This document shows, one piece after another, positions 1 through 64,000 of a stretch of 64,000 nucleotides of DNA. The position numbers were made by a program, and so were the translations under genes. The notes under the pieces were generated by a model. The model saw only the letters and a list, made by a program, of their open reading frames with translations, had not been told where the DNA came from and searched no databases. The first letter of the stretch is position 1, and the number at the start of each line of letters is the position of its first letter. Source of the stretch: Prevotella sp. (GTDB taxonomy: Bacteria > Bacteroidota > Bacteroidia > Bacteroidales > Bacteroidaceae); contig JAFUFJ010000007.1 of assembly GCA_017469955.1 (NCBI GenBank), forward strand, positions 62,001 through 126,000. Direction: 5' to 3'.

Positions 1-1
1 G

Positions 2-2962
2 CAAGGACGCTATATGACGGAAGGGTTTGGAGGCTTGGAAGAGGGCATTGCCCAGCGTTCGACAGACAATTATAAAACGTATAGCGTCACGACAAGCCTT
101 GACCTTGGCAAGTTCTTTCCTGAGAAAGCCAAGGTGACAGCGCCTCTTTACTACTCCATCACGAAGGAAGAAAACTCGCCGAAGTATAATCCTCTTGACA
201 CAGATCTGGAACTAAAGGAGGCGCTCGACGGTGCTGCAGACCGGCATGAACGAGACTCTATCGAGAGTATTGCCGTGACGAAAACGACGAACAGGAATTT
301 CTCTCTTTCGAATATCCGTTTCGGAACTCAGTTTGACAAGAGGCATCCAACGCCCATCGACCCGGCCAACTTCTCCCTTTCCTACAGCCATTCCCACCGG
401 AATACGAGCGGAGAGACGACCGTCTATGAGAAGGAAGATAACTGGAAAGGCGCCCTTTCCTATAATTGGACACCGGTATATACCGCGTTTACTCCTTTCA
501 AAAAAAGCATCAAGAGCAAAAGCAAATGGTATGACTTGCCCAAGGCTCTTACGTTCAACTACCTGCCTCAAAACATCACGTTCAATACCGACATCATCCG
601 CAACTACTACGAATTGCAGGAACGTGACATGGAAGACTTGGGCGGTTCGCAGCTTCCTTTGACGTTCAGCCAGCAGTTCCTTTGGAACCGGGAGTTTGCC
701 ATCAAGTGGGACCTCACGAAGAATCTGCACATGAACTTTGAGAGTGGTACCCACGCCGAGGTAGAAGAGCCCTACACTCCGGTGAACAAAGACCTCTATT
801 TCGACCGTTATGAAGCTTGGAAAGACTCGGTGAAGACCAGCTTGCGCCACTTCGGTACGCCTCTTGACTATAGCCAGTCGTTCACGGCATCCTACAAGTT
901 GCCGCTCAATCTGGTGCCCGTTCTCAACTGGATTACGGCCGATGCAAGCTACAATTCGAGGTACAACTGGATCAGAGGCACCGACCTTGAAGACGGCACG
1001 TCGCTCGGAAATTCCATCTCAAACAACCGGCAGTTCAACATCAACTCAAGCCTTAGCCTTGAGAAGCTCTACAATCAGATACCGTTCCTCAAGGCAACCA
1101 ACGACCGATTCAACAAGGAATCGCGGCGCAACTCTTTGACGGCAGCCCGCCAACAGCGCAACGGCAGCGCTTCGTCGGCCTCCCAACGTGGCACGAATGG
1201 CAACAAGGCCACGGCAGCCCAGACCGAGTTGCCGAAGAACAAGAAAGGCTATGAGGGCGAGATCACCCTTCTTCCAGATACGGCCATCAGCGTGAACCAC
1301 GGCAAGAAGAGCAAGCGTCTCATCGTCTCGGCCAAGACAGCCGAGGGCCGTATGTTCCCCATTAAATATAAAGTGGTGAACGAAAACAGCATCAAGATTC
1401 TCACAAAGGTCGATTCGGCAACCCAAGTCAAGGTGACGGTGACGCCGAAGGAGCCCCTTGAAGAGCAAGGATGGTATCGCACTACGCAGTCGATTGCCCG
1501 CTTCCTGATGATGGCTCGCAACGTGAGCGTCACCTATCGCAACCAGTATTCGATGTCGTTGCCGGGCTTCATGCCCATGATCGGCAACGCGTTTGGCCAG
1601 CATCGTGGGGCAGATGCCTTGTCTCCTGGTCTTGACTTTGCTTTCGGTATGACGGGCGATTCGTTCATAGACAAGGCAAGAGACAATGGCTGGCTGCTCA
1701 TGAGCGACTCCGTAGCTACCCCTGCTACGACCACAAAGAGCGAGGACCTCCAGCTGCGCCTTACCCTGGAGCCTGTGCGTAATTTCAAGATTGACTTAAA
1801 TGCAAGCCGCACCCAGACCACGGGCAAGAGCGTGCAATATATGTATGCTGGCAATCCAACGACCCAAACGGGCACCTTCAACATGACCACTCTGTCCCTT
1901 TCCACTGCCTTTGAAGGCATGGGAAGTGCCAACAATGGCTTCTATTCTTCTTCGTTTAATAAGTTCTGCAACTCGTTGGAGTCGTTCCGAAGCCAAGTGG
2001 AAGCCCGCTATTCCAATGCCGTCTATCCGCGTGAATCGGCTCTTGGCGGACAAAAATACGACCCTGCCAACGGTGCGGTCAACAAGTATAGTGCCGACGT
2101 GATGGTGCCTGCCTTCCTTTCAACCTATACGAGCATGGGCGGAAAGTCGCTCAGTATCTTCCCGTCACTCTCGCGGATGCTCCCCAACTGGAGCCTTCGC
2201 TATAGCGGGTTGGGCAAGCTTACGTGGTTCCGCGACCACTTCAAGAGCGTCACTGTCAACCATGCTTACAAGAGCGTCTATGCCGTAGGCTCCTATAGCA
2301 GCTACAGCACCTTCATGGAATATATCAACGGTCTGGGCTTCATCACCGATGCTACAACGGGTAATCCTGTTCCCAGCTCGATGTATAACGTACCCACGGT
2401 GAGCATCAACGAGTCGTTTGCTCCGCTGCTGGGGCTTGAGCTGACCTTCATGAACAGCATGACGGCCAACGTGAAGTATACCTCTTCGCGCGTGGTCACG
2501 CTCTCAATGACGAGCATACAGATCAACGAAACACGCCAGAAAGACTGGACTGTAGGCTGGGGATACAAGGTCAACGACTTCAAGTTCCCGTGGTCGAAAG
2601 ACCATCGTGCCGTGAAGAGCAAGAAGAAAACCACCGAGGACGGCGAGCAGAACCAGCAGACTTCCCAGCAGAAGAAGACTGCCAACAGCAAGGGTGTGAA
2701 CCACGATCTCAACCTGAAGTTCGACTTCTCGTTCGGTTCTCGTGCAGCCATTAGCCGCGACATCGCTTCGATGACCAGCTCGGCTTCTAACGGAACCCGC
2801 ACGATGCGCATGTCGTTCATGGCCGACTATACGCTCTCTCGTCTGCTTACCATGCAGTTCTACTACAACTATCAGAATAACACTCCGCTGCTCTCCAGCA
2901 GCACTTATCCCACTTCTACGCGCGACTTCGGTTTCAACATGAAGTTCTCGCTCACCCGATGA
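2..2962 (+). CDS. sprA: SprA/Sov T9SS outer-membrane translocon, C-terminal part
   Basis: The frame is open to the left edge, so the true start lies outside the window. The visible 987 residues are a Tyr/Asn/Ser-rich beta-barrel sequence with repeated amphipathic strands. They include lysine/serine-rich linkers (for example the KSKKKTTEDGEQ stretch near the end) and finish with an aromatic-rich strand ending in SLTR. This matches the C-terminal part of the very large SprA/Sov family, the outer-membrane channel of the type IX secretion system, whose members reach over 2,000 residues. The stop overlaps the start of the downstream carboxypeptidase gene. The assignment rests on recalled family similarity; the order of the barrel strands was not modelled. 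Confidence 0.8.
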   Translation, partial: QGRYMTEGFGGLEEGIAQRSTDNYKTYSVTTSLDLGKFFPEKAKVTAPLYYSITKEENSPKYNPLDTDLELKEALDGAADRHERDSIESIAVTKTTNRNFSLSNIRFGTQFDKRHPTPIDPANFSLSYSHSHRNTSGETTVYEKEDNWKGALSYNWTPVYTAFTPFKKSIKSKSKWYDLPKALTFNYLPQNITFNTDIIRNYYELQERDMEDLGGSQLPLTFSQQFLWNREFAIKWDLTKNLHMNFESGTHAEVEEPYTPVNKDLYFDRYEAWKDSVKTSLRHFGTPLDYSQSFTASYKLPLNLVPVLNWITADASYNSRYNWIRGTDLEDGTSLGNSISNNRQFNINSSLSLEKLYNQIPFLKATNDRFNKESRRNSLTAARQQRNGSASSASQRGTNGNKATAAQTELPKNKKGYEGEITLLPDTAISVNHGKKSKRLIVSAKTAEGRMFPIKYKVVNENSIKILTKVDSATQVKVTVTPKEPLEEQGWYRTTQSIARFLMMARNVSVTYRNQYSMSLPGFMPMIGNAFGQHRGADALSPGLDFAFGMTGDSFIDKARDNGWLLMSDSVATPATTTKSEDLQLRLTLEPVRNFKIDLNASRTQTTGKSVQYMYAGNPTTQTGTFNMTTLSLSTAFEGMGSANNGFYSSSFNKFCNSLESFRSQVEARYSNAVYPRESALGGQKYDPANGAVNKYSADVMVPAFLSTYTSMGGKSLSIFPSLSRMLPNWSLRYSGLGKLTWFRDHFKSVTVNHAYKSVYAVGSYSSYSTFMEYINGLGFITDATTGNPVPSSMYNVPTVSINESFAPLLGLELTFMNSMTANVKYTSSRVVTLSMTSIQINETRQKDWTVGWGYKVNDFKFPWSKDHRAVKSKKKTTEDGEQNQQTSQQKKTANSKGVNHDLNLKFDFSFGSRAAISRDIASMTSSASNGTRTMRMSFMADYTLSRLLTMQFYYNYQNNTPLLSSSTYPTSTRDFGFNMKFSLTR

Positions 2963-4200
2963 TGATGAGTAAATCCTACAGATATCAGCTGCTGGCTCTG
3001 CTTCTGTGCCTGATGGGCGCGCCAGAGTCGGCTTTTCCGCAAGTGACAGTCGTCAGCCAGCCTGCCGGCGATGAGGCCCGTTGGGAGCAGGTTTTGTGTG
3101 CGCGGTTTGACGCTTTGACGGCAGATGCCTTGTTTGAAACAAGCCAGCTTGGCCTGATGGTCTACGACCTCACAGCGTCGAAGACCCTCTATGCCCGCGG
3201 TGCCCGCCAGCTGTTACGGCCGGCATCCACCATGAAGCTGCTCACAGCCATCACTGCCCTGCAGCAGCTTGGGGGCAGTCATCAGTTTCAGACCCGCCTC
3301 TATGCGCTCGGCGAGGTGGCCGACAGCGTGTTCACGGGCACGCTCTATTGCCAAGGAGGCTTTGACCCGGCCTTCGGAAACGAGGAGATGGCCGTCTTCA
3401 TCGACAGCATACGCGCCCTTGGCATACACACGTTGCGGGGCACGATAGTGGCCGACCGCTCGATGAAAGATGCCGACCTGCTGGGTGAAGGCTGGTGCTG
3501 GGACGACAAGAACCCCGTACTCTCGCCGTTGCTTTGCAACCGTCGCGACGACTTTCTCTATCAACTCATCGGCCAACTGGCCGACGTTGGCATCCTTGCC
3601 GACGTCACTACGGCCGAATCGGGGGTGCCCGAGTCGGCACGCCTGCTGTGCATCGTGAGCCATACCATTGACCAGATACTCCTTCAGATGCTCAAGAAGA
3701 GCGACAACCTCTATGCCGAAGCCGTGCTCTATCAGGTGGCTGCTGCCACAGGAAACAGGCCGGCCACGGCCAAAGATGCCGCAGCCGTAGAGCAGGAGCT
3801 CATTCGTTCGTTAGGGCTTAGTCCTGACAACTACCGCTTGGCCGACGGCTCTGGTCTCTCGCTTTACAACTATCTTTCGGCCGAACTCGAAGTGGAGCTG
3901 CTCAAATACGCCTGGCACAACCGCGCCATCTACGACCACCTCTACCCGGCTTTGCCCGTAAGCGGCATCGACGGGACGCTGAAAGACCGCATGAAGTCGG
4001 CCGACACTCAGGGAAAGGTGTGGGCAAAGACCGGCACACTCTCCGGCATCAGTTCGCTTGCAGGCTATGCCATGACGGCCAACGGACATGTGATTGCCTT
4101 TGCCGTCATTAACCAAGGCCTGCGTAACGGACGTGCCGGACGCGACTTCCAGGACCGCCTTTGCCAGGCAATCTGCCAGCCTGCCGACCTGCCCAACTGA
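2959..4200 (+). CDS. dacB: D-alanyl-D-alanine carboxypeptidase/endopeptidase, PBP4 type
   Basis: A periplasmic peptidoglycan hydrolase of the low-molecular-weight PBP4 (peptidase S13) family, which trims or cleaves D-Ala cross-links. A hydrophobic signal segment covers about residues 8-27. The three active-site motifs are in order: S90-T-M-K93, S248-D-N250 and K357-T-G359. At 413 residues it is shorter than the roughly 470 typical of E. coli PBP4, so the accessory domain between the first two motifs looks reduced. The start overlaps the sprA stop. Three consecutive ATG codons (2959, 2962, 2965) make the exact start uncertain by two codons. The overlap suggests co-transcription with sprA. Confidence 0.9.
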   Translation: MMMSKSYRYQLLALLLCLMGAPESAFPQVTVVSQPAGDEARWEQVLCARFDALTADALFETSQLGLMVYDLTASKTLYARGARQLLRPASTMKLLTAITALQQLGGSHQFQTRLYALGEVADSVFTGTLYCQGGFDPAFGNEEMAVFIDSIRALGIHTLRGTIVADRSMKDADLLGEGWCWDDKNPVLSPLLCNRRDDFLYQLIGQLADVGILADVTTAESGVPESARLLCIVSHTIDQILLQMLKKSDNLYAEAVLYQVAAATGNRPATAKDAAAVEQELIRSLGLSPDNYRLADGSGLSLYNYLSAELEVELLKYAWHNRAIYDHLYPALPVSGIDGTLKDRMKSADTQGKVWAKTGTLSGISSLAGYAMTANGHVIAFAVINQGLRNGRAGRDFQDRLCQAICQPADLPN

Positions 4201-4232
4201 CCATTCTCCGCCCCAGAGCTTACCCTCCTTCC

Positions 4233-4342
4233 TGAGAAAGCTAAGCATTCAGCCTCAAAAGTCTTAGGATTCTGACCGAGAAAGCTATGAGTTCTGGCCA
4301 TGAAAGCTATGAGTTCTCACCCTGAAAGGATAGCTTTCTCAG
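4233..4342. repeat. 110-bp five-module repeat, copy 1
   Basis: Five consecutive 22-bp modules (4233, 4255, 4277, 4299, 4321) each carry a GAAAG-type word at the same phase. Modules 3 and 4 share GAAAGCTATGAGTTCT. The block opens with TGAGAAAGCT and closes with AGCTTTCTCAG, so its ends are inverted copies. It lies after dacB and before the terminator of a convergent gene. No coding sequence fits. Confidence 0.85.
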
Positions 4343-4393
4343 GCCGATGTCACGGCGTGATGGCACAGAAGTGGAAGGAGTGCACACAGAAAA

Positions 4394-4434
4394 CGCCCGC
4401 CTTGCCGGTCTGAAAGACCTTGGCAAGGCGGGCG
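4394..4434 (-). terminator. Rho-independent terminator of the small barrel gene
   Basis: Perfect 13-bp stem, CGCCCGCCTTGCC at 4394-4406 and its complement at 4422-4434, with a 15-nt loop. On the minus strand it is followed by TTTTC, as expected downstream of the gene ending at 4468. Confidence 0.85.
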
Positions 4435-4467
4435 AAACGTATGGGAAGCCCCCGGGAGGGCTGCTCT

Positions 4468-5109
4468 TTAGAAGTTTACACCGAAGTTGACGGTGAAGGC
4501 ATGTCCGTGGGCTGTCACGTTGTCGGCATTGGCAATATTGGCAATACCGAACTTGTAGGCCAGCTCGAGATAGAGGTTGTTGTACTCTGCACCGCAGCCA
4601 ACTTTGATGCCCATGTCAGGATGCTTGTAGTAACCGTCGTTGAACGAGCTGTGCTTGGTCACCACTTCAGCACCGCCTGCACTGACGGTTTCCTTCGTCT
4701 TTCCTCCGATAGCCCAAGAAAAATACGGACCAATCAGGGGCATCACGCTCACGCCGTCTGTCACAGGAATGCCATACTTGATGAGCACAGGAATCTCCAA
4801 ATAGTTCAGCGAAACATCATATTTTGCAGTAGCTCCGCCAACCTTCACGTCGCCTTTACCACCGCGTTGTGTGAAATAAAGACCACTCTCAAGGAACACA
4901 GGCGTGGTATCAGAGACGCGCAAGCCGATGACTCCTGCCAGCGTAAGGCCGGCCTTGGTGTCAAGATCGGTGATGCCTGCAGCAGAGAGACCCAGACGGG
5001 CTCCGTAATAGAGGCGTGACTGGTCGAACGAAAAACTGCCGCTGCTTGTCTGAGCAAACGATGTAGCAGCCATCATAAGGGCTGCAATTGCCATAAGAAT
5101 CTTTTTCAT
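4468..5109 (-). CDS. Small outer-membrane beta-barrel protein (porin-family, PorT-like)
   Basis: A 213-residue protein with a clear signal peptide (MKKILMAIAALMMAATSFAQ). It then shows alternating beta-strand sequence (YYGARLGLSAAGI, VFLESGLYFTQRG, YLEIPVLIKYGI) and ends in an aromatic-terminated strand, VNFGVNF. The LEIPVLIKY segment is typical of the outer-membrane beta-barrel type-2/PorT-like family of Bacteroidetes. The longer open frame starts at 5163, but 5109 is chosen because the signal peptide begins there. It is a single gene with its own terminator. The function is unknown; it is presumably a structural or adhesion-related barrel. Confidence 0.8.
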   Translation of the reverse strand: MKKILMAIAALMMAATSFAQTSSGSFSFDQSRLYYGARLGLSAAGITDLDTKAGLTLAGVIGLRVSDTTPVFLESGLYFTQRGGKGDVKVGGATAKYDVSLNYLEIPVLIKYGIPVTDGVSVMPLIGPYFSWAIGGKTKETVSAGGAEVVTKHSSFNDGYYKHPDMGIKVGCGAEYNNLYLELAYKFGIANIANADNVTAHGHAFTVNFGVNF

Positions 5110-5265
5110 AATCGTGTTGTTATTTGTTAAGACAATCTTCCTTTTTGCGCTGCAAAGAAACACTTTTTTTCGGATATGGCAAAAAAAATGACCAAAAAAG
5201 TAAGAAAAGCCTTATGTTTTTGTGACATTGCGGACGCTTTTGTTCGCAATCTGACAAATTATTCG

Positions 5266-5273
5266 TACTTTTG
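5266..5273 (+). promoter_or_regulatory. Bacteroidetes -7 promoter element for mutY
   Basis: TACTTTTG matches TAnnTTTG and lies 21 nt before the mutY start. A good -33 TTTG at the usual spacing is not obvious. Confidence 0.5.
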
Positions 5274-5294
5274 AAAGCCAAAAGAAACAGCATC

Positions 5295-6323
5295 ATGAGC
5301 AACACTCTTACGCCTTTTGCATCAACGGTCATGGACTGGTTTCAGCAAAACGGGCGCGACTTGCCTTGGCGAGCCACGCGCGATCCCTATGCCGTCTGGC
5401 TCAGCGAGGTCATCCTCCAGCAGACAAGGGTTGAACAGGGACGGCCCTACTGGCTGCGGTTCATGGAGCGATGGCCGAGGGTTGAACTGCTTGCCGAGGC
5501 CGAAGAAGACGAAGTGATGCGCATGTGGCAGGGCTTAGGCTACTATAGTCGTGCGCGCAACCTGCACGAAGCTGCACGGCAGGTGGCTGCCATGGGACGC
5601 TTTCCCGACAGCTATGATGCCCTGCGCAGGCTGAAAGGCGTGGGAGACTACACGGCTGCGGCAGTGGCTTCGATAGCCTTTGACGAGCCCGTGGCTGTGG
5701 TCGACGGCAATGTATACCGCGTGCTGTCGCGCTATTTCGGCATCGACGTGCCCGTCAACAGCGCCGAGGGCCGGCGGGTGTTCAAGGCGCTCGCCCAGTC
5801 TCATCTGCCCGAAAAGGCTGCCTCGGCATACAATCAGGCACTGATGGACTTTGGTGCATTGCAGTGTACTCCCCAGTCGCCGGCCTGCAACGAATGCCCT
5901 TTGGCGCCGTCGTGCGATGCCTTGCGCACGGGAAGGGTAGACATGCTGCCCGTAAAGGAAAAACGACTGAAGGTGAAACAGCGCCACCTGTCCTACGTAT
6001 ATATAAGGTGGCAGGGCAAGACGGCTATGAGAAAACGCCCTTCAGGCGACATCTGGCAAGGATTGTGGGAACCCTTTCTGGCAGAAGATGACGGCGGACG
6101 TGAACAGGGATACGGGCTTCCGGCAGGCGCAAAGCTCGTGAAGAAGGGAGTAAAGCATGTGCTGACCCACCGCATTTTGCTGGCCGATTTCTACCTCTGG
6201 GAGCCCGAATCCGAACCGCGACTGTCCGAGGAATACAAGTGGATAGCAGAATCTCAGATTGACAACTATGGCGTTCCGCGCCTCGTAGAGCTGTTGCTGC
6301 AGAGCATTTCGGAGGCCGGATAG
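5295..6323 (+). CDS. mutY: A/G-specific adenine DNA glycosylase
   Basis: Removes adenine mispaired with 8-oxoguanine or guanine in base-excision repair. The 342-residue protein has the HhH-GPD fold: catalytic Glu38 in WLSEVILQQT, the helix-hairpin-helix LKGVGDYTAAAV and catalytic Asp137 in VVDGNVYRV. The 4Fe-4S ligands are C191-X6-C198-X2-C201-X5-C207. A C-terminal NUDIX-like domain (from about residue 225) reads 8-oxoG. The start at MSNTLTPF (5295) is preferred over 5271 because the upstream -7 element at 5266 would place the longer start at or before the transcript start. A bidirectional terminator follows. Confidence 0.95.
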   Translation: MSNTLTPFASTVMDWFQQNGRDLPWRATRDPYAVWLSEVILQQTRVEQGRPYWLRFMERWPRVELLAEAEEDEVMRMWQGLGYYSRARNLHEAARQVAAMGRFPDSYDALRRLKGVGDYTAAAVASIAFDEPVAVVDGNVYRVLSRYFGIDVPVNSAEGRRVFKALAQSHLPEKAASAYNQALMDFGALQCTPQSPACNECPLAPSCDALRTGRVDMLPVKEKRLKVKQRHLSYVYIRWQGKTAMRKRPSGDIWQGLWEPFLAEDDGGREQGYGLPAGAKLVKKGVKHVLTHRILLADFYLWEPESEPRLSEEYKWIAESQIDNYGVPRLVELLLQSISEAG

Positions 6324-6353
6324 CCACAGCAGACAACACGATGATGAAGAAAA

Positions 6354-6397
6354 AAGCGACGCAGAAAAAGGCCGTCTCGCCTTCATCTGCGTCGCTT
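6354..6397. terminator. Bidirectional terminator between mutY and the nuclease gene
   Basis: Perfect 12-bp stem AAGCGACGCAGA (6354-6365) with complement at 6386-6397. It is flanked by A-rich sequence on the left and TCTCTTT on the right, so it can serve both convergent genes. Confidence 0.8.
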
Positions 6398-6421
6398 CTC
6401 TTTGAAGTGAAAGCCAGTTGG

Positions 6422-7402
6422 CTACAGTTTTTTCTGGAAATCTTCGACTTTCCATGCATTGAGCACTTTCTCGCGGTCGAGCGATTCGACAGCATTCTCA
6501 ATGTCGTCGGGCAGGTTGCAGAAGAAGTCGATGCCCGTAAGACGCTCCAACTCGTCGATATTCACCACGTAGGGGCGAAGGTCTTTCGTCGAGCTCGACT
6601 GGTGCTGAATCCAGAATCCCAAAGCCTTGTAGCCCCCGTTTCCCGGGTCTTGATTCTTGCAAAGCAATGCCATGAAGAAGTATTTCGGAACCGGTATCTT
6701 GTTGCGCCCTGAGCCTAAATATCGGATGATGTTGGCATTGTCGTCAATAGTTCCGCCCTTGACGACGTAGAGTGTGTCGCGGAAATTGTTGTTATTCCAT
6801 TCGCGGACAATCTTTTCCATGTTTGCCCATACATAGCCGTTGAAACCATTAACCTGAGGTTGCATGTTGGTCATGTAGAAAGTCTGTGTGTTGGCCTGGC
6901 TGTTATAGGAGTAGGCACGGTCGGCAGAAGGGATGATGTGCCCGTGGTCGTAGCCCGATCCGCTGTAGGGATCTGCCGTAAAGTGATATTGGCTGTCAAG
7001 ATCCGGGTCGTTGGGGTATTCAGTAAACGGCCCGTTATAGTTGCGGGGCTTCCGGTCTGTGGCATTGCTCGTGTTGCCGGGGTGCATCTGATAGCACGAC
7101 CAGCGTTGCGAACGCAGAGAGCCTTCCTCGTTCCAGCCTGTGGGATGAAGGTCAGTGTCCCACTCAACGCAGTAGTTTACACCGAACGATGCCCGATGGA
7201 CAATGACAATGTTGTTGGCACCGCCTTTCAGCTTCGGAAACTCCAATCGCCCGTAGACGGAGTTGGCCCTTGTGTCGTTGCGGTTGGTATTGTTGCGCAT
7301 AGTGGTGCGGTTGTCTTCTTCATCGTTGAAGTCAACATCGGTTCCGCATGCCGTCAATGCGAACAAGAAGGCTAAAATAGGGATAAATCTGAATGGCTTC
7401 AT
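6422..7402 (-). CDS. Secreted DNA/RNA non-specific endonuclease (lipoprotein)
   Basis: An extracytoplasmic sugar-non-specific nuclease of the NUC1/EndA beta-beta-alpha-metal family (326 residues). The start MKPFRFIPILAFLFALTACG gives a lipobox cysteine at residue 19, so surface or periplasmic anchoring is likely. The metal-site motif is GYDHGHIIPSADR; the family usual is DRGH, so this is a DHGH variant with the catalytic His kept. The NMQPQVNGFNGYVWANME block supplies the Asn that holds the metal. It sits close to a nucleic-acid/phosphoester uptake-like cluster. The longer open frame from 7459 lacks a signal peptide at its start. Confidence 0.88.
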   Translation of the reverse strand: MKPFRFIPILAFLFALTACGTDVDFNDEEDNRTTMRNNTNRNDTRANSVYGRLEFPKLKGGANNIVIVHRASFGVNYCVEWDTDLHPTGWNEEGSLRSQRWSCYQMHPGNTSNATDRKPRNYNGPFTEYPNDPDLDSQYHFTADPYSGSGYDHGHIIPSADRAYSYNSQANTQTFYMTNMQPQVNGFNGYVWANMEKIVREWNNNNFRDTLYVVKGGTIDDNANIIRYLGSGRNKIPVPKYFFMALLCKNQDPGNGGYKALGFWIQHQSSSTKDLRPYVVNIDELERLTGIDFFCNLPDDIENAVESLDREKVLNAWKVEDFQKKL

Positions 7403-7512
7403 GTCTTGAATAAATAAAGAGATGCGACCGACCGCATATGCAACTACGTTCGAACGCACCTCTCCGAAAAATTAATCTCTATATCGACTGTAAAAGATAG
7501 TCAAGCAACGAA

Positions 7513-7764
7513 TTACTTCTTAATCTTACCGTAGCGGCTCATGAAGCGGTCAACACGACCGGCTGTGTCAACGAGCGTGCTCTTACCCGTATAGAATGGG
7601 TGAGAGGTGTTAGAGATTTCAACTTTTACCACTGGGTAAGTTTCGCCTTCAAATTCCACTGTCTCATTGGTCTTTGCTGTGGACTTTGTAAGGAACATAT
7701 CGCCGTTGGACATGTCACGGAACACGACGGGGCGATAGTTTTCTGGATGAATACCTTTTTTCAT
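7513..7764 (-). CDS. rpmE2: 50S ribosomal protein L31, type B
   Basis: An 83-residue ribosomal protein beginning [15 protein letters not shown], the typical start of type B L31, and containing [25 protein letters not shown] split over its core. It lacks the CxxC zinc pair of type A, so it is the zinc-independent form. The longer frame upstream (to 7836) is not conserved-looking and overlaps a promoter-like site. It is a single gene. Confidence 0.95.
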
Positions 7765-7808
7765 TGTTTTTATTCTTATGATTAATAATGTGATTGTTCT
7801 CTTGATTG

Positions 7809-7816
7809 CAAAAATA
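7809..7816 (-). promoter_or_regulatory. Likely -7 element for rpmE2
   Basis: On the minus strand the site reads TATTTTTG (TAnnTTTG), 45 nt upstream of the L31 start. A second match, TAATTTTG, lies at 7850-7857, so two start sites are possible. Confidence 0.45.
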
Positions 7817-7915
7817 GCACGATGTGACACGTACATACTAAGCAGGGTGCAAAATTACAAAGAATTCTGCACCCTGCCAAATATTTCGGAAATTATTTTC
7901 CCTTGATCGGAGATT

Positions 7916-9910
7916 TTATTCGCTGTAGGTGATGACCAATGTGGCAAAACGCAATTGGCTGGCTGCACCTGACGATCCGTTGCTGTTGGTGATGGTGACC
8001 GCACCGCTGTTGATTCCCGTTACGTTCACGGCTGCACCGTCGAAAGCTACCGTGCCTGGCTGTGCACCAACTTCTTCACTTGCGTTGCAGAGTGTGCCCG
8101 ACTGCTCGGTGCAGTTCAGCGTGACACTGCTGATGGTCTTGCCGTTGGCAGTGATGGTAAGGCTGTTCTTGGGGTACATACGGAGGCTGGCACCAGTGGT
8201 ATAATACTTTGGTGTGTTGCTGTTTCCGCCACCGTCAAATGTTATCTTGGTACCGTCAACGAGGTTGATGGTGCCGGGTTCCTTGCCATTGTCTACGCCA
8301 AGATCGGCAGCAGTCAGAGTGAGCACGTTACCGTTCAGTACGCCAAAGGTGCCGTTGCCTGGCTGTGGATCGGGGTTGCCGTTACCACCTTCGCTGATCT
8401 TGCCGCCTTGCTTGACCAAGAGAGGCAGACCATCGCCACTGTTAGTGGGGCAGAGCTCGGTGTATTTGCTGACATACTGGATGGATTTCCCGGTACCTAC
8501 GTTCTTCACTGTGGCTGTTCCGTTGCTGCTGATGAAAGCACTCCATACGTAGTTGCCGCTACCCTGCGTGGCGGATACCTGGAAACTGTTGTGAGAGTCG
8601 TCCATATAGAGGTACTGACCTTGTGCATCTTGCAGGGTGAAGCCTCCTTCTACGGCCGTAAAGGTGAAGAGGTCTGCCTCATCTCCAGTTAGCGTTCCGT
8701 CCTCGGCGATAGTCGTACTATTCTTCGTGGGATACATATATCCGTAGCTATTGCCATTGAAAGGCTGGTAGTTGTATACTTCGTAATTGGTGGAAGCCTT
8801 GTATACGAAGAAATATTTGCCAGCCTCGAGGTTCGACTCGTCGGGCTGTGGATTAGGCGTATCTCCACCACCAGCAGTGTAGCTGGCCAAATAACTATCA
8901 GTGATTTCAGGAACGACGGCGTTAGTGCTTTTGTTGATGAATTTGTAGAGGGTACCGTATACCACTACTTCGTCGCCGGCCTTAATGTCAGTAATGGAGG
9001 TAAACTTGGCTCCGTTGAGTCCATCGCCGGCATATACTTGCACTTGGTTGGTGGCAGTACCATCGTCGGAGATGTAATAGTTGAGGTTCCCATATTTGGC
9101 AAAGTTGTCGGCGTTAGTAGTGACCTTGACTATCTTGCCCTTCACGTATGCCTTCTCTGTACTCTTGCCACCCTCGTCAAGGGCATTGATGAGCTCTATG
9201 GCCTTGGCAGTAGTGATGGGGGCGTCCTTCGTGCCGATGGTGTTACCGTCGTCTGGGTTTTCATTGCCATTGTCACCAGTAGCAATGCCTTCTTCTATCT
9301 TGAAGTTCTCCAGTTCCCATGTGGTGGAGGCTGTTGCGGGAGCTTTAAACCAGAAGCCGATGTAGACCTTCTCTGCATTGGTCATGGACTCGGGTAACTG
9401 AATCTCTCCCGATGTGTAGAGTGTCCAGTCGTTATAGGGTGAAGCTACAGGCTTGAAAGCCAGTTCTACCCATGTGGCGGTGTTGACATCTGTTCCATTG
9501 AAGTCGTTGGAAGCATACACCTTGTGGTTGGCTTCCCAACCGCTGACATTGTTGGTGTACCTGATGGTGTTGTCGAATGAGATCTTTACGTTCTCATAGC
9601 CTGTAGTAACAAAAGCGGGAGAAATGAGCCATCCCTCTACAGCTTGGTTCGACTTCGAACTGGCACCGCCCCATGCCTGATAGCCTGTGGCCTGTGTGTA
9701 GGTAGAGCCTTGGCTCCATGGCTGGCCCTCAGTGATGCTGACGAGGCTCCAGCCGTCGCTGAGGTTGCTCGAGGTGTAGGGTAGCGAGCCTTCGCTCTGT
9801 TCTCCGCCTCCTGTTCCAGGGATAGTGTAGGGCTCGGGGACGTCTTCACAACTGGTGAATGCAAATGCGGCAATGGCTATCGCCAGCATTGATTTAATTA
9901 CTTTTTTCAT
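7916..9910 (-). CDS. Surface lipoprotein with jelly-roll and OB-fold-like domains
   Basis: A 664-residue lipoprotein (lipobox AFTSCEDVPEP, Cys20). Residues about 45-205 resemble a choice-of-anchor-J type jelly-roll (SLPYTSSNLSDGWSL, WGGASSKSNQAVEGWLISPAF). A linker then leads to an OB-fold-like region at about 225-345 (APITTAKAIELINAL, AYVKGKIVKVTT, GDEVVVYGTLYKF). The C-terminal half is Gly/Thr-rich beta structure with a second lectin-like repeat. It follows a DUF5689 lipoprotein and a TonB-receptor-like barrel on the same strand, 44 and 59 nt apart in effect, so it is the last gene of that operon. OB-folds point towards nucleic-acid binding, but that is inference. Confidence 0.75.
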   Translation of the reverse strand: MKKVIKSMLAIAIAAFAFTSCEDVPEPYTIPGTGGGEQSEGSLPYTSSNLSDGWSLVSITEGQPWSQGSTYTQATGYQAWGGASSKSNQAVEGWLISPAFVTTGYENVKISFDNTIRYTNNVSGWEANHKVYASNDFNGTDVNTATWVELAFKPVASPYNDWTLYTSGEIQLPESMTNAEKVYIGFWFKAPATASTTWELENFKIEEGIATGDNGNENPDDGNTIGTKDAPITTAKAIELINALDEGGKSTEKAYVKGKIVKVTTNADNFAKYGNLNYYISDDGTATNQVQVYAGDGLNGAKFTSITDIKAGDEVVVYGTLYKFINKSTNAVVPEITDSYLASYTAGGGDTPNPQPDESNLEAGKYFFVYKASTNYEVYNYQPFNGNSYGYMYPTKNSTTIAEDGTLTGDEADLFTFTAVEGGFTLQDAQGQYLYMDDSHNSFQVSATQGSGNYVWSAFISSNGTATVKNVGTGKSIQYVSKYTELCPTNSGDGLPLLVKQGGKISEGGNGNPDPQPGNGTFGVLNGNVLTLTAADLGVDNGKEPGTINLVDGTKITFDGGGNSNTPKYYTTGASLRMYPKNSLTITANGKTISSVTLNCTEQSGTLCNASEEVGAQPGTVAFDGAAVNVTGINSGAVTITNSNGSSGAASQLRFATLVITYSE

Positions 9911-9954
9911 AATATATTTCGTTTTTTATTATTCAAATAACGTGGATAAATGTA

Positions 9955-10824
9955 TTAGTTGATGACTTCTAAGTCACTGGTCTTGCGGATGAGTATCTGC
10001 CAAGTGTTTCCATACCTAGAGGCCACACCTGTAATGTTGCAAGTTTTTTTCTTTCCTGTTTCAGTATCGAATGGAAGTACGGAGGCTGCAAAGTCGGCAT
10101 ACGAGCTGGTGCGTACGACAAGCTTATTAGAGGTGTATCCGTCAATGGTCTGATGGTAGTAGTTGGAACCTGATAGTGTTCCGTTGATGAGTGTGTTTTT
10201 GCCGTCGGCATTGGTAAAAGTGACTCCTTTCAATGTGACGAGTTTGCCACAATTGGTGGCTATGTCGTCCTCTACGTCTTTGAAGTCCACGGGTTCTACG
10301 GTTGTCGGCTGTCCAATGAGTTTGAAATGCTGGTTCCAGATGTCTTTTGACATACGCCCAATACGGGTAGTCTGATAGGGAGCTCCAATCTCAGGTTGGT
10401 AACCATAGTTGCCCACATAGAGACCCTTCAGGTCGATGATGAGTTCCTGTCCTTCGCCAAGATAGCCACAAAGGCCGCCTTGATTGACTGCGATGATCAT
10501 GGCTCCCGTCTCGTCTTGAACAGCAAACTGCTTGTACAGATTCCCACCAATATCGTTGCCTGTCACACGGACACGCAGTTTGATATCGTCGGTTATCAGT
10601 ATGTTGCTGTGCTGTTGTGTGAAGACGGCCTTATAGGTGGGGTGTGCCTTCAGTTCGGCGATGGTGATGATGCCATCCTCAGTGATAGTGTTGTTGCCGA
10701 AGGGAGCCTCGGAGAGCGACGGGTCTTTCCAGTCATCGTTGAAAAGAGAATCGTCGCCGTCAAGACAAGAGGTCAGCGCGAAGCATGTCGCTGCTGCCAT
10801 AAAGAAATATTTAATAGCTTTCAT
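9955..10824 (-). CDS. DUF5689-type surface lipoprotein
   Basis: A 289-residue lipoprotein (ALTSCLDGDD, Cys20). The body contains ITIAELKAHP, the phrase KLRVRVTGNDIGGNLYKQF and a repeated OB-like strand pattern ending in ITGVASRYGNTWQILIRKTSD. These are features I associate with DUF5689/OB-fold lipoproteins that accompany TonB-dependent receptors in Bacteroidetes. It starts 15 nt after the stop of the receptor gene, so the two are almost certainly co-transcribed and probably form an outer-membrane uptake complex. The ligand is unknown; nucleic acid or a nucleotide is a guess from context. Confidence 0.75.
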   Translation of the reverse strand: MKAIKYFFMAAATCFALTSCLDGDDSLFNDDWKDPSLSEAPFGNNTITEDGIITIAELKAHPTYKAVFTQQHSNILITDDIKLRVRVTGNDIGGNLYKQFAVQDETGAMIIAVNQGGLCGYLGEGQELIIDLKGLYVGNYGYQPEIGAPYQTTRIGRMSKDIWNQHFKLIGQPTTVEPVDFKDVEDDIATNCGKLVTLKGVTFTNADGKNTLINGTLSGSNYYHQTIDGYTSNKLVVRTSSYADFAASVLPFDTETGKKKTCNITGVASRYGNTWQILIRKTSDLEVIN

Positions 10825-10839
10825 AACTGTTTTGCTGTT

Positions 10840-13371
10840 TTAGAATTTGTACGTTACGATGAGCATACCGTTGGTTCCGTTAGCATAGAACTTCTTGGGA
10901 CTCTTCTGGAACTTGTATGCACGTATGTCGTCGTCGTTGATGTCCTTGCGATCCTTGCGGTTTTGTTCCATACCACCAGTAACGATATTGGTATTGTTTA
11001 AGATGTTAGTCAGCATGAGATTGATAGAGAGCGACCCGCGTTTCAGGTAAATACTGCGACCGATGCTGGCGTCAAGCATAAATCCTCCATCGCCCTTTGC
11101 TTGAGAATATCTGTTATAAACATTCTCGCCAAGATTGTTGCTCATCTTGTTTTCGCTGGCATATCGGGTGACTGGTGTGTAGTAAAGATAGATGCGGTCG
11201 TAGTAGTTGCCGATGAGATCGAGGAACCAGCCATGTGCATGATAGTTCAGGTCGATGCTTCCGGCAGTGAGAGGAGTGCAGCCTTCGCGCATTCCTTTGC
11301 TCAGAACAACATCATTATAAGTCTTTCCGTCCTGTGACTTCGTGTAGGTTACGTCGGCGTCATTGATGTACTCGGCTTCGCTAATGGTACCAAGTGCTTT
11401 GATGTTAAATGAAGAGCTGATCTTGAAGTTCAAGCCGGCTTCAACACCATAGTAGTGTTTCTTGATGCCATTGATAGACACATAGGAGAACGAGTTTTGT
11501 GAGTCATCGTAATACATGCTGTATTCTGCGACATGAGCCAGCCGGCTATAGAACGCGTTAATATTGGCATGTACCCATGAAGTCTCAAGCTGGTATCCTA
11601 ATTCTGTAGAGAAAACGTCCTCGTTTTTGAGACCTTTTACAAAGTCATTGTTAATCTGTGGTGCTGAAAATGCTGTGCGGGCAACGGGGGCTTTCTTCTC
11701 AAAGCCGATGCCAAAGGATATTGCATTGCCACGACCTGCATTGAGTGATGAACCGAACTTGAATCCTCCGTCAATGAATTTTGCAGTCTTACTCTTACCA
11801 TAAGAGTTGTTGAGCGCAAGACCATTGCGCATGTTGCCTTCTCGTTGCATGGTCTGTCCTCCGAGGCGAGCAGACAAAGAATAATGAAGAGGACCGAAAT
11901 TCTCGGCGTAGGTGCTCCAGACTTGGGCTTTGTTTACATAGATATTGTAGTCATAGGCAAATCTGTCGCCCTCCTTGATTTGTGCATTTGGGTTGTTTGC
12001 GTCATATTGTGCTTCGGGATCAGTCTCAAGATATGTACCTATGATGTAAGTGTTCAAGTTGCGGAAAGACGTTGCTCCAAGCAGGTCTTCCATTGTCTGG
12101 TAGTGCATACCTTTGTTGGTAGAGATCACAAATCCAGAATTAAGCGTCTGGGTATTCGTCAGCTGCTTCTTCAATGAGGAGGCCAAGTTGACGGTCAACT
12201 GGTCGTCATGATAGGCTTGCAGATAGTACATGGCGTCAACGCCTTGTGCCGAAGCAGCCTTGTTTGAGAAGTAAAGCCGGTCCCAGTTGATTTGTCTGTT
12301 GTCTTTAGAAGCACTCAGATAGTCATAGGAGGCTTGCCATGCTGCCAGTCCTGCGTCAGTTCTGTTGTCGTTATCTGTCGGGTCCCATACATTATAATTA
12401 TAGCTTGGCATGGTGCTATAATAGTCGGGAGCAGGATTCGTGGAGTTGTTATAGCTTAGGCGAGAACTACTATACATGGCATATTTCCCAAACAAAGTGG
12501 TGGTAAGTTTAGTGTCATTGTCGATAGTCCAGTCCCAAGTCATCAGTGCTGAAGGGGCAAAGTCGTGGATGATACGTGAATTACGTTTCTTTCCATTCTG
12601 GTAGCCCCAGTTCGGATTGTAGAAGCGATTGTTGGCGATCCAATACATTTCGTCAGTGGAAGCAGCTTGTGCACCGCGTTCGGTCGGGTTGCCCCAAGTG
12701 ACGAGTGATACTGAATGCTTGTCGTTGATGAGCTTTTCCGTTCCCAAGAAGTAAGAGAGTGCGTTATAGAAAGTTCCCTCAACATAGCCTTCATGGGCAT
12801 AGCGATAGGTAAGACCAAGCGACCAAGCCCAGCCCTTGTCATTGAAACCAGAGTTATAGCTGTACATACCTCTGAAGGTGTAGTTCCTGTTAGCTCCGGC
12901 AACAGACAGGCGATGACCGACGGGAAGGCTGCTTGGTCTGAAGTTATAGTTGTTGGAACCTCCCATTGCAGGCATGGCAAAGCTGTTGTCTTCAAACGGG
13001 AGTGAAGCTTCAACGCTGCGAGTCTGATTATTAAGACCTCCTACGAGTGAGTAGCGAAACTCTCCTCGTTCTGCATCATTTGCAGGGTTTCCGTTGATGT
13101 AGATGTCGTTGTACTTAGAATTGAATGCTCTGAATTTGAAGCGTGCCGGGCTCCACTTGTAGCCTACTTCGTTTGCATAGGCGTTGCTGCTTGAGCCAAG
13201 AACGGTGACTTCTTGTGCGACATTGTCGTCTTCACCGAGCTGTGATTCTGAAAAAGTAAAAGCAGATTCGTCGATAGTGACGCTGTTTTGCTCTTGTTTG
13301 TTCTCTGTCTGTGCAAAGACAGCAGATGTGTAAAGAAGGGCAATCACTGCTAATTTAAGCTTGTTGTGCAT
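10840..13371 (-). CDS. TonB-dependent-receptor-like outer-membrane barrel
   Basis: An 843-residue secreted protein (signal MHNKLKLAVIALLYTSAVFAQ). After a short N-terminal stretch with EVTVLGSSSNAYANEVGY it shows long runs of beta-strands rich in Tyr/Asn (YRYAHEGYVEGTFYNALSY, GVEAGLNFKISSSFNIKALG). It ends in the aromatic barrel terminus MLIVTYKF. The plug domain looks shortened compared with standard receptors, and no SusC-type carboxypeptidase-like extension is seen. It leads an operon with two surface lipoproteins and faces a secreted phosphatase/nuclease gene, so it is probably the transport pore of a scavenging system. Confidence 0.8.
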   Translation of the reverse strand: MHNKLKLAVIALLYTSAVFAQTENKQEQNSVTIDESAFTFSESQLGEDDNVAQEVTVLGSSSNAYANEVGYKWSPARFKFRAFNSKYNDIYINGNPANDAERGEFRYSLVGGLNNQTRSVEASLPFEDNSFAMPAMGGSNNYNFRPSSLPVGHRLSVAGANRNYTFRGMYSYNSGFNDKGWAWSLGLTYRYAHEGYVEGTFYNALSYFLGTEKLINDKHSVSLVTWGNPTERGAQAASTDEMYWIANNRFYNPNWGYQNGKKRNSRIIHDFAPSALMTWDWTIDNDTKLTTTLFGKYAMYSSSRLSYNNSTNPAPDYYSTMPSYNYNVWDPTDNDNRTDAGLAAWQASYDYLSASKDNRQINWDRLYFSNKAASAQGVDAMYYLQAYHDDQLTVNLASSLKKQLTNTQTLNSGFVISTNKGMHYQTMEDLLGATSFRNLNTYIIGTYLETDPEAQYDANNPNAQIKEGDRFAYDYNIYVNKAQVWSTYAENFGPLHYSLSARLGGQTMQREGNMRNGLALNNSYGKSKTAKFIDGGFKFGSSLNAGRGNAISFGIGFEKKAPVARTAFSAPQINNDFVKGLKNEDVFSTELGYQLETSWVHANINAFYSRLAHVAEYSMYYDDSQNSFSYVSINGIKKHYYGVEAGLNFKISSSFNIKALGTISEAEYINDADVTYTKSQDGKTYNDVVLSKGMREGCTPLTAGSIDLNYHAHGWFLDLIGNYYDRIYLYYTPVTRYASENKMSNNLGENVYNRYSQAKGDGGFMLDASIGRSIYLKRGSLSINLMLTNILNNTNIVTGGMEQNRKDRKDINDDDIRAYKFQKSPKKFYANGTNGMLIVTYKF

Positions 13372-13540
13372 GTGTAAAAAATTAATGATTGTTTGTTCTT
13401 ATGGTGCAAAGTAACGAATAATTTTTCAAAAAGCAGACATTTTTTAGCGTTTTTTTCTCAAAAGATGCTTTTATGTCGGATTTAATTCCGATATTTGCAC
13501 TTGGAAAGACTTTGTCAGATTATAATACATTATTATATAT

Positions 13541-14593
13541 ATGAAAAAGAAGCTATTACTACTTGCTGTTCTCATGACAGCTGCAATTGCTGCAAATGCG
13601 CAAAAGAAATTTCTGGCTTACGGAGTCGGTTTCTACAATCTCGAGAATCTGTTTGACATCACCCATGACGAAGGAAAGAATGACTATGAATTCTTGCCGA
13701 AGGGGAGTTATCGCTGGAATGCAAAGAAGTATAAAAACAAACTGGGAAATATGTCTCGGGCTTTGGCCGACATGGGCACCGATCGTCTGCCAGGCGTAGG
13801 ATGTGCAATCATCGGAGTCAGTGAGGTCGAAAATGCTCATGTGCTGACAGATCTGTGCAACCAGAAACCTCTAAAGGAGCGCAATTTCAAGTTTGTCCAT
13901 GTTGAAGGTCCCGACCATCGTGGTGTCGACTGTGCCTTGCTCTATAATCCTTCGCTTTTCACAGTGACCGACTACCATCTTTATCCCTATGTATACGAGA
14001 AGCAGGAAGATATTGAAAAGGACCGCCAGACGCGCGGTTTCCTGACAGTAAAAGGAGTCCTTGGCGGTGATAATGTGGCAGTCATCGTTGTCCACCTTCC
14101 TAGTCGTTTCGCAGGATCGGAATATCGCGAGCTCGGAGCACGTCAGGCCAAGGCCGTCATAGACAACATATTGAAAGAAGATCCCTCGTGCAAGGTGATG
14201 ATCATGGGCGACATGAACGACGATCCTACCAACAAGAGCATGACGGAAGGCTTGCGTGGCAAGGCCAATATTGACGAGGTAGGAGAGGGTGACATGTACA
14301 ATCCCTGGTATAATATCCTTGTAAAAGAGGGCCGTGGCACTCTGACATATAACGGGTCATGGAATCTCTTCGACCAGATACTTCTTTCTCCCAATCTGCT
14401 GAACCGGAACGGTGAAAAAGAGTTCTCGTCGCTGAAGCTCTTCCAGCATCACATCTTCCGTCGTGACTATCTCATCCAGAACGAAGGAAAATACAAAGGC
14501 TCTCCCAAGCGTACCCATGCCGGAGGCGTGTGGCTTCGCGGTTATAGCGACCACCTGCCCGTAGTGCTTTATCTGGCCAAGGAGCAACAATAA
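13541..14593 (+). CDS. Secreted endonuclease/exonuclease/phosphatase family protein
   Basis: A 350-residue member of the metal-dependent EEP (DNase I-like) superfamily with signal peptide MKKKLLLLAVLMTAAIAANAQ. The motifs are in order: GFYNLENLFD (metal Glu/Asn), ISEVEN-like VSEVENAHVL, DHRGVDCALLY, VVHLPSRFAGSE, MGDMNDDPTNKS and the terminal GYSDHLPV (His/Asp pair). Targets of such secreted enzymes include nucleic acids and phosphoesters. It is divergent from the TonB-receptor operon across a 169-bp gap, which suggests joint regulation. A strong terminator follows at once. Confidence 0.85.
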   Translation: MKKKLLLLAVLMTAAIAANAQKKFLAYGVGFYNLENLFDITHDEGKNDYEFLPKGSYRWNAKKYKNKLGNMSRALADMGTDRLPGVGCAIIGVSEVENAHVLTDLCNQKPLKERNFKFVHVEGPDHRGVDCALLYNPSLFTVTDYHLYPYVYEKQEDIEKDRQTRGFLTVKGVLGGDNVAVIVVHLPSRFAGSEYRELGARQAKAVIDNILKEDPSCKVMIMGDMNDDPTNKSMTEGLRGKANIDEVGEGDMYNPWYNILVKEGRGTLTYNGSWNLFDQILLSPNLLNRNGEKEFSSLKLFQHHIFRRDYLIQNEGKYKGSPKRTHAGGVWLRGYSDHLPVVLYLAKEQQ

Positions 14594-14601
14594 GAATATA
14601 C

Positions 14602-14633
14602 CCCTATCCCTTTCCAGGGGTAGGGCGTTTTTT
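14602..14633 (+). terminator. Terminator directly abutting the next start codon
   Basis: A nine-pair stem (14602-14610 with 14617-14625, one G-T pair) and a 6-nt loop are followed by CGTTTTTT. The T-run ends at the ATG of the next gene (14634). Confidence 0.75.
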
Positions 14634-15281
14634 ATGATACGAGACAACATTCCCAATAGTCCTGCCGACGCCACCGTTCTTCCTTTTCAAGGCGGTGGGG
14701 GCGAACTTGAGACCCATCCTTGGCAGCCCTTTCTGCCCGGTAATTGTCGCTTGATAATGCTTGGCAGCTTTCCTCCTTCGCCCAAGCGATGGTCGATGGA
14801 CTTTTTCTATCCCAACTTCACCAACGACATGTGGCGCATTTTCGGGTGGTGTTTCTATGGCGACAAGAACCACTTCGTCGACCTGTCACGCAAGACTTTC
14901 CGGCAAGATCTCTTGATACCTTTCCTTGAGCTGAAAGGCATAGGCCTCTATGATACGGCTCGTGTCGTCCGCAGACTGAAGAACACTGCTTCCGACAAAG
15001 ACCTTGAAGTCGTCGAAGCAGTGGATTTGTCGTCCCTGATGAGCATGGCTCCTTATTGTCAGGCCGTCGCGACAACAGGCCAGAAAGCCACCGATATCCT
15101 CTGCGCTCAGTTTGGCATTGAGCATCAGCCAGCCCTTGGCTCGGCCGTAGAATTCGCATTCGAGGGTCGCACTATGCAGCTTTTCCGCATGCCAAGTTCT
15201 TCGCGTGCCTATCCGCTTCCGATCGAGCGAAAGGCAGCAGTCTATCGCCAAATGTTTGAGCATCTTCAGTTACTTCCGTGA
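14634..15281 (+). CDS. Uracil-DNA glycosylase superfamily protein
   Basis: A 215-residue protein of the UDG superfamily, probably of the branch that includes hypoxanthine/uracil glycosylases. Residues about 28-70 contain HPWQPFLPGNCRLIMLGSFPPSP, split here by its water-activating motif GSFPPS, then FFYPNFTNDMWRIFG. The DNA-intercalating end motif is MPSSSRAYPLP. It starts directly after the T-run of a terminator; no other good start is seen, so expression may begin within or read through the hairpin. The udk gene starts 22 nt downstream, suggesting one operon of nucleic-acid and nucleotide genes. Confidence 0.8.
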   Translation: MIRDNIPNSPADATVLPFQGGGGELETHPWQPFLPGNCRLIMLGSFPPSPKRWSMDFFYPNFTNDMWRIFGWCFYGDKNHFVDLSRKTFRQDLLIPFLELKGIGLYDTARVVRRLKNTASDKDLEVVEAVDLSSLMSMAPYCQAVATTGQKATDILCAQFGIEHQPALGSAVEFAFEGRTMQLFRMPSSSRAYPLPIERKAAVYRQMFEHLQLLP

Positions 15282-15303
15282 CAACAGTTAAAATATTATC
15301 CAT

Positions 15304-15933
15304 ATGCAAGAAGACAAAATCACCATTATCGGTATCGCCGGTGGCACCGGATCAGGCAAGACCACCGTTGTTAAGAAGATAGTTGAGGCCTTGCCACCCC
15401 ACTATGTGGCCGTCGTTCCTCTCGATTCTTACTATAATGACACCACTCACTTGACTGATGAAGAGCGCAAAGCCATCAACTTCGATCATCCAGATGCCTT
15501 TGACTGGCGCCTGCTCATCAAGCAAGTCAACGAGCTTCGCCAGGGCCATTCCATTGAGCAGCCCACCTATTCCTACATCCTTTCCAACCGCTTGCCTGAG
15601 ACAGTGCATGTAGAGCCCAAGCCCGTCATTGTCATCGAGGGCATCATGACCCTTTGCAACAAGAAGCTGCGCGACATGATGGACTTGAAGATCTTTGTCG
15701 ATACCGATCCCGACGAGCGCCTTATCCGCAACATTCAGCGCGATACTATCGACCGCGGACGCACCGTTTCCATGGTGGTAGACCGCTATCTGAAGGTGCT
15801 CAAACCCATGCATGAGCAGTTCATTGAGCCCACAAAGCGCTATGCCGACATCATCATTCCGCAGGGAGGTGAGAACCTGAAGGGCATAGGCATCCTCTGT
15901 AAGTACATTGAAGGGCTCATGCCCGATGAATAA
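15304..15933 (+). CDS. udk: Uridine kinase
   Basis: Phosphorylates uridine (and cytidine) to the monophosphate in pyrimidine salvage. The 209-residue length is normal. Walker A is GIAGGTGSGKTT (residues 10-21). The nucleoside-binding region DSYYNDTTHLTDEERKAINFD and FDHPDAFDW are present, as are the IVIEGIMTL strand and the lid RLIRNIQRDTIDRGRT. It is 22 nt after the UDG-family gene and 21 nt before the sialidase-like gene. Confidence 0.95.
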   Translation: MQEDKITIIGIAGGTGSGKTTVVKKIVEALPPHYVAVVPLDSYYNDTTHLTDEERKAINFDHPDAFDWRLLIKQVNELRQGHSIEQPTYSYILSNRLPETVHVEPKPVIVIEGIMTLCNKKLRDMMDLKIFVDTDPDERLIRNIQRDTIDRGRTVSMVVDRYLKVLKPMHEQFIEPTKRYADIIIPQGGENLKGIGILCKYIEGLMPDE

Positions 15934-15954
15934 AATCTTCGTCATCCAGCTTCT

Positions 15955-17004
15955 ATGACTATGAAGAATCGCCAGTCTGTGGCCCGCATACTCCTGCTGT
16001 CAGTGGCATTTCTTGTGTTGTGTTCGCCTGCTTTGGCCCAACATTACGAGTATGATGTACAGCAAATCTGGAGTAACGGCACCTACAGTTCCTTCACCGA
16101 CCTTATTAAATATAAGGGAACATTCTACTGTGCTTTCCGTGAAGGACGCGGACACGTGTTCGACGAACGGGGGAAAGCCGAAGGCAAGATACGTATCATT
16201 GCCTCTAAAAACGGGCGCAAGTGGCACTCAGTGCTGCTCGTTGGTGAAGACGGAATGGACTATCGTGACCCGAAACTCTCGGTCACTCCTGACGGCCGTC
16301 TGATGGTTAGCATCGGTGTTTCGGTGTATGTCGACCGGAAAGCCCGGGCCCAATACAGCTACGTGTGCTTCTCTTCCGATGGTCGTCACTATACCAAGCC
16401 CGAGCGATGCCTCGTCGATGACGACCATTCACGTCGGCATGACTGGATATGGAGGGTTACCTGGCACGACGGCATCGGCTACGCTGTTGACTATTTTACG
16501 CAGCCGGAGCAGGGTTGTTGGCTGCTCTCTACCACCGACGGCATTCGATATACGAAGGTCTGTTCCTTTGACATTCCCGACTTTCCCAACGAGGCAACCG
16601 TCCGTTTCCTGCCAGAAAGCGGGCGCATGGCCGTGATGGTTCGTCGCGATGCAGGCAACGGAATGGGCTATTGGGCCACAGCGTCGTCTCCCTATACTCA
16701 ATGGGAATGGCACCAGATGCCTTTGCGTCTGGGCGGTCCCGACTTTCTGTTGCTGGACGAAAACCACTTTGTCGCCTGCTCGAGATGTCTTCATATTCCC
16801 GGCCATCCCACCACATCCGTCTACACAGGCGACGCCGCTACGGGTCGCGTGAGCCAGCAGTTTGTACTGCCTTCAGCAGGCGACACCAGCTATCCGGGCA
16901 TGCTTGTCGAGAGGAACGAGCTGTGGATCAGCTATTATTCGTGCCATGAGACCGAGTGGCCCAGCATCTATCTGGCACGCATCCCAATGAAATGTTTCAA
17001 ATAG
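15955..17004 (+). CDS. Secreted sialidase-like beta-propeller protein
   Basis: A 349-residue protein with signal peptide (ARILLLSVAFLVLCSPALAQ). The body has propeller-like repeats with Asp-box-like turns (IASKNGRKWHSV, FSSDGRHYTKPE, STTDGIRYTKV). It also has YKGTFYCAFREGRGH and DYRDPKLSVTPDG near the start, as in exo-alpha-sialidase/BNR-type glycosidases. The full set of sialidase active-site arginines was not confirmed, so substrate is unknown. Start MTMKNRQ at 15955 could equally be MKNRQ at 15961. It is 11 nt upstream of the kinase-FKBP gene. Confidence 0.65.
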   Translation: MTMKNRQSVARILLLSVAFLVLCSPALAQHYEYDVQQIWSNGTYSSFTDLIKYKGTFYCAFREGRGHVFDERGKAEGKIRIIASKNGRKWHSVLLVGEDGMDYRDPKLSVTPDGRLMVSIGVSVYVDRKARAQYSYVCFSSDGRHYTKPERCLVDDDHSRRHDWIWRVTWHDGIGYAVDYFTQPEQGCWLLSTTDGIRYTKVCSFDIPDFPNEATVRFLPESGRMAVMVRRDAGNGMGYWATASSPYTQWEWHQMPLRLGGPDFLLLDENHFVACSRCLHIPGHPTTSVYTGDAATGRVSQQFVLPSAGDTSYPGMLVERNELWISYYSCHETEWPSIYLARIPMKCFK

Positions 17005-17015
17005 ACCTTATCAAT

Positions 17016-18959
17016 ATGGAGCAGAAGCACCTGTTGCCTATTGGCACTATCCTGAACAATACCTATCGAATCGACCGCTATCTCGCTTCGGGAGGTTTCG
17101 GAAACACCTATCTTGTCACCCATATCGAGTTTGAAGAGCAGTTTGCTGTGAAGGAGTTCTTCATGAATGGCATCAACGACAGGGAAGAGACCACCAACAT
17201 GGTGAGTGTCAGCAACGCAGTCAACCGGCAGCAATATGAGGGACAACTCGAGAAGTTCAAGAAGGAAGCCCGTCGTCTTCGCCAGCTGAAGGGCCTTCAT
17301 ACTGTGCGTGTTCACGCGTTGTTCATCGAGAACGGGACGGCCTATTACGTGATGGATTTCATTGACGGCAAGTCGTTGAAAGACATCATGGCCGAGCGCC
17401 GGGGTGCGTTTTCTGAAAATGAAGTGCGCACCTTGCTGCCCCAGTTGCTTGATGCACTGGAAGAGATACATGCCGAAGGACTGCAGCATCTCGACCTGAA
17501 ACCCGCCAATATCATGGTCGACAAGGACGGAACTGCCAAGCTGATCGACTTCGGAGCCAGCAAGCAGATGCTGCCCGACGGTGGCGCAACAGCCTCTTCT
17601 GCCCTCTGCTTCACCCCGGGATATGCCCCCTCTGAGCAGGTCGATCAGAACATGAATAAGTTTGGACCGTGGACAGACCTCTATGCTTTGGGTGCTACTC
17701 TCTTCAACTTGCTTAGTGGAGAAAAGCCGCCACTCTCGTCGGATATCGAGGACGATCCAAAGGAAGCCTTCGCACCTCTCAGCCATGTCAGCCGTGAAAT
17801 GCAGTCGTTTGTGGCCTGGCTCATGCAGCCAAATCGCAGGAAACGACCGCAGACTGTGGCCGAGGCAAAGGACAAGATGCCCGCAGGAAAGGTGAAGGAG
17901 AAAGAGCGGAGTCACGTCGTTGTCGACGACGATACCGTCATCAGCATCGATGACGGGGAAGCCGTCAAGAAGCCAAAGATTCGGCCGATGCTCAAGAAGC
18001 CCCAGCCACGAACCCTGCTTGTCATAGGATTGGTGGTAGCCGGCATCGTGGGATGTGCAGCTCTTTTCTATGTAGTGACGGCCGTCAAGTCCAATGAAAA
18101 GCCGCAGATTCAGAAAGACTACGAGGCTTGTCTGGTAGACATCTCCCTGACTTCGGCCGTGGATAGTCTCTCTTATGCCTATGGCATGGCTCAGTCAGAG
18201 GGGCTTGAAGACTATGTTGACTCTGTCCATCATGTGAATTTTGCCTATAAGGAAGAGTTCTGCGAAGGGCTGCTTCACAGGGCAGAACTGACCTCGGCCG
18301 ACTGCAAACCCGGGCTGATTCCCGAAGCGCTGAATGCCTATAATAAGGGTGTCAGCATAGGAGGCGAGATCTTAAATTATCTTGATCAGTATAATACCTC
18401 GCTGTTTGGCGAACATTCTTCAGAAGAACTCTCCCGCAAAAAGGTGTTTGCCGGCCTCATTCAGGGCCTTTGCTATAGCTTTGATGTGTTCACACAGCAA
18501 GAGGCAAGGGAGCGGATTCCCGACTTGATTGACAAAGTAAGAAGCGGAGGGTCGGCCGGAGCGTATGCAGACATCAAGGCTGCTGGCGAAGCCTTCATCC
18601 GCAAAAAGTCGCAGCTTGGCGACGTGTTTCCCGTGCCAGAGTGTGAAGGTGTGTACTATAAGGTGCTGGAAAGTGCGCAGCCTCCCTCTGAAAATCTCTG
18701 CGAAGACGGCGTATGCGACCTGTGGTATCGGATGAAAACCATCGATGGAGAGGTGTTAGACGAGGGCACACTCAAAGGCATTAAGCTCGGCACGGTTGTC
18801 GAAGGTCTTCAAAAAGCCTTGGTGCGCCTGCCCATTGGGACGCTAATAGAGGTCTACGTCCCTTATCAGTACGCCTATGGAACGAAAGGAACCGGGTCGA
18901 TAAAGCCCTGCCAGGCGTTGGTCTTTGAGGCTGAACTTCTGATGGGAGAAGTGTGCTGA
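17016..18959 (+). CDS. Membrane Ser/Thr protein kinase fused to an FKBP prolyl isomerase
   Basis: A 647-residue two-part protein. The N-terminal Hanks-type kinase has Gly-loop LASGGFGNTYL (residues 23-33), Lys46 in FAVKEFF, catalytic HLDLKPANIM (158-167; HLD rather than HRD) and DFG 178-180. One membrane helix lies at about 333-357. The outside part has an FKBP dimerisation-like segment (SAVDSLSYAYGMAQSEGLEDYV, split) and an FKBP domain at about 545-647 (VVEGLQKALVRLPIGT, VYVPYQYAYG, IKPCQALVFEAELL). The kinase should be cytoplasmic and the isomerase periplasmic. Start 17016 is chosen because the longer frame overlaps the upstream gene by 49 nt. I do not know an established role for such a fusion. 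Confidence 0.85.
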   Translation: MEQKHLLPIGTILNNTYRIDRYLASGGFGNTYLVTHIEFEEQFAVKEFFMNGINDREETTNMVSVSNAVNRQQYEGQLEKFKKEARRLRQLKGLHTVRVHALFIENGTAYYVMDFIDGKSLKDIMAERRGAFSENEVRTLLPQLLDALEEIHAEGLQHLDLKPANIMVDKDGTAKLIDFGASKQMLPDGGATASSALCFTPGYAPSEQVDQNMNKFGPWTDLYALGATLFNLLSGEKPPLSSDIEDDPKEAFAPLSHVSREMQSFVAWLMQPNRRKRPQTVAEAKDKMPAGKVKEKERSHVVVDDDTVISIDDGEAVKKPKIRPMLKKPQPRTLLVIGLVVAGIVGCAALFYVVTAVKSNEKPQIQKDYEACLVDISLTSAVDSLSYAYGMAQSEGLEDYVDSVHHVNFAYKEEFCEGLLHRAELTSADCKPGLIPEALNAYNKGVSIGGEILNYLDQYNTSLFGEHSSEELSRKKVFAGLIQGLCYSFDVFTQQEARERIPDLIDKVRSGGSAGAYADIKAAGEAFIRKKSQLGDVFPVPECEGVYYKVLESAQPPSENLCEDGVCDLWYRMKTIDGEVLDEGTLKGIKLGTVVEGLQKALVRLPIGTLIEVYVPYQYAYGTKGTGSIKPCQALVFEAELLMGEVC

Positions 18960-19095
18960 CGCAGCATCTCCCGGCCGGTTCTCGAAGACAATAAGGCAAA
19001 AGGGCCGAGTAAAAAGTCTGACACCCCAGGTGAGGAAAAGGTAAGTTTCGGCGACAAGGAACCCGTTTGTTGATGTCCTGCCTGCTGCTTCTTGC

Positions 19096-19205
19096 CGAGA
19101 AAGCTATGGGTTTAGGGTGAGAAGTCATAGAGTTATTGGTGAGAAAGGATAGAGTTATTGGTGTGAAAGCTAAGGAATCTCACCCTGAAAGCTAAGCTTT
19201 CTCAG
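19096..19205. repeat. 110-bp five-module repeat, copy 2
   Basis: Five 22-bp modules (19096, 19118, 19140, 19162, 19184). Module 3 carries GAGAAAGGATAGAGTTATTG, which recurs in copy 4 and inverted in copy 3. The block opens CGAGAAAGCT and closes AGCTTTCTCAG. It fills the gap between two convergent genes; the rest of 18960-19335 holds only the terminator at 19279. Confidence 0.85.
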
Positions 19206-19278
19206 CGCCTTCCCTGCCGATGGCTTCAGATATGGGCAGCCGATTGCCTCCGCAAGCCTTTGCCAGCTGTAAAAGAAA

Positions 19279-19315
19279 AGCATCCCCGACGGCACAGATG
19301 TCTGTCGGGGATGCT
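19279..19315. terminator. Bidirectional terminator between kinase and DUF308 genes
   Basis: Perfect 12-bp stem AGCATCCCCGAC (19279-19290) with its complement at 19304-19315. A-rich sequence lies on the left, T-containing sequence on the right. Confidence 0.8.
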
Positions 19316-19335
19316 TCTATATTTTGGTGTGTGGT

Positions 19336-20106
19336 CTAATCTTCGGGAGCGTCTTCCGGGCTTTCCTCTACGGTTTCAGCATCGGCATAGCCGGCTTCCT
19401 CCGCCTCTTCGGCTTCGCCGATCTCCTCAAATTCCACCACTTCATCGCCGCTATCATCGGCATCGTCGGCCACTTCCTCGGCTTCGGCCGTCTCGATGGC
19501 TGCCTGTTCGACCGTTTTCCTGACGGCCGTTTCGTAGCGTTTTCTCAGTCTGTGAATCATCAAACCGTTAGCCATCTCGATCACTCCGTATACCATCAAG
19601 GCCCATCCGATGACGAAAAGCGGGGCTGTGATGGCCTGTTTCGGGTTGACGACAACCAGTATTCCCACCAGCAACAGCAATGTAGGCATCACCCACCAGC
19701 CAATATTTACGGGGCCAAAGCGCGTGGCTGATGCCAGACTTACATACTGACCGATGGCGCTAAGGATGAGGATAGCTGCCAAGGCATAGGTGAGTCCTGT
19801 GAGGAATGTCGAAGGCATCAGGGCCAGTGTGAGGCCCAGGATGAGGCATCCCACGCCGATGACCAGCTGGAAAGTCGACGGATTGACCAGAAGAAAGGTC
19901 GAAATGCCCGACGGCTGAAAGTCGCTTTCTGCTCTTTTCGCAGCCTGGTTGCGGGCCACGAAATAGTTGATGCAGGAGATGAGACCTGAGACAAAAAACA
20001 CGACACCGGTGGCAATCGTCAGCCAAGTGACGGCCTCTCCACGGTATTTCACAAGCAAAGCACCCACGATAAGGGCACCCAGCGAACGAATGAAGGAACT
20101 TCTCAT
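19336..20106 (-). CDS. DUF308 (HdeD-like) membrane protein
   Basis: A 256-residue integral membrane protein with about six hydrophobic helices (for example ALIVGALLVKY, ATGVVFFVSGLISCINYFVA, LVIGVGCLILGLTLALM, LLLLVGILVVV). The repeated G-x-x-x-hydrophobic pattern is typical of the HdeD/DUF308 family. The last 60 residues are a cytoplasmic acidic tail dominated by Glu/Asp/Ala (AEEVADDADDSGDEVVEFEE). HdeD was named for acid resistance in E. coli, but no function is established for this group. It is a single gene with its own promoter and terminator. Confidence 0.85.
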   Translation of the reverse strand: MRSSFIRSLGALIVGALLVKYRGEAVTWLTIATGVVFFVSGLISCINYFVARNQAAKRAESDFQPSGISTFLLVNPSTFQLVIGVGCLILGLTLALMPSTFLTGLTYALAAILILSAIGQYVSLASATRFGPVNIGWWVMPTLLLLVGILVVVNPKQAITAPLFVIGWALMVYGVIEMANGLMIHRLRKRYETAVRKTVEQAAIETAEAEEVADDADDSGDEVVEFEEIGEAEEAEEAGYADAETVEESPEDAPED

Positions 20107-20134
20107 AATCGTAACTGTTGAGTGTAATTTTCGG

Positions 20135-20142
20135 CAAAATTA
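20135..20142 (-). promoter_or_regulatory. -7 element for the DUF308 gene
   Basis: Minus-strand TAATTTTG (TAnnTTTG), 29 nt upstream of the start codon. Confidence 0.5.
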
Positions 20143-20186
20143 CTGATTATTTCGCAGATAGTAGCATGTTTTCTTGGAAAAATTCG

Positions 20187-20194
20187 TAACTTTG
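20187..20194 (+). promoter_or_regulatory. -7 element for the rlmN operon
   Basis: TAACTTTG (TAnnTTTG), 38 nt before the chosen rlmN start. It favours the 20233 start over the in-frame codon at 20194, which would overlap the element. Confidence 0.55.
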
Positions 20195-20232
20195 TGCGCG
20201 TTATTCTAAGGAGACACACAGGCTTGACGCAG

Positions 20233-21309
20233 ATGTCAGACCATGACAACAACCTAAAGACACTGCTCGGACTGACCGAACAAGAGCTCAAGGAGCTGGC
20301 TCGCAGCCTGGGTATGCCTGCCTTCACGGGCGGACAGATGGCTTCTTGGCTCTATCAGAAGCACGTAAGCTCCATCGAAGAGATGACCAATCTCTCGAAG
20401 CAAAACCGTGAAAGACTGCGCGAAGCAGGCTATGTCGTCGGCAGCGCAGCCCCCATTGACGCCCAGTATTCCAAGGACGGAACCATCAAATACTTGTTTC
20501 CCGTCGCCACAGGCAAGTTTGTCGAGACGGTGTTCATTCCCGATGGCGAGCGGGCTACGCTGTGCGTGTCGTGCCAAGTAGGGTGCAAGATGAACTGCCT
20601 CTTTTGCCAGACAGGCAAACAAGGGTGGGAGGGCAACCTCACGACGGCCGACATCCTGAACCAGATCTATTCGCTGCCCGAGCGTGACAGGCTGACCAAC
20701 ATCGTCTTTATGGGGCAGGGCGAGCCCATGGATAACCTCGATAGCGTGCTGCGAGCCACAGAAGTGCTCACGGCAGAGTGGGGCTATGCATGGAGCCCGA
20801 AGCGCATAACAGTCAGTTCTGTAGGACTGAAAGGCAAGCTAAAGCGGTTCATCGAAGAGAGCCAATGCCATGTAGCCATCAGTCTTCACGCGCCAAGTCA
20901 CGACCTGAGAGCTCGCCTTATGCCCGCAGAAAAGGCCATGCCGATAGCGGAAATCACAAACCTGCTGCGCGGCTATGACTTTGCCCATCAGCGCCGACTC
21001 TCGTTCGAATACATCGTTTTCAGCGGACTGAACGACTCCATGGAGCACGCACGCCAGATAGTAGAACTGCTGAAAGGACTCGACTGCAGGGTCAATCTCA
21101 TCCGCTTCCACCAGATACCAGGCGTGCCATTGCCTGCAACCAGCGAACAATCGCTTGAACCTCTGCGCGACTATCTGACCCGGCACGGCGTGTTCACTAC
21201 CATTCGTGCGTCAAGAGGGCAAGACATCTATGCGGCTTGCGGACTGCTTTCCACGGCAAAGAAACAGAGACAAGGCTCTGAAGTCTCCGAAACCCACGAC
21301 AACTCATAA
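20233..21309 (+). CDS. rlmN: 23S rRNA (adenine-2503-C2)/tRNA methyltransferase RlmN
   Basis: A radical-SAM enzyme methylating A2503 of 23S rRNA and A37 of some tRNAs. The 358-residue protein has the SAM cluster motif C-X3-C-X2-C in CKMNCLFCQTG, the N-terminal FTGGQMASWLYQK, the GQGEP motif in FMGQGEPMDN and SLHAPSHDLR. The ending FTTIRASRGQDIYAACGLL carries the methyl-carrying cysteine. It heads an operon with pdxA (14 nt gap) and a flippase-like membrane gene (overlapping pdxA). Confidence 0.95.
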   Translation: MSDHDNNLKTLLGLTEQELKELARSLGMPAFTGGQMASWLYQKHVSSIEEMTNLSKQNRERLREAGYVVGSAAPIDAQYSKDGTIKYLFPVATGKFVETVFIPDGERATLCVSCQVGCKMNCLFCQTGKQGWEGNLTTADILNQIYSLPERDRLTNIVFMGQGEPMDNLDSVLRATEVLTAEWGYAWSPKRITVSSVGLKGKLKRFIEESQCHVAISLHAPSHDLRARLMPAEKAMPIAEITNLLRGYDFAHQRRLSFEYIVFSGLNDSMEHARQIVELLKGLDCRVNLIRFHQIPGVPLPATSEQSLEPLRDYLTRHGVFTTIRASRGQDIYAACGLLSTAKKQRQGSEVSETHDNS

Positions 21310-21323
21310 ACCTATCACATACA

Positions 21324-22433
21324 ATGGAAGAAAGAAAAATACGCGTGGCAATAGCCCACGGCGACACGAACGGTGTCGGATATGAACTCATTTTTAAAAC
21401 ATTCGCCGAACCAGAGATGCTCGAACTCTGCACCCCCATTGTCTATGGTTCGCCAAAAGTGGCTTCCTATCATCGTAAAGCACTTGACATGGAGGCCAGT
21501 TTCAGCATCATCAACAGGGCCGAAGATGCCCAGGACGGGCGGGTAAACTTGCTGGCATGCTTCGAAGACGACGTGAAAGTAGAGCTCGGACAGCCCACAC
21601 AAGAGTCGGGACAGGCTGCCTTGATGGCGCTTGACCGTGCCATGACCGACTTCAGACAGGGCCTTTTTGACGTGCTTGTGGCAGCCCCGGCCGACGACAG
21701 CAACATCGTTGTCGGCGGAATGCCTTTCGCTGGTCTGGCTAATTACTTGGAAACATGCCTTGGAGAAGACAGGAAAGCACTGGCACTTTACTTAAGTTCG
21801 CAGCTCAGAATGGCCGTGGCAGCCGACGGCGTTGCCATGAAAAATGTGTCGGAAAGCTTGTCTTCGGAAGCAATGGAAAAGTCACTGAATGCCTTGCTTA
21901 CGGCTCTTCGCAGAGACCTTCGCATATATAACCCGCGCGTAGCCCTGCTGACTCTCAATGCCGACGGAAAGGGTTCTGAGGAAGAAAACGTGCTGAACCC
22001 CGTCGTGAAGCAGATGAGTGAGAAGCAGTTGGGTGTCTACGGACCTTATCCTGCAGCCGACTTCTTCGGCAGTTCGCTCTACGAAGCCTTCGATGCCTAT
22101 ATGGCTTTATACCATGACCAGGGCTTCGTGCCCCTGAAAACCCTCTCGCCAGACGAGCCGTATGTGCTCTATAGCGGGCTTGACTTCATATGTACGTCAG
22201 TATATGGAGGCCCGCAATTTGCCGTTGCCGGACAGGGGAAAGCCGATGTTCAGGCCTTCAGAAATGCCATTTATACGGCTATTGACGCCTATCGCAACCG
22301 CATTTCCTACGATGAACCCTTAGCCAATCCGCTTCCAAAGCTGTTCCATGAGAAGCGCGACGACAGCGAAAAAGTGAGATTCAGCATACCAAAGAAGAAG
22401 AGCGAACAGCCGAAAGAGAAGGAGAGTGAGTAG
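21324..22433 (+). CDS. pdxA: 4-hydroxythreonine-4-phosphate dehydrogenase
   Basis: An NAD-dependent step in pyridoxal phosphate synthesis (DXP-dependent route). The 369-residue protein begins [16 protein letters not shown], the PdxA N-terminal box (usually GDPAGIGPE), and contains [18 protein letters not shown] and the metal-site [12 protein letters not shown]. It ends with a 35-residue charged tail ([19 protein letters not shown]) beyond the normal domain end. The tail and the GDTNGVG variant are modest departures from the family. Downstream gene overlaps its stop. Confidence 0.9.
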
Positions 22434-23517
22434 GAAATACCAAAACGGATTCTTCCTTTTTGGCCTTGTTGTGCTGGCTGTCATGCTCAGCCAGCTTGAC
22501 TATCAGGAGGTATGGAGGGGGCTTCAACACGCAGGCTATTGGTTTCTGGCCGTCATCGTGCTGTGGCTTTTCCTCTATATGTTGAACACAACAGCCTGGT
22601 GGCTCATCATAAAGGCGCCGGCAAAGGACGGGAAAGACGAGGACCGGGAGGCGGATTCTCCTGCGAAAAACAGGAACAACAATGGGGAAAGCCGGCCGAA
22701 AGACGGTGACGGTCGTGCCGTCAGTCTGCCTTGGCTCTACAAGGTTACGGTCTCGGGGTTTGCCCTTAACTATGCCACACCTGCCGGATTAATGGGAGGA
22801 GAGCCCTATCGCATCATGGCTTTGGCACCGAAAATCGGCACCGAACGGGCCACTTCTTCGGTTATTCTCTATGCCATGACCCACATTTTCAGTCATTTCT
22901 GTTTCTGGGCTTTGGCAGTCTTATTGTATTTGATCACGCAGCCTTTGACCGTGTTCATGGCTTTTTTCCTGGCAGCAGTGTCGCTGTTCTGTGCCATAGG
23001 CATCTGGTTTTTCATTGCCGGATACCGCAAAGGTCTGGCAGTAAGAGCGATGAACGTGCTGAGACACGTGCCCTTTGTGAAGCGCTGGGCACAGCCTTTC
23101 ATCGAACGACACCGCACCCAACTCGACACGATAGACGGCCAGATTGCCGCACTTCACCGGCAGAACCCGCGCACATTCGTCATGGCTGTGCTGCTTGAAG
23201 TGCTGTGTCGTGTGCTGTCGGCCTTTGAGATTTACTTTGTATTGCTTGTCTTGCTGCCAAGCGTGAACTACCTTGAATGTGTTCTCATACTTGCCTTCAC
23301 CAGCTTGTTGGCCAACCTGCTGTTCTTTCTTCCTTTGCAAATTGGCGGTCGTGAAGGCGGATTCATGCTCTCAATCTCAGGACTTGGCATGGGAACAAGT
23401 GCCGGTGCGTTTGTAGCTCTCATCATCAGATTGCGCGAATTGGTTTGGACAGGCATCGGTCTTTTGCTGATAAATCTGGAGAAAAGGAAACCGGAAAATG
23501 TGGCGGAAGGCCAATAA
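22426..23517 (+). CDS. Flippase-like / LPG-synthase transmembrane-domain protein
   Basis: A 363-residue membrane protein with about eight helices ([46 protein letters not shown]). It resembles the lysylphosphatidylglycerol synthase transmembrane region (UPF0104/YbhN-like). The mark is the [16 protein letters not shown] motif, where these proteins usually have P-x-(K/R/G)-x-G-(E/D). An unusual hydrophilic insert rich in Lys/Asp/Asn sits at about residues 63-95. The GTG start overlaps the end of pdxA by 8 nt, indicating translational coupling. No catalytic C-terminal domain is present, so a lipid-handling role is only inferred. Confidence 0.75.
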
Positions 23518-23555
23518 AACCGGCAGAAAACTTTTCGTATGTCGGGATAAATGCG

Positions 23556-23563
23556 TAACTTTG
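23556..23563 (+). promoter_or_regulatory. -7 element for the deoxynucleoside kinase pair
   Basis: TAACTTTG lies 19 nt before the start codon. A TTTTC at the -33 position, 19 nt upstream, makes a near-consensus promoter with a very short leader. Confidence 0.55.
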
Positions 23564-23582
23564 CCCAAACTTAAATGAAAAC

Positions 23583-24203
23583 ATGCATATAGCTATAGCC
23601 GGAAATATTGGCAGCGGCAAGACCACTCTCACCAATTTGTTGGCCCGTCATTACGGTTGGGAACCGAGATTTGAGGCCGTAGACCATAATCCTTATCTGG
23701 AAGATTATTATAAGGACATCGTCAGATGGTCGTTCAACGTGGAGTGCTTTTTTCTGAAAGAACGCTTTAAAGACTTGCTTGACATTGCCAAATCCGGCCA
23801 TACCATCATTCAGGACCGTTCCATTTATGAGGGAGTTTACGTGTTCACGGCCACCAACAAGGCCATGGGTCATCTTGACGACCGCGACTTTGAGACCTAC
23901 ATGGAACTGTTCAATCAGATGACACAGATACTGAAAACTCCTGACCTGATGATCTATTTGCGGTCGTCAGTGGCTCATCTTGTGGAGAATATCCAGAAGC
24001 GGGGCCGTGGCTATGAGCAAGCCATCCCGCTTGAATACCTGAGCAATCTGAACGACCGCTACGAGGACTTTATATATAATAAGTATAAGGGAAGGGTGAT
24101 GACGGTTGAGGTTGACGACGTGGATTTTCTTGGAAATCCCAAAGACTTTGCAGCCATCGTCGATAAAATCGACAGGACTCTGTTCGGCCTTTTCCCGGAA
24201 TAG
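23583..24203 (+). CDS. Deoxynucleoside kinase (paralogue 1)
   Basis: A salvage kinase for deoxynucleosides of the dNK/dGK-dAK family, 206 residues. P-loop GNIGSGKTTL is at residues 7-16, the DRS motif is IIQDRSIYEGVYVF and the lid segment is IQKRGRGYEQAIPLEYL. It is followed 37 nt later by a close paralogue with the same opening MHIAIAGNIGSGKTTLT. Tandem pairs of this family are known in other bacteria as deoxyadenosine and deoxyguanosine kinases, so this pair may form a heterodimer. Which nucleoside each one prefers cannot be read from the sequence. Confidence 0.9.
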   Translation: MHIAIAGNIGSGKTTLTNLLARHYGWEPRFEAVDHNPYLEDYYKDIVRWSFNVECFFLKERFKDLLDIAKSGHTIIQDRSIYEGVYVFTATNKAMGHLDDRDFETYMELFNQMTQILKTPDLMIYLRSSVAHLVENIQKRGRGYEQAIPLEYLSNLNDRYEDFIYNKYKGRVMTVEVDDVDFLGNPKDFAAIVDKIDRTLFGLFPE

Positions 24204-24240
24204 GCTCTTGAAGTGCAATTTGTTAGATAATTTGTCAGAT

Positions 24241-24876
24241 ATGCATATAGCAATAGCAGGAAACATTGGAAGCGGCAAGACTACTCTTACCAAGATGCTT
24301 GCCCACAGATATGGCTGGACTCCACGGTTCGAGCCGGTAGACAACAACCCCTATTTGGCCGACTTCTATGCCGATATGCCACGTTGGGCCTTCAACACTC
24401 AGATCTATTTCCTCAACAAGCGCTTTGCCGAAGTGGTGGAGATCTCGAAGAGTCCCGATACCATTATCCAGGACCGCACCATCTTTGAAGACGCACGTAT
24501 CTTTGCTCCAAACCTGCATGCGCAGGGGATGATGAGCGACCGCGACTTCGAAAACTACACAGATCTGTTTGACCTGATGATCTCATTGGTGAAGCTTCCC
24601 GACCTGATGATCTACATCCGGTCGACCATTCCCAACCTCGTTGCGCAGATACAGAAGCGCGGACGCGAGTTTGAAAAGTCAATCCGCATCGACTATCTGC
24701 AGGGACTCAACGACCGCTATGAGGAGTGGATAGCCACATACAAAGGCCCCCTGCTCATCGTAGACGGCGACAAACTGAAGTTCGGAAACAACCCTGAAGA
24801 CTTTAAACAGGTCACCGACATGATCGATGCCAAGCTCTTTGGCTTCTTCCCCCTGGACGATTCTCTCGGAGAATAG
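24241..24876 (+). CDS. Deoxynucleoside kinase (paralogue 2)
   Basis: A 211-residue paralogue of the preceding gene: P-loop GNIGSGKTTL, DRTIFEDARIFAPNLH in place of DRSIYEGVYVFTATN, and lid IQKRGREFEKSIRIDYLQ. The start MHIAIAG at 24241 aligns exactly with the paralogue; the open frame back to 24106 runs through the end of the first gene and is ignored. The differing residues after the DR motif suggest different nucleoside specificity. A 110-bp repeat begins 13 nt after the stop. Confidence 0.9.
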   Translation: MHIAIAGNIGSGKTTLTKMLAHRYGWTPRFEPVDNNPYLADFYADMPRWAFNTQIYFLNKRFAEVVEISKSPDTIIQDRTIFEDARIFAPNLHAQGMMSDRDFENYTDLFDLMISLVKLPDLMIYIRSTIPNLVAQIQKRGREFEKSIRIDYLQGLNDRYEEWIATYKGPLLIVDGDKLKFGNNPEDFKQVTDMIDAKLFGFFPLDDSLGE

Positions 24877-24889
24877 GAAGCGGCCACGT

Positions 24890-24999
24890 TGAGAAAGCTG
24901 CCCTTTTAGCTCGAGAAGTCTTAGGTTTATCGGCAATAACTCTATCCTTTCTCGCCCATAAACCTAAGACTTCTCGAGCTAAAAGGGCAGCTTTCTCGG
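24890..24999. repeat. 110-bp five-module repeat, copy 3 (perfect 40-bp-arm palindrome)
   Basis: Five 22-bp modules (24890, 24912, 24934, 24956, 24978). Positions 24891-24930 are the exact reverse complement of 24958-24997, with a 27-nt centre. Modules 4-5 are thus inverted copies of 2-1. Module 3 is the inverse of module 3 in copies 2 and 4. It lies between co-directional genes and could also act as a terminator for the kinase pair, but no T-run follows. Confidence 0.9.
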
Positions 25000-25088
25000 C
25001 AACAACCCTCACAAGACCCCCAAAGAAAGAATAAAGACCAAAATCATAAAAAGTGTGACAAAATTGCAGATGTTCGGAATATTTTGCG

Positions 25089-25096
25089 TAATTTTG
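25089..25096 (+). promoter_or_regulatory. -7 element for the sigma-54-type regulator
   Basis: TAATTTTG ends only 7 nt before the ATG at 25104, so the transcript would start at or next to the start codon. Confidence 0.5.
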
Positions 25097-25103
25097 TCAC
25101 CCA

Positions 25104-26345
25104 ATGAACACGTCTGAAATACAGAAAACCAAGGAACGCTATGCCATCGTGGGCAACAGTGACGGCCTGAACAGAGCTCTTGACGTAGCACTGCAGGTCG
25201 CTCCGACCGACCTTAGCGTGCTCATCGTGGGTGAAAGCGGAGTGGGAAAGGAAATCATTCCGCGCGTCATCCACGACAACTCTCCCCGGCGACGAGAAAA
25301 ATACTTTGCCATCAACTGCGGCTCCATTCCCGAGGGAACTATCGACAGCGAGCTGTTCGGACACGAGAAGGGCTCGTTCACGGGAGCAATAGGCGAGAGC
25401 GAAGGATACTTTGGCGTGGCCGACAAGGGCACCATCTTCCTCGACGAGGTGGGCGAACTGCCCCTTGCCACACAGGCTCGCCTGCTGAGAGTCTTGGAGA
25501 CGGGCGAGTATATCCGCGTGGGCGGTACGCAGATCAGGAAGACTGACGTGCGCATCGTGGCAGCCACTAACGTCAACATGCAGAAGGCCATCACCGAGGG
25601 ACGTTTCCGTGAAGACCTGTATTACCGCCTGAACACCATCCCGATACAAATGCCTCCTCTGCGTGAACGAGGCAATGACATCCTGCTGCTGTTCCGGTTG
25701 TTCGCTATGCAGATGGCCGAAAAATACCGACTTCCGAAGATAGTCCTCACAGAAGAAGCGAAGGAACTGATGCTGAAATACAAGTGGCCAGGAAACGTCC
25801 GGCAGCTGAAGAACATCACAGAGCAGATGTCAGTACTCAGCGAAAACAGGGAAATAAGCCTTGACATCCTCAGAAAATACATACCACAGGACCCCGAAAG
25901 CACGCAGCTGGCCACCATCGCTTCGACAGGCGGACAGCACTCCTACGAGAATGAGCGTGAGATACTCTACAAGATACTGTACGAACTTCGCGGAAACGTG
26001 AACGATCTCAAGCGCGAAATGAACGGACTCCGGCAGCAGATGGACGAGGCAAGAGCACTGAGCGGAGCAGTAGGCTTCGGCAGCCAGCTCGCCCCATTAG
26101 CAGAAAATGACGACCGGACCACCGTCACAACCATGCCCATTGCTGCCAATCGCAACGTGGAAGAAGCCGTAGCAGAGGAAATCAACGAGCCCGAAACGCT
26201 CAACCTGAGCGACCTCGGAAAGAAGATGATAGAGAAAGCTCTGGAACGAAACGGAGGCAACAGAAAGAAGGCTGCACGCGAGCTCGGCATTTCAGACCGC
26301 ACGCTATACAGACGCATCAAGGACTTCGGACTCGACAAAAGTTAA
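25104..26345 (+). CDS. Sigma-54-type AAA+ transcriptional regulator
   Basis: A 413-residue bacterial enhancer-binding-type protein without an N-terminal receiver. The AAA+ domain covers about 15-245: Walker A GESGVGKE, the sigma-54 contact loop as GSFTGA (usual GAFTGA), Walker B GTIFLDEVGEL, the arginine-finger region REDLYYRLN and WPGNVRQLKN. A coiled-coil-like linker at about 280-315 (NDLKREMNGLRQQMDEAR) leads to a Fis-type HTH (NRKKAARELGISDRTLYRRIKDF). It heads a cluster with lptE, a TPR-like gene and secG, an arrangement I recall as common in Bacteroidetes. The GSFTGA loop still has the essential FTGA. Confidence 0.9.
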   Translation: MNTSEIQKTKERYAIVGNSDGLNRALDVALQVAPTDLSVLIVGESGVGKEIIPRVIHDNSPRRREKYFAINCGSIPEGTIDSELFGHEKGSFTGAIGESEGYFGVADKGTIFLDEVGELPLATQARLLRVLETGEYIRVGGTQIRKTDVRIVAATNVNMQKAITEGRFREDLYYRLNTIPIQMPPLRERGNDILLLFRLFAMQMAEKYRLPKIVLTEEAKELMLKYKWPGNVRQLKNITEQMSVLSENREISLDILRKYIPQDPESTQLATIASTGGQHSYENEREILYKILYELRGNVNDLKREMNGLRQQMDEARALSGAVGFGSQLAPLAENDDRTTVTTMPIAANRNVEEAVAEEINEPETLNLSDLGKKMIEKALERNGGNRKKAARELGISDRTLYRRIKDFGLDKS

Positions 26346-26355
26346 CGTGAACACC

Positions 26356-26898
26356 ATGCGGACAGACAAGAGAAAGAAAGCAACAAGCACAAGAATAGGG
26401 ATGACGGCTGCCGTCGTGTGGCTGCTGTCCTCGGTTGTTGCATGCATACCGCAGTACTCATTCAACGGTGCAAGTATCGACTATAACAAGACAAAAACCA
26501 TCCAGATAGCCGACTTCCCGATCAGAAGCAGCTACGTGTGGGGACCGCTGGGACCGCTGTTTAACAACCAGCTGAAAGACATATACGCCAACCACACGAA
26601 ACTCATACAGGTGAAGCGTAACGGAGACCTGAAAATCGAAGGCGAAATCACACAGTATTCGCAACGCAACAAAGCCGTTTCGAGCGAAGGACATTCGGCA
26701 CAGGTCGAACTGACGATGACCGTCAACGTCAGGTTTACCAACAACGTCAAGCACGACGAAGACTTTGAAAGACAGTTCAGCGCCAGCAAGACCTATGACT
26801 CTACGCAGAGCCTGAACGCCGTACAAGAAGAACTTGTGACACAGATGGTCAAGGACATCACCGACCAAATCTTCAATGCAACAGTGGCAAACTGGTAG
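26356..26898 (+). CDS. lptE: LptE-family LPS-assembly lipoprotein
   Basis: An outer-membrane lipoprotein that would plug the LptD barrel for lipopolysaccharide insertion. The 180-residue protein has a positively charged N-terminus, a hydrophobic stretch and lipobox VVACIPQYSF. The following SFNGASIDYNKTKTIQIADFPIRSS and FNNQLKDIYANHTKL are typical of Bacteroidetes LptE. A GTG three codons upstream (26347) is an alternative start. The ATG is preferred. The gap to the regulator stop is 10 nt, so the genes are coupled. Confidence 0.8.
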   Translation: MRTDKRKKATSTRIGMTAAVVWLLSSVVACIPQYSFNGASIDYNKTKTIQIADFPIRSSYVWGPLGPLFNNQLKDIYANHTKLIQVKRNGDLKIEGEITQYSQRNKAVSSEGHSAQVELTMTVNVRFTNNVKHDEDFERQFSASKTYDSTQSLNAVQEELVTQMVKDITDQIFNATVANW

Positions 26899-26930
26899 AA
26901 AAACTGCCACCTCAAAACAAACAGGACAAT

Positions 26931-27683
26931 ATGGATATAGCGCAACTCATCAATCACCCGGAAAGAATGGACAAGGACACCCTGTATGAACTTCGTGCCC
27001 TACTCGCACTATACCCCTATTACCAGCCGGCACGCCTGCTGCTCCTGAAGAACCTCTACCTGATGCACGACTCATCATTCGACAGAGAACTGCGCAAGGC
27101 AGCCATCTATATCACCGACAGGAAAAAAATATTCGAACTCGTCGAGGCAAGGCACTATCAGCATAAACGGCCGGATGCAGACCGCCAGCCAAAGACAAAA
27201 GAAGAGAAGGAACAGCGCACAATAGCCCTGATCGACAACTTCCTCGACTCGCTTCCTGCCATCGGCGAGGAAGAGAAGAAAACAAAGCGGAAACCAACTC
27301 CCGCAGATGCCTCGATCGACTATGTGGCCTATCTGCTCGAAACAGAGGAAATGGCCTCAGAACAGCCACAACAGTTGAGAGGACTCGAGCTTATCGACGA
27401 TTTCATCAACAAGGAAGGCGGACGAATCCAACTCAAGGAAAAACCGGAATTTGTCCCCGCCATACAGGAAAATGGCGGTGAAGGCGAAAATGATATCGAA
27501 GAAGCCTATATGACAGAGACTTTTGCCAAAATATACATCAAACAGGGCAGATATTCCAAGGCTTTAGAAATTATTAAGCGATTAAATTTGAATTATCCAA
27601 AAAAAAATGCTTACTTTGCAGACCAAATCCGATTTTTGGAGAAACTGATCTTAAACGAGCAGGCTAAAAGCGATATTAAATAA
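26931..27683 (+). CDS. TPR-like protein of the lptE-secG cluster
   Basis: A 250-residue soluble protein without signal peptide or membrane helix. The N-terminus (LINHPERMDKDTLYELRALLALYPYYQPARLLLLK, here split in two helical halves) is helical. The middle is highly charged (RQPKTKEEKEQRTIALID), and the C-terminus contains one recognisable TPR-like pair, AKIYIKQGRYSKALEIIKRLN followed by NYPKKNAYFADQI. It is 32 nt after lptE and 18 nt before secG. Its partners are unknown; an adaptor role at the envelope is possible. Confidence 0.7.
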   Translation: MDIAQLINHPERMDKDTLYELRALLALYPYYQPARLLLLKNLYLMHDSSFDRELRKAAIYITDRKKIFELVEARHYQHKRPDADRQPKTKEEKEQRTIALIDNFLDSLPAIGEEEKKTKRKPTPADASIDYVAYLLETEEMASEQPQQLRGLELIDDFINKEGGRIQLKEKPEFVPAIQENGGEGENDIEEAYMTETFAKIYIKQGRYSKALEIIKRLNLNYPKKNAYFADQIRFLEKLILNEQAKSDIK

Positions 27684-27701
27684 CAAAACAAATAATTAAA
27701 A

Positions 27702-28097
27702 ATGGTTTACACATTATTCGTAATTCTCATCGTCCTGGCTGCACTCCTCATGATAGGAATCGTGCTCATTCAGGAGTCAAAGGGAGGCGGTCTGGCCTCA
27801 AACTTCTCATCGTCAAACGCCATCATGGGCGTGCGTAAAACAACAGATGTAGTAGAAAAGGCAACCTGGGGACTTGCCATCACGATGGTATTCCTTAGCG
27901 TAGTTTGTGCTTATGTGGCACCAAGGGCCAACACAGAACAAAGCGTTCTGGAACAGAGTGCTACCCAGACACAGAACGTTAATCCGATAACGACGCCAGG
28001 ATTCGGTGCAAGTGAGCAGCAGGCAGAAGAGGCTGAAGCTCCAGCCGAGCAAGCTCCCGTAGCAGAAACTCCGGCGCAAGAGCAGACAGAGGAATAG
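27702..28097 (+). CDS. secG: Preprotein translocase subunit SecG
   Basis: A small Sec translocon subunit with two membrane helices (LFVILIVLAALLMIGIVLIQ and ATWGLAITMVFLSVVCAYV) joined by the conserved ESKGGGLASNFSSSNAIMGVRKT loop, quoted here as its two ends ESKGGGLAS and NAIMGVRKT. It is 131 residues, longer than the usual 75-110, because of an acidic Ala/Glu/Gln tail (QQAEEAEAPAEQAPVAE), as I know from other Bacteroidetes. It is the last gene of the cluster. Confidence 0.95.
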   Translation: MVYTLFVILIVLAALLMIGIVLIQESKGGGLASNFSSSNAIMGVRKTTDVVEKATWGLAITMVFLSVVCAYVAPRANTEQSVLEQSATQTQNVNPITTPGFGASEQQAEEAEAPAEQAPVAETPAQEQTEE

Positions 28098-28134
28098 CCT
28101 TAATTAGGGCTGACCTAAGACGCCCATAGACAAT

Positions 28135-28176
28135 ATGCCACCCATGGCAGGGATCTTCCTAAGCCGTGGGTGGCAT
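28135..28176. terminator. Stem-loop after secG
   Basis: ATGCCACCCATGGC (28135-28148) pairs with GCCGTGGGTGGCAT (28163-28176), one mismatch. A clear T-run is missing, so termination is plausible but not certain. Confidence 0.5.
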
Positions 28177-28553
28177 GTCGCTTATGAGGCAAACGATATT
28201 ACATTCTTTTGTCAGTATGTCGGAGCCTCCTATTACAGGGAAAATCATTGAATACCAGTCCTACAACATACATGTTCTTCCCCAAGCAAAGATGACTTCG
28301 GATGGCGGTAAAGGATGTGTTGCTTAAATGTTTCTGACCCTTTTCTCGTCATGATTCTTAAAAATCTGCCAACAAAAGCATTCAAAAGAGTCTTTCTTAT
28401 GCCGAAGAAATATTGTCGATATCAAGTTTTCGGCAAATTGTAATGGGTGCATCTTCATCTTCTTTCTATGGCACACTCGGGAGAAAACGGCAGCAAAGAA
28501 ATCTGCATGTCAGTGCCTTTTTACGAATGATTCATCAAAAAAAACATCAAATA
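28177..28553. other. Intergenic stretch without a recognisable gene
   Basis: About 380 bp between the secG stem-loop and the tRNA-His promoter. I see no convincing open frame, repeat or RNA structure in it. Confidence 0.5.
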
Positions 28554-28585
28554 TTTGGTAATTCAAAATAAATCTCTTACCTTTG
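28554..28585 (+). promoter_or_regulatory. tRNA-His promoter
   Basis: TTTG at 28554-28557, 20 nt spacer, TACCTTTG at 28578-28585: a full Bacteroidetes consensus. The tRNA starts 62 nt downstream. Confidence 0.75.
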
Positions 28586-28647
28586 CACACGCTTTCCGAA
28601 AACATTCGTCCCAAAGAAGGACTGTTTTCATGGTGATAGCGGTACAT

Positions 28648-28722
28648 GGTGCCCGTAGTTCAGTTGGTTAGAGCGTCAGATTGTGGTTCTGAATGTCGTG
28701 GGTTCGAGTCCCACCGGGCACC
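28648..28722 (+). tRNA. tRNA-His (anticodon GTG)
   Basis: Acceptor GTGCCCG (28649-28655) pairs fully with CGGGCAC (28715-28721). G at 28648 is the extra -1 guanine of tRNA-His, opposite discriminator C 28722. The anticodon arm TCAGA-TTGTGGT-TCTGA gives GTG. The T-arm is GTGGGTTCGAGTCCCAC. CCA is not encoded. A defence-type gene lies just downstream on the other strand. Confidence 0.95.
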
Positions 28723-28729
28723 CTTAAAG

Positions 28730-28767
28730 AAATCCTGTAAGTTAAATACTTATGGGATTTTTTTTGT
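28730..28767 (+). terminator. tRNA-His terminator
   Basis: AAATCCTGTAAGT (28730-28742) pairs with ACTTATGGGATTT (28748-28760), ending in eight Ts. Confidence 0.8.
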
Positions 28768-28914
28768 TTTTACCTATCTTAAATTTGATACTGATTTGAC
28801 TATTAATATAACTATGTCAGTTCATTTGTCGTTTCAATGCAATACCTCTTAAGCCTGTTGTGGTCGGCTTTATATTCTCTTATCCAATCATTTTATGTTG
28901 TTCATATGGCGTCT

Positions 28915-30990
28915 TTAGATTTCAGGCTGTTGCTTAATCGGCTTTAAGCCAAACAACAATTCGTCTTCGTCTATTTGGTAGAGGCGAAAAAGATTCTTCA
29001 AAATAGCCATCTTGTTCCATGTACTATTCTTTGAAGGGCAAAAATACAATCCTTGTGCAACCCTTTTGTAGCTTTTTGATGTTTCTGTTGTTGCAAACCA
29101 TACATTCTTATTGCCTTTGGCCTCCTCATAAAGAATGAACGGGTTGATAACATAAAGTTTGTTGACGACTTCCCACATCATCTCTGCCCATTCGTTCACT
29201 TCAACTCTCTCGTCTTGGAATATAAAGTATTGAATCTTTCGTCCTGTAGATATTCCATTATCTTCAGAGAGGCTGACAATGTCGTCATCTTGTGCTTCTG
29301 GGATGAATTTCGTTTCGGGATAAGGCCAAATATTCTTCGCCAGTTTTGCCAGTTCTGCTTTTCTCAGTTCCAATTCATTTTCGCCCCAGTTCTCAAATTG
29401 TGCAATGAAGTGGTTAAGCCTTAGGCCACTTTGCTTAAAGCCGTTTTCCATGTCTCTCTTCTCTACAAATGGCCTGTTGCTGTATTTAGTATTATAACCT
29501 GTCAGAGTGAGGTTTGATATGGTGTGTAACCACTTCTCTTGGATTGCTTCCCATTCATCTCCCAGTTCTTGCTTCCATGCAAGATTCAAGGTCTGTGGCA
29601 TGATGTGCTCAATAGTCAGTATGCCTTGTTCAATATTTTCCACTACGTCGTTTTTCTCCTTGCTGCAGTTGTTCTCAAGGCGTTCGAATATATACATCTT
29701 GTTTTTCGTTTGCATTGGATAGACTTTTTTGGTGGTAAATCCATTGATAAATTCCTCATCTTTCGGAAAAGCACTTGATAGTTTTTTGCTTTCGAGCACA
29801 TAGATCATTACGGAAGAATAGGCATCTGTATCCTTTTTGTTCTTCAGAACAGTGTTGTGTAATGTCGCAAATATCTTGTTAAGTGCATTGGTTGGCAGAT
29901 CGCACATCAGGCGTCTGAAGATAAAAGTCTCAATGCAAGCGAATACTTCTCGTATTTCCAGTAAAGGTATGCCTTTTTCTTTGGCATATACCAAGAACGC
30001 CATTAAGAACGGATATGCCACAGTCATGTCAAGCAGATCAAGTCGTTTGGCTATTTCATTTGTTTCCTTGTCTCCGACATGATATGCTTTGATGCTACGA
30101 TAGGCATTTGCATAGACCAGCATGTCTTGCAAGATGTCTTCTATTTCGTCACAGTCTTTGGTGTATTCCTTGAACGAGAAATAAATTTTCTTCAAGTTAG
30201 GGATTATTCCCGTCTGGATGGTAAGGTAATTTCTTACGAAGCTGTCCAGCTCATTTCCGCAGCAGCTCTCAATCCTTTTCCAATACTTGTCATAGAACTG
30301 TTCCTGAACATTCGGAGCAAGATTCATCAGTACGAAGTTCCTGATTTTGTCGGCTTCTGTCAGATCAAGTCCAGTAGAGTTCAGACTCTCAAATATAAGT
30401 TGGGGGTTGTCTCCATGCAGGGGTTCCAGTTCTATGTCAATGATTTCCAAACTATCAATTGCTTTGTACAAATTGTCCAACGATAATTCTTGGCTTTGCA
30501 CGATTCTGTCGTAGAAGTATTTGTAGTTGATGGTGACCTTAGAGTCCTGTATGTATTCGGACTCATCATTATAGATCAGCCTGTCAAAGGCTATGCAATC
30601 GTCTCGGAAAGGCTTCAGTCTCACCTTTCTTTCTTCTCTTCTGTACTTGTCGACAATGTATGTGTCTTCCAGAATCTCGGCCAGTCTTGAATCTTCCGGC
30701 ATACATATCCCTTTCTTCATCGTGTTTATCATTGCGATGAGTATCAGGGAAATGGTCGTAATACGCTGTTGCCCGTCAATGAGTATCACTTCGTCTCTGC
30801 TGTGAGCGTATGACACGATGCTCCCAAAGAAGTGTGTTGGCTTGTTCTCATTGATGATACTCACAAGGTCGTCAAACAATTGCTTGCAGTTTTCACGTTT
30901 CCAGTCGTAATTCCTCTGATATACTGGGATGATGAATCTCTTTCTCGCTCCTTCAAGGAATTCTAGAAGATGTGATGCAGTTCCTTTCAT
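28915..30990 (-). CDS. DUF262/DUF1524 protein, GmrSD-like putative defence nuclease
   Basis: A 691-residue cytoplasmic protein. The N-terminal DUF262 domain has IPVYQRNYDW (21-30) and the signature IDGQQRITT (71-79). This ParB-like NTP-binding motif is found in GmrS and DndB-like proteins. The C-terminal DUF1524 domain has an HNH-type nuclease motif in EHIMPQTLNLAWKQ with later NLTLTGYN. Both halves together match the single-chain GmrSD family of type IV restriction enzymes, which cut modified (for example glucosylated) phage DNA. It is a lone AT-rich gene next to tRNA-His with its own promoter. Function in this strain is inferred from the family. Confidence 0.85.
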   Translation of the reverse strand: MKGTASHLLEFLEGARKRFIIPVYQRNYDWKRENCKQLFDDLVSIINENKPTHFFGSIVSYAHSRDEVILIDGQQRITTISLILIAMINTMKKGICMPEDSRLAEILEDTYIVDKYRREERKVRLKPFRDDCIAFDRLIYNDESEYIQDSKVTINYKYFYDRIVQSQELSLDNLYKAIDSLEIIDIELEPLHGDNPQLIFESLNSTGLDLTEADKIRNFVLMNLAPNVQEQFYDKYWKRIESCCGNELDSFVRNYLTIQTGIIPNLKKIYFSFKEYTKDCDEIEDILQDMLVYANAYRSIKAYHVGDKETNEIAKRLDLLDMTVAYPFLMAFLVYAKEKGIPLLEIREVFACIETFIFRRLMCDLPTNALNKIFATLHNTVLKNKKDTDAYSSVMIYVLESKKLSSAFPKDEEFINGFTTKKVYPMQTKNKMYIFERLENNCSKEKNDVVENIEQGILTIEHIMPQTLNLAWKQELGDEWEAIQEKWLHTISNLTLTGYNTKYSNRPFVEKRDMENGFKQSGLRLNHFIAQFENWGENELELRKAELAKLAKNIWPYPETKFIPEAQDDDIVSLSEDNGISTGRKIQYFIFQDERVEVNEWAEMMWEVVNKLYVINPFILYEEAKGNKNVWFATTETSKSYKRVAQGLYFCPSKNSTWNKMAILKNLFRLYQIDEDELLFGLKPIKQQPEI

Positions 30991-31065
30991 GTCTTTCTCT
31001 TGTTTTGTGCAGTTACGTCACAGTCTTTTTTAGCCCAAAGGCCAATAGCTTGTCTTTGAGCGGTG

Positions 31066-31073
31066 CAAATATA
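31066..31073 (-). promoter_or_regulatory. -7 element for the DUF262 gene
   Basis: Minus-strand TATATTTG (TAnnTTTG), 75 nt upstream of the start. With the plus-strand site at 31265 it accounts for the 349-bp divergent gap 30991-31339, where nothing else is seen. Confidence 0.5.
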
Positions 31074-31264
31074 CGAAAACTTTTGCATGATGACGAATGA
31101 AAAGAACTTTTTCGCATGGCACTTCCAGCAAGTTTTTGCCTCTATGTGGCTGTATTTCCCTTTTCTGTCAGTTTCATACTTCAAAAATGATGGCTTTCCT
31201 TAAAAAGTTGAGGTAGAAGCAAAAAAAGTGGTAAGAAAATAGTGTGTAAGCAAGAAATTATAGC

Positions 31265-31272
31265 TAATTTTG
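31265..31272 (+). promoter_or_regulatory. -7 element for the FimB-like operon
   Basis: TAATTTTG (TAnnTTTG), 67 nt before the start codon at 31340. Confidence 0.5.
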
Positions 31273-31339
31273 CATATGTGATCAGCGTTTAATAGCTGAA
31301 AGCTTCATAATAGCTATAACAATAGTAAACAGACTTCTT

Positions 31340-32320
31340 ATGATTAGGCTTTTCTCTCCGGCAGTCCGTCCCCAGAACGTTTTCTCATGCCATTCTTTTC
31401 TTGCAAGCATTATGTGTGTGTTGACGGCTGTTCTCTTGTATGGCTGTGAGAAACCTGTTGTCTCTGGTTTCGGGGATGATGAGGAAACTGAGGCCGTTGT
31501 AGACGGAGTGAGGGTGACTTTTGACGCCACACAATATGTTCAAGAGGCATTTGGTGCGGGTGTAATGGAACTGTCAAATGCTTCTCAAGGCAGTCCTCGC
31601 CGTGCGATGCGCAATGTCAAAGAGGTGTGTTCGCGCCTGACGTTTGCTGTCTTCCATTCGGGCGAGAAGATGAAGGTTATGCATCAGTTGGCATCAGACG
31701 ATGATTTCGGCCGCATAGTCCTTGTCCTTCCTGAAGGCACCTATCAGGTAGTAGCGGTTGCGCACAGTGGAAACGGGTCGGCAACGGTCAGTTCTCCGAC
31801 CGAGATATCTTTCCCCAACAACAAGGTTACCGACACCTTCCTGGCATGCGAGGACGTCACTGTGGCCGAGGACAGCAAGTCGTTCTCCCTGCAGTTGGAG
31901 CGTTGTGTGGCCATGTTCCGTCTGGTTGTGGCTGATGAGATTCCCGAAGAAGTCGTTCAAATGAAGTTCTACTACACTGGCGGAAGCAGCACTCTTGACG
32001 CTGTCTCTGGCGTAGGTTGCAAGAAATCGCGCCAGACAGAGTTCAGGGATGTCACGTCTGAGATGCATTCGACAGGACAGACGTTTGAAGTTTTCTCGTT
32101 TCCTCGTGTCGACAGCGATGCCCTTGAGATGCAGGTGACGGCTTTTGATGCCTCGGGAAACATTGTGAAGGAGCGCGAATTTGCATCAGTCTCTATACGG
32201 AAAAACTATATTACAGCCTACGAGGGCTCGTTTTTCGCCGGCATCTCTGGCGAAGATCCCGGCGAGTTCGGTCTTTTTGTTAATGACGAATGGGCTGACG
32301 TGATGCGCAGCCAGTTCTGA
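31340..32320 (+). CDS. FimB/Mfa2-family fimbrial-anchor-like lipoprotein
   Basis: A 326-residue lipoprotein. A long N-terminal region precedes the hydrophobic segment and lipobox LLYGCEKP (Cys36). The body shows the two-domain transthyretin-like pattern of the FimB/Mfa2 family: RLTFAVFHSGEKMKVMHQ, IVLVLPEGTYQVVAVAHSG, then FSLQLERCVAMFRLVV starting the second domain. FimB/Mfa2 proteins anchor and cap fimbriae in Porphyromonas and relatives. No fimbrillin partner gene is adjacent; a Wzi-like barrel follows instead. So the role may be a general surface lipoprotein. Confidence 0.7.
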   Translation: MIRLFSPAVRPQNVFSCHSFLASIMCVLTAVLLYGCEKPVVSGFGDDEETEAVVDGVRVTFDATQYVQEAFGAGVMELSNASQGSPRRAMRNVKEVCSRLTFAVFHSGEKMKVMHQLASDDDFGRIVLVLPEGTYQVVAVAHSGNGSATVSSPTEISFPNNKVTDTFLACEDVTVAEDSKSFSLQLERCVAMFRLVVADEIPEEVVQMKFYYTGGSSTLDAVSGVGCKKSRQTEFRDVTSEMHSTGQTFEVFSFPRVDSDALEMQVTAFDASGNIVKEREFASVSIRKNYITAYEGSFFAGISGEDPGEFGLFVNDEWADVMRSQF

Positions 32321-32417
32321 CACCTCCCTTTTTTCAATGAAGCTGTAAATGCAGGAGAGGCAGGCAATAATTGTGCAGAAACGACGTTATACTATTGAAA
32401 TATTCCTGATTGAAAAG

Positions 32418-34007
32418 ATGAAACGAATCTTCTTGTTGCAAATCATGGCAGCCTTCTCGCTTATTTCGCCGGCCCAATCGTGGCAGGACGATGAGAAGGC
32501 AGAGAAGCTTGATTTGTCAGAAAACCTCAACTACAGAATAGAACTGCAGGGCTCTGCTGCCGATGGCAAGACGCCATTGTGGCTGAACGCCAACAGATAT
32601 GGCTTGAGTTCGTTAGACGATGCGAACGGCTATGTCAGAGGAAGTATGATCCGCCCGTTGTCAACCGACTCCATTCGCCATTGGGGTGTGGGCTATGGTC
32701 TTGATCTTGTAGGAGCCATGGGCTATACGAGCAATGTTGTTGTCCAGCAGGCTTTTGCCGAATTGCGTTGGCTTCACGGAGCTGTCACCGTGGGAAGCAA
32801 GGAGTATCCGATGGAGCTGAAGGACAATCGTCTCAGTTCCGGGTCCCAGACGTTCGGCATCAATGCCCGTCCTGTGCCTCAGGTTCGTCTGGCTTTACCC
32901 GACTATTGGGTGATACCTCGCACGGGCGGTTGGCTGAGAATAAAGGGTCATCTGGCCTACGGAATGACCACTGATGACGCCTGGCAGGCCGACTTCACTG
33001 GCCGTCAAGCCCGGCATACCGAAGATGTGATCTATCATAGCAAGGCAGGTTACCTGAAGATCGGTAACGAAGAACGCTATTTCCCCTTGTCGTTTGAGGC
33101 CGGCATCGAGATGGCCTGCATGTTTGGAGGGCGCTCCATCAATGCATACGGACAGGTGGTTGAGGGGGCTACAGGCTTCTCTTCATTCCTGCATTCGCTC
33201 TATCCCTCGGGCTATGATGCCACCGACGGCGACTTCAAGAATGCCGAAGGCAACCATCTTGGCAGCTATGTTGCCCGCATCAACTATGATGCTGACACCT
33301 GGTCGATGGCTTTTTATGCCGACCAGTTCTTCGAGGACAACTCGATGGCAGTACACATTGCCTACAATGGCTGGGGTGAAGGCGAGCAGGCCCAGCAGCA
33401 TGTGAAGCATCGTTATTTCATCTATGACTTCAATGACTGGCTGCTTGGTGGCGAACTTAAACTGAAATATGGGAAGTGGATTGACGGTCTTGTACTGGAA
33501 TATCTCACGACGAAGTATCAGGGCGGTCCTACCTATCACGACCACACTGCCAACCTGGCCGAGCATTATACAGGCCTCGACAACTACTACAACCATCACC
33601 TTTACACCGGCTGGCAGCACTGGGGACAGGTTATAGGCAATCCTCTCTACCTCTCACCCCTCTATAATGATGACGGTCAGATCGTGGTCAAGAACAACCG
33701 TTTCCATGCTCTTCACATGGGCTTGAGCGGTCGTCCTTTCCCAGGATTGCGCTATCGGCTGCTGGCAACGTGGCAGAAAGGCTACGGCAGCTACTTCAAT
33801 GTATATCCTGATCCGCGCCAGAATGTGAGCGCAATGTTGGAGACTGACTATCGCTTTCCTGACCGTTCGCCGTTGCACGGATGGAGTGTCAGGGGCGCAC
33901 TGGGTATTGACAACGGGAAGCTGCTTGGCAACAACGTAGGAGCACAGCTGACAATCGCCCGCCAAGGGCTGCTCTTCCCCGACAAGAAAAAGCAGAAAGG
34001 ACGCTGA
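32418..34007 (+). CDS. Wzi-like capsule-assembly outer-membrane protein
   Basis: A 529-residue secreted barrel (signal MKRIFLLQIMAAFSLISPAQS). It begins with YRIELQGSAADGKTPLWLNANRYGLSS, quoted here as the motif LWLNANRYGLSS that I associate with the Bacteroidetes Wzi-like family. Further beta-strands include FAELRWLHGAVTVGSKEYP, GWLRIKGHLAYGM and YRLLATWQKGYGSYF. Wzi of E. coli is a lectin-like barrel holding capsule on the cell surface. The start 32418 is chosen for its signal peptide; the frame opens at 32349. It lies just before the polysaccharide locus, and the next gene follows after 1 nt. Confidence 0.8.
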   Translation: MKRIFLLQIMAAFSLISPAQSWQDDEKAEKLDLSENLNYRIELQGSAADGKTPLWLNANRYGLSSLDDANGYVRGSMIRPLSTDSIRHWGVGYGLDLVGAMGYTSNVVVQQAFAELRWLHGAVTVGSKEYPMELKDNRLSSGSQTFGINARPVPQVRLALPDYWVIPRTGGWLRIKGHLAYGMTTDDAWQADFTGRQARHTEDVIYHSKAGYLKIGNEERYFPLSFEAGIEMACMFGGRSINAYGQVVEGATGFSSFLHSLYPSGYDATDGDFKNAEGNHLGSYVARINYDADTWSMAFYADQFFEDNSMAVHIAYNGWGEGEQAQQHVKHRYFIYDFNDWLLGGELKLKYGKWIDGLVLEYLTTKYQGGPTYHDHTANLAEHYTGLDNYYNHHLYTGWQHWGQVIGNPLYLSPLYNDDGQIVVKNNRFHALHMGLSGRPFPGLRYRLLATWQKGYGSYFNVYPDPRQNVSAMLETDYRFPDRSPLHGWSVRGALGIDNGKLLGNNVGAQLTIARQGLLFPDKKKQKGR

Positions 34008-34008
34008 G

Positions 34009-34455
34009 ATGAAGAAGATCATACGAACAGTTTTGGCATCAGTCCTCTTGGCAGGACTTGCCTCTTGCGACTTGGAAACGTCGGACAATGGCCGTCTTGA
34101 CGGCTTCTGGCTGCTAACGACCGTCGACACTCTCTCGACGGGAGGTGTCTCCGATGTGCGTGAAGAGGGGCTTACGTGGAGCTTTCAGGGCCGTCTTCTG
34201 GAGCTTCGCGAGGCAACGTTGAGCCCTCGTTTCGTCAACATTCTCTGCAGGTTTGAGTATACGAAGACCCAGCTTTCGGTGTCGTCGCCGGTATATGTCG
34301 ACCGCGATCACAACGATCCTGACGTCGAAAGTGTGGAAGATCTGCAGCGGTTCGGTGTCAACAGTCTCGAGGAGACGTTTGATGTTGTCTCGCTGACGCA
34401 CAGCAAGATGGTGCTCCGCTCGGACGGCTTGCAGCTGAATTTCCGCAAATATTGA
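34009..34455 (+). CDS. Lipocalin-like lipoprotein
   Basis: A 148-residue lipoprotein with lipobox LASCDLETSDN (Cys21). The remainder GRLDGFWLLTTVDTL, LTWSFQGRLLELRE and HSKMVLRSDGLQLNF follows the short beta-barrel pattern of the small lipocalin-like (DUF4847-type) proteins. The start codon lies next to the stop of the Wzi-like gene, so the two are translationally coupled and likely act together at the surface. Substrate unknown. Confidence 0.65.
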   Translation: MKKIIRTVLASVLLAGLASCDLETSDNGRLDGFWLLTTVDTLSTGGVSDVREEGLTWSFQGRLLELREATLSPRFVNILCRFEYTKTQLSVSSPVYVDRDHNDPDVESVEDLQRFGVNSLEETFDVVSLTHSKMVLRSDGLQLNFRKY

Positions 34456-34597
34456 GTTTGCCATTGCCTTTTCGTCAGACCTAAGGAGCGATGCTCTTTC
34501 TGCGTTTCATCCCGCGTGTGCTGCATGGAATGCGCGGGAAAGGCTGGCGTGCCGGGGCGCAGGCTCCTTCTTTCATGACAGTTTAGGACAATCATGC

Positions 34598-34634
34598 CGC
34601 CGTCTTCGGCCAAGGGTCGGGACGGCGTTTTTTT
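34598..34634 (+). terminator. Terminator of the FimB-Wzi-lipocalin operon
   Basis: CGCCGTC (34598-34604) pairs with GACGGCG (34621-34627), followed by seven Ts. The rest of the 34456-34919 gap holds the 110-bp repeat. Confidence 0.75.
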
Positions 34635-34710
34635 GTGTCTTGGCGAAAGTGCGAAAGGGATTTTCCCGGGAAGGGAAGGAGATGTCCGGGCAGAGTCTGT
34701 GGGATGTTTT

Positions 34711-34820
34711 TAAGAAAGCTTATGTTTCAGCCCCAGAAACCATAGGGTTATGGGTGAGAAAGGATAGAGTTATGGACAAGAAAGCTATGGATTCTCACCT
34801 TGAAAGGGCAGCTTTCTCGG
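34711..34820. repeat. 110-bp five-module repeat, copy 4
   Basis: Five 22-bp modules (34711, 34733, 34755, 34777, 34799). Module 3 has GAGAAAGGATAGAGTTAT as in copy 2, module 4 ends TCTCAC as in copies 1 and 2, and module 5 ends GGGCAGCTTTCTCGG as in copy 3. It sits between convergent genes. Confidence 0.85.
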
Positions 34821-34919
34821 CAAGTGCCGTGACAGGTCATGTCGGGAAGTCTTTGGATTCAGACAGGGAATCGGCTTCGGAATCCTCTTGGAAAAGAAGT
34901 CTCGCGGGGCTTGGCCGGC

Positions 34920-35549
34920 TTAGAACTTCTTGCCGAAGACGATGCTCAGGAAGGTCATGAACAGCAGTTTGATGTCAAACCACCATGAGCGGTGCTCCAG
35001 ATAGTAGAGGTCGAGTTCCAGCCTTCGCAGCATTTTTTCGATGGTGTCGGTATAGCCGTTGTAGAGAGTGGCATAGGAAGTCACTCCCGGACGTATCTGA
35101 TACAGGTATACATAGCGAGGGTCGCGCTCGAGAATCTGGTTGATGTAGTACTGGCGTTCAGGCCTTGGTCCGATGAAAGCCATGTCGCCTTTCAGCACGT
35201 TCCACAACTGTGGAAGCTCATCAAGGTGATGGTCGCGCAGGAACTTTCCCGTCTTTGTCATGCGCGTGTCGTTCTCATGCTGGTAGAGAGCGGGGCCGTC
35301 TTTCTCTGCATCGACGCGCATGGAGCGGAACTTGTAGATGTTGAAAGGGCGTCCGAAGCGTCCGATGCGCTCCTGTTTGAAGATGGCTGGTCCGCCGTCT
35401 TCTCGTCGAATAGCGATATAGCAGATGAGAAACAGGGGTGAGAAGATGACCAGGCAGACAAGTGCTACGCAGAAGTCGAAGATTCGTTTGGTGTTGCGTT
35501 CCAGCTCGTTCATGCCGTCAAGTATATATCCGTTCTCCAGTTGTGTCAT
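34920..35549 (-). CDS. Initiating sugar-phosphate transferase (PglC/WcaJ family)
   Basis: Transfers a sugar-1-phosphate to undecaprenyl phosphate, the first membrane step of polysaccharide synthesis. The 209-residue protein has one membrane-inserted helix (FDFCVALVCLVIFSPLFLICYI), then KFRSMRVDAEKDGP and the catalytic block HHLDELPQLWNVLKGDMAFIG, with its Asp-Glu pair, and GPRPE. At this size it is the small, monophotopic-type catalytic form without the WbaP N-terminal helices. The start is set at 35549 (MTQLENG) since the residues before it are not family-like. It is the last gene of the locus. Confidence 0.9.
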   Translation of the reverse strand: MTQLENGYILDGMNELERNTKRIFDFCVALVCLVIFSPLFLICYIAIRREDGGPAIFKQERIGRFGRPFNIYKFRSMRVDAEKDGPALYQHENDTRMTKTGKFLRDHHLDELPQLWNVLKGDMAFIGPRPERQYYINQILERDPRYVYLYQIRPGVTSYATLYNGYTDTIEKMLRRLELDLYYLEHRSWWFDIKLLFMTFLSIVFGKKF

Positions 35550-35657
35550 TGATGGTCTTGATAAGATAGAATTACAGTCTGTTTTAACTATAAAACGCAG
35601 AACTTGCAATTTTATTGTATGCTTGGCATGTAATTCTGCAAAAACATTTCTTCTCGG

Positions 35658-36428
35658 TCAGACAAGGCTCTTCTTGACGGCGCGGTAGGCATAGTTGACG
35701 AAGTAGTAGACCGACTTCGCCAGCGGGATGTGCTCGACATTGCGGTAGATATTCCACTGCCATCCAGCCGCTTTCAGCTTGTTGGACGAGACGGAAGTGT
35801 CTCTTACCCTGACTATAGCCACCACGGTCTGCGTGTTGACGGCCCTGAATCCCTGCCTCAAGATGTCGAGCCACATGATGTAGTCCTCGTGATGCTCGCT
35901 CTTCATCAGCACGGTTCCAACCTTCGAACGGTCGTAAATGCCGGCAGGCATGGTAATGACGTTCCCCTTCAGCATCTGCTTGTAGTCGGTGAAGGGCGGG
36001 GCAACAATGATGCGGTTGTTGCGAATACCGCCCTCGTCCATCTTCTCGTAGTTGGAATAGACAACGGCAGCTTGCTCTTTTTCGAAGAGGGCAAGCTGCT
36101 GTTCTAACTTGCACGGCAGATAGATGTCGTCGCTGTCAAGAAAGGCAATGAAACGTCCCTGGGCAGCCTGAAGGCCTATGTTGCGCGGCGCAGAGGGGAT
36201 GCCAATGGGGCTTTCGTTGACGAACAGGCGGATGCGCGAGTCGGCTTTCGTGTATTCCCGGGCGATTTCAACAGAGTTGTCGGTAGAGGCATCGTCGACG
36301 ACGAGAAGTTCCCAGTCTTGAAACGTCTGGCATCTGACAGACTCTATGGCCTCACGCAGGTATTTCGCAGAGTTATGCATCGGCATGATGACCGACACAA
36401 CGGGCTTGTCATTCTTCTTTTCTTCCAT
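35658..36428 (-). CDS. Family 2 glycosyltransferase
   Basis: A 256-residue GT-A enzyme. The N-terminus VVSVIMPMHNSAKYLREAI is the standard nucleotide-sugar-binding strand; ELLVVDDASTDNS and IAFLDSDDIYLP (the DxD metal motif) follow. The acceptor half contains HHEDYIMWLDILRQG, as in GT2 enzymes for teichuronic or capsule glycans. It is separated from the rest of the minus-strand locus by the opposed GH16 gene, and its start lies 118 nt from the GH16 start, so both need their own promoters in that gap. Confidence 0.88.
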   Translation of the reverse strand: MEEKKNDKPVVSVIMPMHNSAKYLREAIESVRCQTFQDWELLVVDDASTDNSVEIAREYTKADSRIRLFVNESPIGIPSAPRNIGLQAAQGRFIAFLDSDDIYLPCKLEQQLALFEKEQAAVVYSNYEKMDEGGIRNNRIIVAPPFTDYKQMLKGNVITMPAGIYDRSKVGTVLMKSEHHEDYIMWLDILRQGFRAVNTQTVVAIVRVRDTSVSSNKLKAAGWQWNIYRNVEHIPLAKSVYYFVNYAYRAVKKSLV

Positions 36429-36545
36429 AATCTGTATCTAATAACCGAAAAAGCCGAAAACTATTGTGTTAATTTGCGATTTTTATTTTGTCATGCTGCT
36501 TTTTTTTGTTTCCTTTGCTGCGAAACAATAAAAAGAAAGTCAACA

Positions 36546-37367
36546 ATGAAAGAAATGAGGCTTCTGATGGTTCTTTCGGCAGCATTGCTGCTGATGACCG
36601 ACATGACTTATGCCCAGTCTGCCGATGATGGCAAGGAAGGATACAGGTTGGTGTTCAGCGATGAGTTCAACGGTCCTGACAATAGTCAGCCTGATGCTTC
36701 GAAATGGAGCCGTTGTCGCAGGGGACTGTCTACATGGGACCGGCTGATGTGCGACGACGAACGGGTGGCCGTGGTGAGAAGCGGGGCATTGCATCTGCGT
36801 GCCATTCCCAACCGGGACTTGCAGCGTGACACAGCAAAGATGCTGACAGGAGGTATTGAAACAAAGGATAAGTTCTCCTTTCAGTATGGCAGAGTGGAGG
36901 TGCGCCTGAAGACGAAACGCCATGCAGGAAACTTTCCTGCCACGTGGATGATGCCCCAACCTCCGGCAGAAGACCATCCGAAAGGTGGGGAAATCGACAT
37001 ATTCGAGACGATAGATACCGAGCGCACTTCCTACCATACCATCCATTCTTATTGGACGAACGTCGTGGCTCCACAGACCAGTCATGAGCGACAGTTTCGT
37101 GCGTCTTTGAATGTCTCGCGATGGCATGTCTATGCTTTCGAATGGACTCCCGCCGAGATGAGCTATTATGTAGACGGTGTTTACTTAGGCACCTATCGCA
37201 AGTCGGGCGACCCTCATGCGCTGGCCAACGGCCAATGGCCCTTCGACCATCCGTTCTACCTTATTCTGAACCAGGCCGTAGGAAACGGAAGCTGGGCAAA
37301 AAACTATGATCCGACGTATAGCTATGAGACACAGATAGACTGGGTGAGAGTCTATCAAAAGGAATAA
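36546..37367 (+). CDS. Secreted family 16 glycoside hydrolase
   Basis: A 273-residue endo-beta-glycanase. Signal peptide MLMVLSAALLLMTDMTYAQ-like at the N-terminus (start MKEMRLLM, 36546). The catalytic motif GGEIDIFETID gives nucleophile Glu149, Asp151 and acid/base Glu154. YRLVFSDEFNG and WHVYAFEWTP are also family marks. GH16 members act on laminarin, agarose, porphyran and similar glycans. It is the only plus-strand gene within the polysaccharide locus. It may trim the locus product or release it, or may simply be a neighbour. The longer open frame to 36318 runs opposite the GT2 gene and is discounted. Confidence 0.9.
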   Translation: MKEMRLLMVLSAALLLMTDMTYAQSADDGKEGYRLVFSDEFNGPDNSQPDASKWSRCRRGLSTWDRLMCDDERVAVVRSGALHLRAIPNRDLQRDTAKMLTGGIETKDKFSFQYGRVEVRLKTKRHAGNFPATWMMPQPPAEDHPKGGEIDIFETIDTERTSYHTIHSYWTNVVAPQTSHERQFRASLNVSRWHVYAFEWTPAEMSYYVDGVYLGTYRKSGDPHALANGQWPFDHPFYLILNQAVGNGSWAKNYDPTYSYETQIDWVRVYQKE

Positions 37368-37370
37368 GTG

Positions 37371-38453
37371 TCACGAGTGAAGGAAATGGTCAACGGCATT
37401 GACAACCTGTCGGAAGTCTGATTCCCAGGTTGTTTGCTCTTGTTGAAATTCAAGCAGGCGTCGCTGTATCTTCGCCATATCGTATTTCCCGTCGCACAAT
37501 TCCTGCAGTCGTCTCCTGATGTCATCGGCCGAATTGGGATTGATGGTGATGCCGATGCCGTTCTGTTCCACGAAGTCGCCCAGACAGGTCTGCTCAGAAT
37601 AAATGGCCGGAACGGCAAAGGCCAACGACTCATGGAACTTGTTTGAGATGGCATACTTCACGTTAAAGTCTTTGTTGGGATAGGCTGCCCAGACGACATC
37701 TGCCTGACGGTAGAGTTCTGTAATCTGTTCGTATTTGTAATAGCCAGTAAAGATAATATTGGGTTCATTGCCTGCATAGGCTTTGAGCCCGTCCTCTGCA
37801 TGGCCGCCTCCGTGGAAGAAGAGCTGGATGCGATCTTCGCCTCTGACGGCATCAACGAGATGCTTAAGCATGTCAATATAGCGAAGGGCGCCAATGTAAG
37901 CGACACGGATGGGATGGTGAAGGGTGTGCCCTTGTGGCTCAGTTGCCATGGCAGGCTTGTTTTCAAGGACTATCTGCGGAATTTTCTGAGAATAGAGCTG
38001 CTGGAAGAATCGTGAGGCATGAATGATGAGGTCGACACGATGCAGGTGCCAGTGCTCCAGAAGGCTCGAAGCCTTGCGCAGCAAGTAGGCCTCAGTCGGC
38101 ACATCGAGGTTCTCATAGATGAACATCTGTCGGCGACGGTCGAGGCGTGGCACAGAGAGAAGATTGTTCCAATGGGATGCAATGACGACGTCGGGATTCA
38201 ACTTGCGAATCTGTTCATGGCAGAATCTGCGGTATCCCCAGAGGTTCATCAGTTTGCGAGTCTTGTTTCCGTAGGCCGAATCTCGTTTGTAGACATGATA
38301 ATCTTGGATGTCATCTGTATAGCGGTTGCTCCTGTCCCATGTGATGACGGAAAGCTTTGCCTCCTTGCCATAGTGCGTGGCAAGAGAGTTAAGTATTTTT
38401 GTATTGCGGGTATTGATGGGGTAGGACTCGTCGATGAGTGCGATGTGGATCAT
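37371..38453 (-). CDS. GT-B fold glycosyltransferase
   Basis: A 360-residue protein with a Rossmann-like N-terminal half (MIHIALIDESYPINTRNTK) and C-terminal IRVAYIGALRYIDML, then FTGYYKYEQITELYRQADVVWAAYP and KFHESLAFAVPAIYSE. The last contains the E-x7-type nucleotide-sugar site of GT4 enzymes. Its stop lies 3 nt from the GH16 stop (convergent). It is 14 nt after wecB, so it belongs to the main operon. Sugar specificity unknown. Confidence 0.8.
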   Translation of the reverse strand: MIHIALIDESYPINTRNTKILNSLATHYGKEAKLSVITWDRSNRYTDDIQDYHVYKRDSAYGNKTRKLMNLWGYRRFCHEQIRKLNPDVVIASHWNNLLSVPRLDRRRQMFIYENLDVPTEAYLLRKASSLLEHWHLHRVDLIIHASRFFQQLYSQKIPQIVLENKPAMATEPQGHTLHHPIRVAYIGALRYIDMLKHLVDAVRGEDRIQLFFHGGGHAEDGLKAYAGNEPNIIFTGYYKYEQITELYRQADVVWAAYPNKDFNVKYAISNKFHESLAFAVPAIYSEQTCLGDFVEQNGIGITINPNSADDIRRRLQELCDGKYDMAKIQRRLLEFQQEQTTWESDFRQVVNAVDHFLHS

Positions 38454-38467
38454 AGATATGGCTGTTA

Positions 38468-39649
38468 TTAAGATGATTGGCAGAGGTGATCGAGGATTCG
38501 GCTGCAGGCCAGACCGTCGCCATACGGATTGACGGCATGGCTCATCTGCAGGTAGGCTTCTTGATTGTCAAGGAGTCGGCTCACTTCGTTTACGATGAGA
38601 CTATAGTTGGTACCTACGAGTTTCACAGTTCCTGCCTCTAAAGCTTCGGGACGTTCAGTGGTGTCGCGCATTACGAGGACTGGTTTGCCAAGACCGGGAG
38701 CCTCCTCCTGAATACCGCCGGAGTCGGTCAGGACGATGGTCGACTTTTCCATCAGATAGACAAACTCCAGATATTGAAGGGGTTCAATGAAGAAGAAGTT
38801 GTGAGCCTCTCCCCAGCCTTCACCAAGAGAAAGAGATTCCAAGCCAGTGAATACTTGATGGATGGGCTTGCGGACATTAGGGTTGAGGTGCATGGGATAG
38901 ACAAAGTCTACGTCGGGATACTTTTCCGAGAGGTCCTTCATGGCTGTGAGCATATTAATGAAACCTTCGCCGAAGTTCTCTCTGCGATGGCCCGTAATGA
39001 GTATAAGCCTGCGACCGTCTGTAAGGCGGGCGACATCATAGCCTGCGGTTTTCAATACGCTTTCTTGCGCTTTTGCCAACGCATGGTTGTTTTTCAACTT
39101 GTCTACCACCATGTGAAGGGCGTCGATGACGGTGTTGCCGGTAATGAATATCTTGCCGTTAGCCTGCTCGTTTCTTAGATTATCGGCCGAAAGTGGCGTC
39201 GGCGCAAAATTATAGGTAGCGATGCGACCGGTAATTTGTCGGTTCATCTCCTCAGGCCATGGGCTGTAGATGTCGTGAGTGCGAAGGCCGGCCTCGACGT
39301 GGCCTACGGGTATCTGCTGATAGAAAGCAGCGAGAGCTGCAGCCGTGGAGGTAGTGGTATCGCCATGAACAAGCACCATGTCAGGCTTCACCTTATTTAA
39401 TACATCGCGCATGCCCGTGAGCACACGAGCTGTTATGTCGTAGAGATCCTGTCCCTGTCGCATGATGTTGAGGTCGTAATCGGGGGTGATGCCAAAGATG
39501 TGGAGCACTTGATCAAGCATCTCACGGTGCTGTCCGGTGACGCATACTATGGTTTCAAACCGATCGGTATCCTGCTGCAGGGCTAACACCAACGGCGCCA
39601 TCTTGATGGCTTCTGGCCGCGTGCCGAAAACTAATAGTATCTTCTTCAT
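38468..39649 (-). CDS. wecB: UDP-N-acetylglucosamine 2-epimerase (non-hydrolysing)
   Basis: Makes UDP-ManNAc from UDP-GlcNAc for the polysaccharide. The 393-residue protein shows the family blocks LVFGTRPEAIKMAPLV, VCVTGQHREMLDQVL, VLVHGDTTTSTAAALA, HVEAGLRTHDIYSPWPEE, ILITGHRRENFG-like LITGHRRENFGEG, LTDSGGIQEEAPGLGKP and VMRDTTERPEA. Active-site residues in those blocks are all present. Between VFTGL and FFIEPL it has an insert of about 12 residues (ESLSLGEGWGEA) absent from the E. coli enzyme. Its start overlaps the next upstream gene by 4 nt (ATGA type). Confidence 0.93.
   Translation of the reverse strand: MKKILLVFGTRPEAIKMAPLVLALQQDTDRFETIVCVTGQHREMLDQVLHIFGITPDYDLNIMRQGQDLYDITARVLTGMRDVLNKVKPDMVLVHGDTTTSTAAALAAFYQQIPVGHVEAGLRTHDIYSPWPEEMNRQITGRIATYNFAPTPLSADNLRNEQANGKIFITGNTVIDALHMVVDKLKNNHALAKAQESVLKTAGYDVARLTDGRRLILITGHRRENFGEGFINMLTAMKDLSEKYPDVDFVYPMHLNPNVRKPIHQVFTGLESLSLGEGWGEAHNFFFIEPLQYLEFVYLMEKSTIVLTDSGGIQEEAPGLGKPVLVMRDTTERPEALEAGTVKLVGTNYSLIVNEVSRLLDNQEAYLQMSHAVNPYGDGLACSRILDHLCQSS
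38804..38839 (-). repeat. In-frame insert in wecB encoding ESLSLGEGWGEA
   Basis: The 36 bp encode a peptide with no counterpart in E. coli WecB. CTTGGTGAAGGCTGGGGAG resembles the GC-rich 'GGAGGGGCTGGGGGAGGC'-type repeats that I recall from Bacteroidales genomes. If right, a dispersed repeat has been captured in frame in a surface loop before the FIEPL strand. Confidence 0.5.
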
Positions 39650-40548
39650 GTGTTTGATATTTGCGTTTTTAGAATTTGTCTGAACTGTTTGAGCGTCTCA
39701 AGCAACTCCTTGTTTCCTTTTCCTCTCTTGACGCGTAGCCATTCGCGCCAATATCTGATGTGCGTGTTTTGAAGTCGGTTGGTGAAGATGCGTCGGGCGG
39801 GATAGCCTTTTTTTTCGTTGGAGCGAATGATGGACTGCAACATCTTCTGTTCTAAATCCAGTGTGGGTATGCGGTTGAGTGCCAAATGAATGTAGTGTAG
39901 GTGACGATTATAGAAGAAATGTGGTCCGTATCTTCTGGAAAGACGTTCATGAATGTCGTCTTCTTCTCCATAGAGAAATAAGTCTTCGTCAAAGAGACCG
40001 ATGTCTTCGAAGTTCTTTTTCCTGATAAAGAAGCATGACCCGGAGAAATACATATAGTGGGGAAGGTAACAGTCAATCCTGTTGCAGAGTGTAGTGAGAA
40101 GTGTTGAGAGATAGCCGTTCATCCGAGAAATGCAATCGAATGAAAGCGGACTCTTGATATCGGCAGACAGCATCTGTTTCATGCCATACATAATGAGCTT
40201 CTCGTCATCGTCGAAGGCCTTGAGAGCTGTTTTGAAGACAGGCTCCATGAGTCTCACGTCTGGGTTCATGATCATTACGACAGGTGCTGTTGCCAGCCGA
40301 ATGCCCACATTGTTGCCTTGGCCATATCCTCCGTTGCGATCGTTTTCAATGAGTATGATGTCACTGTCACTCCCCCAGATTTCCCGAATTTTTTCGAACA
40401 TGGGCTGGGGGGAACGGCTCTGGTTGTCGACGATGATAAGTTCCAGTTCTTCCCGGGGAAGGTCTGAATAGCTGTCGATAGCTGTCAGACAGTCATAGAT
40501 GTCTCGCTCAGAGTTGTAGGTGACGATAATGATGGAAAGTCGCTTCAT
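39646..40548 (-). CDS. Family 2 glycosyltransferase (rhamnosyltransferase-like)
   Basis: A 300-residue GT-A protein starting MKRLSIIIVTYNSERDIYDCL. It continues ELIIVDNQSRSPQP, NGGYGQGNNVGIRLA and PVVMIMNPDVRL (DxD-type metal motif), as in WbbL-like enzymes. SGSCFFIRKKNFEDIGLFDED with LFLYGEEDDIHERLS follows. The start 40548 is chosen because the longer frame enters the upstream gene; the stop of that gene lies 2 nt away. It overlaps wecB by 4 nt, showing tight coupling. Confidence 0.9.
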   Translation of the reverse strand: MKRLSIIIVTYNSERDIYDCLTAIDSYSDLPREELELIIVDNQSRSPQPMFEKIREIWGSDSDIILIENDRNGGYGQGNNVGIRLATAPVVMIMNPDVRLMEPVFKTALKAFDDDEKLIMYGMKQMLSADIKSPLSFDCISRMNGYLSTLLTTLCNRIDCYLPHYMYFSGSCFFIRKKNFEDIGLFDEDLFLYGEEDDIHERLSRRYGPHFFYNRHLHYIHLALNRIPTLDLEQKMLQSIIRSNEKKGYPARRIFTNRLQNTHIRYWREWLRVKRGKGNKELLETLKQFRQILKTQISNT

Positions 40549-40550
40549 AG

Positions 40551-42128
40551 TTATTCTTTTATCGTTGCAACGGGATCGGGCAAGTCCTTGAATAGTAGTC
40601 GGGCTCCATAAAGATGCCATCGGTAGTCAGGTTCAATCCATGCCCTTGTGGTGAGCAGGTTGCAGCGATACTGATGGTCGAAACCTCCCCCATTGGCTAC
40701 GATATAGGCACCGTCTTTCAGGTAATAGTAAGCTCCAAAGGCCTCCTGGCTGTTCAGTGACTTGGAGAAGTCGCAGCCAAATGTGATCCCCTTGTTGTCC
40801 TCGTCGTTGAAAAGCGTCGTCACCCAGTAGTTAGTTCCAGCCCCGTCAGACAGTATGCTATTGTCTGGCTGCTCGATAAGAGGGTGCCCGTATGGCTGAT
40901 AAGGAGATTCATAAGTAGCAAAGCAGTAGTCGTTCATGTCGCTGCACACGTACATCTGCAGATTTTTGAAGGCGATGTCAGGCAAGAAGTGCCACACGTT
41001 ACCGACAATATTCTCCATCCATCTGTAGCGCATTGGGTTACGTTCTTCGGGCAGGAAGCCAGCTTCGAGCATATTGGCTCTTCCTGAATGGCTGGTGTGT
41101 GGGCTGCGACAGGTCTCAGTCCAGTTAGTGCTTTGGGCACAACTGCCGATGAAACAGTCAGTGGTAATATCGACAGGTGGGCCGTCGAAGGTATAGATAG
41201 TTGTGTCGTAGAACTGCATGATGCTGGTCAGACGAGCAAAGGTCAGAATATTTCGCTGGTTGCCATTACAGATGCATATGTTGCTTCCGACGGTAATCAT
41301 TGTTTTTTCCTGTCTACGGCAGGTGATACTGTTGGTGTGTTGCTCATTCTTTTTAGAATAATATATCAGCCCAGGATCCCATTCTTTTTCAATGGGCTGC
41401 CTGTAATCAGACACCCCATGGCCAAAGATAACACTCGAATTGCGACACCCATACTCAACGGCGAAGAGCGAAAAGAGCAGATCTACGGTACGCATGTCGT
41501 AGAGCGTATACTGGGCACCGCGTTTTTGGGCTGCATCAAGAAACTGTTGTGCAGCGATGTTTGAGGTGGGAATAACGTTGGCAATGGAGCGTAAGAGGCC
41601 GTTGTCGTCGATATACCCTTCAAAGGCCGACACATATACTGCGTCAAGTTCCTGACCGTTTTCGATGAAAGCGGGATGGGGCTTGGAACCATTAGCTGAT
41701 ATGACTCGATATTCATATCCATCGGACTCGTATTTTTCTACGCTGAATTTCGGTATTCTTACAAAGACATCACCGTTGCTGCCGTCAAGGGCAAAGCCAG
41801 GCTGGCCTTCGTATGTGACGAAGGTCTGGTCGTTTTCACGTCTGATGTTGCATCTGCGAATGTCACTCCAAGGGTATATCTCGTCGAAGTCAGATACTGC
41901 AGCAATGTTTCCTACTCCAAAATGCGCATTTAATCCCTCGGCATCAAAACAACGATGGCCTAAGTCGTAGGGGTTGTTTGTTTGCCATTTTACGCCATAT
42001 TTCCCCGACATTTTGACGGAATTGCTATAGTGTGGCTGTGGCAAACTGGTTATTTCAAGCATGCTGTCGTTGTTGCAGCAGGCCAGCATACTGACCAATG
42101 CAACGGAATATGCAATGAGTTTTTTCAT
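40551..42128 (-). CDS. Lipoprotein of unknown function in the polysaccharide operon
   Basis: A 525-residue lipoprotein (lipobox SMLACCNNDSM). I do not recognise a characterised family. Its middle (IYPWSDIRRCNIR, DVFVRIPKFSVE, HPAFIENGQELDAVYVSAFEG, then TVDLLFSLFAVEYG) resembles a module I recall from phage tail/fibre proteins and other surface proteins. The C-terminal half is Cys/Trp/Tyr-rich and ends WHLYGARLLFKDLPDP. It overlaps the next upstream gene by 4 nt, so it is an integral part of the operon, lying between two glycosyltransferase genes. A lectin or polymer-binding role is possible but unproven. Confidence 0.6.
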   Translation of the reverse strand: MKKLIAYSVALVSMLACCNNDSMLEITSLPQPHYSNSVKMSGKYGVKWQTNNPYDLGHRCFDAEGLNAHFGVGNIAAVSDFDEIYPWSDIRRCNIRRENDQTFVTYEGQPGFALDGSNGDVFVRIPKFSVEKYESDGYEYRVISANGSKPHPAFIENGQELDAVYVSAFEGYIDDNGLLRSIANVIPTSNIAAQQFLDAAQKRGAQYTLYDMRTVDLLFSLFAVEYGCRNSSVIFGHGVSDYRQPIEKEWDPGLIYYSKKNEQHTNSITCRRQEKTMITVGSNICICNGNQRNILTFARLTSIMQFYDTTIYTFDGPPVDITTDCFIGSCAQSTNWTETCRSPHTSHSGRANMLEAGFLPEERNPMRYRWMENIVGNVWHFLPDIAFKNLQMYVCSDMNDYCFATYESPYQPYGHPLIEQPDNSILSDGAGTNYWVTTLFNDEDNKGITFGCDFSKSLNSQEAFGAYYYLKDGAYIVANGGGFDHQYRCNLLTTRAWIEPDYRWHLYGARLLFKDLPDPVATIKE

Positions 42129-43276
42129 AGTTGGTTAGTATAGATTTCGACGATGCCTTTGGAGATGGCCTCCCAAGAGAGCGCCCCGTTTCCGTAGTCT
42201 TTGGCAATGTTGGCTCGCATTCCTTGCAAAAGCGTGGACGAACTGATGAGAGTTTCAATGGCAGATGCCAATGCAGAAGGATCTCTTGGAGGAACCAAAA
42301 GCCCGTGACGGCCGTCCTCTACCATCTCGGGAAGTCCTCCTACTCGAGTAGCTATAACAGGGCAATTAAGGGCAAAGGCAGACATGATGACCCCGCTTTG
42401 GGTAGCGTCAATGTATGGACAAACAAGGAATGCAGCATTCTTTATCAATCCCGCCAACTCTTCATCAGTGATATAGCGGTTGATGATTTTTACAAATCCA
42501 GCCTGTTCATAGGATGTTTTGTCAAAATAGAATCGTCCTTTGCCTGCAATGATGAGCTGTAGCGTAGAATGCTTGTCTTGCAGCAGAGTCATGGCTTCGC
42601 AAAGATACTCGATGCCTTTGTGAGGATTGATACTACCTGTAAAGAGCACATAATCTTTACTTTCAGGCAAAATAGGACGGGTTTGCTGTAGATGTGTGTA
42701 GATGCCAAGTCGGGAAAGATAGACTTGTCTCTTCTGCAAATGGTAGGTGTTGATGAAAGGTTCTCGTTGTGATTGGTTAAGAATGATAAAGCGGGAGACC
42801 ATACGGAATGCCACCCAACGATGGAATCTATTCAGTAAGTTCTCGTCACTGGAGTGGGGAAGTGGGTCGTGCATGGTCAATATCATGCGTCGGTGTAGCA
42901 GATAAAGAGGGAATGAACCATAGCGCAAAGGCCATGTAAAGTGAAGTATTTCGACATGCTTGCGTAGGAGAAAAACGACAAGAGAGAGGATTGCCAGTAC
43001 ATTGTTTGGTGACCAGTCGTGATGTCCTGGCATGTTAAGAACGAACGATTTCTCGGGGTTGACGTAGGGATAGATGTTCTGAAGGTCAGGATACTCGCTG
43101 ATAGGGTAGACGCCTCCTCGCGGTTTCAGTTTGCCGACGTTGATGAGAGTAGCCTGCCTTGTGTTGGCCGAAAGACACAAAACATAGGTAAGGTCGACCT
43201 CCTTCCGCAACTGTTGCAGCAGAGGTAAGTCGCAGTCGGCAAAGTGAGGGTATGAAAAGTAGGCTACTTTTTTCAT
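42125..43276 (-). CDS. Family 4 glycosyltransferase
   Basis: A 383-residue GT-B enzyme. Acceptor-half features include MILTMHDPLPHSS. The donor half has YVLFTGSINPHKGIEYLCEAM, LQLIIAGKGRF, then CPYIDATQSGVIMSAFALNCPVIATRVGGLPEMV, given here as the motif SAFALNCPVIATRVGGLPE. It ends with GRHGLLVPPRDPSALA, the usual GT4 C-terminal box. The start overlaps the upstream pyruvyltransferase stop by 4 nt. Donor sugar unknown. Confidence 0.9.
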   Translation of the reverse strand: MKKVAYFSYPHFADCDLPLLQQLRKEVDLTYVLCLSANTRQATLINVGKLKPRGGVYPISEYPDLQNIYPYVNPEKSFVLNMPGHHDWSPNNVLAILSLVVFLLRKHVEILHFTWPLRYGSFPLYLLHRRMILTMHDPLPHSSDENLLNRFHRWVAFRMVSRFIILNQSQREPFINTYHLQKRQVYLSRLGIYTHLQQTRPILPESKDYVLFTGSINPHKGIEYLCEAMTLLQDKHSTLQLIIAGKGRFYFDKTSYEQAGFVKIINRYITDEELAGLIKNAAFLVCPYIDATQSGVIMSAFALNCPVIATRVGGLPEMVEDGRHGLLVPPRDPSALASAIETLISSSTLLQGMRANIAKDYGNGALSWEAISKGIVEIYTNQL

Positions 43277-44502
43277 AGCTTAAAGGCTTTGAGTATGTTG
43301 TCCATCATTGTGTTGTAGCGCGAAAGGTAGTCGTCGGCAAATGCTTTTACCTTCTTTTTATCATAAGATTGTAGCTTGTCGAATACCTCTGTAGGGGTAG
43401 GTAGCGGACAGTTCTTTCTCAGACATGATACGCGATAGTCTCCCATGTCGGCCTCAGTGAGGATATGTTTGATTTTACTGGAGGCGTCACTTGTTACTAA
43501 TCCGTTGAGGTGGGTCGTGCCATATGTGTCGAAACAAAAGAAGGGAACTTGGTTATGCAGTGAAACAATGATAGGGTGCATATTGTTTCCAATGTAGGCA
43601 CTAGAGTGTTTGATGAGAGCATACCACTCCATAGCGTTAAGTGGAAGAGGAATTTCTTTGCTGAGCGAACCGAAACTTTTTCCGTGAGAAAATGGCAATG
43701 TCATACAGATATAGCCATGCTGGGTAGCGATATTTTCGAATTCTTCCAGCCATTCTTGAGTGACGGACTGGCGATAGTAGTCAAGAAGACTCACAAGAAT
43801 ATACTTCTCTGGAAGCTGAAATTTTTCTCTTATCTCGCTAAGGGTCGGAAGTTGGGATATGGCATTCTGGTTGAATGCAAATACAGGATCGGGGGTGATG
43901 TCAGGAATGCACTGTCCATCAGACAGGTATTCCATCATGTCTCGCGTCCAACTATCGCGAACAGAGAGGTAGGAATATTGGGCAATGCTGTGCTTCATTG
44001 CCCTTTTTGTTTTGTTTGGGATGAAGCGAAATGCCGAGTCCTGATTGGCAACTGACATCACTGCAACAGGAATAGGCTGGCTGAGCATACCGTTCCATAC
44101 GCCCCAATATGGGTTTGGGTACATGGCATCTGAGGTGTAATGGCGCATGGCTATGATCTTTTTGCAGGGGAAAACCAGACGCTCGGCCCATGGATGATGC
44201 TGGGCAACAGCATCACTTCCGATGATGACAGCTTCAATATTTTCTTTTTCGATGACGGATGCTACCTCTTCGACCGTACGGCAAAGTTCGGTTTCTATCC
44301 ATAGTTCTTTGCGAACTGTCAACTGTCTCTCGAATTGTTCTTTTGGTGTTTGTGAGGCATAATGCTCCTCTAAATCGGCAGGTATCCAATTGATGACAAT
44401 CGGGTAGTGTCCTTTTTTTATGAGATATACATAAGTAGAGAACAACTGAAGAGTTGCTCCGAAGTTACATGCGGAGTGATATGCCAACAGACCTATTTTC
44501 AT
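43273..44502 (-). CDS. Polysaccharide pyruvyl transferase family protein
   Basis: A 409-residue protein beginning KIGLLAYHSACNFGATLQLFSTY, the typical start of the CsaB/WcaK-type pyruvyl transferase family. Later it has AVIIGSDAVAQHHPW, LSVRDSWTRDMMEYL and YIGNNMHPIIVSL. The family adds ketal-linked pyruvate to sugars from phosphoenolpyruvate, making the polymer acidic. It overlaps both neighbours by 4 nt. The acceptor sugar is not predictable. Confidence 0.88.
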   Translation of the reverse strand: MKIGLLAYHSACNFGATLQLFSTYVYLIKKGHYPIVINWIPADLEEHYASQTPKEQFERQLTVRKELWIETELCRTVEEVASVIEKENIEAVIIGSDAVAQHHPWAERLVFPCKKIIAMRHYTSDAMYPNPYWGVWNGMLSQPIPVAVMSVANQDSAFRFIPNKTKRAMKHSIAQYSYLSVRDSWTRDMMEYLSDGQCIPDITPDPVFAFNQNAISQLPTLSEIREKFQLPEKYILVSLLDYYRQSVTQEWLEEFENIATQHGYICMTLPFSHGKSFGSLSKEIPLPLNAMEWYALIKHSSAYIGNNMHPIIVSLHNQVPFFCFDTYGTTHLNGLVTSDASSKIKHILTEADMGDYRVSCLRKNCPLPTPTEVFDKLQSYDKKKVKAFADDYLSRYNTMMDNILKAFKL

Positions 44503-45065
44503 ATAATATGCATGTTCGTAAATGGAACGTATTCAAGATTCCTTTCGGTTCTCTCGCCAATCTTTTTGGCAGGAATGCCTCCAACCACACAAAACGGCTC
44601 AACGTCTTTCGTGACGACTGCACCAGAAGCGACGACTGCACCATGGCCAATTGTTACGCCAGGCAGGATAATGGCGCGCGAACATATCCAGGCATAGTCT
44701 TCTATCGTGACCTTATCGCCGACTCCGTGAAAGTCTTTTGAATTCATTTCATGATGAAGACTCCATATGATGGCTTCATAAGCGATGGTGACATTGCGTC
44801 CAATGGTTAGTCCTTTGCGGGCATCGAGCAGGACTTTTGGCCCGATACTCGTTCCCTCACCGATATGTAAATCCTTGGGTGAGCGGATGTCAACAGAGGA
44901 AAACATGGCAACATTTCTTTCTATGTCAGCCCCCATCATGCGCAGAAGAATGCGCCTTAGATGGCGTGAAGGAGTATGGCGGACAATCCATATTTTCAGG
45001 TATTCGAAGGATAATTGCCAGTCCCAATATGATGTTTTAAGTATTTTCTTTATTTTCTTGAGCAT
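44499..45065 (-). CDS. Hexapeptide-repeat acyltransferase (WcaF/LacA-like)
   Basis: A 188-residue left-handed beta-helix O-acetyltransferase, probably using acetyl-CoA. Hexapeptide repeats are visible from about residue 70 (IGEGTSIGPKVLLDARKGLTIGRN) through DYAWICSRAIILPGVTIGHGAVVASGAVV to the end VVGGIPAKKIG. The region GAVVTKDVEPFCVVGG is typical. It would decorate the polysaccharide repeat unit. Its start overlaps the end of the flippase gene by 16 nt. Confidence 0.88.
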   Translation of the reverse strand: MLKKIKKILKTSYWDWQLSFEYLKIWIVRHTPSRHLRRILLRMMGADIERNVAMFSSVDIRSPKDLHIGEGTSIGPKVLLDARKGLTIGRNVTIAYEAIIWSLHHEMNSKDFHGVGDKVTIEDYAWICSRAIILPGVTIGHGAVVASGAVVTKDVEPFCVVGGIPAKKIGERTERNLEYVPFTNMHII

Positions 45066-46570
45066 AATTTCATGACAATTTTTAGAATGACTTGTCTTTC
45101 TCCTTCAGAAAGTACATATCGGTATGACAAGAAACCGAAGATGATTACATCAGAAAAGCCCACAATCAATAATCGGATAAATGACGAAGGCATGACCTGC
45201 GTGATACCGAAAAGCAGTAGGCCTGTGAGAATGATGAGTACCATTGGAGGAAGAATAGTCTTGCCAATGTAGTCGTAAATGAAAACGCCAACCAGTTTCC
45301 TTGCGAAGAGCAGACGTGCCGTAATGGCAATAACCTCAGTAATGCAGGCTGCCCATATTGCCCATGACGGAGAAAGTCCGACCGACAATGCCAGATGGGA
45401 CAATGGAATTGTAGATAGCAGGATGATGCATATGGTAATGGTGTACCACTTTATCTTGCCTGTAGACTGTATAGCAGACATCAGTCCCGTTGAGGCTTGC
45501 ATGATAAGAGCCAGCGTAATGATGGCACGAGTAAACTCGATGGTGTAGCGTGGAACTTCCGAAAGCCAGAGTTTAAGGATATAAGGCATTTCGACAATCA
45601 GTGGCAATGCAATGACTCCAAGGCTGAGAATAGAAAACTTTGTAAGTCCATAGGACATCGTAATGAGCCGGCTTCTCTCTTTGCTGCCTTCGCTTTGCAT
45701 CAGTTGGGGGTTTACGCTCTTTTGAATCGTCGAAGAGAAGTAGCTTAAAACACCATTCACATTGTTGGCAACATTATAAGCTGCATTCATTACGGTGTCA
45801 AAGAATCTGTTCAATACGATGTTGATACCTTGGCTGCGTCCCACCATGGCCAGTGCGGCCAAGGCATTCCATCCCGCATAGCTGAACATCTCTTTGAAGA
45901 GCGTATGATTACGGCAGGCATCCTTGTCGGGATAGAGTTTTGTGTATTTCTTGCGGGTATATATCCATTTCGATGTTAAAATGACGAAGGTCACGATAGT
46001 CAAAGCCAGTCCGTAAAACCCCAAACAGTCATACGCTACATAAGGCAATAGCAGGGCAACGCTCAGCCGTAATACCGATTCGATAATGCCAAAAATCGAG
46101 AAAGCCAGCATGTTCTCGTATGCGTTCAGAATGGCATCAAATGGAACAGTCAACACGGTGAATACCATATTGACGACCAGGAAATGGAATAAAAGTGTTG
46201 CGGTATCCAACCGCCCTTCGTCGATATTCAGATAATCTGTCAGCCAGGGAATCAGCAATTCTGTGGAAACCGCGATGATGAAGGCCAACAGTATATGCAG
46301 AATGAGGCTGATGTTGTATACTTCCAATAGTTTTATGTCATTGCCTTCACCCATTGTTACCGAGAGATAGCGTTGGGTTGATATGGTCATCGATGCATTC
46401 ATGAACGAAAGCATTGATATGACTCCTGCGATAAGACCATACAAGCCAAAGTCACTCTTGCCTAATGCGTCGAGCACCAAGGGCACTGTATATAGCGAGA
46501 TGGCCATGCATATTAGTATCTTCGCATACAGAATGACGGAATTGGCTATGATCTTATTCGTTGAGTGCAT
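45050..46570 (-). CDS. Wzx-type polysaccharide flippase
   Basis: A 506-residue integral membrane protein with about 14 helices (for example ILICMAISLYTVPLVLDALG and FGLYGLIAGVISMLSFMNASM at the N-terminus). It belongs to the MOP/PST exporter superfamily. It would move undecaprenyl-linked repeat units to the periplasmic side. The N-terminal TISTQRYLSVTMGEG pattern is common in Bacteroidetes O-antigen exporters. It overlaps the polymerase gene by 17 nt and the acetyltransferase gene by 16 nt. Confidence 0.88.
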   Translation of the reverse strand: MHSTNKIIANSVILYAKILICMAISLYTVPLVLDALGKSDFGLYGLIAGVISMLSFMNASMTISTQRYLSVTMGEGNDIKLLEVYNISLILHILLAFIIAVSTELLIPWLTDYLNIDEGRLDTATLLFHFLVVNMVFTVLTVPFDAILNAYENMLAFSIFGIIESVLRLSVALLLPYVAYDCLGFYGLALTIVTFVILTSKWIYTRKKYTKLYPDKDACRNHTLFKEMFSYAGWNALAALAMVGRSQGINIVLNRFFDTVMNAAYNVANNVNGVLSYFSSTIQKSVNPQLMQSEGSKERSRLITMSYGLTKFSILSLGVIALPLIVEMPYILKLWLSEVPRYTIEFTRAIITLALIMQASTGLMSAIQSTGKIKWYTITICIILLSTIPLSHLALSVGLSPSWAIWAACITEVIAITARLLFARKLVGVFIYDYIGKTILPPMVLIILTGLLLFGITQVMPSSFIRLLIVGFSDVIIFGFLSYRYVLSEGERQVILKIVMKLCSRK

Positions 46571-47762
46571 TTGTCTCTTGCGGTATCAGTAGATATTTAT
46601 TGCGTTTGAAGTTGCCGATGCAATAGCCTACGGTAAGCATGACAACGTTCATCCAATAGTAGATGGCAATGTGAGAAATCATTGACAGTACGAACATAAT
46701 GCTTGTCAGCATTGCCATTGAAGGGGCATATTCAGATTTTTCGCGAAGCATTTTTACCACATAGTAGCATAGGGAAATGAATGCGGAAAGGTAGAGTGTA
46801 ATGCCAATAATGCCGTAGTCATAGGTGATTTCGAGGAAATCGTTGTGAGCAGAAAGGTTAATTGGCGAGTTCTGCACGACCGCATTATAGCCATGACCGA
46901 AAAGCAACGAGCTGAGATCCGAATCCTCTATCATCTTCGCTGTGATGGCCCAAACAACAGTTCGGCCACTTCCATTGTCGTTACCGATGTTTTCAAACCG
47001 CTCGAAAAGAGTCTCTTCACCCATGTTTCCCAGCATGATGATGACAAAAGCAAACAGGGCTCCGATGATTAGACCGGCAAGAATCGAAGATGGCTTGATG
47101 CGGTTTGTGACGAATTGCATGCTGACGACATAGGTGATCAGCCCCAGAACCAACGCTACGATACCGGCTCTTTTGAAACTGATGAGAATCATGATCAAGA
47201 CCAGAAGCGACAAAGTCAGGCGTAGAGTCTTCGACTTGCAGAGCATCATCAGCGGGAGTATGTAGAGCAAATAGTAGGAGGAAATGAGGTGTGACTCTTC
47301 GGCAATGGCATTGAAGTTGAAAAATATCTTGAAGTATTGCCGTGTACAGATTGCCCCAATGGCAAGAAACATGATCAGGAACCATCGGTTATGGCCGTAG
47401 TTTCGTGCTATGTTATAGCTGAGCAGCAGCACAAGCAAAGGCATCCATGCCCCGATGATGTTGAAGGTAAGGCTGTCTCCAGAACGTGTTGTCAAGATTG
47501 TCGTGGGAATAATGACCCAGAAAAAGTAGGCAAGAAAGGCTGTTACGGTGAACGGAGGCTTGTAGAAATTCACGCCGGGCAGCATAAATATGGCTACGGC
47601 TCCGCCCCATAACATGAATGTTAAGGCAATGACATAGCGACCCAAACCAACGTCAAGGTAGCCGCCTTCCATCATTATCATGTTATATCCGCAGCATTCT
47701 GCCAGCAGGAAGATAAGGAAGCAGAAGAAAAACTTGACTATGTTTTCAATTGACAACTGCAT
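46554..47762 (-). CDS. Wzy-like polysaccharide polymerase
   Basis: A 402-residue membrane protein with about 11 helices and a large periplasmic loop (SSLLFGHGYNAVVQNSPINLSAHNDFLEI). The G-H-G-x-N and H-N-x-(F/Y)-L-E motif is the usual mark of O-antigen ligase/polymerase (Wzy_C) proteins. It would join repeat units in the periplasm. Start MQLSIENI at 47762 is preferred; the longer frame reaches back 39 nt further into wzz. It overlaps the Wzz-type gene by 17 nt. Confidence 0.85.
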   Translation of the reverse strand: MQLSIENIVKFFFCFLIFLLAECCGYNMIMMEGGYLDVGLGRYVIALTFMLWGGAVAIFMLPGVNFYKPPFTVTAFLAYFFWVIIPTTILTTRSGDSLTFNIIGAWMPLLVLLLSYNIARNYGHNRWFLIMFLAIGAICTRQYFKIFFNFNAIAEESHLISSYYLLYILPLMMLCKSKTLRLTLSLLVLIMILISFKRAGIVALVLGLITYVVSMQFVTNRIKPSSILAGLIIGALFAFVIIMLGNMGEETLFERFENIGNDNGSGRTVVWAITAKMIEDSDLSSLLFGHGYNAVVQNSPINLSAHNDFLEITYDYGIIGITLYLSAFISLCYYVVKMLREKSEYAPSMAMLTSIMFVLSMISHIAIYYWMNVVMLTVGYCIGNFKRNKYLLIPQETNALNE

Positions 47763-48792
47763 TCTTGTCTTTGTATATGATGCGCATGCCGTCGATGCCA
47801 AAGGCGAGCATGAGCATCATCAGTACGAAAATCATTCGTTTCGGACCGGCAGGTTTGATCGGCACGGCAGCACCTTTCAGCAGAGTAAAGGCCGGGGTGC
47901 GTTGCTGAAGTTTTGCCTGCGCAGCCTGCAACTGGTTGTTCATGGTGCTGTAGGTGTTGTATTTCAGCTGCATGTCGTTTTCCAAGTCGTCGCTTTTTGA
48001 CCTCACACTGATGAGAGAGGCGTCGGTATGTGAGTCGGCATATCCAGCATAAAGCCTTCGTGCCTGTTCATAGTCGGCGTGCGATTCTTTGACGAGTTTC
48101 TTGTAGTATTCAACGTCAATACGTGCTTTGTTCGTCCGGTAGTCAGTGATGAACGATTGCAGTTTGAGACGTATCGAGTCGGCTACAGTGGCACAAATGC
48201 GCTTGTCCTGGTCAGTCACGTTGATTGTGATGAGGCTTGTCTTTCGGTCAATAGAGCAATTGATGTTGTTGGCAATCATGTTGACAATGTTCTGTTGCAT
48301 CTTGTTGAGATGCAAAGGATCGATTTCTCCCTTTCCTGCCACTTCTCCTTTCTTGGTGAACAGACGCTTGATCTTTGCAATAACCTTTGTCCACCATGCG
48401 TGTTTCTGGTGCTTGGCCATGTAGGTGAAGTAGTCGGTTTTCAAGGTTCCTTCCTCATTTTCCACAGTCATCGGAAACAGTTGTACGATGAAGTCGTTGG
48501 TCTGCAGTAGTTCAGGATAGAGTTCAGGAGAAATGGCATCGGTGGTGGCCATGCTTCCTATGTCGAATCCGAACGATGATGCAAGGCTTCCTATTGCACC
48601 GTCGGCCAGCGAGTTGTCAAGCTCTGGCGCGAGCTTTATTTCCGAACGGTAGTAGCGGGGGATGCAGACGATGAACGCACTGGCAAGGATGAAGGTCGTT
48701 CCCAGCACCTTGCAAAAGTGGAGTTTCTTCGAGAAGAGCAGCTTGAAGATGTGTCCAAGGTCGATGACCTCTGTGTTTTTTGTCTCAGCCAT
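47746..48792 (-). CDS. Wzz-type chain-length regulator
   Basis: A 348-residue inner-membrane protein with a helix near each end (CKVLGTTFILASAFIVCI and PKRMIFVLMMLMLAFGIDGMRII). Between them lies a periplasmic helical domain (about 60-310). The proline-rich box before the second helix reads AAVPIKPAGPKRMIF, typical of Wzz/PCP proteins. No tyrosine-kinase (BY-kinase) domain is fused, and none is seen in the window. It sets polymer length together with the export protein whose gene lies 44 nt upstream. Confidence 0.9.
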   Translation of the reverse strand: MAETKNTEVIDLGHIFKLLFSKKLHFCKVLGTTFILASAFIVCIPRYYRSEIKLAPELDNSLADGAIGSLASSFGFDIGSMATTDAISPELYPELLQTNDFIVQLFPMTVENEEGTLKTDYFTYMAKHQKHAWWTKVIAKIKRLFTKKGEVAGKGEIDPLHLNKMQQNIVNMIANNINCSIDRKTSLITINVTDQDKRICATVADSIRLKLQSFITDYRTNKARIDVEYYKKLVKESHADYEQARRLYAGYADSHTDASLISVRSKSDDLENDMQLKYNTYSTMNNQLQAAQAKLQQRTPAFTLLKGAAVPIKPAGPKRMIFVLMMLMLAFGIDGMRIIYKDKNAVVN

Positions 48793-48836
48793 ATTAGTAT
48801 GTTTTAGGACTTTATGCTGTTGTTTTCAGGTTTTGC

Positions 48837-51407
48837 TTACAGGATGATGTTGGCAATGGTTGCGATGATGGCGGCAAACGAGCCTGCCGATGTGGCCATA
48901 CTCATTCTTTCGGCGGTCGTCATCTTGGCTACTGACTTGGCCGGAACTACGATTTCACAACCAGGCATCACCTTGGCGCTGTGGCCAACCTTCGACACCA
49001 TGCCGTTCATGTATATGATATATGTCTGGCTTTTCTTAGCCTTGCTGGAGAATCCGCCGGCCTGGTCAATGTAGTAGTTGACGCCTTTCCCCTTCACGTA
49101 GCCCACGGTGTTGGGGTAGAGCACTTCGCCGTTAATCTTGACTGTAGCCTCATACTGTGGGACGATGAGCCTGTCGCCTTCTCTCAACACGATGTCGTCG
49201 TTGCTGCCAGGGTTGTTGAGAGCCTTGTCAAGTTCGATACCTACGGGGTAGGAGTCTCCGATTTCATATTTCTTCATCTGCTGGCTTGAGCTGAGTGTCG
49301 ACATGTTGATGTTGCCCATTCGCGAGGCTTGTTCCTGCAAGTTGGTCTCCATCTCTTCGAGTGCCTTTTTCTTTGCAGCCTCGGCACGCAGTCGTTCTTC
49401 CTGAGTATATTTGCGTTCAAGGCGCGCACCGCTCACGAAAGCACGGTCGTTTACACCGCCGGCTTCTCTGATGAGGTCGCTCAGTCTCATGTTCTTTCGT
49501 GAGAGAGTATAGGTGCCACTGAACATAACCTCACCCTCAACGCTCACGTTTTGCTGCTTGTAGTATCCAGGGCTCTGGCGCACGTAGACCTCATCGAAGG
49601 GCATGAGTGTGAAGCCTGGTTCGCCGTCAATCACAAACCCCTCCTTCAGGGCGAAGGTGTAGGTGCGGGCAATCACGGTGTCTGTAGTGAGGGCTTGCGG
49701 GTTCATGATGCGTCGCGACACGTCGACTTTCACGGTCGAAGCGGTCTCTTTCAGTCCGCCTGCCTGCAGGATGAAGTCTTCAATGGTTTCGTCGTCGGCA
49801 TATTTATAGATGCCGGGATATTGCACTTCGCCGTGGATGGTGATGGTCTGGTCCTGCATCATCTCCTGCTTGGTGGGTATGAACAGCACGTCATTGGGCT
49901 GAAGGGCGATGTCGGGGCTGTCGCCTTTCATGATGCCGTCGACGTCAACAGGTATTACTTTCAGTGTTCTGTCTTCCTTCATGCGGTGCATTACGGCGTG
50001 GGCAGTGAAGGCTTCTTCAGTGACACCCTCAGCAGCCTCGAGCAGTGCTCTCACGCTGGCGATGTTGCCTCCTACCTGATACATGCCAGGACGGAACACT
50101 GCGCCCTTCAGTTCGACCATGTTTTCGAAGCGTTCAAGTATGGAGTCGACGCTGACAGAGTCTCCGTCGGCTACGTGGAACGAGCCCATGTCGAACTCTC
50201 CGACGTTGTAAACAGAGTATTCTCGACCAGTCTTCCTGACCACCCTGACCGACTTTTTGTAGGCGTCTCCTGTGAATCCTCCGGCAAAGTCGATAAGGGA
50301 GCCGATGCTTTCGTCGCGCTTCATCTCATAGAACATGGGGCGTTTGACCTTACCAGTGATGTTGACAAGGCAGTCATATGTCCCTACAACTATCTGATCA
50401 TTGTCAGCCAGGCGGATGTCACCTGAAAGTTTTCCGTTGAGCAAATAGTCGTAGACGTCGACGGTAGAGATGAGTCTGCCGTTGCGATAGACCTTGATGT
50501 TGCGCAAGGTTCCCAGCTCGCTTGGTCCGCCAGCCATGTATAATGCGTTGTAGACTGTCGAGAAGGCCGACAGCGTGTAGGTGCCTGGTACCACGACATC
50601 GCCTGCCACGTTGACCAGAATGGTGCGGGTTTGTCCGACCGACAGTTTCACTTGCGACCCGCCATAGCGTGCTCCGAGCTTCGAACGGAGCCTTGCGTTG
50701 GCCTGGTCGACGGTGAGTCCTGCCACTGTTATGGGACCTACGCCTTCGATGACGATTTCGCCGTCGGGCGAGATGGTGGCGTCAAGCGACTTCTGTGAGG
50801 CGCCATAGATGTCGACGATCACGGCATCTCCTGGTCCTAACAGGTAGTCTTTAGGCGTGGCGATGTTCATGTTGGGCTCGAAAGTGAGGTTCTGAATGTT
50901 GAACAGGTCGTGTCCGAACACTTTTCTTTTCTCCTTGTTCTGCTCGTCAAGTATCTGTTCAAGCCATGCAATAGAGTCAACGGGCATGATGCCGTCCATC
51001 GACTCTAACATCATCATGTATTCGTCATCATCCTCGTCATAGGTGTGGCGCTTGGTCTTCGGCTTCTGCATCCGCTGGCTCGACAGGTTGCCGTTAGGGT
51101 CGGTTTTCTCCTGCGAGTTGTTCTGGCGCAGGCGGTCTTCGCCGTTCTGCACGCCGAATTCTTCGTCAGCTGTGCCAAGTCCCTGCTGCTTTTGCAGGCG
51201 CTCCATCTTCTTGCGCACTCGTTGAACTTGCTGGATATCGATGCCACGCTGCAGCAGGCGGGTGGCAATTTCCTGTTGTGTACGTCCTGCTTCATGTTCT
51301 TTCAGGATGTAGCTCATGACCTGCTCGTCGGTCATAGTCGAGTTCTGGGCTGAGGCTGCCAGCGGACAGATGACGGCGATGAGCATACAGATGATAAGTC
51401 GTTTCAT
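48837..51407 (-). CDS. Polysaccharide export outer-membrane protein with multiple SLBB domains
   Basis: An 856-residue exporter, first gene of the locus. Signal peptide MKRLIICMLIAVICPLAASAQ. A helical, acidic stretch with Gln/Lys repeats follows (about 25-150). The poly_export domain begins at YLLGPGDAVIVDIYGASQKS. At least five SLBB-like repeats follow (VVVPGTYTLSAFSTVYNALYMAGG; VKRPMFYEMKRDES; VFRPGMYQVGG; VQYPGIYKYADDETIEDFILQAGG; VLYPNTVGYVKGKGVNYYIDQAGG, given by their core words). The C-terminus is one hydrophobic helix (AGSFAAIIATIANIIL). This is much larger than E. coli Wza (about 380 residues) but usual for Bacteroidetes. Confidence 0.92.
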   Translation of the reverse strand: MKRLIICMLIAVICPLAASAQNSTMTDEQVMSYILKEHEAGRTQQEIATRLLQRGIDIQQVQRVRKKMERLQKQQGLGTADEEFGVQNGEDRLRQNNSQEKTDPNGNLSSQRMQKPKTKRHTYDEDDDEYMMMLESMDGIMPVDSIAWLEQILDEQNKEKRKVFGHDLFNIQNLTFEPNMNIATPKDYLLGPGDAVIVDIYGASQKSLDATISPDGEIVIEGVGPITVAGLTVDQANARLRSKLGARYGGSQVKLSVGQTRTILVNVAGDVVVPGTYTLSAFSTVYNALYMAGGPSELGTLRNIKVYRNGRLISTVDVYDYLLNGKLSGDIRLADNDQIVVGTYDCLVNITGKVKRPMFYEMKRDESIGSLIDFAGGFTGDAYKKSVRVVRKTGREYSVYNVGEFDMGSFHVADGDSVSVDSILERFENMVELKGAVFRPGMYQVGGNIASVRALLEAAEGVTEEAFTAHAVMHRMKEDRTLKVIPVDVDGIMKGDSPDIALQPNDVLFIPTKQEMMQDQTITIHGEVQYPGIYKYADDETIEDFILQAGGLKETASTVKVDVSRRIMNPQALTTDTVIARTYTFALKEGFVIDGEPGFTLMPFDEVYVRQSPGYYKQQNVSVEGEVMFSGTYTLSRKNMRLSDLIREAGGVNDRAFVSGARLERKYTQEERLRAEAAKKKALEEMETNLQEQASRMGNINMSTLSSSQQMKKYEIGDSYPVGIELDKALNNPGSNDDIVLREGDRLIVPQYEATVKINGEVLYPNTVGYVKGKGVNYYIDQAGGFSSKAKKSQTYIIYMNGMVSKVGHSAKVMPGCEIVVPAKSVAKMTTAERMSMATSAGSFAAIIATIANIIL

Positions 51408-51510
51408 ATTGTTTGATTTATTGTTTTCTGTTAGTTTCTAACCTTGTTCCGTAGCTCCCCTTCTCGAAAGGGGTTATATAACATATAACTCGTTTTTTGC
51501 GAAATTGTTG

Positions 51511-51518
51511 CAAAGGTA
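51511..51518 (-). promoter_or_regulatory. -7 element of the polysaccharide operon promoter
   Basis: Minus-strand TACCTTTG (TAnnTTTG) about 100 nt upstream of the export gene start. The leader has no clear hairpin array. Confidence 0.5.
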
Positions 51519-52232
51519 GTCAATTTTCTTCGAAAAAAAGCATATTTCCATGGACAAATTGCACAAAATCTTCTCTTTGTGCAGCAGAGGGCATGCCGTT
51601 CTCTCTGTTGTCTGTATGAAACCGTGCCGAAATAATTGTAAGATAAAAATCATAATTTTAACACTTGATTTTCAAAAAAAGGAGACTTGCGAGGGACTTA
51701 TGATAGCTAAAAGGTGATGGTTTTACGCCTTTCTTGGTGACAAAATCGGCAACTCAGGTTGAGAAAGGATAGCTTTCTCGGCCACATTGCTCAGGGTTGT
51801 ATGGTTGAAAGGACATGGTTTTGATGCAGAAGGCTATCCTTTCTCGTTGATTTTCATATCCTTTCTCGTTTTGTTCTATAATGTTGAAATGCGTTTTCTG
51901 AATGCTGTCTTGACAACATCGCTGTAGCTTGTTGATATTCAACGGTTTCTGCTCAGAGCGTAAAAAATGGGAGTTTCTTTGGAAAATCTCTCCGTTGACG
52001 GTTTGAAAGGGAAGAAGGATTGTTTATTGTAAAATAAATTCAAAATATTTAACAATTCAAATATTGCCCGATTTTGCTGCATTTTGGAAGCGCTTCCTGC
52101 CTGCCTGCTCTGAAAAAACACGGGAAAAGATTTGGCCTTCTCGTAAATAATTGCTTACTTTGCAGGTGGAATGCCGTCGGCCTTCGGGGCGCCTGTTCCG
52201 TGAATGTACCATCGAAAAAATTACAATATGCT
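51519..52232. other. Divergent intergenic region between the polysaccharide operon and the phosphoesterase gene
   Basis: AT-rich and without a convincing gene. It contains the fifth 110-bp repeat (51760-51869) and, near 52154-52161, TTACTTTG, a near match to the -7 element, for the phosphoesterase gene. Nothing else is recognised. Confidence 0.6.
51760..51869. repeat. 110-bp five-module repeat, copy 5
   Basis: Five 22-bp modules (51760, 51782, 51804, 51826, 51848), the most divergent copy. Module 1 is a self-inverse GAGAAAGGATAGCTTTCTC-like word. Modules 4 and 5 both end TATCCTTTCTCGT, the inverse of GAGAAAGGATA. Opens TGAGAAAGG, closes CCTTTCTCG. It lies between divergent genes. Confidence 0.8.
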
Positions 52233-53624
52233 ATGAAAAGAAGAGAATTTCTGAAGACTTCGGCCCTTATTGCCGCTGCAACAAGCACCAGTGGAGTGGC
52301 CCAGGCAACCACGTTGTTGGACCCCGACAGGCAGGCTCTGGCCGGGAACTCGCCCGAAAGCCGACCCTCTGAGGCGCTGTTGGCTTCGGCTCCCATGCTG
52401 CAAAACTTTGCCGAAACGTCGGTAGGCGTCGCCTTTGCCGTCGGCGATATGGCCAATGGATACGTCATTTATGGCACGAAACCCGACCTGAGTGACGGCC
52501 GAAAAGTGATGTGTGGAGGCTATCGGACGACCGACATCAGCGACCGTGTCATCCAGGTCAGGCTGACAGGTCTGCTGCCTTCAACGACCTATTACTATCG
52601 CATTGGTGCCGATCGTATCGCATACAAGGGCGGATACAACATGAAAATTGTCGGTCACGAAGAGGATGAACACATATACAGCTTTGTCACTGCAGGCGAC
52701 AATACTCGGGCTCATTTCTGTGTAATCAACGACACACACGTACAGTGGGTGCCCTTCGGACGTGCCGTAGAAAAGATTGAAGAGCTGCGTCCGACATGCG
52801 TGGTGTGGAACGGCGACGCCAGCAACGTTGAGGAAACCATCGAAGCGCAGACACGCATCTTCCTCACGCCCGACATCAGCCGTAAGGACTATGCTGCCCG
52901 AATACCCTATCTTTTCTGCCCAGGCAACCACGATTCCCGCGGTATGGCCAACCGACATCTGGAACGTATCTGGATGTACAGGCAGCCCGAAGAGCGACTC
53001 TCCCGGGACTGGGATCTCGGACGAAACTTCGCAGTGCGCATGGGAGACATGGCCATGATCGGCCTCGACACAGCCGAAGACAAGCTTGACACCAATCCCA
53101 TCTTTGCCGGACTCTTCAACAGCGCGGCCTACAGGGAGGCTCAGGTAGACTGGCTTCGCAGCGCACTCTCCCGGCCGGAGATCGCCAAAGCGCCCTATCT
53201 GGTGGCCTTCTGCCACATACCTCTCTTTGATCCCGACCCGAAAAGAAACCCTGGCGACGTGGCTCCCGACGACAAAGATCCGCAATATGATACCGACTTC
53301 GCCATGTGGCAGCGCACCTGTGCACGCATGTGGTGTCCGCTTCTTGAGAAAGCAGGCTGCCAGCTCATCATTACAGCCCATCAGCATCACTATCGCTATG
53401 ATGCCCCGACAGCGGAACGTCCGTGGGCTCAGATCGTAGGAGGTGGCCCCGAACACGCTGCTGACACAAGCAATAACAGCCCGGAACAGTTCCCGACCGT
53501 CATTGAAGGGCTGGTGGAAGAAGGCCATCTGAAGGTCACCATCCACAATCTTCGCACAGGAAAGATACAGGCCGTCCACACCTTTGAGCCGAGGAAAAAG
53601 AAGTTCTTGAAGGCAAAAATCTGA
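52233..53624 (+). CDS. Secreted metallophosphoesterase (purple-acid-phosphatase-like)
   Basis: A 463-residue calcineurin-like phosphoesterase. The N-terminus MKRREFLKTSALIAAATSTSG has a twin-arginine-type motif (RREFLK), unusual if this lineage lacks Tat, and a signal-like helix. An FN3-like N-terminal domain (VGVAFAVGDMANGYVIYGT ... TTYYYRIG) precedes the catalytic core. Metal motifs in order: INDTHVQW (D-x-H), VWNGDAS (GD), CPGNHDSRG (GNHD), AFCHIPLF and ITAHQHHYRY. The start is set at 52233 for the signal; the open frame begins at 52074. The single gene ends 139 nt before tmRNA. Substrate unknown. Confidence 0.85.
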   Translation: MKRREFLKTSALIAAATSTSGVAQATTLLDPDRQALAGNSPESRPSEALLASAPMLQNFAETSVGVAFAVGDMANGYVIYGTKPDLSDGRKVMCGGYRTTDISDRVIQVRLTGLLPSTTYYYRIGADRIAYKGGYNMKIVGHEEDEHIYSFVTAGDNTRAHFCVINDTHVQWVPFGRAVEKIEELRPTCVVWNGDASNVEETIEAQTRIFLTPDISRKDYAARIPYLFCPGNHDSRGMANRHLERIWMYRQPEERLSRDWDLGRNFAVRMGDMAMIGLDTAEDKLDTNPIFAGLFNSAAYREAQVDWLRSALSRPEIAKAPYLVAFCHIPLFDPDPKRNPGDVAPDDKDPQYDTDFAMWQRTCARMWCPLLEKAGCQLIITAHQHHYRYDAPTAERPWAQIVGGGPEHAADTSNNSPEQFPTVIEGLVEEGHLKVTIHNLRTGKIQAVHTFEPRKKKFLKAKI

Positions 53625-53694
53625 CCTTTCTTCGGCAGAATAGCCGTCAGAGCAGACATTTTCGCCCCCAAAAGTGAAAAAACACCGGCAAATT

Positions 53695-53725
53695 TTTGCA
53701 GAACAAAGAAAAGACATTACCTTTG
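53695..53725 (+). promoter_or_regulatory. tmRNA promoter
   Basis: TTTG at 53695-53698, 19-nt spacer, TACCTTTG at 53718-53725: a canonical Bacteroidetes promoter 38 nt before the mature tmRNA start. Confidence 0.75.
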
Positions 53726-53763
53726 CAGTCCTTACCCATGCCATCGGCAAGCAAGGACAATCT

Positions 53764-54162
53764 GGGGTTGACTGGATTTGACAGCGGGTTGAGATGGTAC
53801 GTAAGCACGCGGAGACTCGGAGGCTTTCTCCTTAATCAAAGCTTTCAGAAAATTAATTGGCAACAATGAGTATGCTCTCGCTGCCTAATCGAAGTATAGT
53901 AGATTACTGGCTTTATTCCGTCACAAGGTGATGGAACGAGACGTCGCTCTCGATGGATGTTGTTCCGAATCCACGGACAAAGCGGCGCAGGAAAATCGGA
54001 AATAGCCCGAAGAGGCCTCGATCTTCTGGTGAAGTCTTAGGGGATAAGACTGCGGTTGGTGGTCCAGGTCTTGCCGTAGTACGAAAACCAAAGGCTGGAA
54101 TAAGCGTGTAGAAAGCGTATGGTTTCCCTGTTTGGACGCGGGTTCGACTCCCGCCAGCTCCA
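53764..54162 (+). ncRNA. ssrA: Transfer-messenger RNA
   Basis: Rescues stalled ribosomes. The 5' end GGGGTTGACTGG pairs with the 3' end CCAGCTCC to form the tRNA-like acceptor stem, and the T-arm is CGGGTTCGACTCCCG. The tag frame is GGC AAC AAT GAG TAT GCT CTC GCT GCC TAA (53859-53888). It encodes GNNEYALAA, ending in the usual ALAA degradation signal. CCA is not encoded. The last 23 nt coincide with the attachment repeat of the integrated element, so the gene remains intact but its 3' end and terminator come from the element side. Confidence 0.95.
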
Positions 54163-54163
54163 C
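54140..54163 (+). repeat. Attachment site at the ssrA side (attL)
   Basis: A 24-bp sequence, GGGTTCGACTCCC then G then CCAGCTCCAC, matched at 62933-62956 with one change (T for the middle G). It is the T-arm and acceptor end of tmRNA, a common tyrosine-integrase target. The integrase gene starts 246 bp inside. Confidence 0.88.
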
Positions 54164-54185
54164 AAACTTCCGATGAAGACAAATG

Positions 54186-54224
54186 AAAAATCCTGTAATT
54201 CGCTGAATTGCAGGATTTTTTATT
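54186..54224 (+). terminator. Element-borne terminator behind ssrA
   Basis: A 15-bp stem (54186-54200 with 54206-54220; one U-G pair) and a 5-nt loop, then TTATTTG. It lies inside the element and probably now ends tmRNA transcription in place of the displaced one at 62959. Confidence 0.8.
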
Positions 54225-54408
54225 TGTAAGATGTTGAAATGAAAAGCAAATATCGGAAAGACTACCGTTGGACTTCCTGTTGGACTTGAAGTTCTAAGGT
54301 GTCAAAGTCCTACGGTTTCCGCATATTTCATTGCCCTTCAATATTTTGCACTTTCATATTTCAGATATTCTTCCGACCTTTGCAGGCAAATTAAACAAGT
54401 ATTATTTT

Positions 54409-55608
54409 ATGGTAAGAATTTTGGTTTTCATCAAAAGGAAGAAGTTGCTGAAAGATGGAACTGCACCTATTTATATAAGGGTGACGGTTAGCAAGGTTTC
54501 ATCAGAGTTTGCAACAGGAAAAAGTGTCAATCCCGTTCAATGGATTGCAGTTAAGGGGAGAGTAAAGGGCAATACGTTGCATAACAAGCAACTAAACACC
54601 TTTCTTGACCAACAGGAGTACGCCCTTCATGACATTGCCCTGCAAATTCAGCAGCAGGGGAAAGTTGTCACGGCAAAGGAAATTGCAAGCAGATACAAAG
54701 GAAAGAACACTCCAAAAGTATCTCTTATATCCTTGTATGTTGAGCATAATCAAACGCTTCGGGATTTAATAGACATTACGGTAGCCAAGAATACCTATAA
54801 GAGGCATGAAACCTCGCTAAAATTGGTACAGGAGTTTCTGGCCTATGAATATCATGTTGATGATGTGGCATTAACTGATGTTGATTTATTGATGTTGGAA
54901 AAATACAAGCATTATCTAATGACGGTTAGGCATAACAACAACAATACAACGGTAAAGTACATTAGAAATCTTGGGAAAGTACTAAATATGGCCGTGGATA
55001 GACAACTCATATCCAGTTCGCCCGTGGAACTTCTGCATCTAAAGACGGATGAAGTGGAAAAGGAGTTTCTAACATCTGAAGAACTTGACAGATTGGCAAA
55101 GAAGCATTTCTTAATAGAGCGGTTAGAGCAGGTTAGGGATGTTTTCTTGTTCTGCTGCTATTGTGGGTTGGCCTATGTAGATGTTCATTCTCTGACAGAG
55201 CAAGACATTGTGAAAGATGGCGATAAGTATTGGATTCGTAAGGCAAGACATAAGACAAATAATATGTGCCATATCCCATTGATTACTCCCGCATTGGAGA
55301 TATTGAATAAGTACAAAGCGCATAGAACCGCCACAGGATATATGCTACCCGTCTTATCAAATCAGAAAATGAATGCCTATCTGAAAGAGATTGCAGACAT
55401 TGCAGGAATAAGTAAAAATCTGACAACACACTGCGCCAGACACACTTTTGCGACCACCGTCACATTGGCGAACAATGTTTCAATAGAAAATGTTTCAAAG
55501 ATGTTGGGACATAAAAGTATCAGAATGACACAGCATTACGCAAGGATATTAGACACAAGCATTGCCCACGATATGATGAATGTCGAACAAAGATTAGCAC
55601 ACGCTTGA
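54409..55608 (+). CDS. Tyrosine recombinase (integrase) of the element
   Basis: A 399-residue site-specific recombinase. N-terminal arm-binding region MVRILVFIKRKKLLKDGTAP is typical of Bacteroidetes integrases; a SAM-like core-binding domain covers about 105-205. Catalytic residues: Lys282, His341 and Arg344 in THCARHTFAT, His368 in MLGHKSI, and nucleophile Tyr377 in TQHYARI. The usual first arginine is replaced (CGLAYVDV, Ala255), as in the IntDOT-type branch, which lacks Arg I. The start at 54409 is chosen because the frame upstream (to 54331) is not family-like. It lies next to attL, as expected for an ssrA-specific integrase. Confidence 0.93.
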   Translation: MVRILVFIKRKKLLKDGTAPIYIRVTVSKVSSEFATGKSVNPVQWIAVKGRVKGNTLHNKQLNTFLDQQEYALHDIALQIQQQGKVVTAKEIASRYKGKNTPKVSLISLYVEHNQTLRDLIDITVAKNTYKRHETSLKLVQEFLAYEYHVDDVALTDVDLLMLEKYKHYLMTVRHNNNNTTVKYIRNLGKVLNMAVDRQLISSSPVELLHLKTDEVEKEFLTSEELDRLAKKHFLIERLEQVRDVFLFCCYCGLAYVDVHSLTEQDIVKDGDKYWIRKARHKTNNMCHIPLITPALEILNKYKAHRTATGYMLPVLSNQKMNAYLKEIADIAGISKNLTTHCARHTFATTVTLANNVSIENVSKMLGHKSIRMTQHYARILDTSIAHDMMNVEQRLAHA

Positions 55609-55616
55609 CTTTGCAC

Positions 55617-55654
55617 AAAATCCCCTGTTTTCACCATTGGAAGCAGGGGATTTT
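55617..55654 (+). terminator. Integrase terminator
   Basis: AAAATCCCCTG (55617-55627) pairs with CAGGGGATTTT (55644-55654), 9 nt after the stop. Confidence 0.8.
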
Positions 55655-55756
55655 CTAATCTTTCAATCTTTATTGTAAGACAAAACAGGTCACAAAATTT
55701 TTGATATTTTTTCTTCGCCACTTCATAATCAAGTGCGGAATATACATCAAAACAAC

Positions 55757-55834
55757 ACCCTCCCCATCCATTGCAATGGGGATGCCCCCCCTGTGGGGCA
55801 TTTGGGAGGTTGGCATATTGCAACCCCACCTTTG
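55757..55834 (+). promoter_or_regulatory. Palindrome-rich control region before the replication genes
   Basis: CCATTGCAATGG (55768-55779) is self-complementary. ATGCCCC (55782-55788) pairs with GGGGCAT (55795-55801). TTGCAAT (55771-55777) and ATGCC (55782-55786) can instead pair with GGCATATTGCAA (55812-55823). A promoter-like CACCTTTG follows at 55827-55834, and the next gene begins at 55872. It is a likely operator region, perhaps for the element's HTH protein. Confidence 0.5.
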
Positions 55835-55871
55835 CAGTTGAACATTTACTAACAAACAAAATCATCAAGTT

Positions 55872-56141
55872 ATGGAAAGATTGAAGTTTATTGAAACATT
55901 GTCTGTTGCCGAGTTCAAGGCACAGGTGGGAGTGCAGAAGATTGAGGTGAAGCAAAATCCCTCAACAGGTAAAATCTTCTTCGCCTATGGGTGTGAGACT
56001 GGTGCTGTGAGTGACAAGTTTGCAGCAGGCCAGATTACCAATCCCGTAATCTCGCATGTATGCTCACCAGATACAGGTGATATGTTCTACCTGCTGCATC
56101 AGCGTGGAGAAAGCAACGCACCCACGCTGGCAGTTCTGTAG
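55872..56141 (+). CDS. Small element protein, unknown function
   Basis: An 89-residue protein with no signal or membrane helix. It starts MERLKFIETLSVAEFKAQ and includes KIEVKQNPSTGKIFFAYG and a Cys-containing stretch VISHVCSPDTGDMFYLLHQ. I recognise no domain. It is the first gene after the operator-like region and precedes the ATPase gene by 93 nt. Position suggests an early or DNA-metabolism role. The frame is well bounded and does not overlap another gene. Confidence 0.65.
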   Translation: MERLKFIETLSVAEFKAQVGVQKIEVKQNPSTGKIFFAYGCETGAVSDKFAAGQITNPVISHVCSPDTGDMFYLLHQRGESNAPTLAVL

Positions 56142-56234
56142 GCTGGGTCCAGAAGGTGTATTGAGTAGGGAGTGCCGTGTGTGCTCCCTGCTTATTTTTT
56201 TTGAAAGTTTGAAACCATTTAATAGTAATAGGAC

Positions 56235-57125
56235 ATGGAATTAAGAAAATCAAGCAAGAAGCAAGCCAAGATAAAGTTGGCTTTGCAAGGCTGTGCAGGC
56301 AGTGGCAAGACCTATTCTGCCCTGCTCTTAGCCTTTGGTTTGTGCAATGATTGGAGCAAGATTGCAGTCATTGACAGCGAGAATGGGAGTGCTGACCTCT
56401 ATGCACATTTGGGGCAGTACAATGTGTTACCTCTTCAAGACAACTTTACGCCAGAAACATACGTTGAGGCTATCAAGGTGTGTGAGGATGCAGGAATGGA
56501 GGTTATCATCATTGACAGCATTTCGCAATGTTGGGACAATCTTCTGGAGTATCACGCAAATCTGCCTGGCAATAGCTTCACTAATTGGCAGAAGATAACA
56601 CCTCGCATGAACCAGTTTATGCAGACCATCCTGCAAAGTGGCAGTCATATCATCTGTACTATGCGCTGCAAACAGGACTATGTGCTGAGTGAGAAGAACG
56701 GAAAGATGGTGCCAGAGAAAGTAGGGCTAAAGGCTGTTATGCGTGATGGTGTGGACTATGAATTTACGATAGTCCTTGACATCAATATGAAGCACCAAGC
56801 CCTTGCGTCCAAGGACAGAACAAGTCTTTTCATCGGAAAACCAGAGTTTGTCATTACTCCAGAGACAGGCAAGGCCATTCTTGATTGGTGCAATGATGGT
56901 GTGGGTGTGGATGCCATCAAGCAGAGAATACAGCAGGTAAAGACCATTGAAGAATTGACTGCCATTTATCAGCAGTACCCCGAATGGTATCAGCAACTAA
57001 GCACCGACTTTTCACAGAGGAAAGCGCAGTTGCAGACACCCCAGAGAGATAGCCAACCAATAAGTTATACCCCAAATTTCGTACAATATGGAAGCAATGC
57101 AGTTGCAGCCCGTCAAGGCTCCTAA
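56235..57125 (+). CDS. Sak4-like RecA-fold ATPase
   Basis: A 296-residue P-loop ATPase of the phage Sak4/AAA_24 type. Walker A is GCAGSGKTYSA (19-29) and Walker B is EVIIIDSISQCW. A central segment has NWQKITPRMNQFMQTIL, a motif-like IICTMRCKQDY and DGVDYEFTIVLDI. The C-terminal 70 residues look like a separate helical tail (KQRIQQVKTIEELTAIYQQ). Sak4 proteins promote single-strand annealing or recombination in phages. The gene overlaps the following DUF3871 gene by 38 nt in another frame, suggesting the two proteins work together. Confidence 0.85.
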   Translation: MELRKSSKKQAKIKLALQGCAGSGKTYSALLLAFGLCNDWSKIAVIDSENGSADLYAHLGQYNVLPLQDNFTPETYVEAIKVCEDAGMEVIIIDSISQCWDNLLEYHANLPGNSFTNWQKITPRMNQFMQTILQSGSHIICTMRCKQDYVLSEKNGKMVPEKVGLKAVMRDGVDYEFTIVLDINMKHQALASKDRTSLFIGKPEFVITPETGKAILDWCNDGVGVDAIKQRIQQVKTIEELTAIYQQYPEWYQQLSTDFSQRKAQLQTPQRDSQPISYTPNFVQYGSNAVAARQGS

Positions 57126-58146
57126 CTTGACAATGCCCGTGGTGAGCAGGCCTGTGAGGATGAGTGTTCTGCCGACATTCAACCCAGTAATAGAGAGTGT
57201 GGCAACAGAAGTGGTGGAGAGTGAAACACGACTGCCATTCATTGAAGCCAACACAAAGGAAGTGAGTATGCAGCACTTGAAAGATGATTGCATAGTGCCT
57301 GTGTTCAGCAAAGACAATGAGATTACCATATCCCATGTGAATTTCATTGAAAGTGTCTGGAATACAGCAAGCCAAGTGTTCCCCAGAGAACAAATCAATG
57401 CTCCTGTAGTGAGAGTGAGCCATGTTATCAAGGGACGGACGCCAGAAGCCATCTACAAGCCAGTGAGTGCCCTGTTGGAAGAGGACAAGACCATCTATTA
57501 TGAGCGGATGATGTTCTGTTTTGAAATTCCTACCATCTACGAGGACATTGCAGGGAACAGGCTCAATCTTACCATTGGCGGTGTGAGAGCCTACAATCAC
57601 GAAAACCTCTACAGCAAGAAAGGTATGGAGAAGTTCAAAGTGTTCATTGGCTTCAAGAACTTGGTGTGCTGCAATATGTGTGTTTCCACGGATGGCTACA
57701 AGTCTGAACTGAAAGTAATGAATGTAATTGACTTGGCAAGGGAAGTTACAATGTTGCTCCAATCCTACAATATGGATAAGCACTTGCAGTTGATGTCAGC
57801 CCTACAAAATAGTTATATGTCAGAAACAGAGTTCGCGCAGTTCTTGGGCAAGAGCAGAATGTATCAGTATCTGCCAGCCCATATAAGAAAGTCGCTGCCA
57901 CAAATGCTAATGACTGACACCCAGATTGGGCTTGTGGCAAGGGCTTACTATGCCGACGAGAACTTTGCCAGAATGGAGAACACACCGCAAATCTCTATGT
58001 GGAACGTGTATAACCTGCTGACAGGAGCCAACAAGAGCAGTTACATCGACAATTTCTTAGACAGGGCAAACAATGCAAGCCTGTTGGCAGATGGACTGAA
58101 CAGGGCTTTGTATGGTGAGAATGAATTTTCGTGGTTTCTACGATGA
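57088..58146 (+). CDS. DUF3871 family protein
   Basis: A 352-residue protein matching, from memory, the DUF3871 family of Bacteroidetes mobile elements: FIEANTKEVSMQHLKDDCIVPVFSKDNE (core words EANTKEV and DDCIVPVFSKDNE), VSHVIKGRTPEAIYKP, FCFEIPTIYEDIAGNRLNL and LLTGANKSSYIDNFLDRANNAS. No function is established; its constant partnership with a Sak4-like ATPase suggests a recombination or replication helper, possibly single-strand binding. The start is in the 3' end of the ATPase gene, and a 27-codon micropeptide starts over its stop codon. Confidence 0.85.
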   Translation: MEAMQLQPVKAPNLTMPVVSRPVRMSVLPTFNPVIESVATEVVESETRLPFIEANTKEVSMQHLKDDCIVPVFSKDNEITISHVNFIESVWNTASQVFPREQINAPVVRVSHVIKGRTPEAIYKPVSALLEEDKTIYYERMMFCFEIPTIYEDIAGNRLNLTIGGVRAYNHENLYSKKGMEKFKVFIGFKNLVCCNMCVSTDGYKSELKVMNVIDLAREVTMLLQSYNMDKHLQLMSALQNSYMSETEFAQFLGKSRMYQYLPAHIRKSLPQMLMTDTQIGLVARAYYADENFARMENTPQISMWNVYNLLTGANKSSYIDNFLDRANNASLLADGLNRALYGENEFSWFLR

Positions 58147-58226
58147 TATGCACATTCTTCTGCACAGCCCTCTTTGGGCTTATCATAATAGTGATGCTCA
58201 TTGCTGAATGGGTAAGAGAACATTAA
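58143..58226 (+). CDS. 27-residue membrane micropeptide 1
   Basis: Starts ATGA over the TGA of the DUF3871 gene, encoding one hydrophobic helix (FFCTALFGLIIIVMLIAEW) with a charged tail REH and two cysteines. The stop is TAA at 58224-58226. The overlap is the usual sign of coupled translation. Too short for similarity to be judged by eye. Confidence 0.55.
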   Translation: MICTFFCTALFGLIIIVMLIAEWVREH

Positions 58227-58284
58227 ACGTGGGCAGGGTATCAGTCTTTGGTACTCTGCCCTTTAACATTTCAACTTGGGAACT

Positions 58285-58557
58285 ATGGAACTACAATTTA
58301 GCCGTGAATACAAGGCTGCACAAGACTTGCAAACAGCCCTTAATGACTACGGGTGGAATGGTAAGAGGTTTGCCGAAAGCACCTGTTGCTATCACAGGAC
58401 ATTGCAGCAGACACTAATGAGAACTATTGTTGCCATTATCAGAATGGTGGGTAGCCCCTCCTATGGCTATGACCTCAGAAACAAGTCATCCCACGAACTC
58501 TGTAAAAGAATTGTGGAGAGTGGCTTGCTTGATGAAACGACATTGCCAATGGTGTGA
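58285..58557 (+). CDS. Small element protein, unknown function
   Basis: A 90-residue soluble protein starting MELQFSREYKAAQDLQTALNDYG. It is helical and basic, with a Cys pair (ESTCCYHRTLQQTLMRTIV) and ends SGLLDETTLPMV. No domain is recognised. The start at 58285 is preferred to the in-frame ATG at 58276. A second micropeptide starts 1 nt after its stop. Confidence 0.6.
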   Translation: MELQFSREYKAAQDLQTALNDYGWNGKRFAESTCCYHRTLQQTLMRTIVAIIRMVGSPSYGYDLRNKSSHELCKRIVESGLLDETTLPMV

Positions 58558-58558
58558 T

Positions 58559-58642
58559 ATGCTGTTCTTCTCTGCTATGCTCAACGTCATTATTGGGCAG
58601 ATTATAATGTGTCTGTTTACTGACAAGGATAACCATTCTTGA
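58559..58642 (+). CDS. 27-residue membrane micropeptide 2
   Basis: Starts just after the TGA of the preceding gene. It encodes a hydrophobic helix (LFFSAMLNVIIGQIIMCLF) and a charged tail ending DKDNHS. It has the same length and design as the micropeptide at 58143, though sequence identity is low. Expression is untested. Confidence 0.45.
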   Translation: MLFFSAMLNVIIGQIIMCLFTDKDNHS

Positions 58643-58806
58643 TGATGGGTGCAGGTGGAAGTTCTTGTGCCTTTAGTGGCATTGGGCTTCTATCCTACAC
58701 CTCTTAAGGACATAACAAGTATTTGGAAAGTCTGCACTCTTGGGAAATAATATGCTCCGAAAATCACTTTTTCATTCTCTGTTGAAAGTTTCTGCAAGAA
58801 TTTTGC

Positions 58807-58814
58807 TAATTTTG
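58807..58814 (+). promoter_or_regulatory. -7 element before the structured region and cargo operon
   Basis: TAATTTTG (TAnnTTTG). A transcript from here would begin near 58821 and run through the hairpin region to the cargo genes from 59080. Confidence 0.55.
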
Positions 58815-58899
58815 CACCCAGAAACCAAAACGTAGAGATATGACATAAAAGTAGAACAAGACATATTATAGAAGAAGTGCGTTTGCTTCTTGCATTGTG

Positions 58900-59023
58900 A
58901 CATTCGGAAAATCGCCAATTAGAAGAATGAGCCACAAATAAGCAAGTTTGCGAATGCTCACACTTAGGGTGTGGGCTTTCCTTATTTGTAGTGGCTTAGG
59001 TGTTTGGCGATACCTCCGAATGT
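58900..59023 (+). ncRNA. Candidate structured RNA or replication/regulatory site
   Basis: Nested complementary arms. Outer: 58900-58908 with 59015-59023, and 58911-58918 with 59004-59011 (17 pairs, small internal loop). Middle: ACAAATAAG (58934-58942) with CTTATTTGT (58981-58989), extended by GCC/GGC. Inner: GCTCACAC (58956-58963) with GTGTGGGC (58969-58976), 5-nt loop TTAGG. A -7 element lies 86 nt upstream and no coding frame covers it convincingly. It could be an RNA leader, an independent RNA or a DNA origin. Confidence 0.55.
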
Positions 59024-59079
59024 ACAGATGAAGGATTTGCCTACACCTTCTTTTTGTGATGTGTCACAAAGAGAGCAAT

Positions 59080-59730
59080 ATGGATAAGGACTACATCATC
59101 TTTCAAGAGAATGGCTTGTTTGGTGCAAAGAACCAGACAGGGGATATAATCATTGAGCCACAATATATAGAAATGCAGCCTTTCAGTTGTGGCCTCTCGC
59201 AAGTCAGAAATGACAAGTACCAATATGCCTATATCAATGCGGACAACAGACAAGTAGTCCCCTTTGGCTTATATGCTTGGTGTGACCCTCAATTTGTCTG
59301 CGGCGTAGCCCGTGTAATGAGGTATGTGCCAAACAGCGAGCAGAAGTGTTGGGGTATCATTAACCAATGGGGAAAGGTTATTATCTCCCTGTCCTTTGAT
59401 TGCATTCAGCCTATCAATACAAGCAAACTACATTGTGTCAAGGCTATTCAGAAAGGAGAAAACAGTATGATTAACTTGCTTTCTTTGGGTATAAGGTCTA
59501 ACAGAAATAGCAGACTTGAAGATGAATTGGCTGTAAAATTCCCTGTGATTTATAATCCTGCAAGGGTTAGGCATAGTTTGGAGATTGGGAAGAAACCAAA
59601 AGCAGAAAAAACTCATAGCATTTATACTAATGAATACACCTTTGACTATGAAGCCCCTCTTTCTGATTGGCAAGAACTGATGGATGATGCCTTTGAGGGT
59701 GATGCAAGTAATTATTGGAACATCGACTAA
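59080..59730 (+). CDS. WG-repeat protein, first gene of the cargo operon
   Basis: A 216-residue protein with WG/KWG-type repeats: DYIIFQENGLFGAKNQTGDIII, then YAYINADNRQVVPFGLYAWC and KCWGIINQWGKVIISLSFD, each with the G-hydrophobic-I-(N/D)-x-x-G-x-(V/I) pattern. The C-terminal third is charged and ends DWQELMDDAFEGDASNYW. No signal peptide. WG repeats usually mediate protein binding. The ATG at 59080 is preferred over GTG/ATG codons at 59056/59059. The next start is 5 nt after its stop. Confidence 0.75.
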   Translation: MDKDYIIFQENGLFGAKNQTGDIIIEPQYIEMQPFSCGLSQVRNDKYQYAYINADNRQVVPFGLYAWCDPQFVCGVARVMRYVPNSEQKCWGIINQWGKVIISLSFDCIQPINTSKLHCVKAIQKGENSMINLLSLGIRSNRNSRLEDELAVKFPVIYNPARVRHSLEIGKKPKAEKTHSIYTNEYTFDYEAPLSDWQELMDDAFEGDASNYWNID

Positions 59731-59735
59731 ATATA

Positions 59736-59951
59736 ATGATTATGGAGCATATAGCAAATCTCCCAGAAGAACTTTATGAAATATCATACAAGTCCTATTG
59801 TGAGGGGGATGGCGAATACTCCATTCAGATAGAGATATTTAGCATAGAAGAAGTGTTTGATACCCTATGCAACCTATTAGACGAGATAGTGCCACGATTT
59901 ATCAATTTCATTAACCAGAAACTACGAAATGGCTATTTCCTAACCAACTAA
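59736..59951 (+). CDS. Small acidic element protein
   Basis: A 71-residue acidic protein (start MIMEHIANLPEELYEI, 59736; a second ATG two codons on). It has Tyr-Cys-Glu-Gly-Asp-Gly in the middle and an amphipathic helix IEEVFDTLCNLLDEIVPRF. No family recognised. It lies 5 nt after the WG-repeat gene and 16 nt before the protease-like gene, so it is part of the cargo operon. Its acidity would fit an inhibitor or immunity-type protein, but this is speculation. Confidence 0.6.
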   Translation: MIMEHIANLPEELYEISYKSYCEGDGEYSIQIEIFSIEEVFDTLCNLLDEIVPRFINFINQKLRNGYFLTN

Positions 59952-59967
59952 CAAATAATATGAAACA

Positions 59968-60369
59968 ATGGAATTTTCAATATCATACGGAATACAAAGT
60001 ATCGGTCTGCCATTGATATTATCCTCTGGCAAACAGAAAAACATCTGCTTCTTGATAGACACAGGAGCCACCCATAATGTATTATTTGACTTTGTATATG
60101 AACATCTGAAAGACGATGTAAAACTCACAAATGGCAATAATCAAATAATGGGTATTGAGGGGCATTACACCGAAACACCTATTGTAGAAGCGACTTTTGA
60201 CTTTGAGGGAACACTATGCACCTCTACATTCTCTGTACTGAATGCTTCTGATGCAATTTTGAACATACAGAATGAAACTGGCATACAGATACACGGCATA
60301 TTAGGTATGCAGTTTCTGTTGGAGAATAAATGTATCTTGGACTTTGATAAACTGCAAATCAGAATATGA
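59968..60369 (+). CDS. Retropepsin-like aspartic protease domain protein
   Basis: A 133-residue single-domain protein with the retropepsin pattern: hydrophobic-hydrophobic-Asp-Thr-Gly-Ala at CFLIDTGATHNVLFD (Asp31), a flap-like region around 55-70 and the second psi-loop partner IHGILGMQFLLENKCILDFD (109-126). The length suits an obligate dimer. No signal peptide, so it acts in the cytoplasm if active. Its frame overlaps the next gene by 4 nt. Protease activity is inferred from the family; the target is unknown. Confidence 0.75.
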   Translation: MEFSISYGIQSIGLPLILSSGKQKNICFLIDTGATHNVLFDFVYEHLKDDVKLTNGNNQIMGIEGHYTETPIVEATFDFEGTLCTSTFSVLNASDAILNIQNETGIQIHGILGMQFLLENKCILDFDKLQIRI

Positions 60370-60542
60370 GTATCATTCTTGTTGTATTAGGAACTCTTAC
60401 ATGCGCTGGCGCATGGTATTTCTTTTGTGGAATGGAAGAAGATGACTCAAAGAACAATAGCAATGTAGGCATCGTTACAAGCCTTGCCATTGGGTTAATA
60501 TTTACTCTTGTATGGCTGTTACTCTTATCATTAGGCAAATGA
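60366..60542 (+). CDS. 58-residue two-helix membrane protein
   Basis: Starts ATGAGTATC over the protease-like stop (ATGA overlap) and ends over the next start (60539). It has two membrane helices, IILVVLGTLTCAGAWYFF and GIVTSLAIGLIFTLVWLLLL, joined by an acidic-polar turn with EEDDSKNNSN. The design resembles small holin- or toxin-like membrane proteins, but so do many harmless ones. It was found by direct reading and is tightly coupled to both neighbours. Confidence 0.7.
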   Translation: MSIILVVLGTLTCAGAWYFFCGMEEDDSKNNSNVGIVTSLAIGLIFTLVWLLLLSLGK

Positions 60543-60970
60543 AGCAGAATATGGAAACCCAACGAGAGGTGTTAGTGACAATAAAAGGCTTGGGCTTTGT
60601 GTTCCATTATGATGGGAAATCTCGTCATAACTTGATGTCCCCTGCATTTCTCTCATTCTTCAAGGAGGACTATTCCTCTATTGTATCCCTTAAGGACAAC
60701 CAAAGGGAAATCGAAGAAATCCATTCACACAGCAAAGATGCTTTTCCTGTGCTACCAGACCACTTACATCATTTCTCATTTATTGGGGTCTATAAGGAGT
60801 GTGGCAGTAAGGTGATAAGATGCAGCGACAATAAATTCAGAAAATGCAAAGCCATTCATTTCTCATTCCAGATAGATAATAAGCCTTTTACTAAGGTCTT
60901 CTATCTGGATGGCTCATTATGGCATAACAAAAACGCTTATGCCGTATTAGGAAAAGACTTTGCCGAATAA
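60539..60970 (+). CDS. Last cargo-operon protein, unknown function
   Basis: A 143-residue soluble protein. The start MKQNMETQREV at 60539 is chosen because ATGA overlaps the stop of the two-helix gene; the open frame runs back to 60512. It contains GFVFHYDGKSRHNLM, HSHSKDAFPVLPDHLHHFSF and a Lys/Cys region KVIRCSDNKFRKCKAIHFSFQ. No family recognised. A bidirectional terminator follows. Confidence 0.65.
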   Translation: MKQNMETQREVLVTIKGLGFVFHYDGKSRHNLMSPAFLSFFKEDYSSIVSLKDNQREIEEIHSHSKDAFPVLPDHLHHFSFIGVYKECGSKVIRCSDNKFRKCKAIHFSFQIDNKPFTKVFYLDGSLWHNKNAYAVLGKDFAE

Positions 60971-60997
60971 TAAAAAGGAAAACGTGGAGAAAGAAGA

Positions 60998-61046
60998 AAA
61001 TCAGTTACCCTGCTTACCTTTGGAGGGTAAGCGTGGTAACTGATTT
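60998..61046. terminator. Bidirectional terminator between cargo operon and VapE gene
   Basis: AAATCAGTTACC (60998-61009) pairs exactly with GGTAACTGATTT (61035-61046). An inner TTACC/GGGTAA arm strengthens it. Convergent genes end on both sides. Confidence 0.8.
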
Positions 61047-61053
61047 CTCAAAT

Positions 61054-62214
61054 TTAGTCAGAAAGATGTTCCTTTTCTTTCACTAAATAGCCGTAAACAT
61101 CATTCCTTTTCACTCTCTCAAATTTTGCATCTCTCAGCAAATGGCCGATGACTTGTGTTGATAGTGACTTGTGTCCTGTGTGCTGTACTAATGCGTGTTG
61201 AATTTGTGTGGTTGTTAGGAACGCTGTTTCTTCTCCCTTTTTACATGGCTCAAAAACATTAAACAATGCTTCTTCCTCTACAGACACAAACCTAAACGGG
61301 GCATTTTTCTCGTTAAGTCTGGCTATCTCATTTTCGTCAAACCAGAACTGAAAGCCTGTCCTAAAGAGGTGGAGTAGTTGGGCGTACAACTGCTCTAATG
61401 GAACTTGATGATGTAGATTGATACTCTCCACCTCAAAACAAAGAAATCTTCTGTTGCCTGTAAGGTCGGTTAAGAACTGCTTCTTATTGACCGTTCCTGC
61501 AAAGGAGGCTCTTCTTGTATAAGTCTGGCTCATTACTTGATAGGCTCTCCTTAAATATATGCTTTCCTGTGTCATAAGCATTTTTAGGGCGTCAATGTTT
61601 TTGCCAGACATATTTTCAAGTTCATCCATCAGAATTAGTATGCACTCGGACAATTTTACGTTGGTTTCTTTGTCTCTCGTCTGGATATACCCCTCATAAA
61701 CAAATTCTCTTAATGGCGTAGGGATGATGGTGTGAAACCATCTGGTCTTGCCAATTCCCTGCGCCCCAGAGAAGATGATGGCCGTATGATTAACGACCTT
61801 TTCATCTACGAGGGAAGCCACCATAGCCACAAGCCATTTCCTAAGACAGAAATTCCAATGCTCGGGGTCTGTAGTCTTGACACTATCCGCCAAGATAGCA
61901 ACGTAGTCCGTGCCATCCCATTCTGGCAAACCGTTAAGGTAAGCCAGAAATGGGTCGAACTTGGCAACGAAATCCGAGAATAGCACCGTTCTCAGTAAGT
62001 CCTTTGAGCACTTGATGTTTGCCACCTTAATGTTTTTGAGAATGGTGTTAAACTCAAAATCATTCAGATAGTGAAAATTATCACTGCCACTAATAGACTT
62101 TACAAGCAGCCTGTTTGTGTTAGCATTGTACTTGAATAGGTAGTTTTCCGTCAGATAGCTTTGTACCATCTGAATGTTGGTCGTGACGATTTCTTCTGGA
62201 ATTACCTCGCTCAT
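61054..62214 (-). CDS. VapE-type primase/helicase ATPase
   Basis: A 386-residue virulence-associated-protein-E family protein: N-terminal region with FDPFLAYLNGLPEWDGTDYV, Walker A GAQGIGKTRWF (150-160), Walker B CILILMDELENM (Asp197-Glu198), and sensor-like YTRRASFAGTVNKKQFLTDLTGNRRFLCF, given here by its words RRASFAGTVN and DLTGNRRFLCF. The C-terminal winged-helix part ends VYGYLVKEKEHLS. The N-terminal primase half of larger homologues is absent. In phage satellites such proteins drive element replication. It overlaps the HTH gene by 4 nt. Confidence 0.9.
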   Translation of the reverse strand: MSEVIPEEIVTTNIQMVQSYLTENYLFKYNANTNRLLVKSISGSDNFHYLNDFEFNTILKNIKVANIKCSKDLLRTVLFSDFVAKFDPFLAYLNGLPEWDGTDYVAILADSVKTTDPEHWNFCLRKWLVAMVASLVDEKVVNHTAIIFSGAQGIGKTRWFHTIIPTPLREFVYEGYIQTRDKETNVKLSECILILMDELENMSGKNIDALKMLMTQESIYLRRAYQVMSQTYTRRASFAGTVNKKQFLTDLTGNRRFLCFEVESINLHHQVPLEQLYAQLLHLFRTGFQFWFDENEIARLNEKNAPFRFVSVEEEALFNVFEPCKKGEETAFLTTTQIQHALVQHTGHKSLSTQVIGHLLRDAKFERVKRNDVYGYLVKEKEHLSD

Positions 62215-62480
62215 AGTACACCCCCTTTCTGGACTATCACAGCTTCAAGTTGCTTGTGGGTTAAATACAATCTACCTCCAAACTCTATCAGTGGAAGAAT
62301 ACCTTTTTCTCTCCAGTTGAAAAGAGTTCTTTTGGTAACTTTGAAGATTTTAGCAAGGTCAACTAAATCGTAAAGAATGTCAGTTACCTTGTCCAATTTT
62401 CCTACTGCCTGTACATTTCTTAAATGTGCAGTAGCTGCATTGGAGACAGTTCCATGAAGAATTTCATATCTTCTCTCCAT
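62211..62480 (-). CDS. HTH (excisionase/MerR-like) regulatory protein
   Basis: An 89-residue DNA-binding protein with a helix-turn-helix of the HTH_17/excisionase type: DLVDLAKIFKVTKRTLFNWREKG followed by a wing, ILPLIEFGGRLYLTHKQLEAVI (quoted in part). It is the first gene of the minus-strand pair, 4-nt overlap with the VapE gene, and is preceded by a 260-nt leader. It probably acts as excisionase or as the switch controlling replication genes. Confidence 0.82.
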   Translation of the reverse strand: MERRYEILHGTVSNAATAHLRNVQAVGKLDKVTDILYDLVDLAKIFKVTKRTLFNWREKGILPLIEFGGRLYLTHKQLEAVIVQKGGVL

Positions 62481-62745
62481 AATGTTAATTTTTATTCTGC
62501 GTGGTACACCGCAGATGGTTATTATTGTTTGCCCAGTCGTACCCTTGGGTGAGCGTCAGCTTACATTTGAGCATAAAAAAACACCCAACAAAGCATCGGT
62601 GATGCTCTATTGCGTGCTATTATCTGTCCGTCCACCTCTACCTCTGGCACTTCCCTTGTGTAAAGGCTTCTCCCTAATGTACGGAGTGGCTACTGCGCTC
62701 GTTAGGGGATGGGCTTATGCCCTGAGTTGTTTCTGAAACTCGTTG
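62481..62745 (-). promoter_or_regulatory. Long leader of the HTH-VapE operon
   Basis: From the promoter at 62746 the transcript runs about 260 nt before the HTH start. No convincing gene lies inside. It includes complementary words such as TCCCTAA near 62670 and TTAGGGGA near 62702, so a structured leader is possible. The rest is unremarkable. Confidence 0.4.
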
Positions 62746-62753
62746 CAAAAGTA
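62746..62753 (-). promoter_or_regulatory. -7 element of the HTH-VapE operon
   Basis: Minus-strand TACTTTTG (TAnnTTTG), 266 nt before the HTH gene start. Confidence 0.55.
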
Positions 62754-62816
62754 GTTAATTTATATGGATTGAGCAAGAAAATCGCTGAAAAGTTTCTTCG
62801 TTTTCATTATTTTTCA

Positions 62817-62824
62817 TACCTTTG
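62817..62824 (+). promoter_or_regulatory. Outward -7 element beside attR
   Basis: TACCTTTG, identical to the tRNA-His and tmRNA -7 boxes, with TTTC about 20 nt upstream. It points across attR into the chromosome. In a circular form it would point at the integrase gene. Confidence 0.55.
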
Positions 62825-62932
62825 CACTCGCAGGGTTAGAGAAACCTCTGAAATGGGAGTTTGTTGGACTATGCGTAGGACTGAAAGAACAGACAGATTG
62901 TAACTGCCTATAAATCAGCCAAAGCATTGGCA

Positions 62933-62956
62933 GGGTTCGACTCCCTCCAGCTCCAC
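62933..62956 (+). repeat. Attachment site at the distal side (attR)
   Basis: Same 24 bp as attL with one change: after GGGTTCGACTCCC comes T rather than G, then CCAGCTCCAC. The base before the repeat is A rather than C, so the outer T-stem pair is A-T here and C-G in attL. Confidence 0.88.
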
Positions 62957-62958
62957 AC

Positions 62959-63005
62959 GAAAAGCATCGGACTTCCTGTTGACGGGAGCCCGATGCTTTT
63001 CTCTT
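62959..63005 (+). terminator. Probable original ssrA terminator, displaced by the element
   Basis: A 12-bp perfect stem GAAAAGCATCGG (62959-62970) with its complement at 62990-63001, then CTTTT. It starts 2 nt after attR, where a tmRNA terminator would sit if the element were removed. Confidence 0.75.
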
Positions 63006-63146
63006 TTGGCCGGTTTCAACGCAGGAAGGCTTTCCTTTCTCTGGTCCGAAAGCTGCCTTTATGAGGGAGGGCGGCAGTCTTTCTGCGGTTGAATGGATGC
63101 CTTCAGGTTGAAAGGCGGGTGTGTTCCTATTGAAGTTTGGAGTGGC

Positions 63147-64000
63147 TTATCGGCGGCCTCCGAAGTTTCCGCCACCGCCACCGCTACGTCCTGAGGAGTG
63201 GCTTCCAGAGCTACGTCCGGCTGAACTGCCTGCCGAGCTGCGGCTCATGCTGCCTGCCGAGCTGCGGCTTGCTGAGCTACCTACGCTGCCATGGCTTGCT
63301 GAACTGCCTGAAGAACGGCTGCTTCCGAACGAGCTTGGGCTGCCATTGCGGGCTGAACTGCCAGATGATACACTCTGATTGCTGCGTGTTGCGGGACGGT
63401 TCACGGTGGTGCGAGTGCTGCTTTCGGTGCCAATGCGCCCGCTATTGATACGTTGGCTGGGCTGATCGGCTACGGATGCCTTGCGCTCTCCTCCGAAGTT
63501 ACCGGTTGACGTCTGCTGGCGGTCTGTATGACGCTCGGCTTCCATGGTGCGGTTCTGGCGTGGATTGGCGTCGAAACGCTGGTTGCCTGTGCGGTTGTCG
63601 CCGAGGTTTCCGTTGCGGTTGGAGTTGGCATTACGGTTGCCGCCGAGCGTACCCTGGCTGCCACTGCTACGGTGTCCGCCGTTCTGAGGTTGCATGTTAC
63701 GGTTGCCTGCATGGTCGTTGCGGGGTGGTTCCATGCCCTTGTTGCCCCTTCCATAGTCACCTCTCTGGAACCCGTCTCTCATGCCTGCGTGTGGCTTTCC
63801 TGCGTGATGTCCCCAATCACGGCCGTGATACCACGAGCGTCCTCCGTTCATATGCCAGGCGTGTCCACCGCGATAGACGGCGTAGAAGCGGGGCATTCCG
63901 AAGTAGAAGTAGTCGCGATGAGGGTAGCGGGCATAGATTCCGAAGTGCCAAAAGCCGTCTCTCCAGTAGAGCGGACGATAGAAATACGAGGCATTCAGGT
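63147..64000 (-). CDS. Low-complexity Gly/Ser/Arg/Asn-rich protein, partial
   Basis: The frame is open to the right edge, so the N-terminus is missing; 284 residues are visible. The N-terminal visible part is aromatic and basic (SYFYRPLYWRDGFWHFGIYARYPHRDYFYFG, seen as YRPLYWRDGFW and RYPHRDYFYFG). A Gly/Asn/Arg/Gln-rich region follows. The last 80 residues are almost only Ser, Gly, Ala and Arg, with repeats of RSSAGS type, ending GGGGGNFGGRR. The coding DNA repeats a CTGCCGAGCTGCGGCT word. I do not recognise the family; it may be a surface or periplasmic disordered protein. Confidence 0.7.
   Translation of the reverse strand, partial: LNASYFYRPLYWRDGFWHFGIYARYPHRDYFYFGMPRFYAVYRGGHAWHMNGGRSWYHGRDWGHHAGKPHAGMRDGFQRGDYGRGNKGMEPPRNDHAGNRNMQPQNGGHRSSGSQGTLGGNRNANSNRNGNLGDNRTGNQRFDANPRQNRTMEAERHTDRQQTSTGNFGGERKASVADQPSQRINSGRIGTESSTRTTVNRPATRSNQSVSSGSSARNGSPSSFGSSRSSGSSASHGSVGSSASRSSAGSMSRSSAGSSAGRSSGSHSSGRSGGGGGNFGGRR

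Follow-up and report, generated by a model that had tools for sequence, protein, structure and literature searches.

REP/BIME elements, with their RAYT transposases, are palindromic, extragenic repeats of high copy number located near 3' ends. The nearest described relative of the elements analyzed here is PINSR of Prevotella intermedia, which in the available text is a 188-bp intergenic sequence without terminal inverted repeats, present in 177 copies in one strain and 184 in another, and P. falsenii was PINSR-positive by PCR (PMC4755523). The BrickBuilt MITE of Porphyromonas gingivalis, as far as the accessible description goes, is intergenic and built of 23-nt tandem repeats, with 19 copies in one strain; its repeat number varies from 1 to 22.8, and it has leader and tail segments, IS5-type inverted repeats and a different sequence (PMC4596501). 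Bacterial AA/TT periodicity of ~11 bp is strongest at the third codon position (PMC4132750, PMC7537859, PMC3431218); in the available parts of these papers the signals are ~100 bp long (PMC4132750), and fits covered spacings up to ~200 bp, with half-lives explored from 5 to 60 bp (PMC7537859). Both dispersed intergenic repeats and periodicity at 11 bp were known already. In the accessible portions of the periodicity and repeat papers we found no description of a repeat that is helically phase-locked to a kilobase lattice running through genes.

The window, a stretch of 64,000 nucleotides, belongs to a Prevotella genome (G000) that carries a dispersed intergenic family of well over 100 copies; family counts refer to the stretches fetched from this genome, whose assembly is 76% complete. 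The sequence-only reading, which knew of no described family with such a layout, was nearly right, but PINSR is a described relative in sister species. The G000 elements share with PINSR the intergenic position, a copy number well over 100 and occurrence in Prevotella; they differ in length (110 vs. 188 bp), and the PINSR description, in its available text, which was compared as text and not as a consensus, is without 22-bp modules, phase lock or lattice (PMC4755523). P. falsenii (G017) has elements made of 22-bp dyad modules of the same kind, and these are probably PINSR; a G000 element used as BLAST query found no match in G017. Membership in BrickBuilt was rejected, as the elements have a 22-bp unit and five modules, with neither leader nor tail. 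They are like REP/BIME in being palindromic, extragenic, of high copy number and near 3' ends. They differ from them in their 22-bp tandem dyads, and membership in the REP/RAYT class was rejected because the Y1 transposase family (Y1_Tnp, RAYT) gave zero matches in several array-rich genomes, namely G000 (76% complete), G017, G055, G074 and G012; elsewhere in the genus there was one Y1_Tnp match in G006 and two in G010.

The + strand of the window was scanned with a module matrix derived from 133 elements, copies 1-4 among them. The features of the window are as follows:

4233..4342, + strand: element copy 1, five 22-bp dyad modules; lattice phase 5.6 bp, in register
19096..19205, + strand: element copy 2; lattice phase 5.6 bp
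24889..24998, - strand: element copy 3, with 40-bp perfect inverted arms around module 3; lattice phase 6.2 bp
34711..34820, + strand: element copy 4; lattice phase 5.3 bp
51760..51869, no strand given: copy 5, a degenerate or partial array in which modules 1 and 4 fit the family; lattice phase 6.1 bp, in register
1..53600, no strand given: ~11.02-bp AA/TT lattice, mostly visible in 500-bp windows (phase map, spectra)

Five 110-bp blocks, each of five 22-bp modules, had been proposed from the sequence alone. Copies 1-4 bear this out as the best placements in the window, at 4233 (score 113), 19096 (111), 34711 (95) and 24890 (78), whereas copy 5 is degenerate. The proposed coordinates hold for copies 1, 2 and 4, and copy 3 is a minus-strand element with the frame 24889-24998. 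At 51760, copy 5 scored 17.2 (rank 18 of 63,890 placements on the + strand); its modules 1 and 4 reached 27.3 and 18.7, the remaining three were negative, and the profile HMM gave only a weak 58-bp match (E 2e-4 and 5e-4). All five copies, copy 5 included, are in register with the lattice measured outside them, at phases of 5.3-6.2 bp (register = 5.5).

In the fetched stretches there were 135 non-overlapping matches, 133 of them full-length; the two partial ones are copy 5 and a lone module adjoining another element. No full-length copy has an indel (0/133), and every one is a gapless 110-mer of five 22-bp dyads, which extends the proposed common length and phase beyond the window. The mean pairwise identity among the 133 copies is 74% and the highest 94.5%. 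Each element amounts to ten AA/TT steps exactly 11 bp apart, with AA/TT autocorrelation peaks at exactly 11, 22, 33, 44, and 55 bp; the spacing is constant across copies, and the letters vary by short words, eight four-letter words covering 406 of 450 half-sites. Modules are nearly independent of one another between copies, and there is no subfamily structure. The GAGAAAG opening and CTTTCTC closing are near-invariant but not absolute, since each of columns 1-7 and 101-107 shows the same letter in 42 to 45 of the 45 sequences aligned; these ends are inverted, but the internal modules are inverted likewise. An extra AA-N9-TT at module spacing was flagged in 14 flanks, mostly probably by chance; by eye, three or four of the 14 look like a true sixth module.

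The suggestion that all elements are intergenic stands for 132 of the 133 full-length copies; our own ORF predictor placed the remaining one in overlap with a predicted gene whose start is uncertain. Within tandem gaps, 33 copies are in sense and 37 in antisense orientation, i.e., there is no strand preference, and 53 of 70 are nearer the 3' end of a gene. Among gaps of 150-300 bp, 24/29 convergent and 5/22 divergent ones (the lowest class) hold an element, figures of which only the ratios between gap classes are meaningful, as the stretches were chosen for holding elements. Of the 112 gene starts that face an element, only 7 are separated from it by 60 bp or less.

An AA/TT rhythm of ~11.02 bp runs through the surrounding genome, coding DNA included, and keeps its phase for kilobases, with coherence lasting to 2-4 kb; a period of 11.00 was rejected because the sign of the coherence flips near 1.25 kb, and 11.02 is favored. 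In the window the lattice is weak in patches (for example 8.5-10.5, 29-31, and 36-40 kb) and at about 54 to 62.5 kb. Its spacing is that of the published periodicity, and here too the enrichment is carried by synonymous positions. It differs in keeping its phase over kilobases and in being phase-locked to a dispersed repeat, compared with ~100-200 bp in the available parts of the published work. Between 0 and 4 kb from an element, the lattice neither gains nor loses strength. Phase is carried across gaps equally with elements (R 0.74) and without them (R 0.72), and therefore elements are not needed to carry it. The lattice was also found in P. falsenii, P. histicola, and G494; it was not seen at Bacteroides/Mediterranea loci or in an E. 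coli stretch. Over 200 kb, G016 shows the lattice but no arrays of this kind, so that arrays are not the source of the lattice, a possibility that the equal carry-over likewise led us to reject. Eight arrays were found in Bacteroides/Mediterranea, none within a lattice; taken with G016, lattice and arrays are therefore separable. Array count and lattice strength did not correlate at 30 genus loci of ~4 kb each (Spearman 0.08, p 0.69).

AA/TT steps in the flanks and neighboring genes follow the 11-bp grid of the element for 1-3 kb on each side. TT occurs at -8, -30, -52, and -74 with frequencies of 0.36, 0.48, 0.33, and 0.26, and AA at 113, 135, 157, and 179 with 0.35, 0.56, 0.50, and 0.31, against a baseline of 0.09 in both cases; these phased flanks are neither repeat sequence nor conserved. 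At a period of 11.02, coherence with the element center was -0.25 at 60-260 bp, -0.18 at ~1.1 kb and -0.09 at ~2.1 kb, and random centers stayed within 0.02 of zero. The phase of 132 of the 133 elements is within 2 bp of register, and coding DNA alone, 200-900 bp away, gives the register for 131/133 elements vs. 41% of random places. The sequence-only idea that a 22-bp period puts the words on one DNA face, and so invites a binding array for a nucleoid or regulatory protein, finds its geometry supported by the 11-bp autocorrelation, the lack of indels and the phase lock. Element-to-element distances modulo 11 were without signal, apart from p 0.04 in a single one of the seven distance bins; this would be expected if coherence extends over no more than a few kb with a period of 11.02. 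Codon choice follows the same grid: the GAA share of Glu codons swings between 25 and 76% with lattice phase, and nine of ten synonymous codon pairs track phase strongly (GAA/GAG, chi2 807 on 10 df). Synonymous codons also follow phase in P. falsenii, P. histicola, and G494. Other Prevotella species have 22-bp dyad arrays built from different words; their flank phasing is present, weaker and partly confounded by array-end calling, and array phase relative to the lattice has the sign seen in G000 for the arrays of P. falsenii, P. histicola, G494, and G006.

We put at about an even chance the reading that the chromosome is rotationally ordered and that the arrays serve it as DNA-architecture sites in register, recognized by a putative factor. 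The elements would be intergenic, dense in-register versions of a helical lattice running along this chromosome, on which some reader of rotational position may favor A/T steps on one face and have the elements as its strongest anchoring sites. A candidate reader is a nucleoid protein wrapping or coating DNA at ~11 bp per turn, perhaps with 22 bp per dimer; alternatively, supercoil-dependent bending could do the reading, with elements at plectoneme tips. The register of the elements might be held by selection, or insertion might occur in register only. In favor of this reading are the gapless copies, the internal autocorrelation, the phased flanks and coding DNA, the codon choice, the agreement of other species, and the location near 3' ends without strand preference. 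Counted against it are the separability of lattice and arrays, the lack of correlation between array count and lattice strength, the equal carry-over of phase across gaps, the even lattice strength around elements, and the point that phase lock by itself could result if elements inserted into a lattice already present. Genes of the HU-HIG family are present in 40/40 genus genomes and hence do not discriminate as a candidate array binder.

In line with the mobile-repeat alternative of the sequence-only reading, the elements may instead be a non-autonomous PINSR-type dispersed repeat, spread by some copying or insertion process only into sites that share one rotational phase on a chromosome ordered beforehand, which we consider rather unlikely. 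There are integrases that favor one face of wrapped DNA, and an insert of 110 bp, or ten lattice periods, would leave the downstream phase almost undisturbed. High copy number and lineage-specific words agree with such an origin, as does the interruption of synteny between G494 and P. falsenii at several elements. The gap upstream of a sigma-54 activator gene, matched between genomes by that gene alone, shows no clear array in 29 relatives and a partial array in G004. About three quarters of PINSR sites are common to two strains in the available text (PMC4755523). One locus with and without an element in G494 and P. falsenii gave no clean empty site, since the spacer was altered too and no junction could be read. 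Against this origin, 3-5 bp flank matches were not above those of permuted flanks (none in 101/133, permuted mean 98.3), so that target site duplication, a mark of MITEs, is not indicated, and a highest identity of 94.5% means that there are no fresh copies. The lack of indels, the near-independence of modules in place of subfamilies, the lack of RAYT matches in the array-rich genomes named above (G000 being 76% complete) and the phasing of flanks that are not repeat sequence argue in the same direction.

Pure intrinsic curvature, by which phased A/T bends place the elements at plectoneme tips downstream of genes with no specific protein, seems improbable to us. The exact 11-bp phasing and the preference for 3' ends and convergent gaps are consistent with it, and the accessible part of PMC4132750 refers to curved DNA at the apices of plectonemes; the eight-word vocabulary, however, constrains letters other than AA/TT. 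Kilobase coherence also speaks against curvature alone. It calls for a template stiffer than free DNA because the twist of free DNA should lose rotational order well before 1 kb. It is very unlikely that the elements are operator arrays of an ordinary transcription factor controlling adjacent genes: tandem dyads resemble operators, but elements are rarest in divergent gaps and seldom close to facing gene starts. Least credible is a hairpin that stabilizes or ends transcripts at the RNA level. A quasi-palindrome centered on module 3, the location near gene 3' ends and some excess complementarity between modules 1 and 5 would suit it, but pairing between modules 2 and 4 does not exceed what column composition predicts, and no Rfam match at gathering scores was found at the elements. 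A conserved structured RNA was rejected, given a consensus of only -5.1 kcal/mol by RNAalifold (11 pairs, one with a compensatory change) and the absent strand preference.

Returning to the architectural reading, we tentatively propose that some Prevotella chromosomes may hold a fixed rotational register over kilobases in an ~11-bp-per-turn chromatin (22 bp per dimer) written via synonymous codons, with the 110-bp elements as putative anchoring or phasing sites and with genes, gaps and repeats on one helical grid. In these genomes, positional information on DNA rotation is written into the choice among synonymous codons. The purpose of bacterial 11-bp periodicity becomes directly testable, with the arrays as ready-made probes for the putative factor, while sister species that have or lack the lattice offer natural controls.

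The sequence-only reading had grouped five blocks of the window into one family, each with exactly five 22-bp modules. Copies 1-4 proved to be members, and copy 5 (51760-51869) is degenerate. The fixed five-module length was borne out in the fetched stretches of the window's genome (G000; 22 contigs, 2.26 Mb, 76% complete as searched). There, a profile search gave 135 non-overlapping matches, 2 partial and 133 full-length with no indels; the profile could under-score copies with many indels, and none such was seen. BLAST with copy 2 had 40 of 191 first-look candidates scored. A sequence-only covariance model gave 152 matches at roughly 145 distinct places at least, a lower bound because some places match on both strands and 150 of 1519 candidates were scored. 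Mean pairwise identity among copies is 74% (48-95%). Further 22-bp arrays with different words seem to be present in the same genome (C6:39489-39545, C6:203079-203135, C9:53300-53356).

Each module is a dyad of two inverted half-sites, with AA on one side, TT on the other and nine bases between. The core vocabulary is small: eight four-letter words account for 406 of 450 half-site cores in 45 aligned copies. Columns within 5 bp are strongly linked (mutual information 0.057 vs. 0.012) and columns at least 45 bp apart are almost unlinked (mean 0.0140 vs. 0.0122 permuted). Compared by eye, the module cores of two orthologous elements of the genome G494 and P. falsenii differ by entire words.

The AA/TT rhythm continues outside the elements. 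Flanks without conserved sequence carry TT at -8, -30, -52, and -74 and AA at 113, 135, 157, and 179, at frequencies of 0.26-0.56 vs. a baseline of 0.09, and the signal persists to 256 bp, also within coding DNA. With elements masked, 11.0-bp power in the window rises with the length analysed (2.4 for 250 bp, 5.5 for 1 kb, and 9.0 for 4 kb), other non-codon periods staying near 1-1.6; a true period of 11.02 bp makes the lattice phase drift steadily across the whole stretch. In the element-free stretch 54000-62500, adjoining the tmRNA gene (53764-54165), the lattice is weak (Z around 1 in most 500-bp windows); this stretch is possibly acquired DNA.

The elements are locked to this lattice. Coherence with element centres at 11.02 bp started at -0.25 (60-260 bp) and weakened to -0.18 near 1.1 kb and -0.09 near 2.1 kb. 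Random centres stayed within 0.02 of zero, and jittering the element centres by 1-10 bp gave values within 0.03 of zero out to 2.2 kb, with a drift of at most 0.07 in the farthest, thin bins. Flanking DNA 75-900 bp away put 132 of the 133 elements no more than 2 bp off the mean phase (R 0.936; 133/133 under slightly different weighting). Coding DNA alone placed 131 of 133 within 2 bp from 200-900 bp (R 0.900) and 129 from 300-1200 bp (R 0.861), as against 41% in 200 draws of random centres (mean R 0.077, largest 0.236).

Codon choice follows the same phase. For synonymous pairs within 1.5 kb of an element, we scored the A- or T-ending share by lattice phase: GAA swings between 0.25 and 0.76 (n = 6623, chi2 807, 10 df), AAA between 0.19 and 0.57, and CTT between 0.23 and 0.70. 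Chi2 was at least 132 in nine of ten pairs; TTA/TTG showed no phase dependence in this range (chi2 10.1). Lys/Glu/Gln codons behaved likewise against array phase, with chi2 of 53.8 in P. falsenii, 45.1 in P. histicola, and 46.6 in G494. For Bacteroides and Mediterranea pooled, the value for these codons was not clearly different from chance (16.7), and the shape differs.

Of the elements, 130 have a predicted gene on either side; convergent gaps hold 39 of these, tandem gaps 70, and divergent gaps 21. The tandem ones are 33 sense and 37 antisense, 53 of the 70 being nearer the 3' end. Elements occupy 24/29 convergent, 27/52 tandem, and 5/22 divergent gaps of 150-300 bp in stretches chosen for containing elements. 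Intervals between neighbours look random (CV 1.04).

BLAST with copy 2 found the element in one of 40 genomes, its own, and the covariance model at E up to 0.1 matched 26 of 60 genomes of the genus, which is Prevotella in the broad sense. Arrays at inspected genus loci share the 22-bp period and dyads and differ in words, e.g., AAAAGCTATGCTTTT or GAAACC-N3-GGTTTC. An exact three-module AAA-N7-TTT pattern matched 59 of 100 genus genomes (maximum 503 places in one); some genomes match its reversed control as well, since A and T tracts take turns every 11 bp along the array. Phylum-wide, 28 of 395 genomes matched, mostly at 1-2 places and often by AT-rich chance. Matches listed in a named-genome scan were mostly Prevotella and relatives, with some Bacteroides and Mediterranea, and single loci in Treponema, an uncultured Spirochaetales bacterium, a Christensenella-like bacterium, and a Rhizobium record. 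Similar 22-bp AAA-N7-TTT arrays at L186, L211, L221, and L169 (records labelled Rhizobium, Spirochaetales, Treponema, and Christensenella-like bacterium) may reflect chance, transfer or mis-binning. The collinearity of G494 and P. falsenii is interrupted at or close to several elements (locus L284 against L296-L298), which suggests recombination between copies; a 9.86-kb collinear block of the two (MAFFT) has only five gaps, each of 1 bp, at 8.3% divergence (raw count). The HU-HIG family is unusually expanded in the genomes G003, G042, and G018, with up to 30 matches in one genome.

In the accessible text, the nearest described repeat is PINSR of P. intermedia (PMC4755523), and BrickBuilt of Porphyromonas gingivalis (PMC4596501) differs in construction. 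The accessible parts of PMC4132750, PMC7537859, and PMC3431218 describe periodicity over ∼100-200 bp, or measure persistence by the fraction of windows that show a signal, whereas the lattice here is phase-coherent over kilobases. We found no description of such coherence in those parts or in searches of an open-access library.

Spacing within the elements is fixed, their flanks are phased, the lattice is coherent over kilobases, and the elements share its phase. In free DNA, twist fluctuations are expected to wash out rotational order over distances well below a kilobase. A rigid template, either a protein fibre or an ordered supercoil, would underlie all four results. The lattice is not generated by the elements, since the genome of a relative, G016, has it without such arrays, and phase is carried across gaps without need of elements. 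On the best reading, the elements mark where the grid reaches its highest density; those in register may have been retained by selection or have arrived by insertion in phase.
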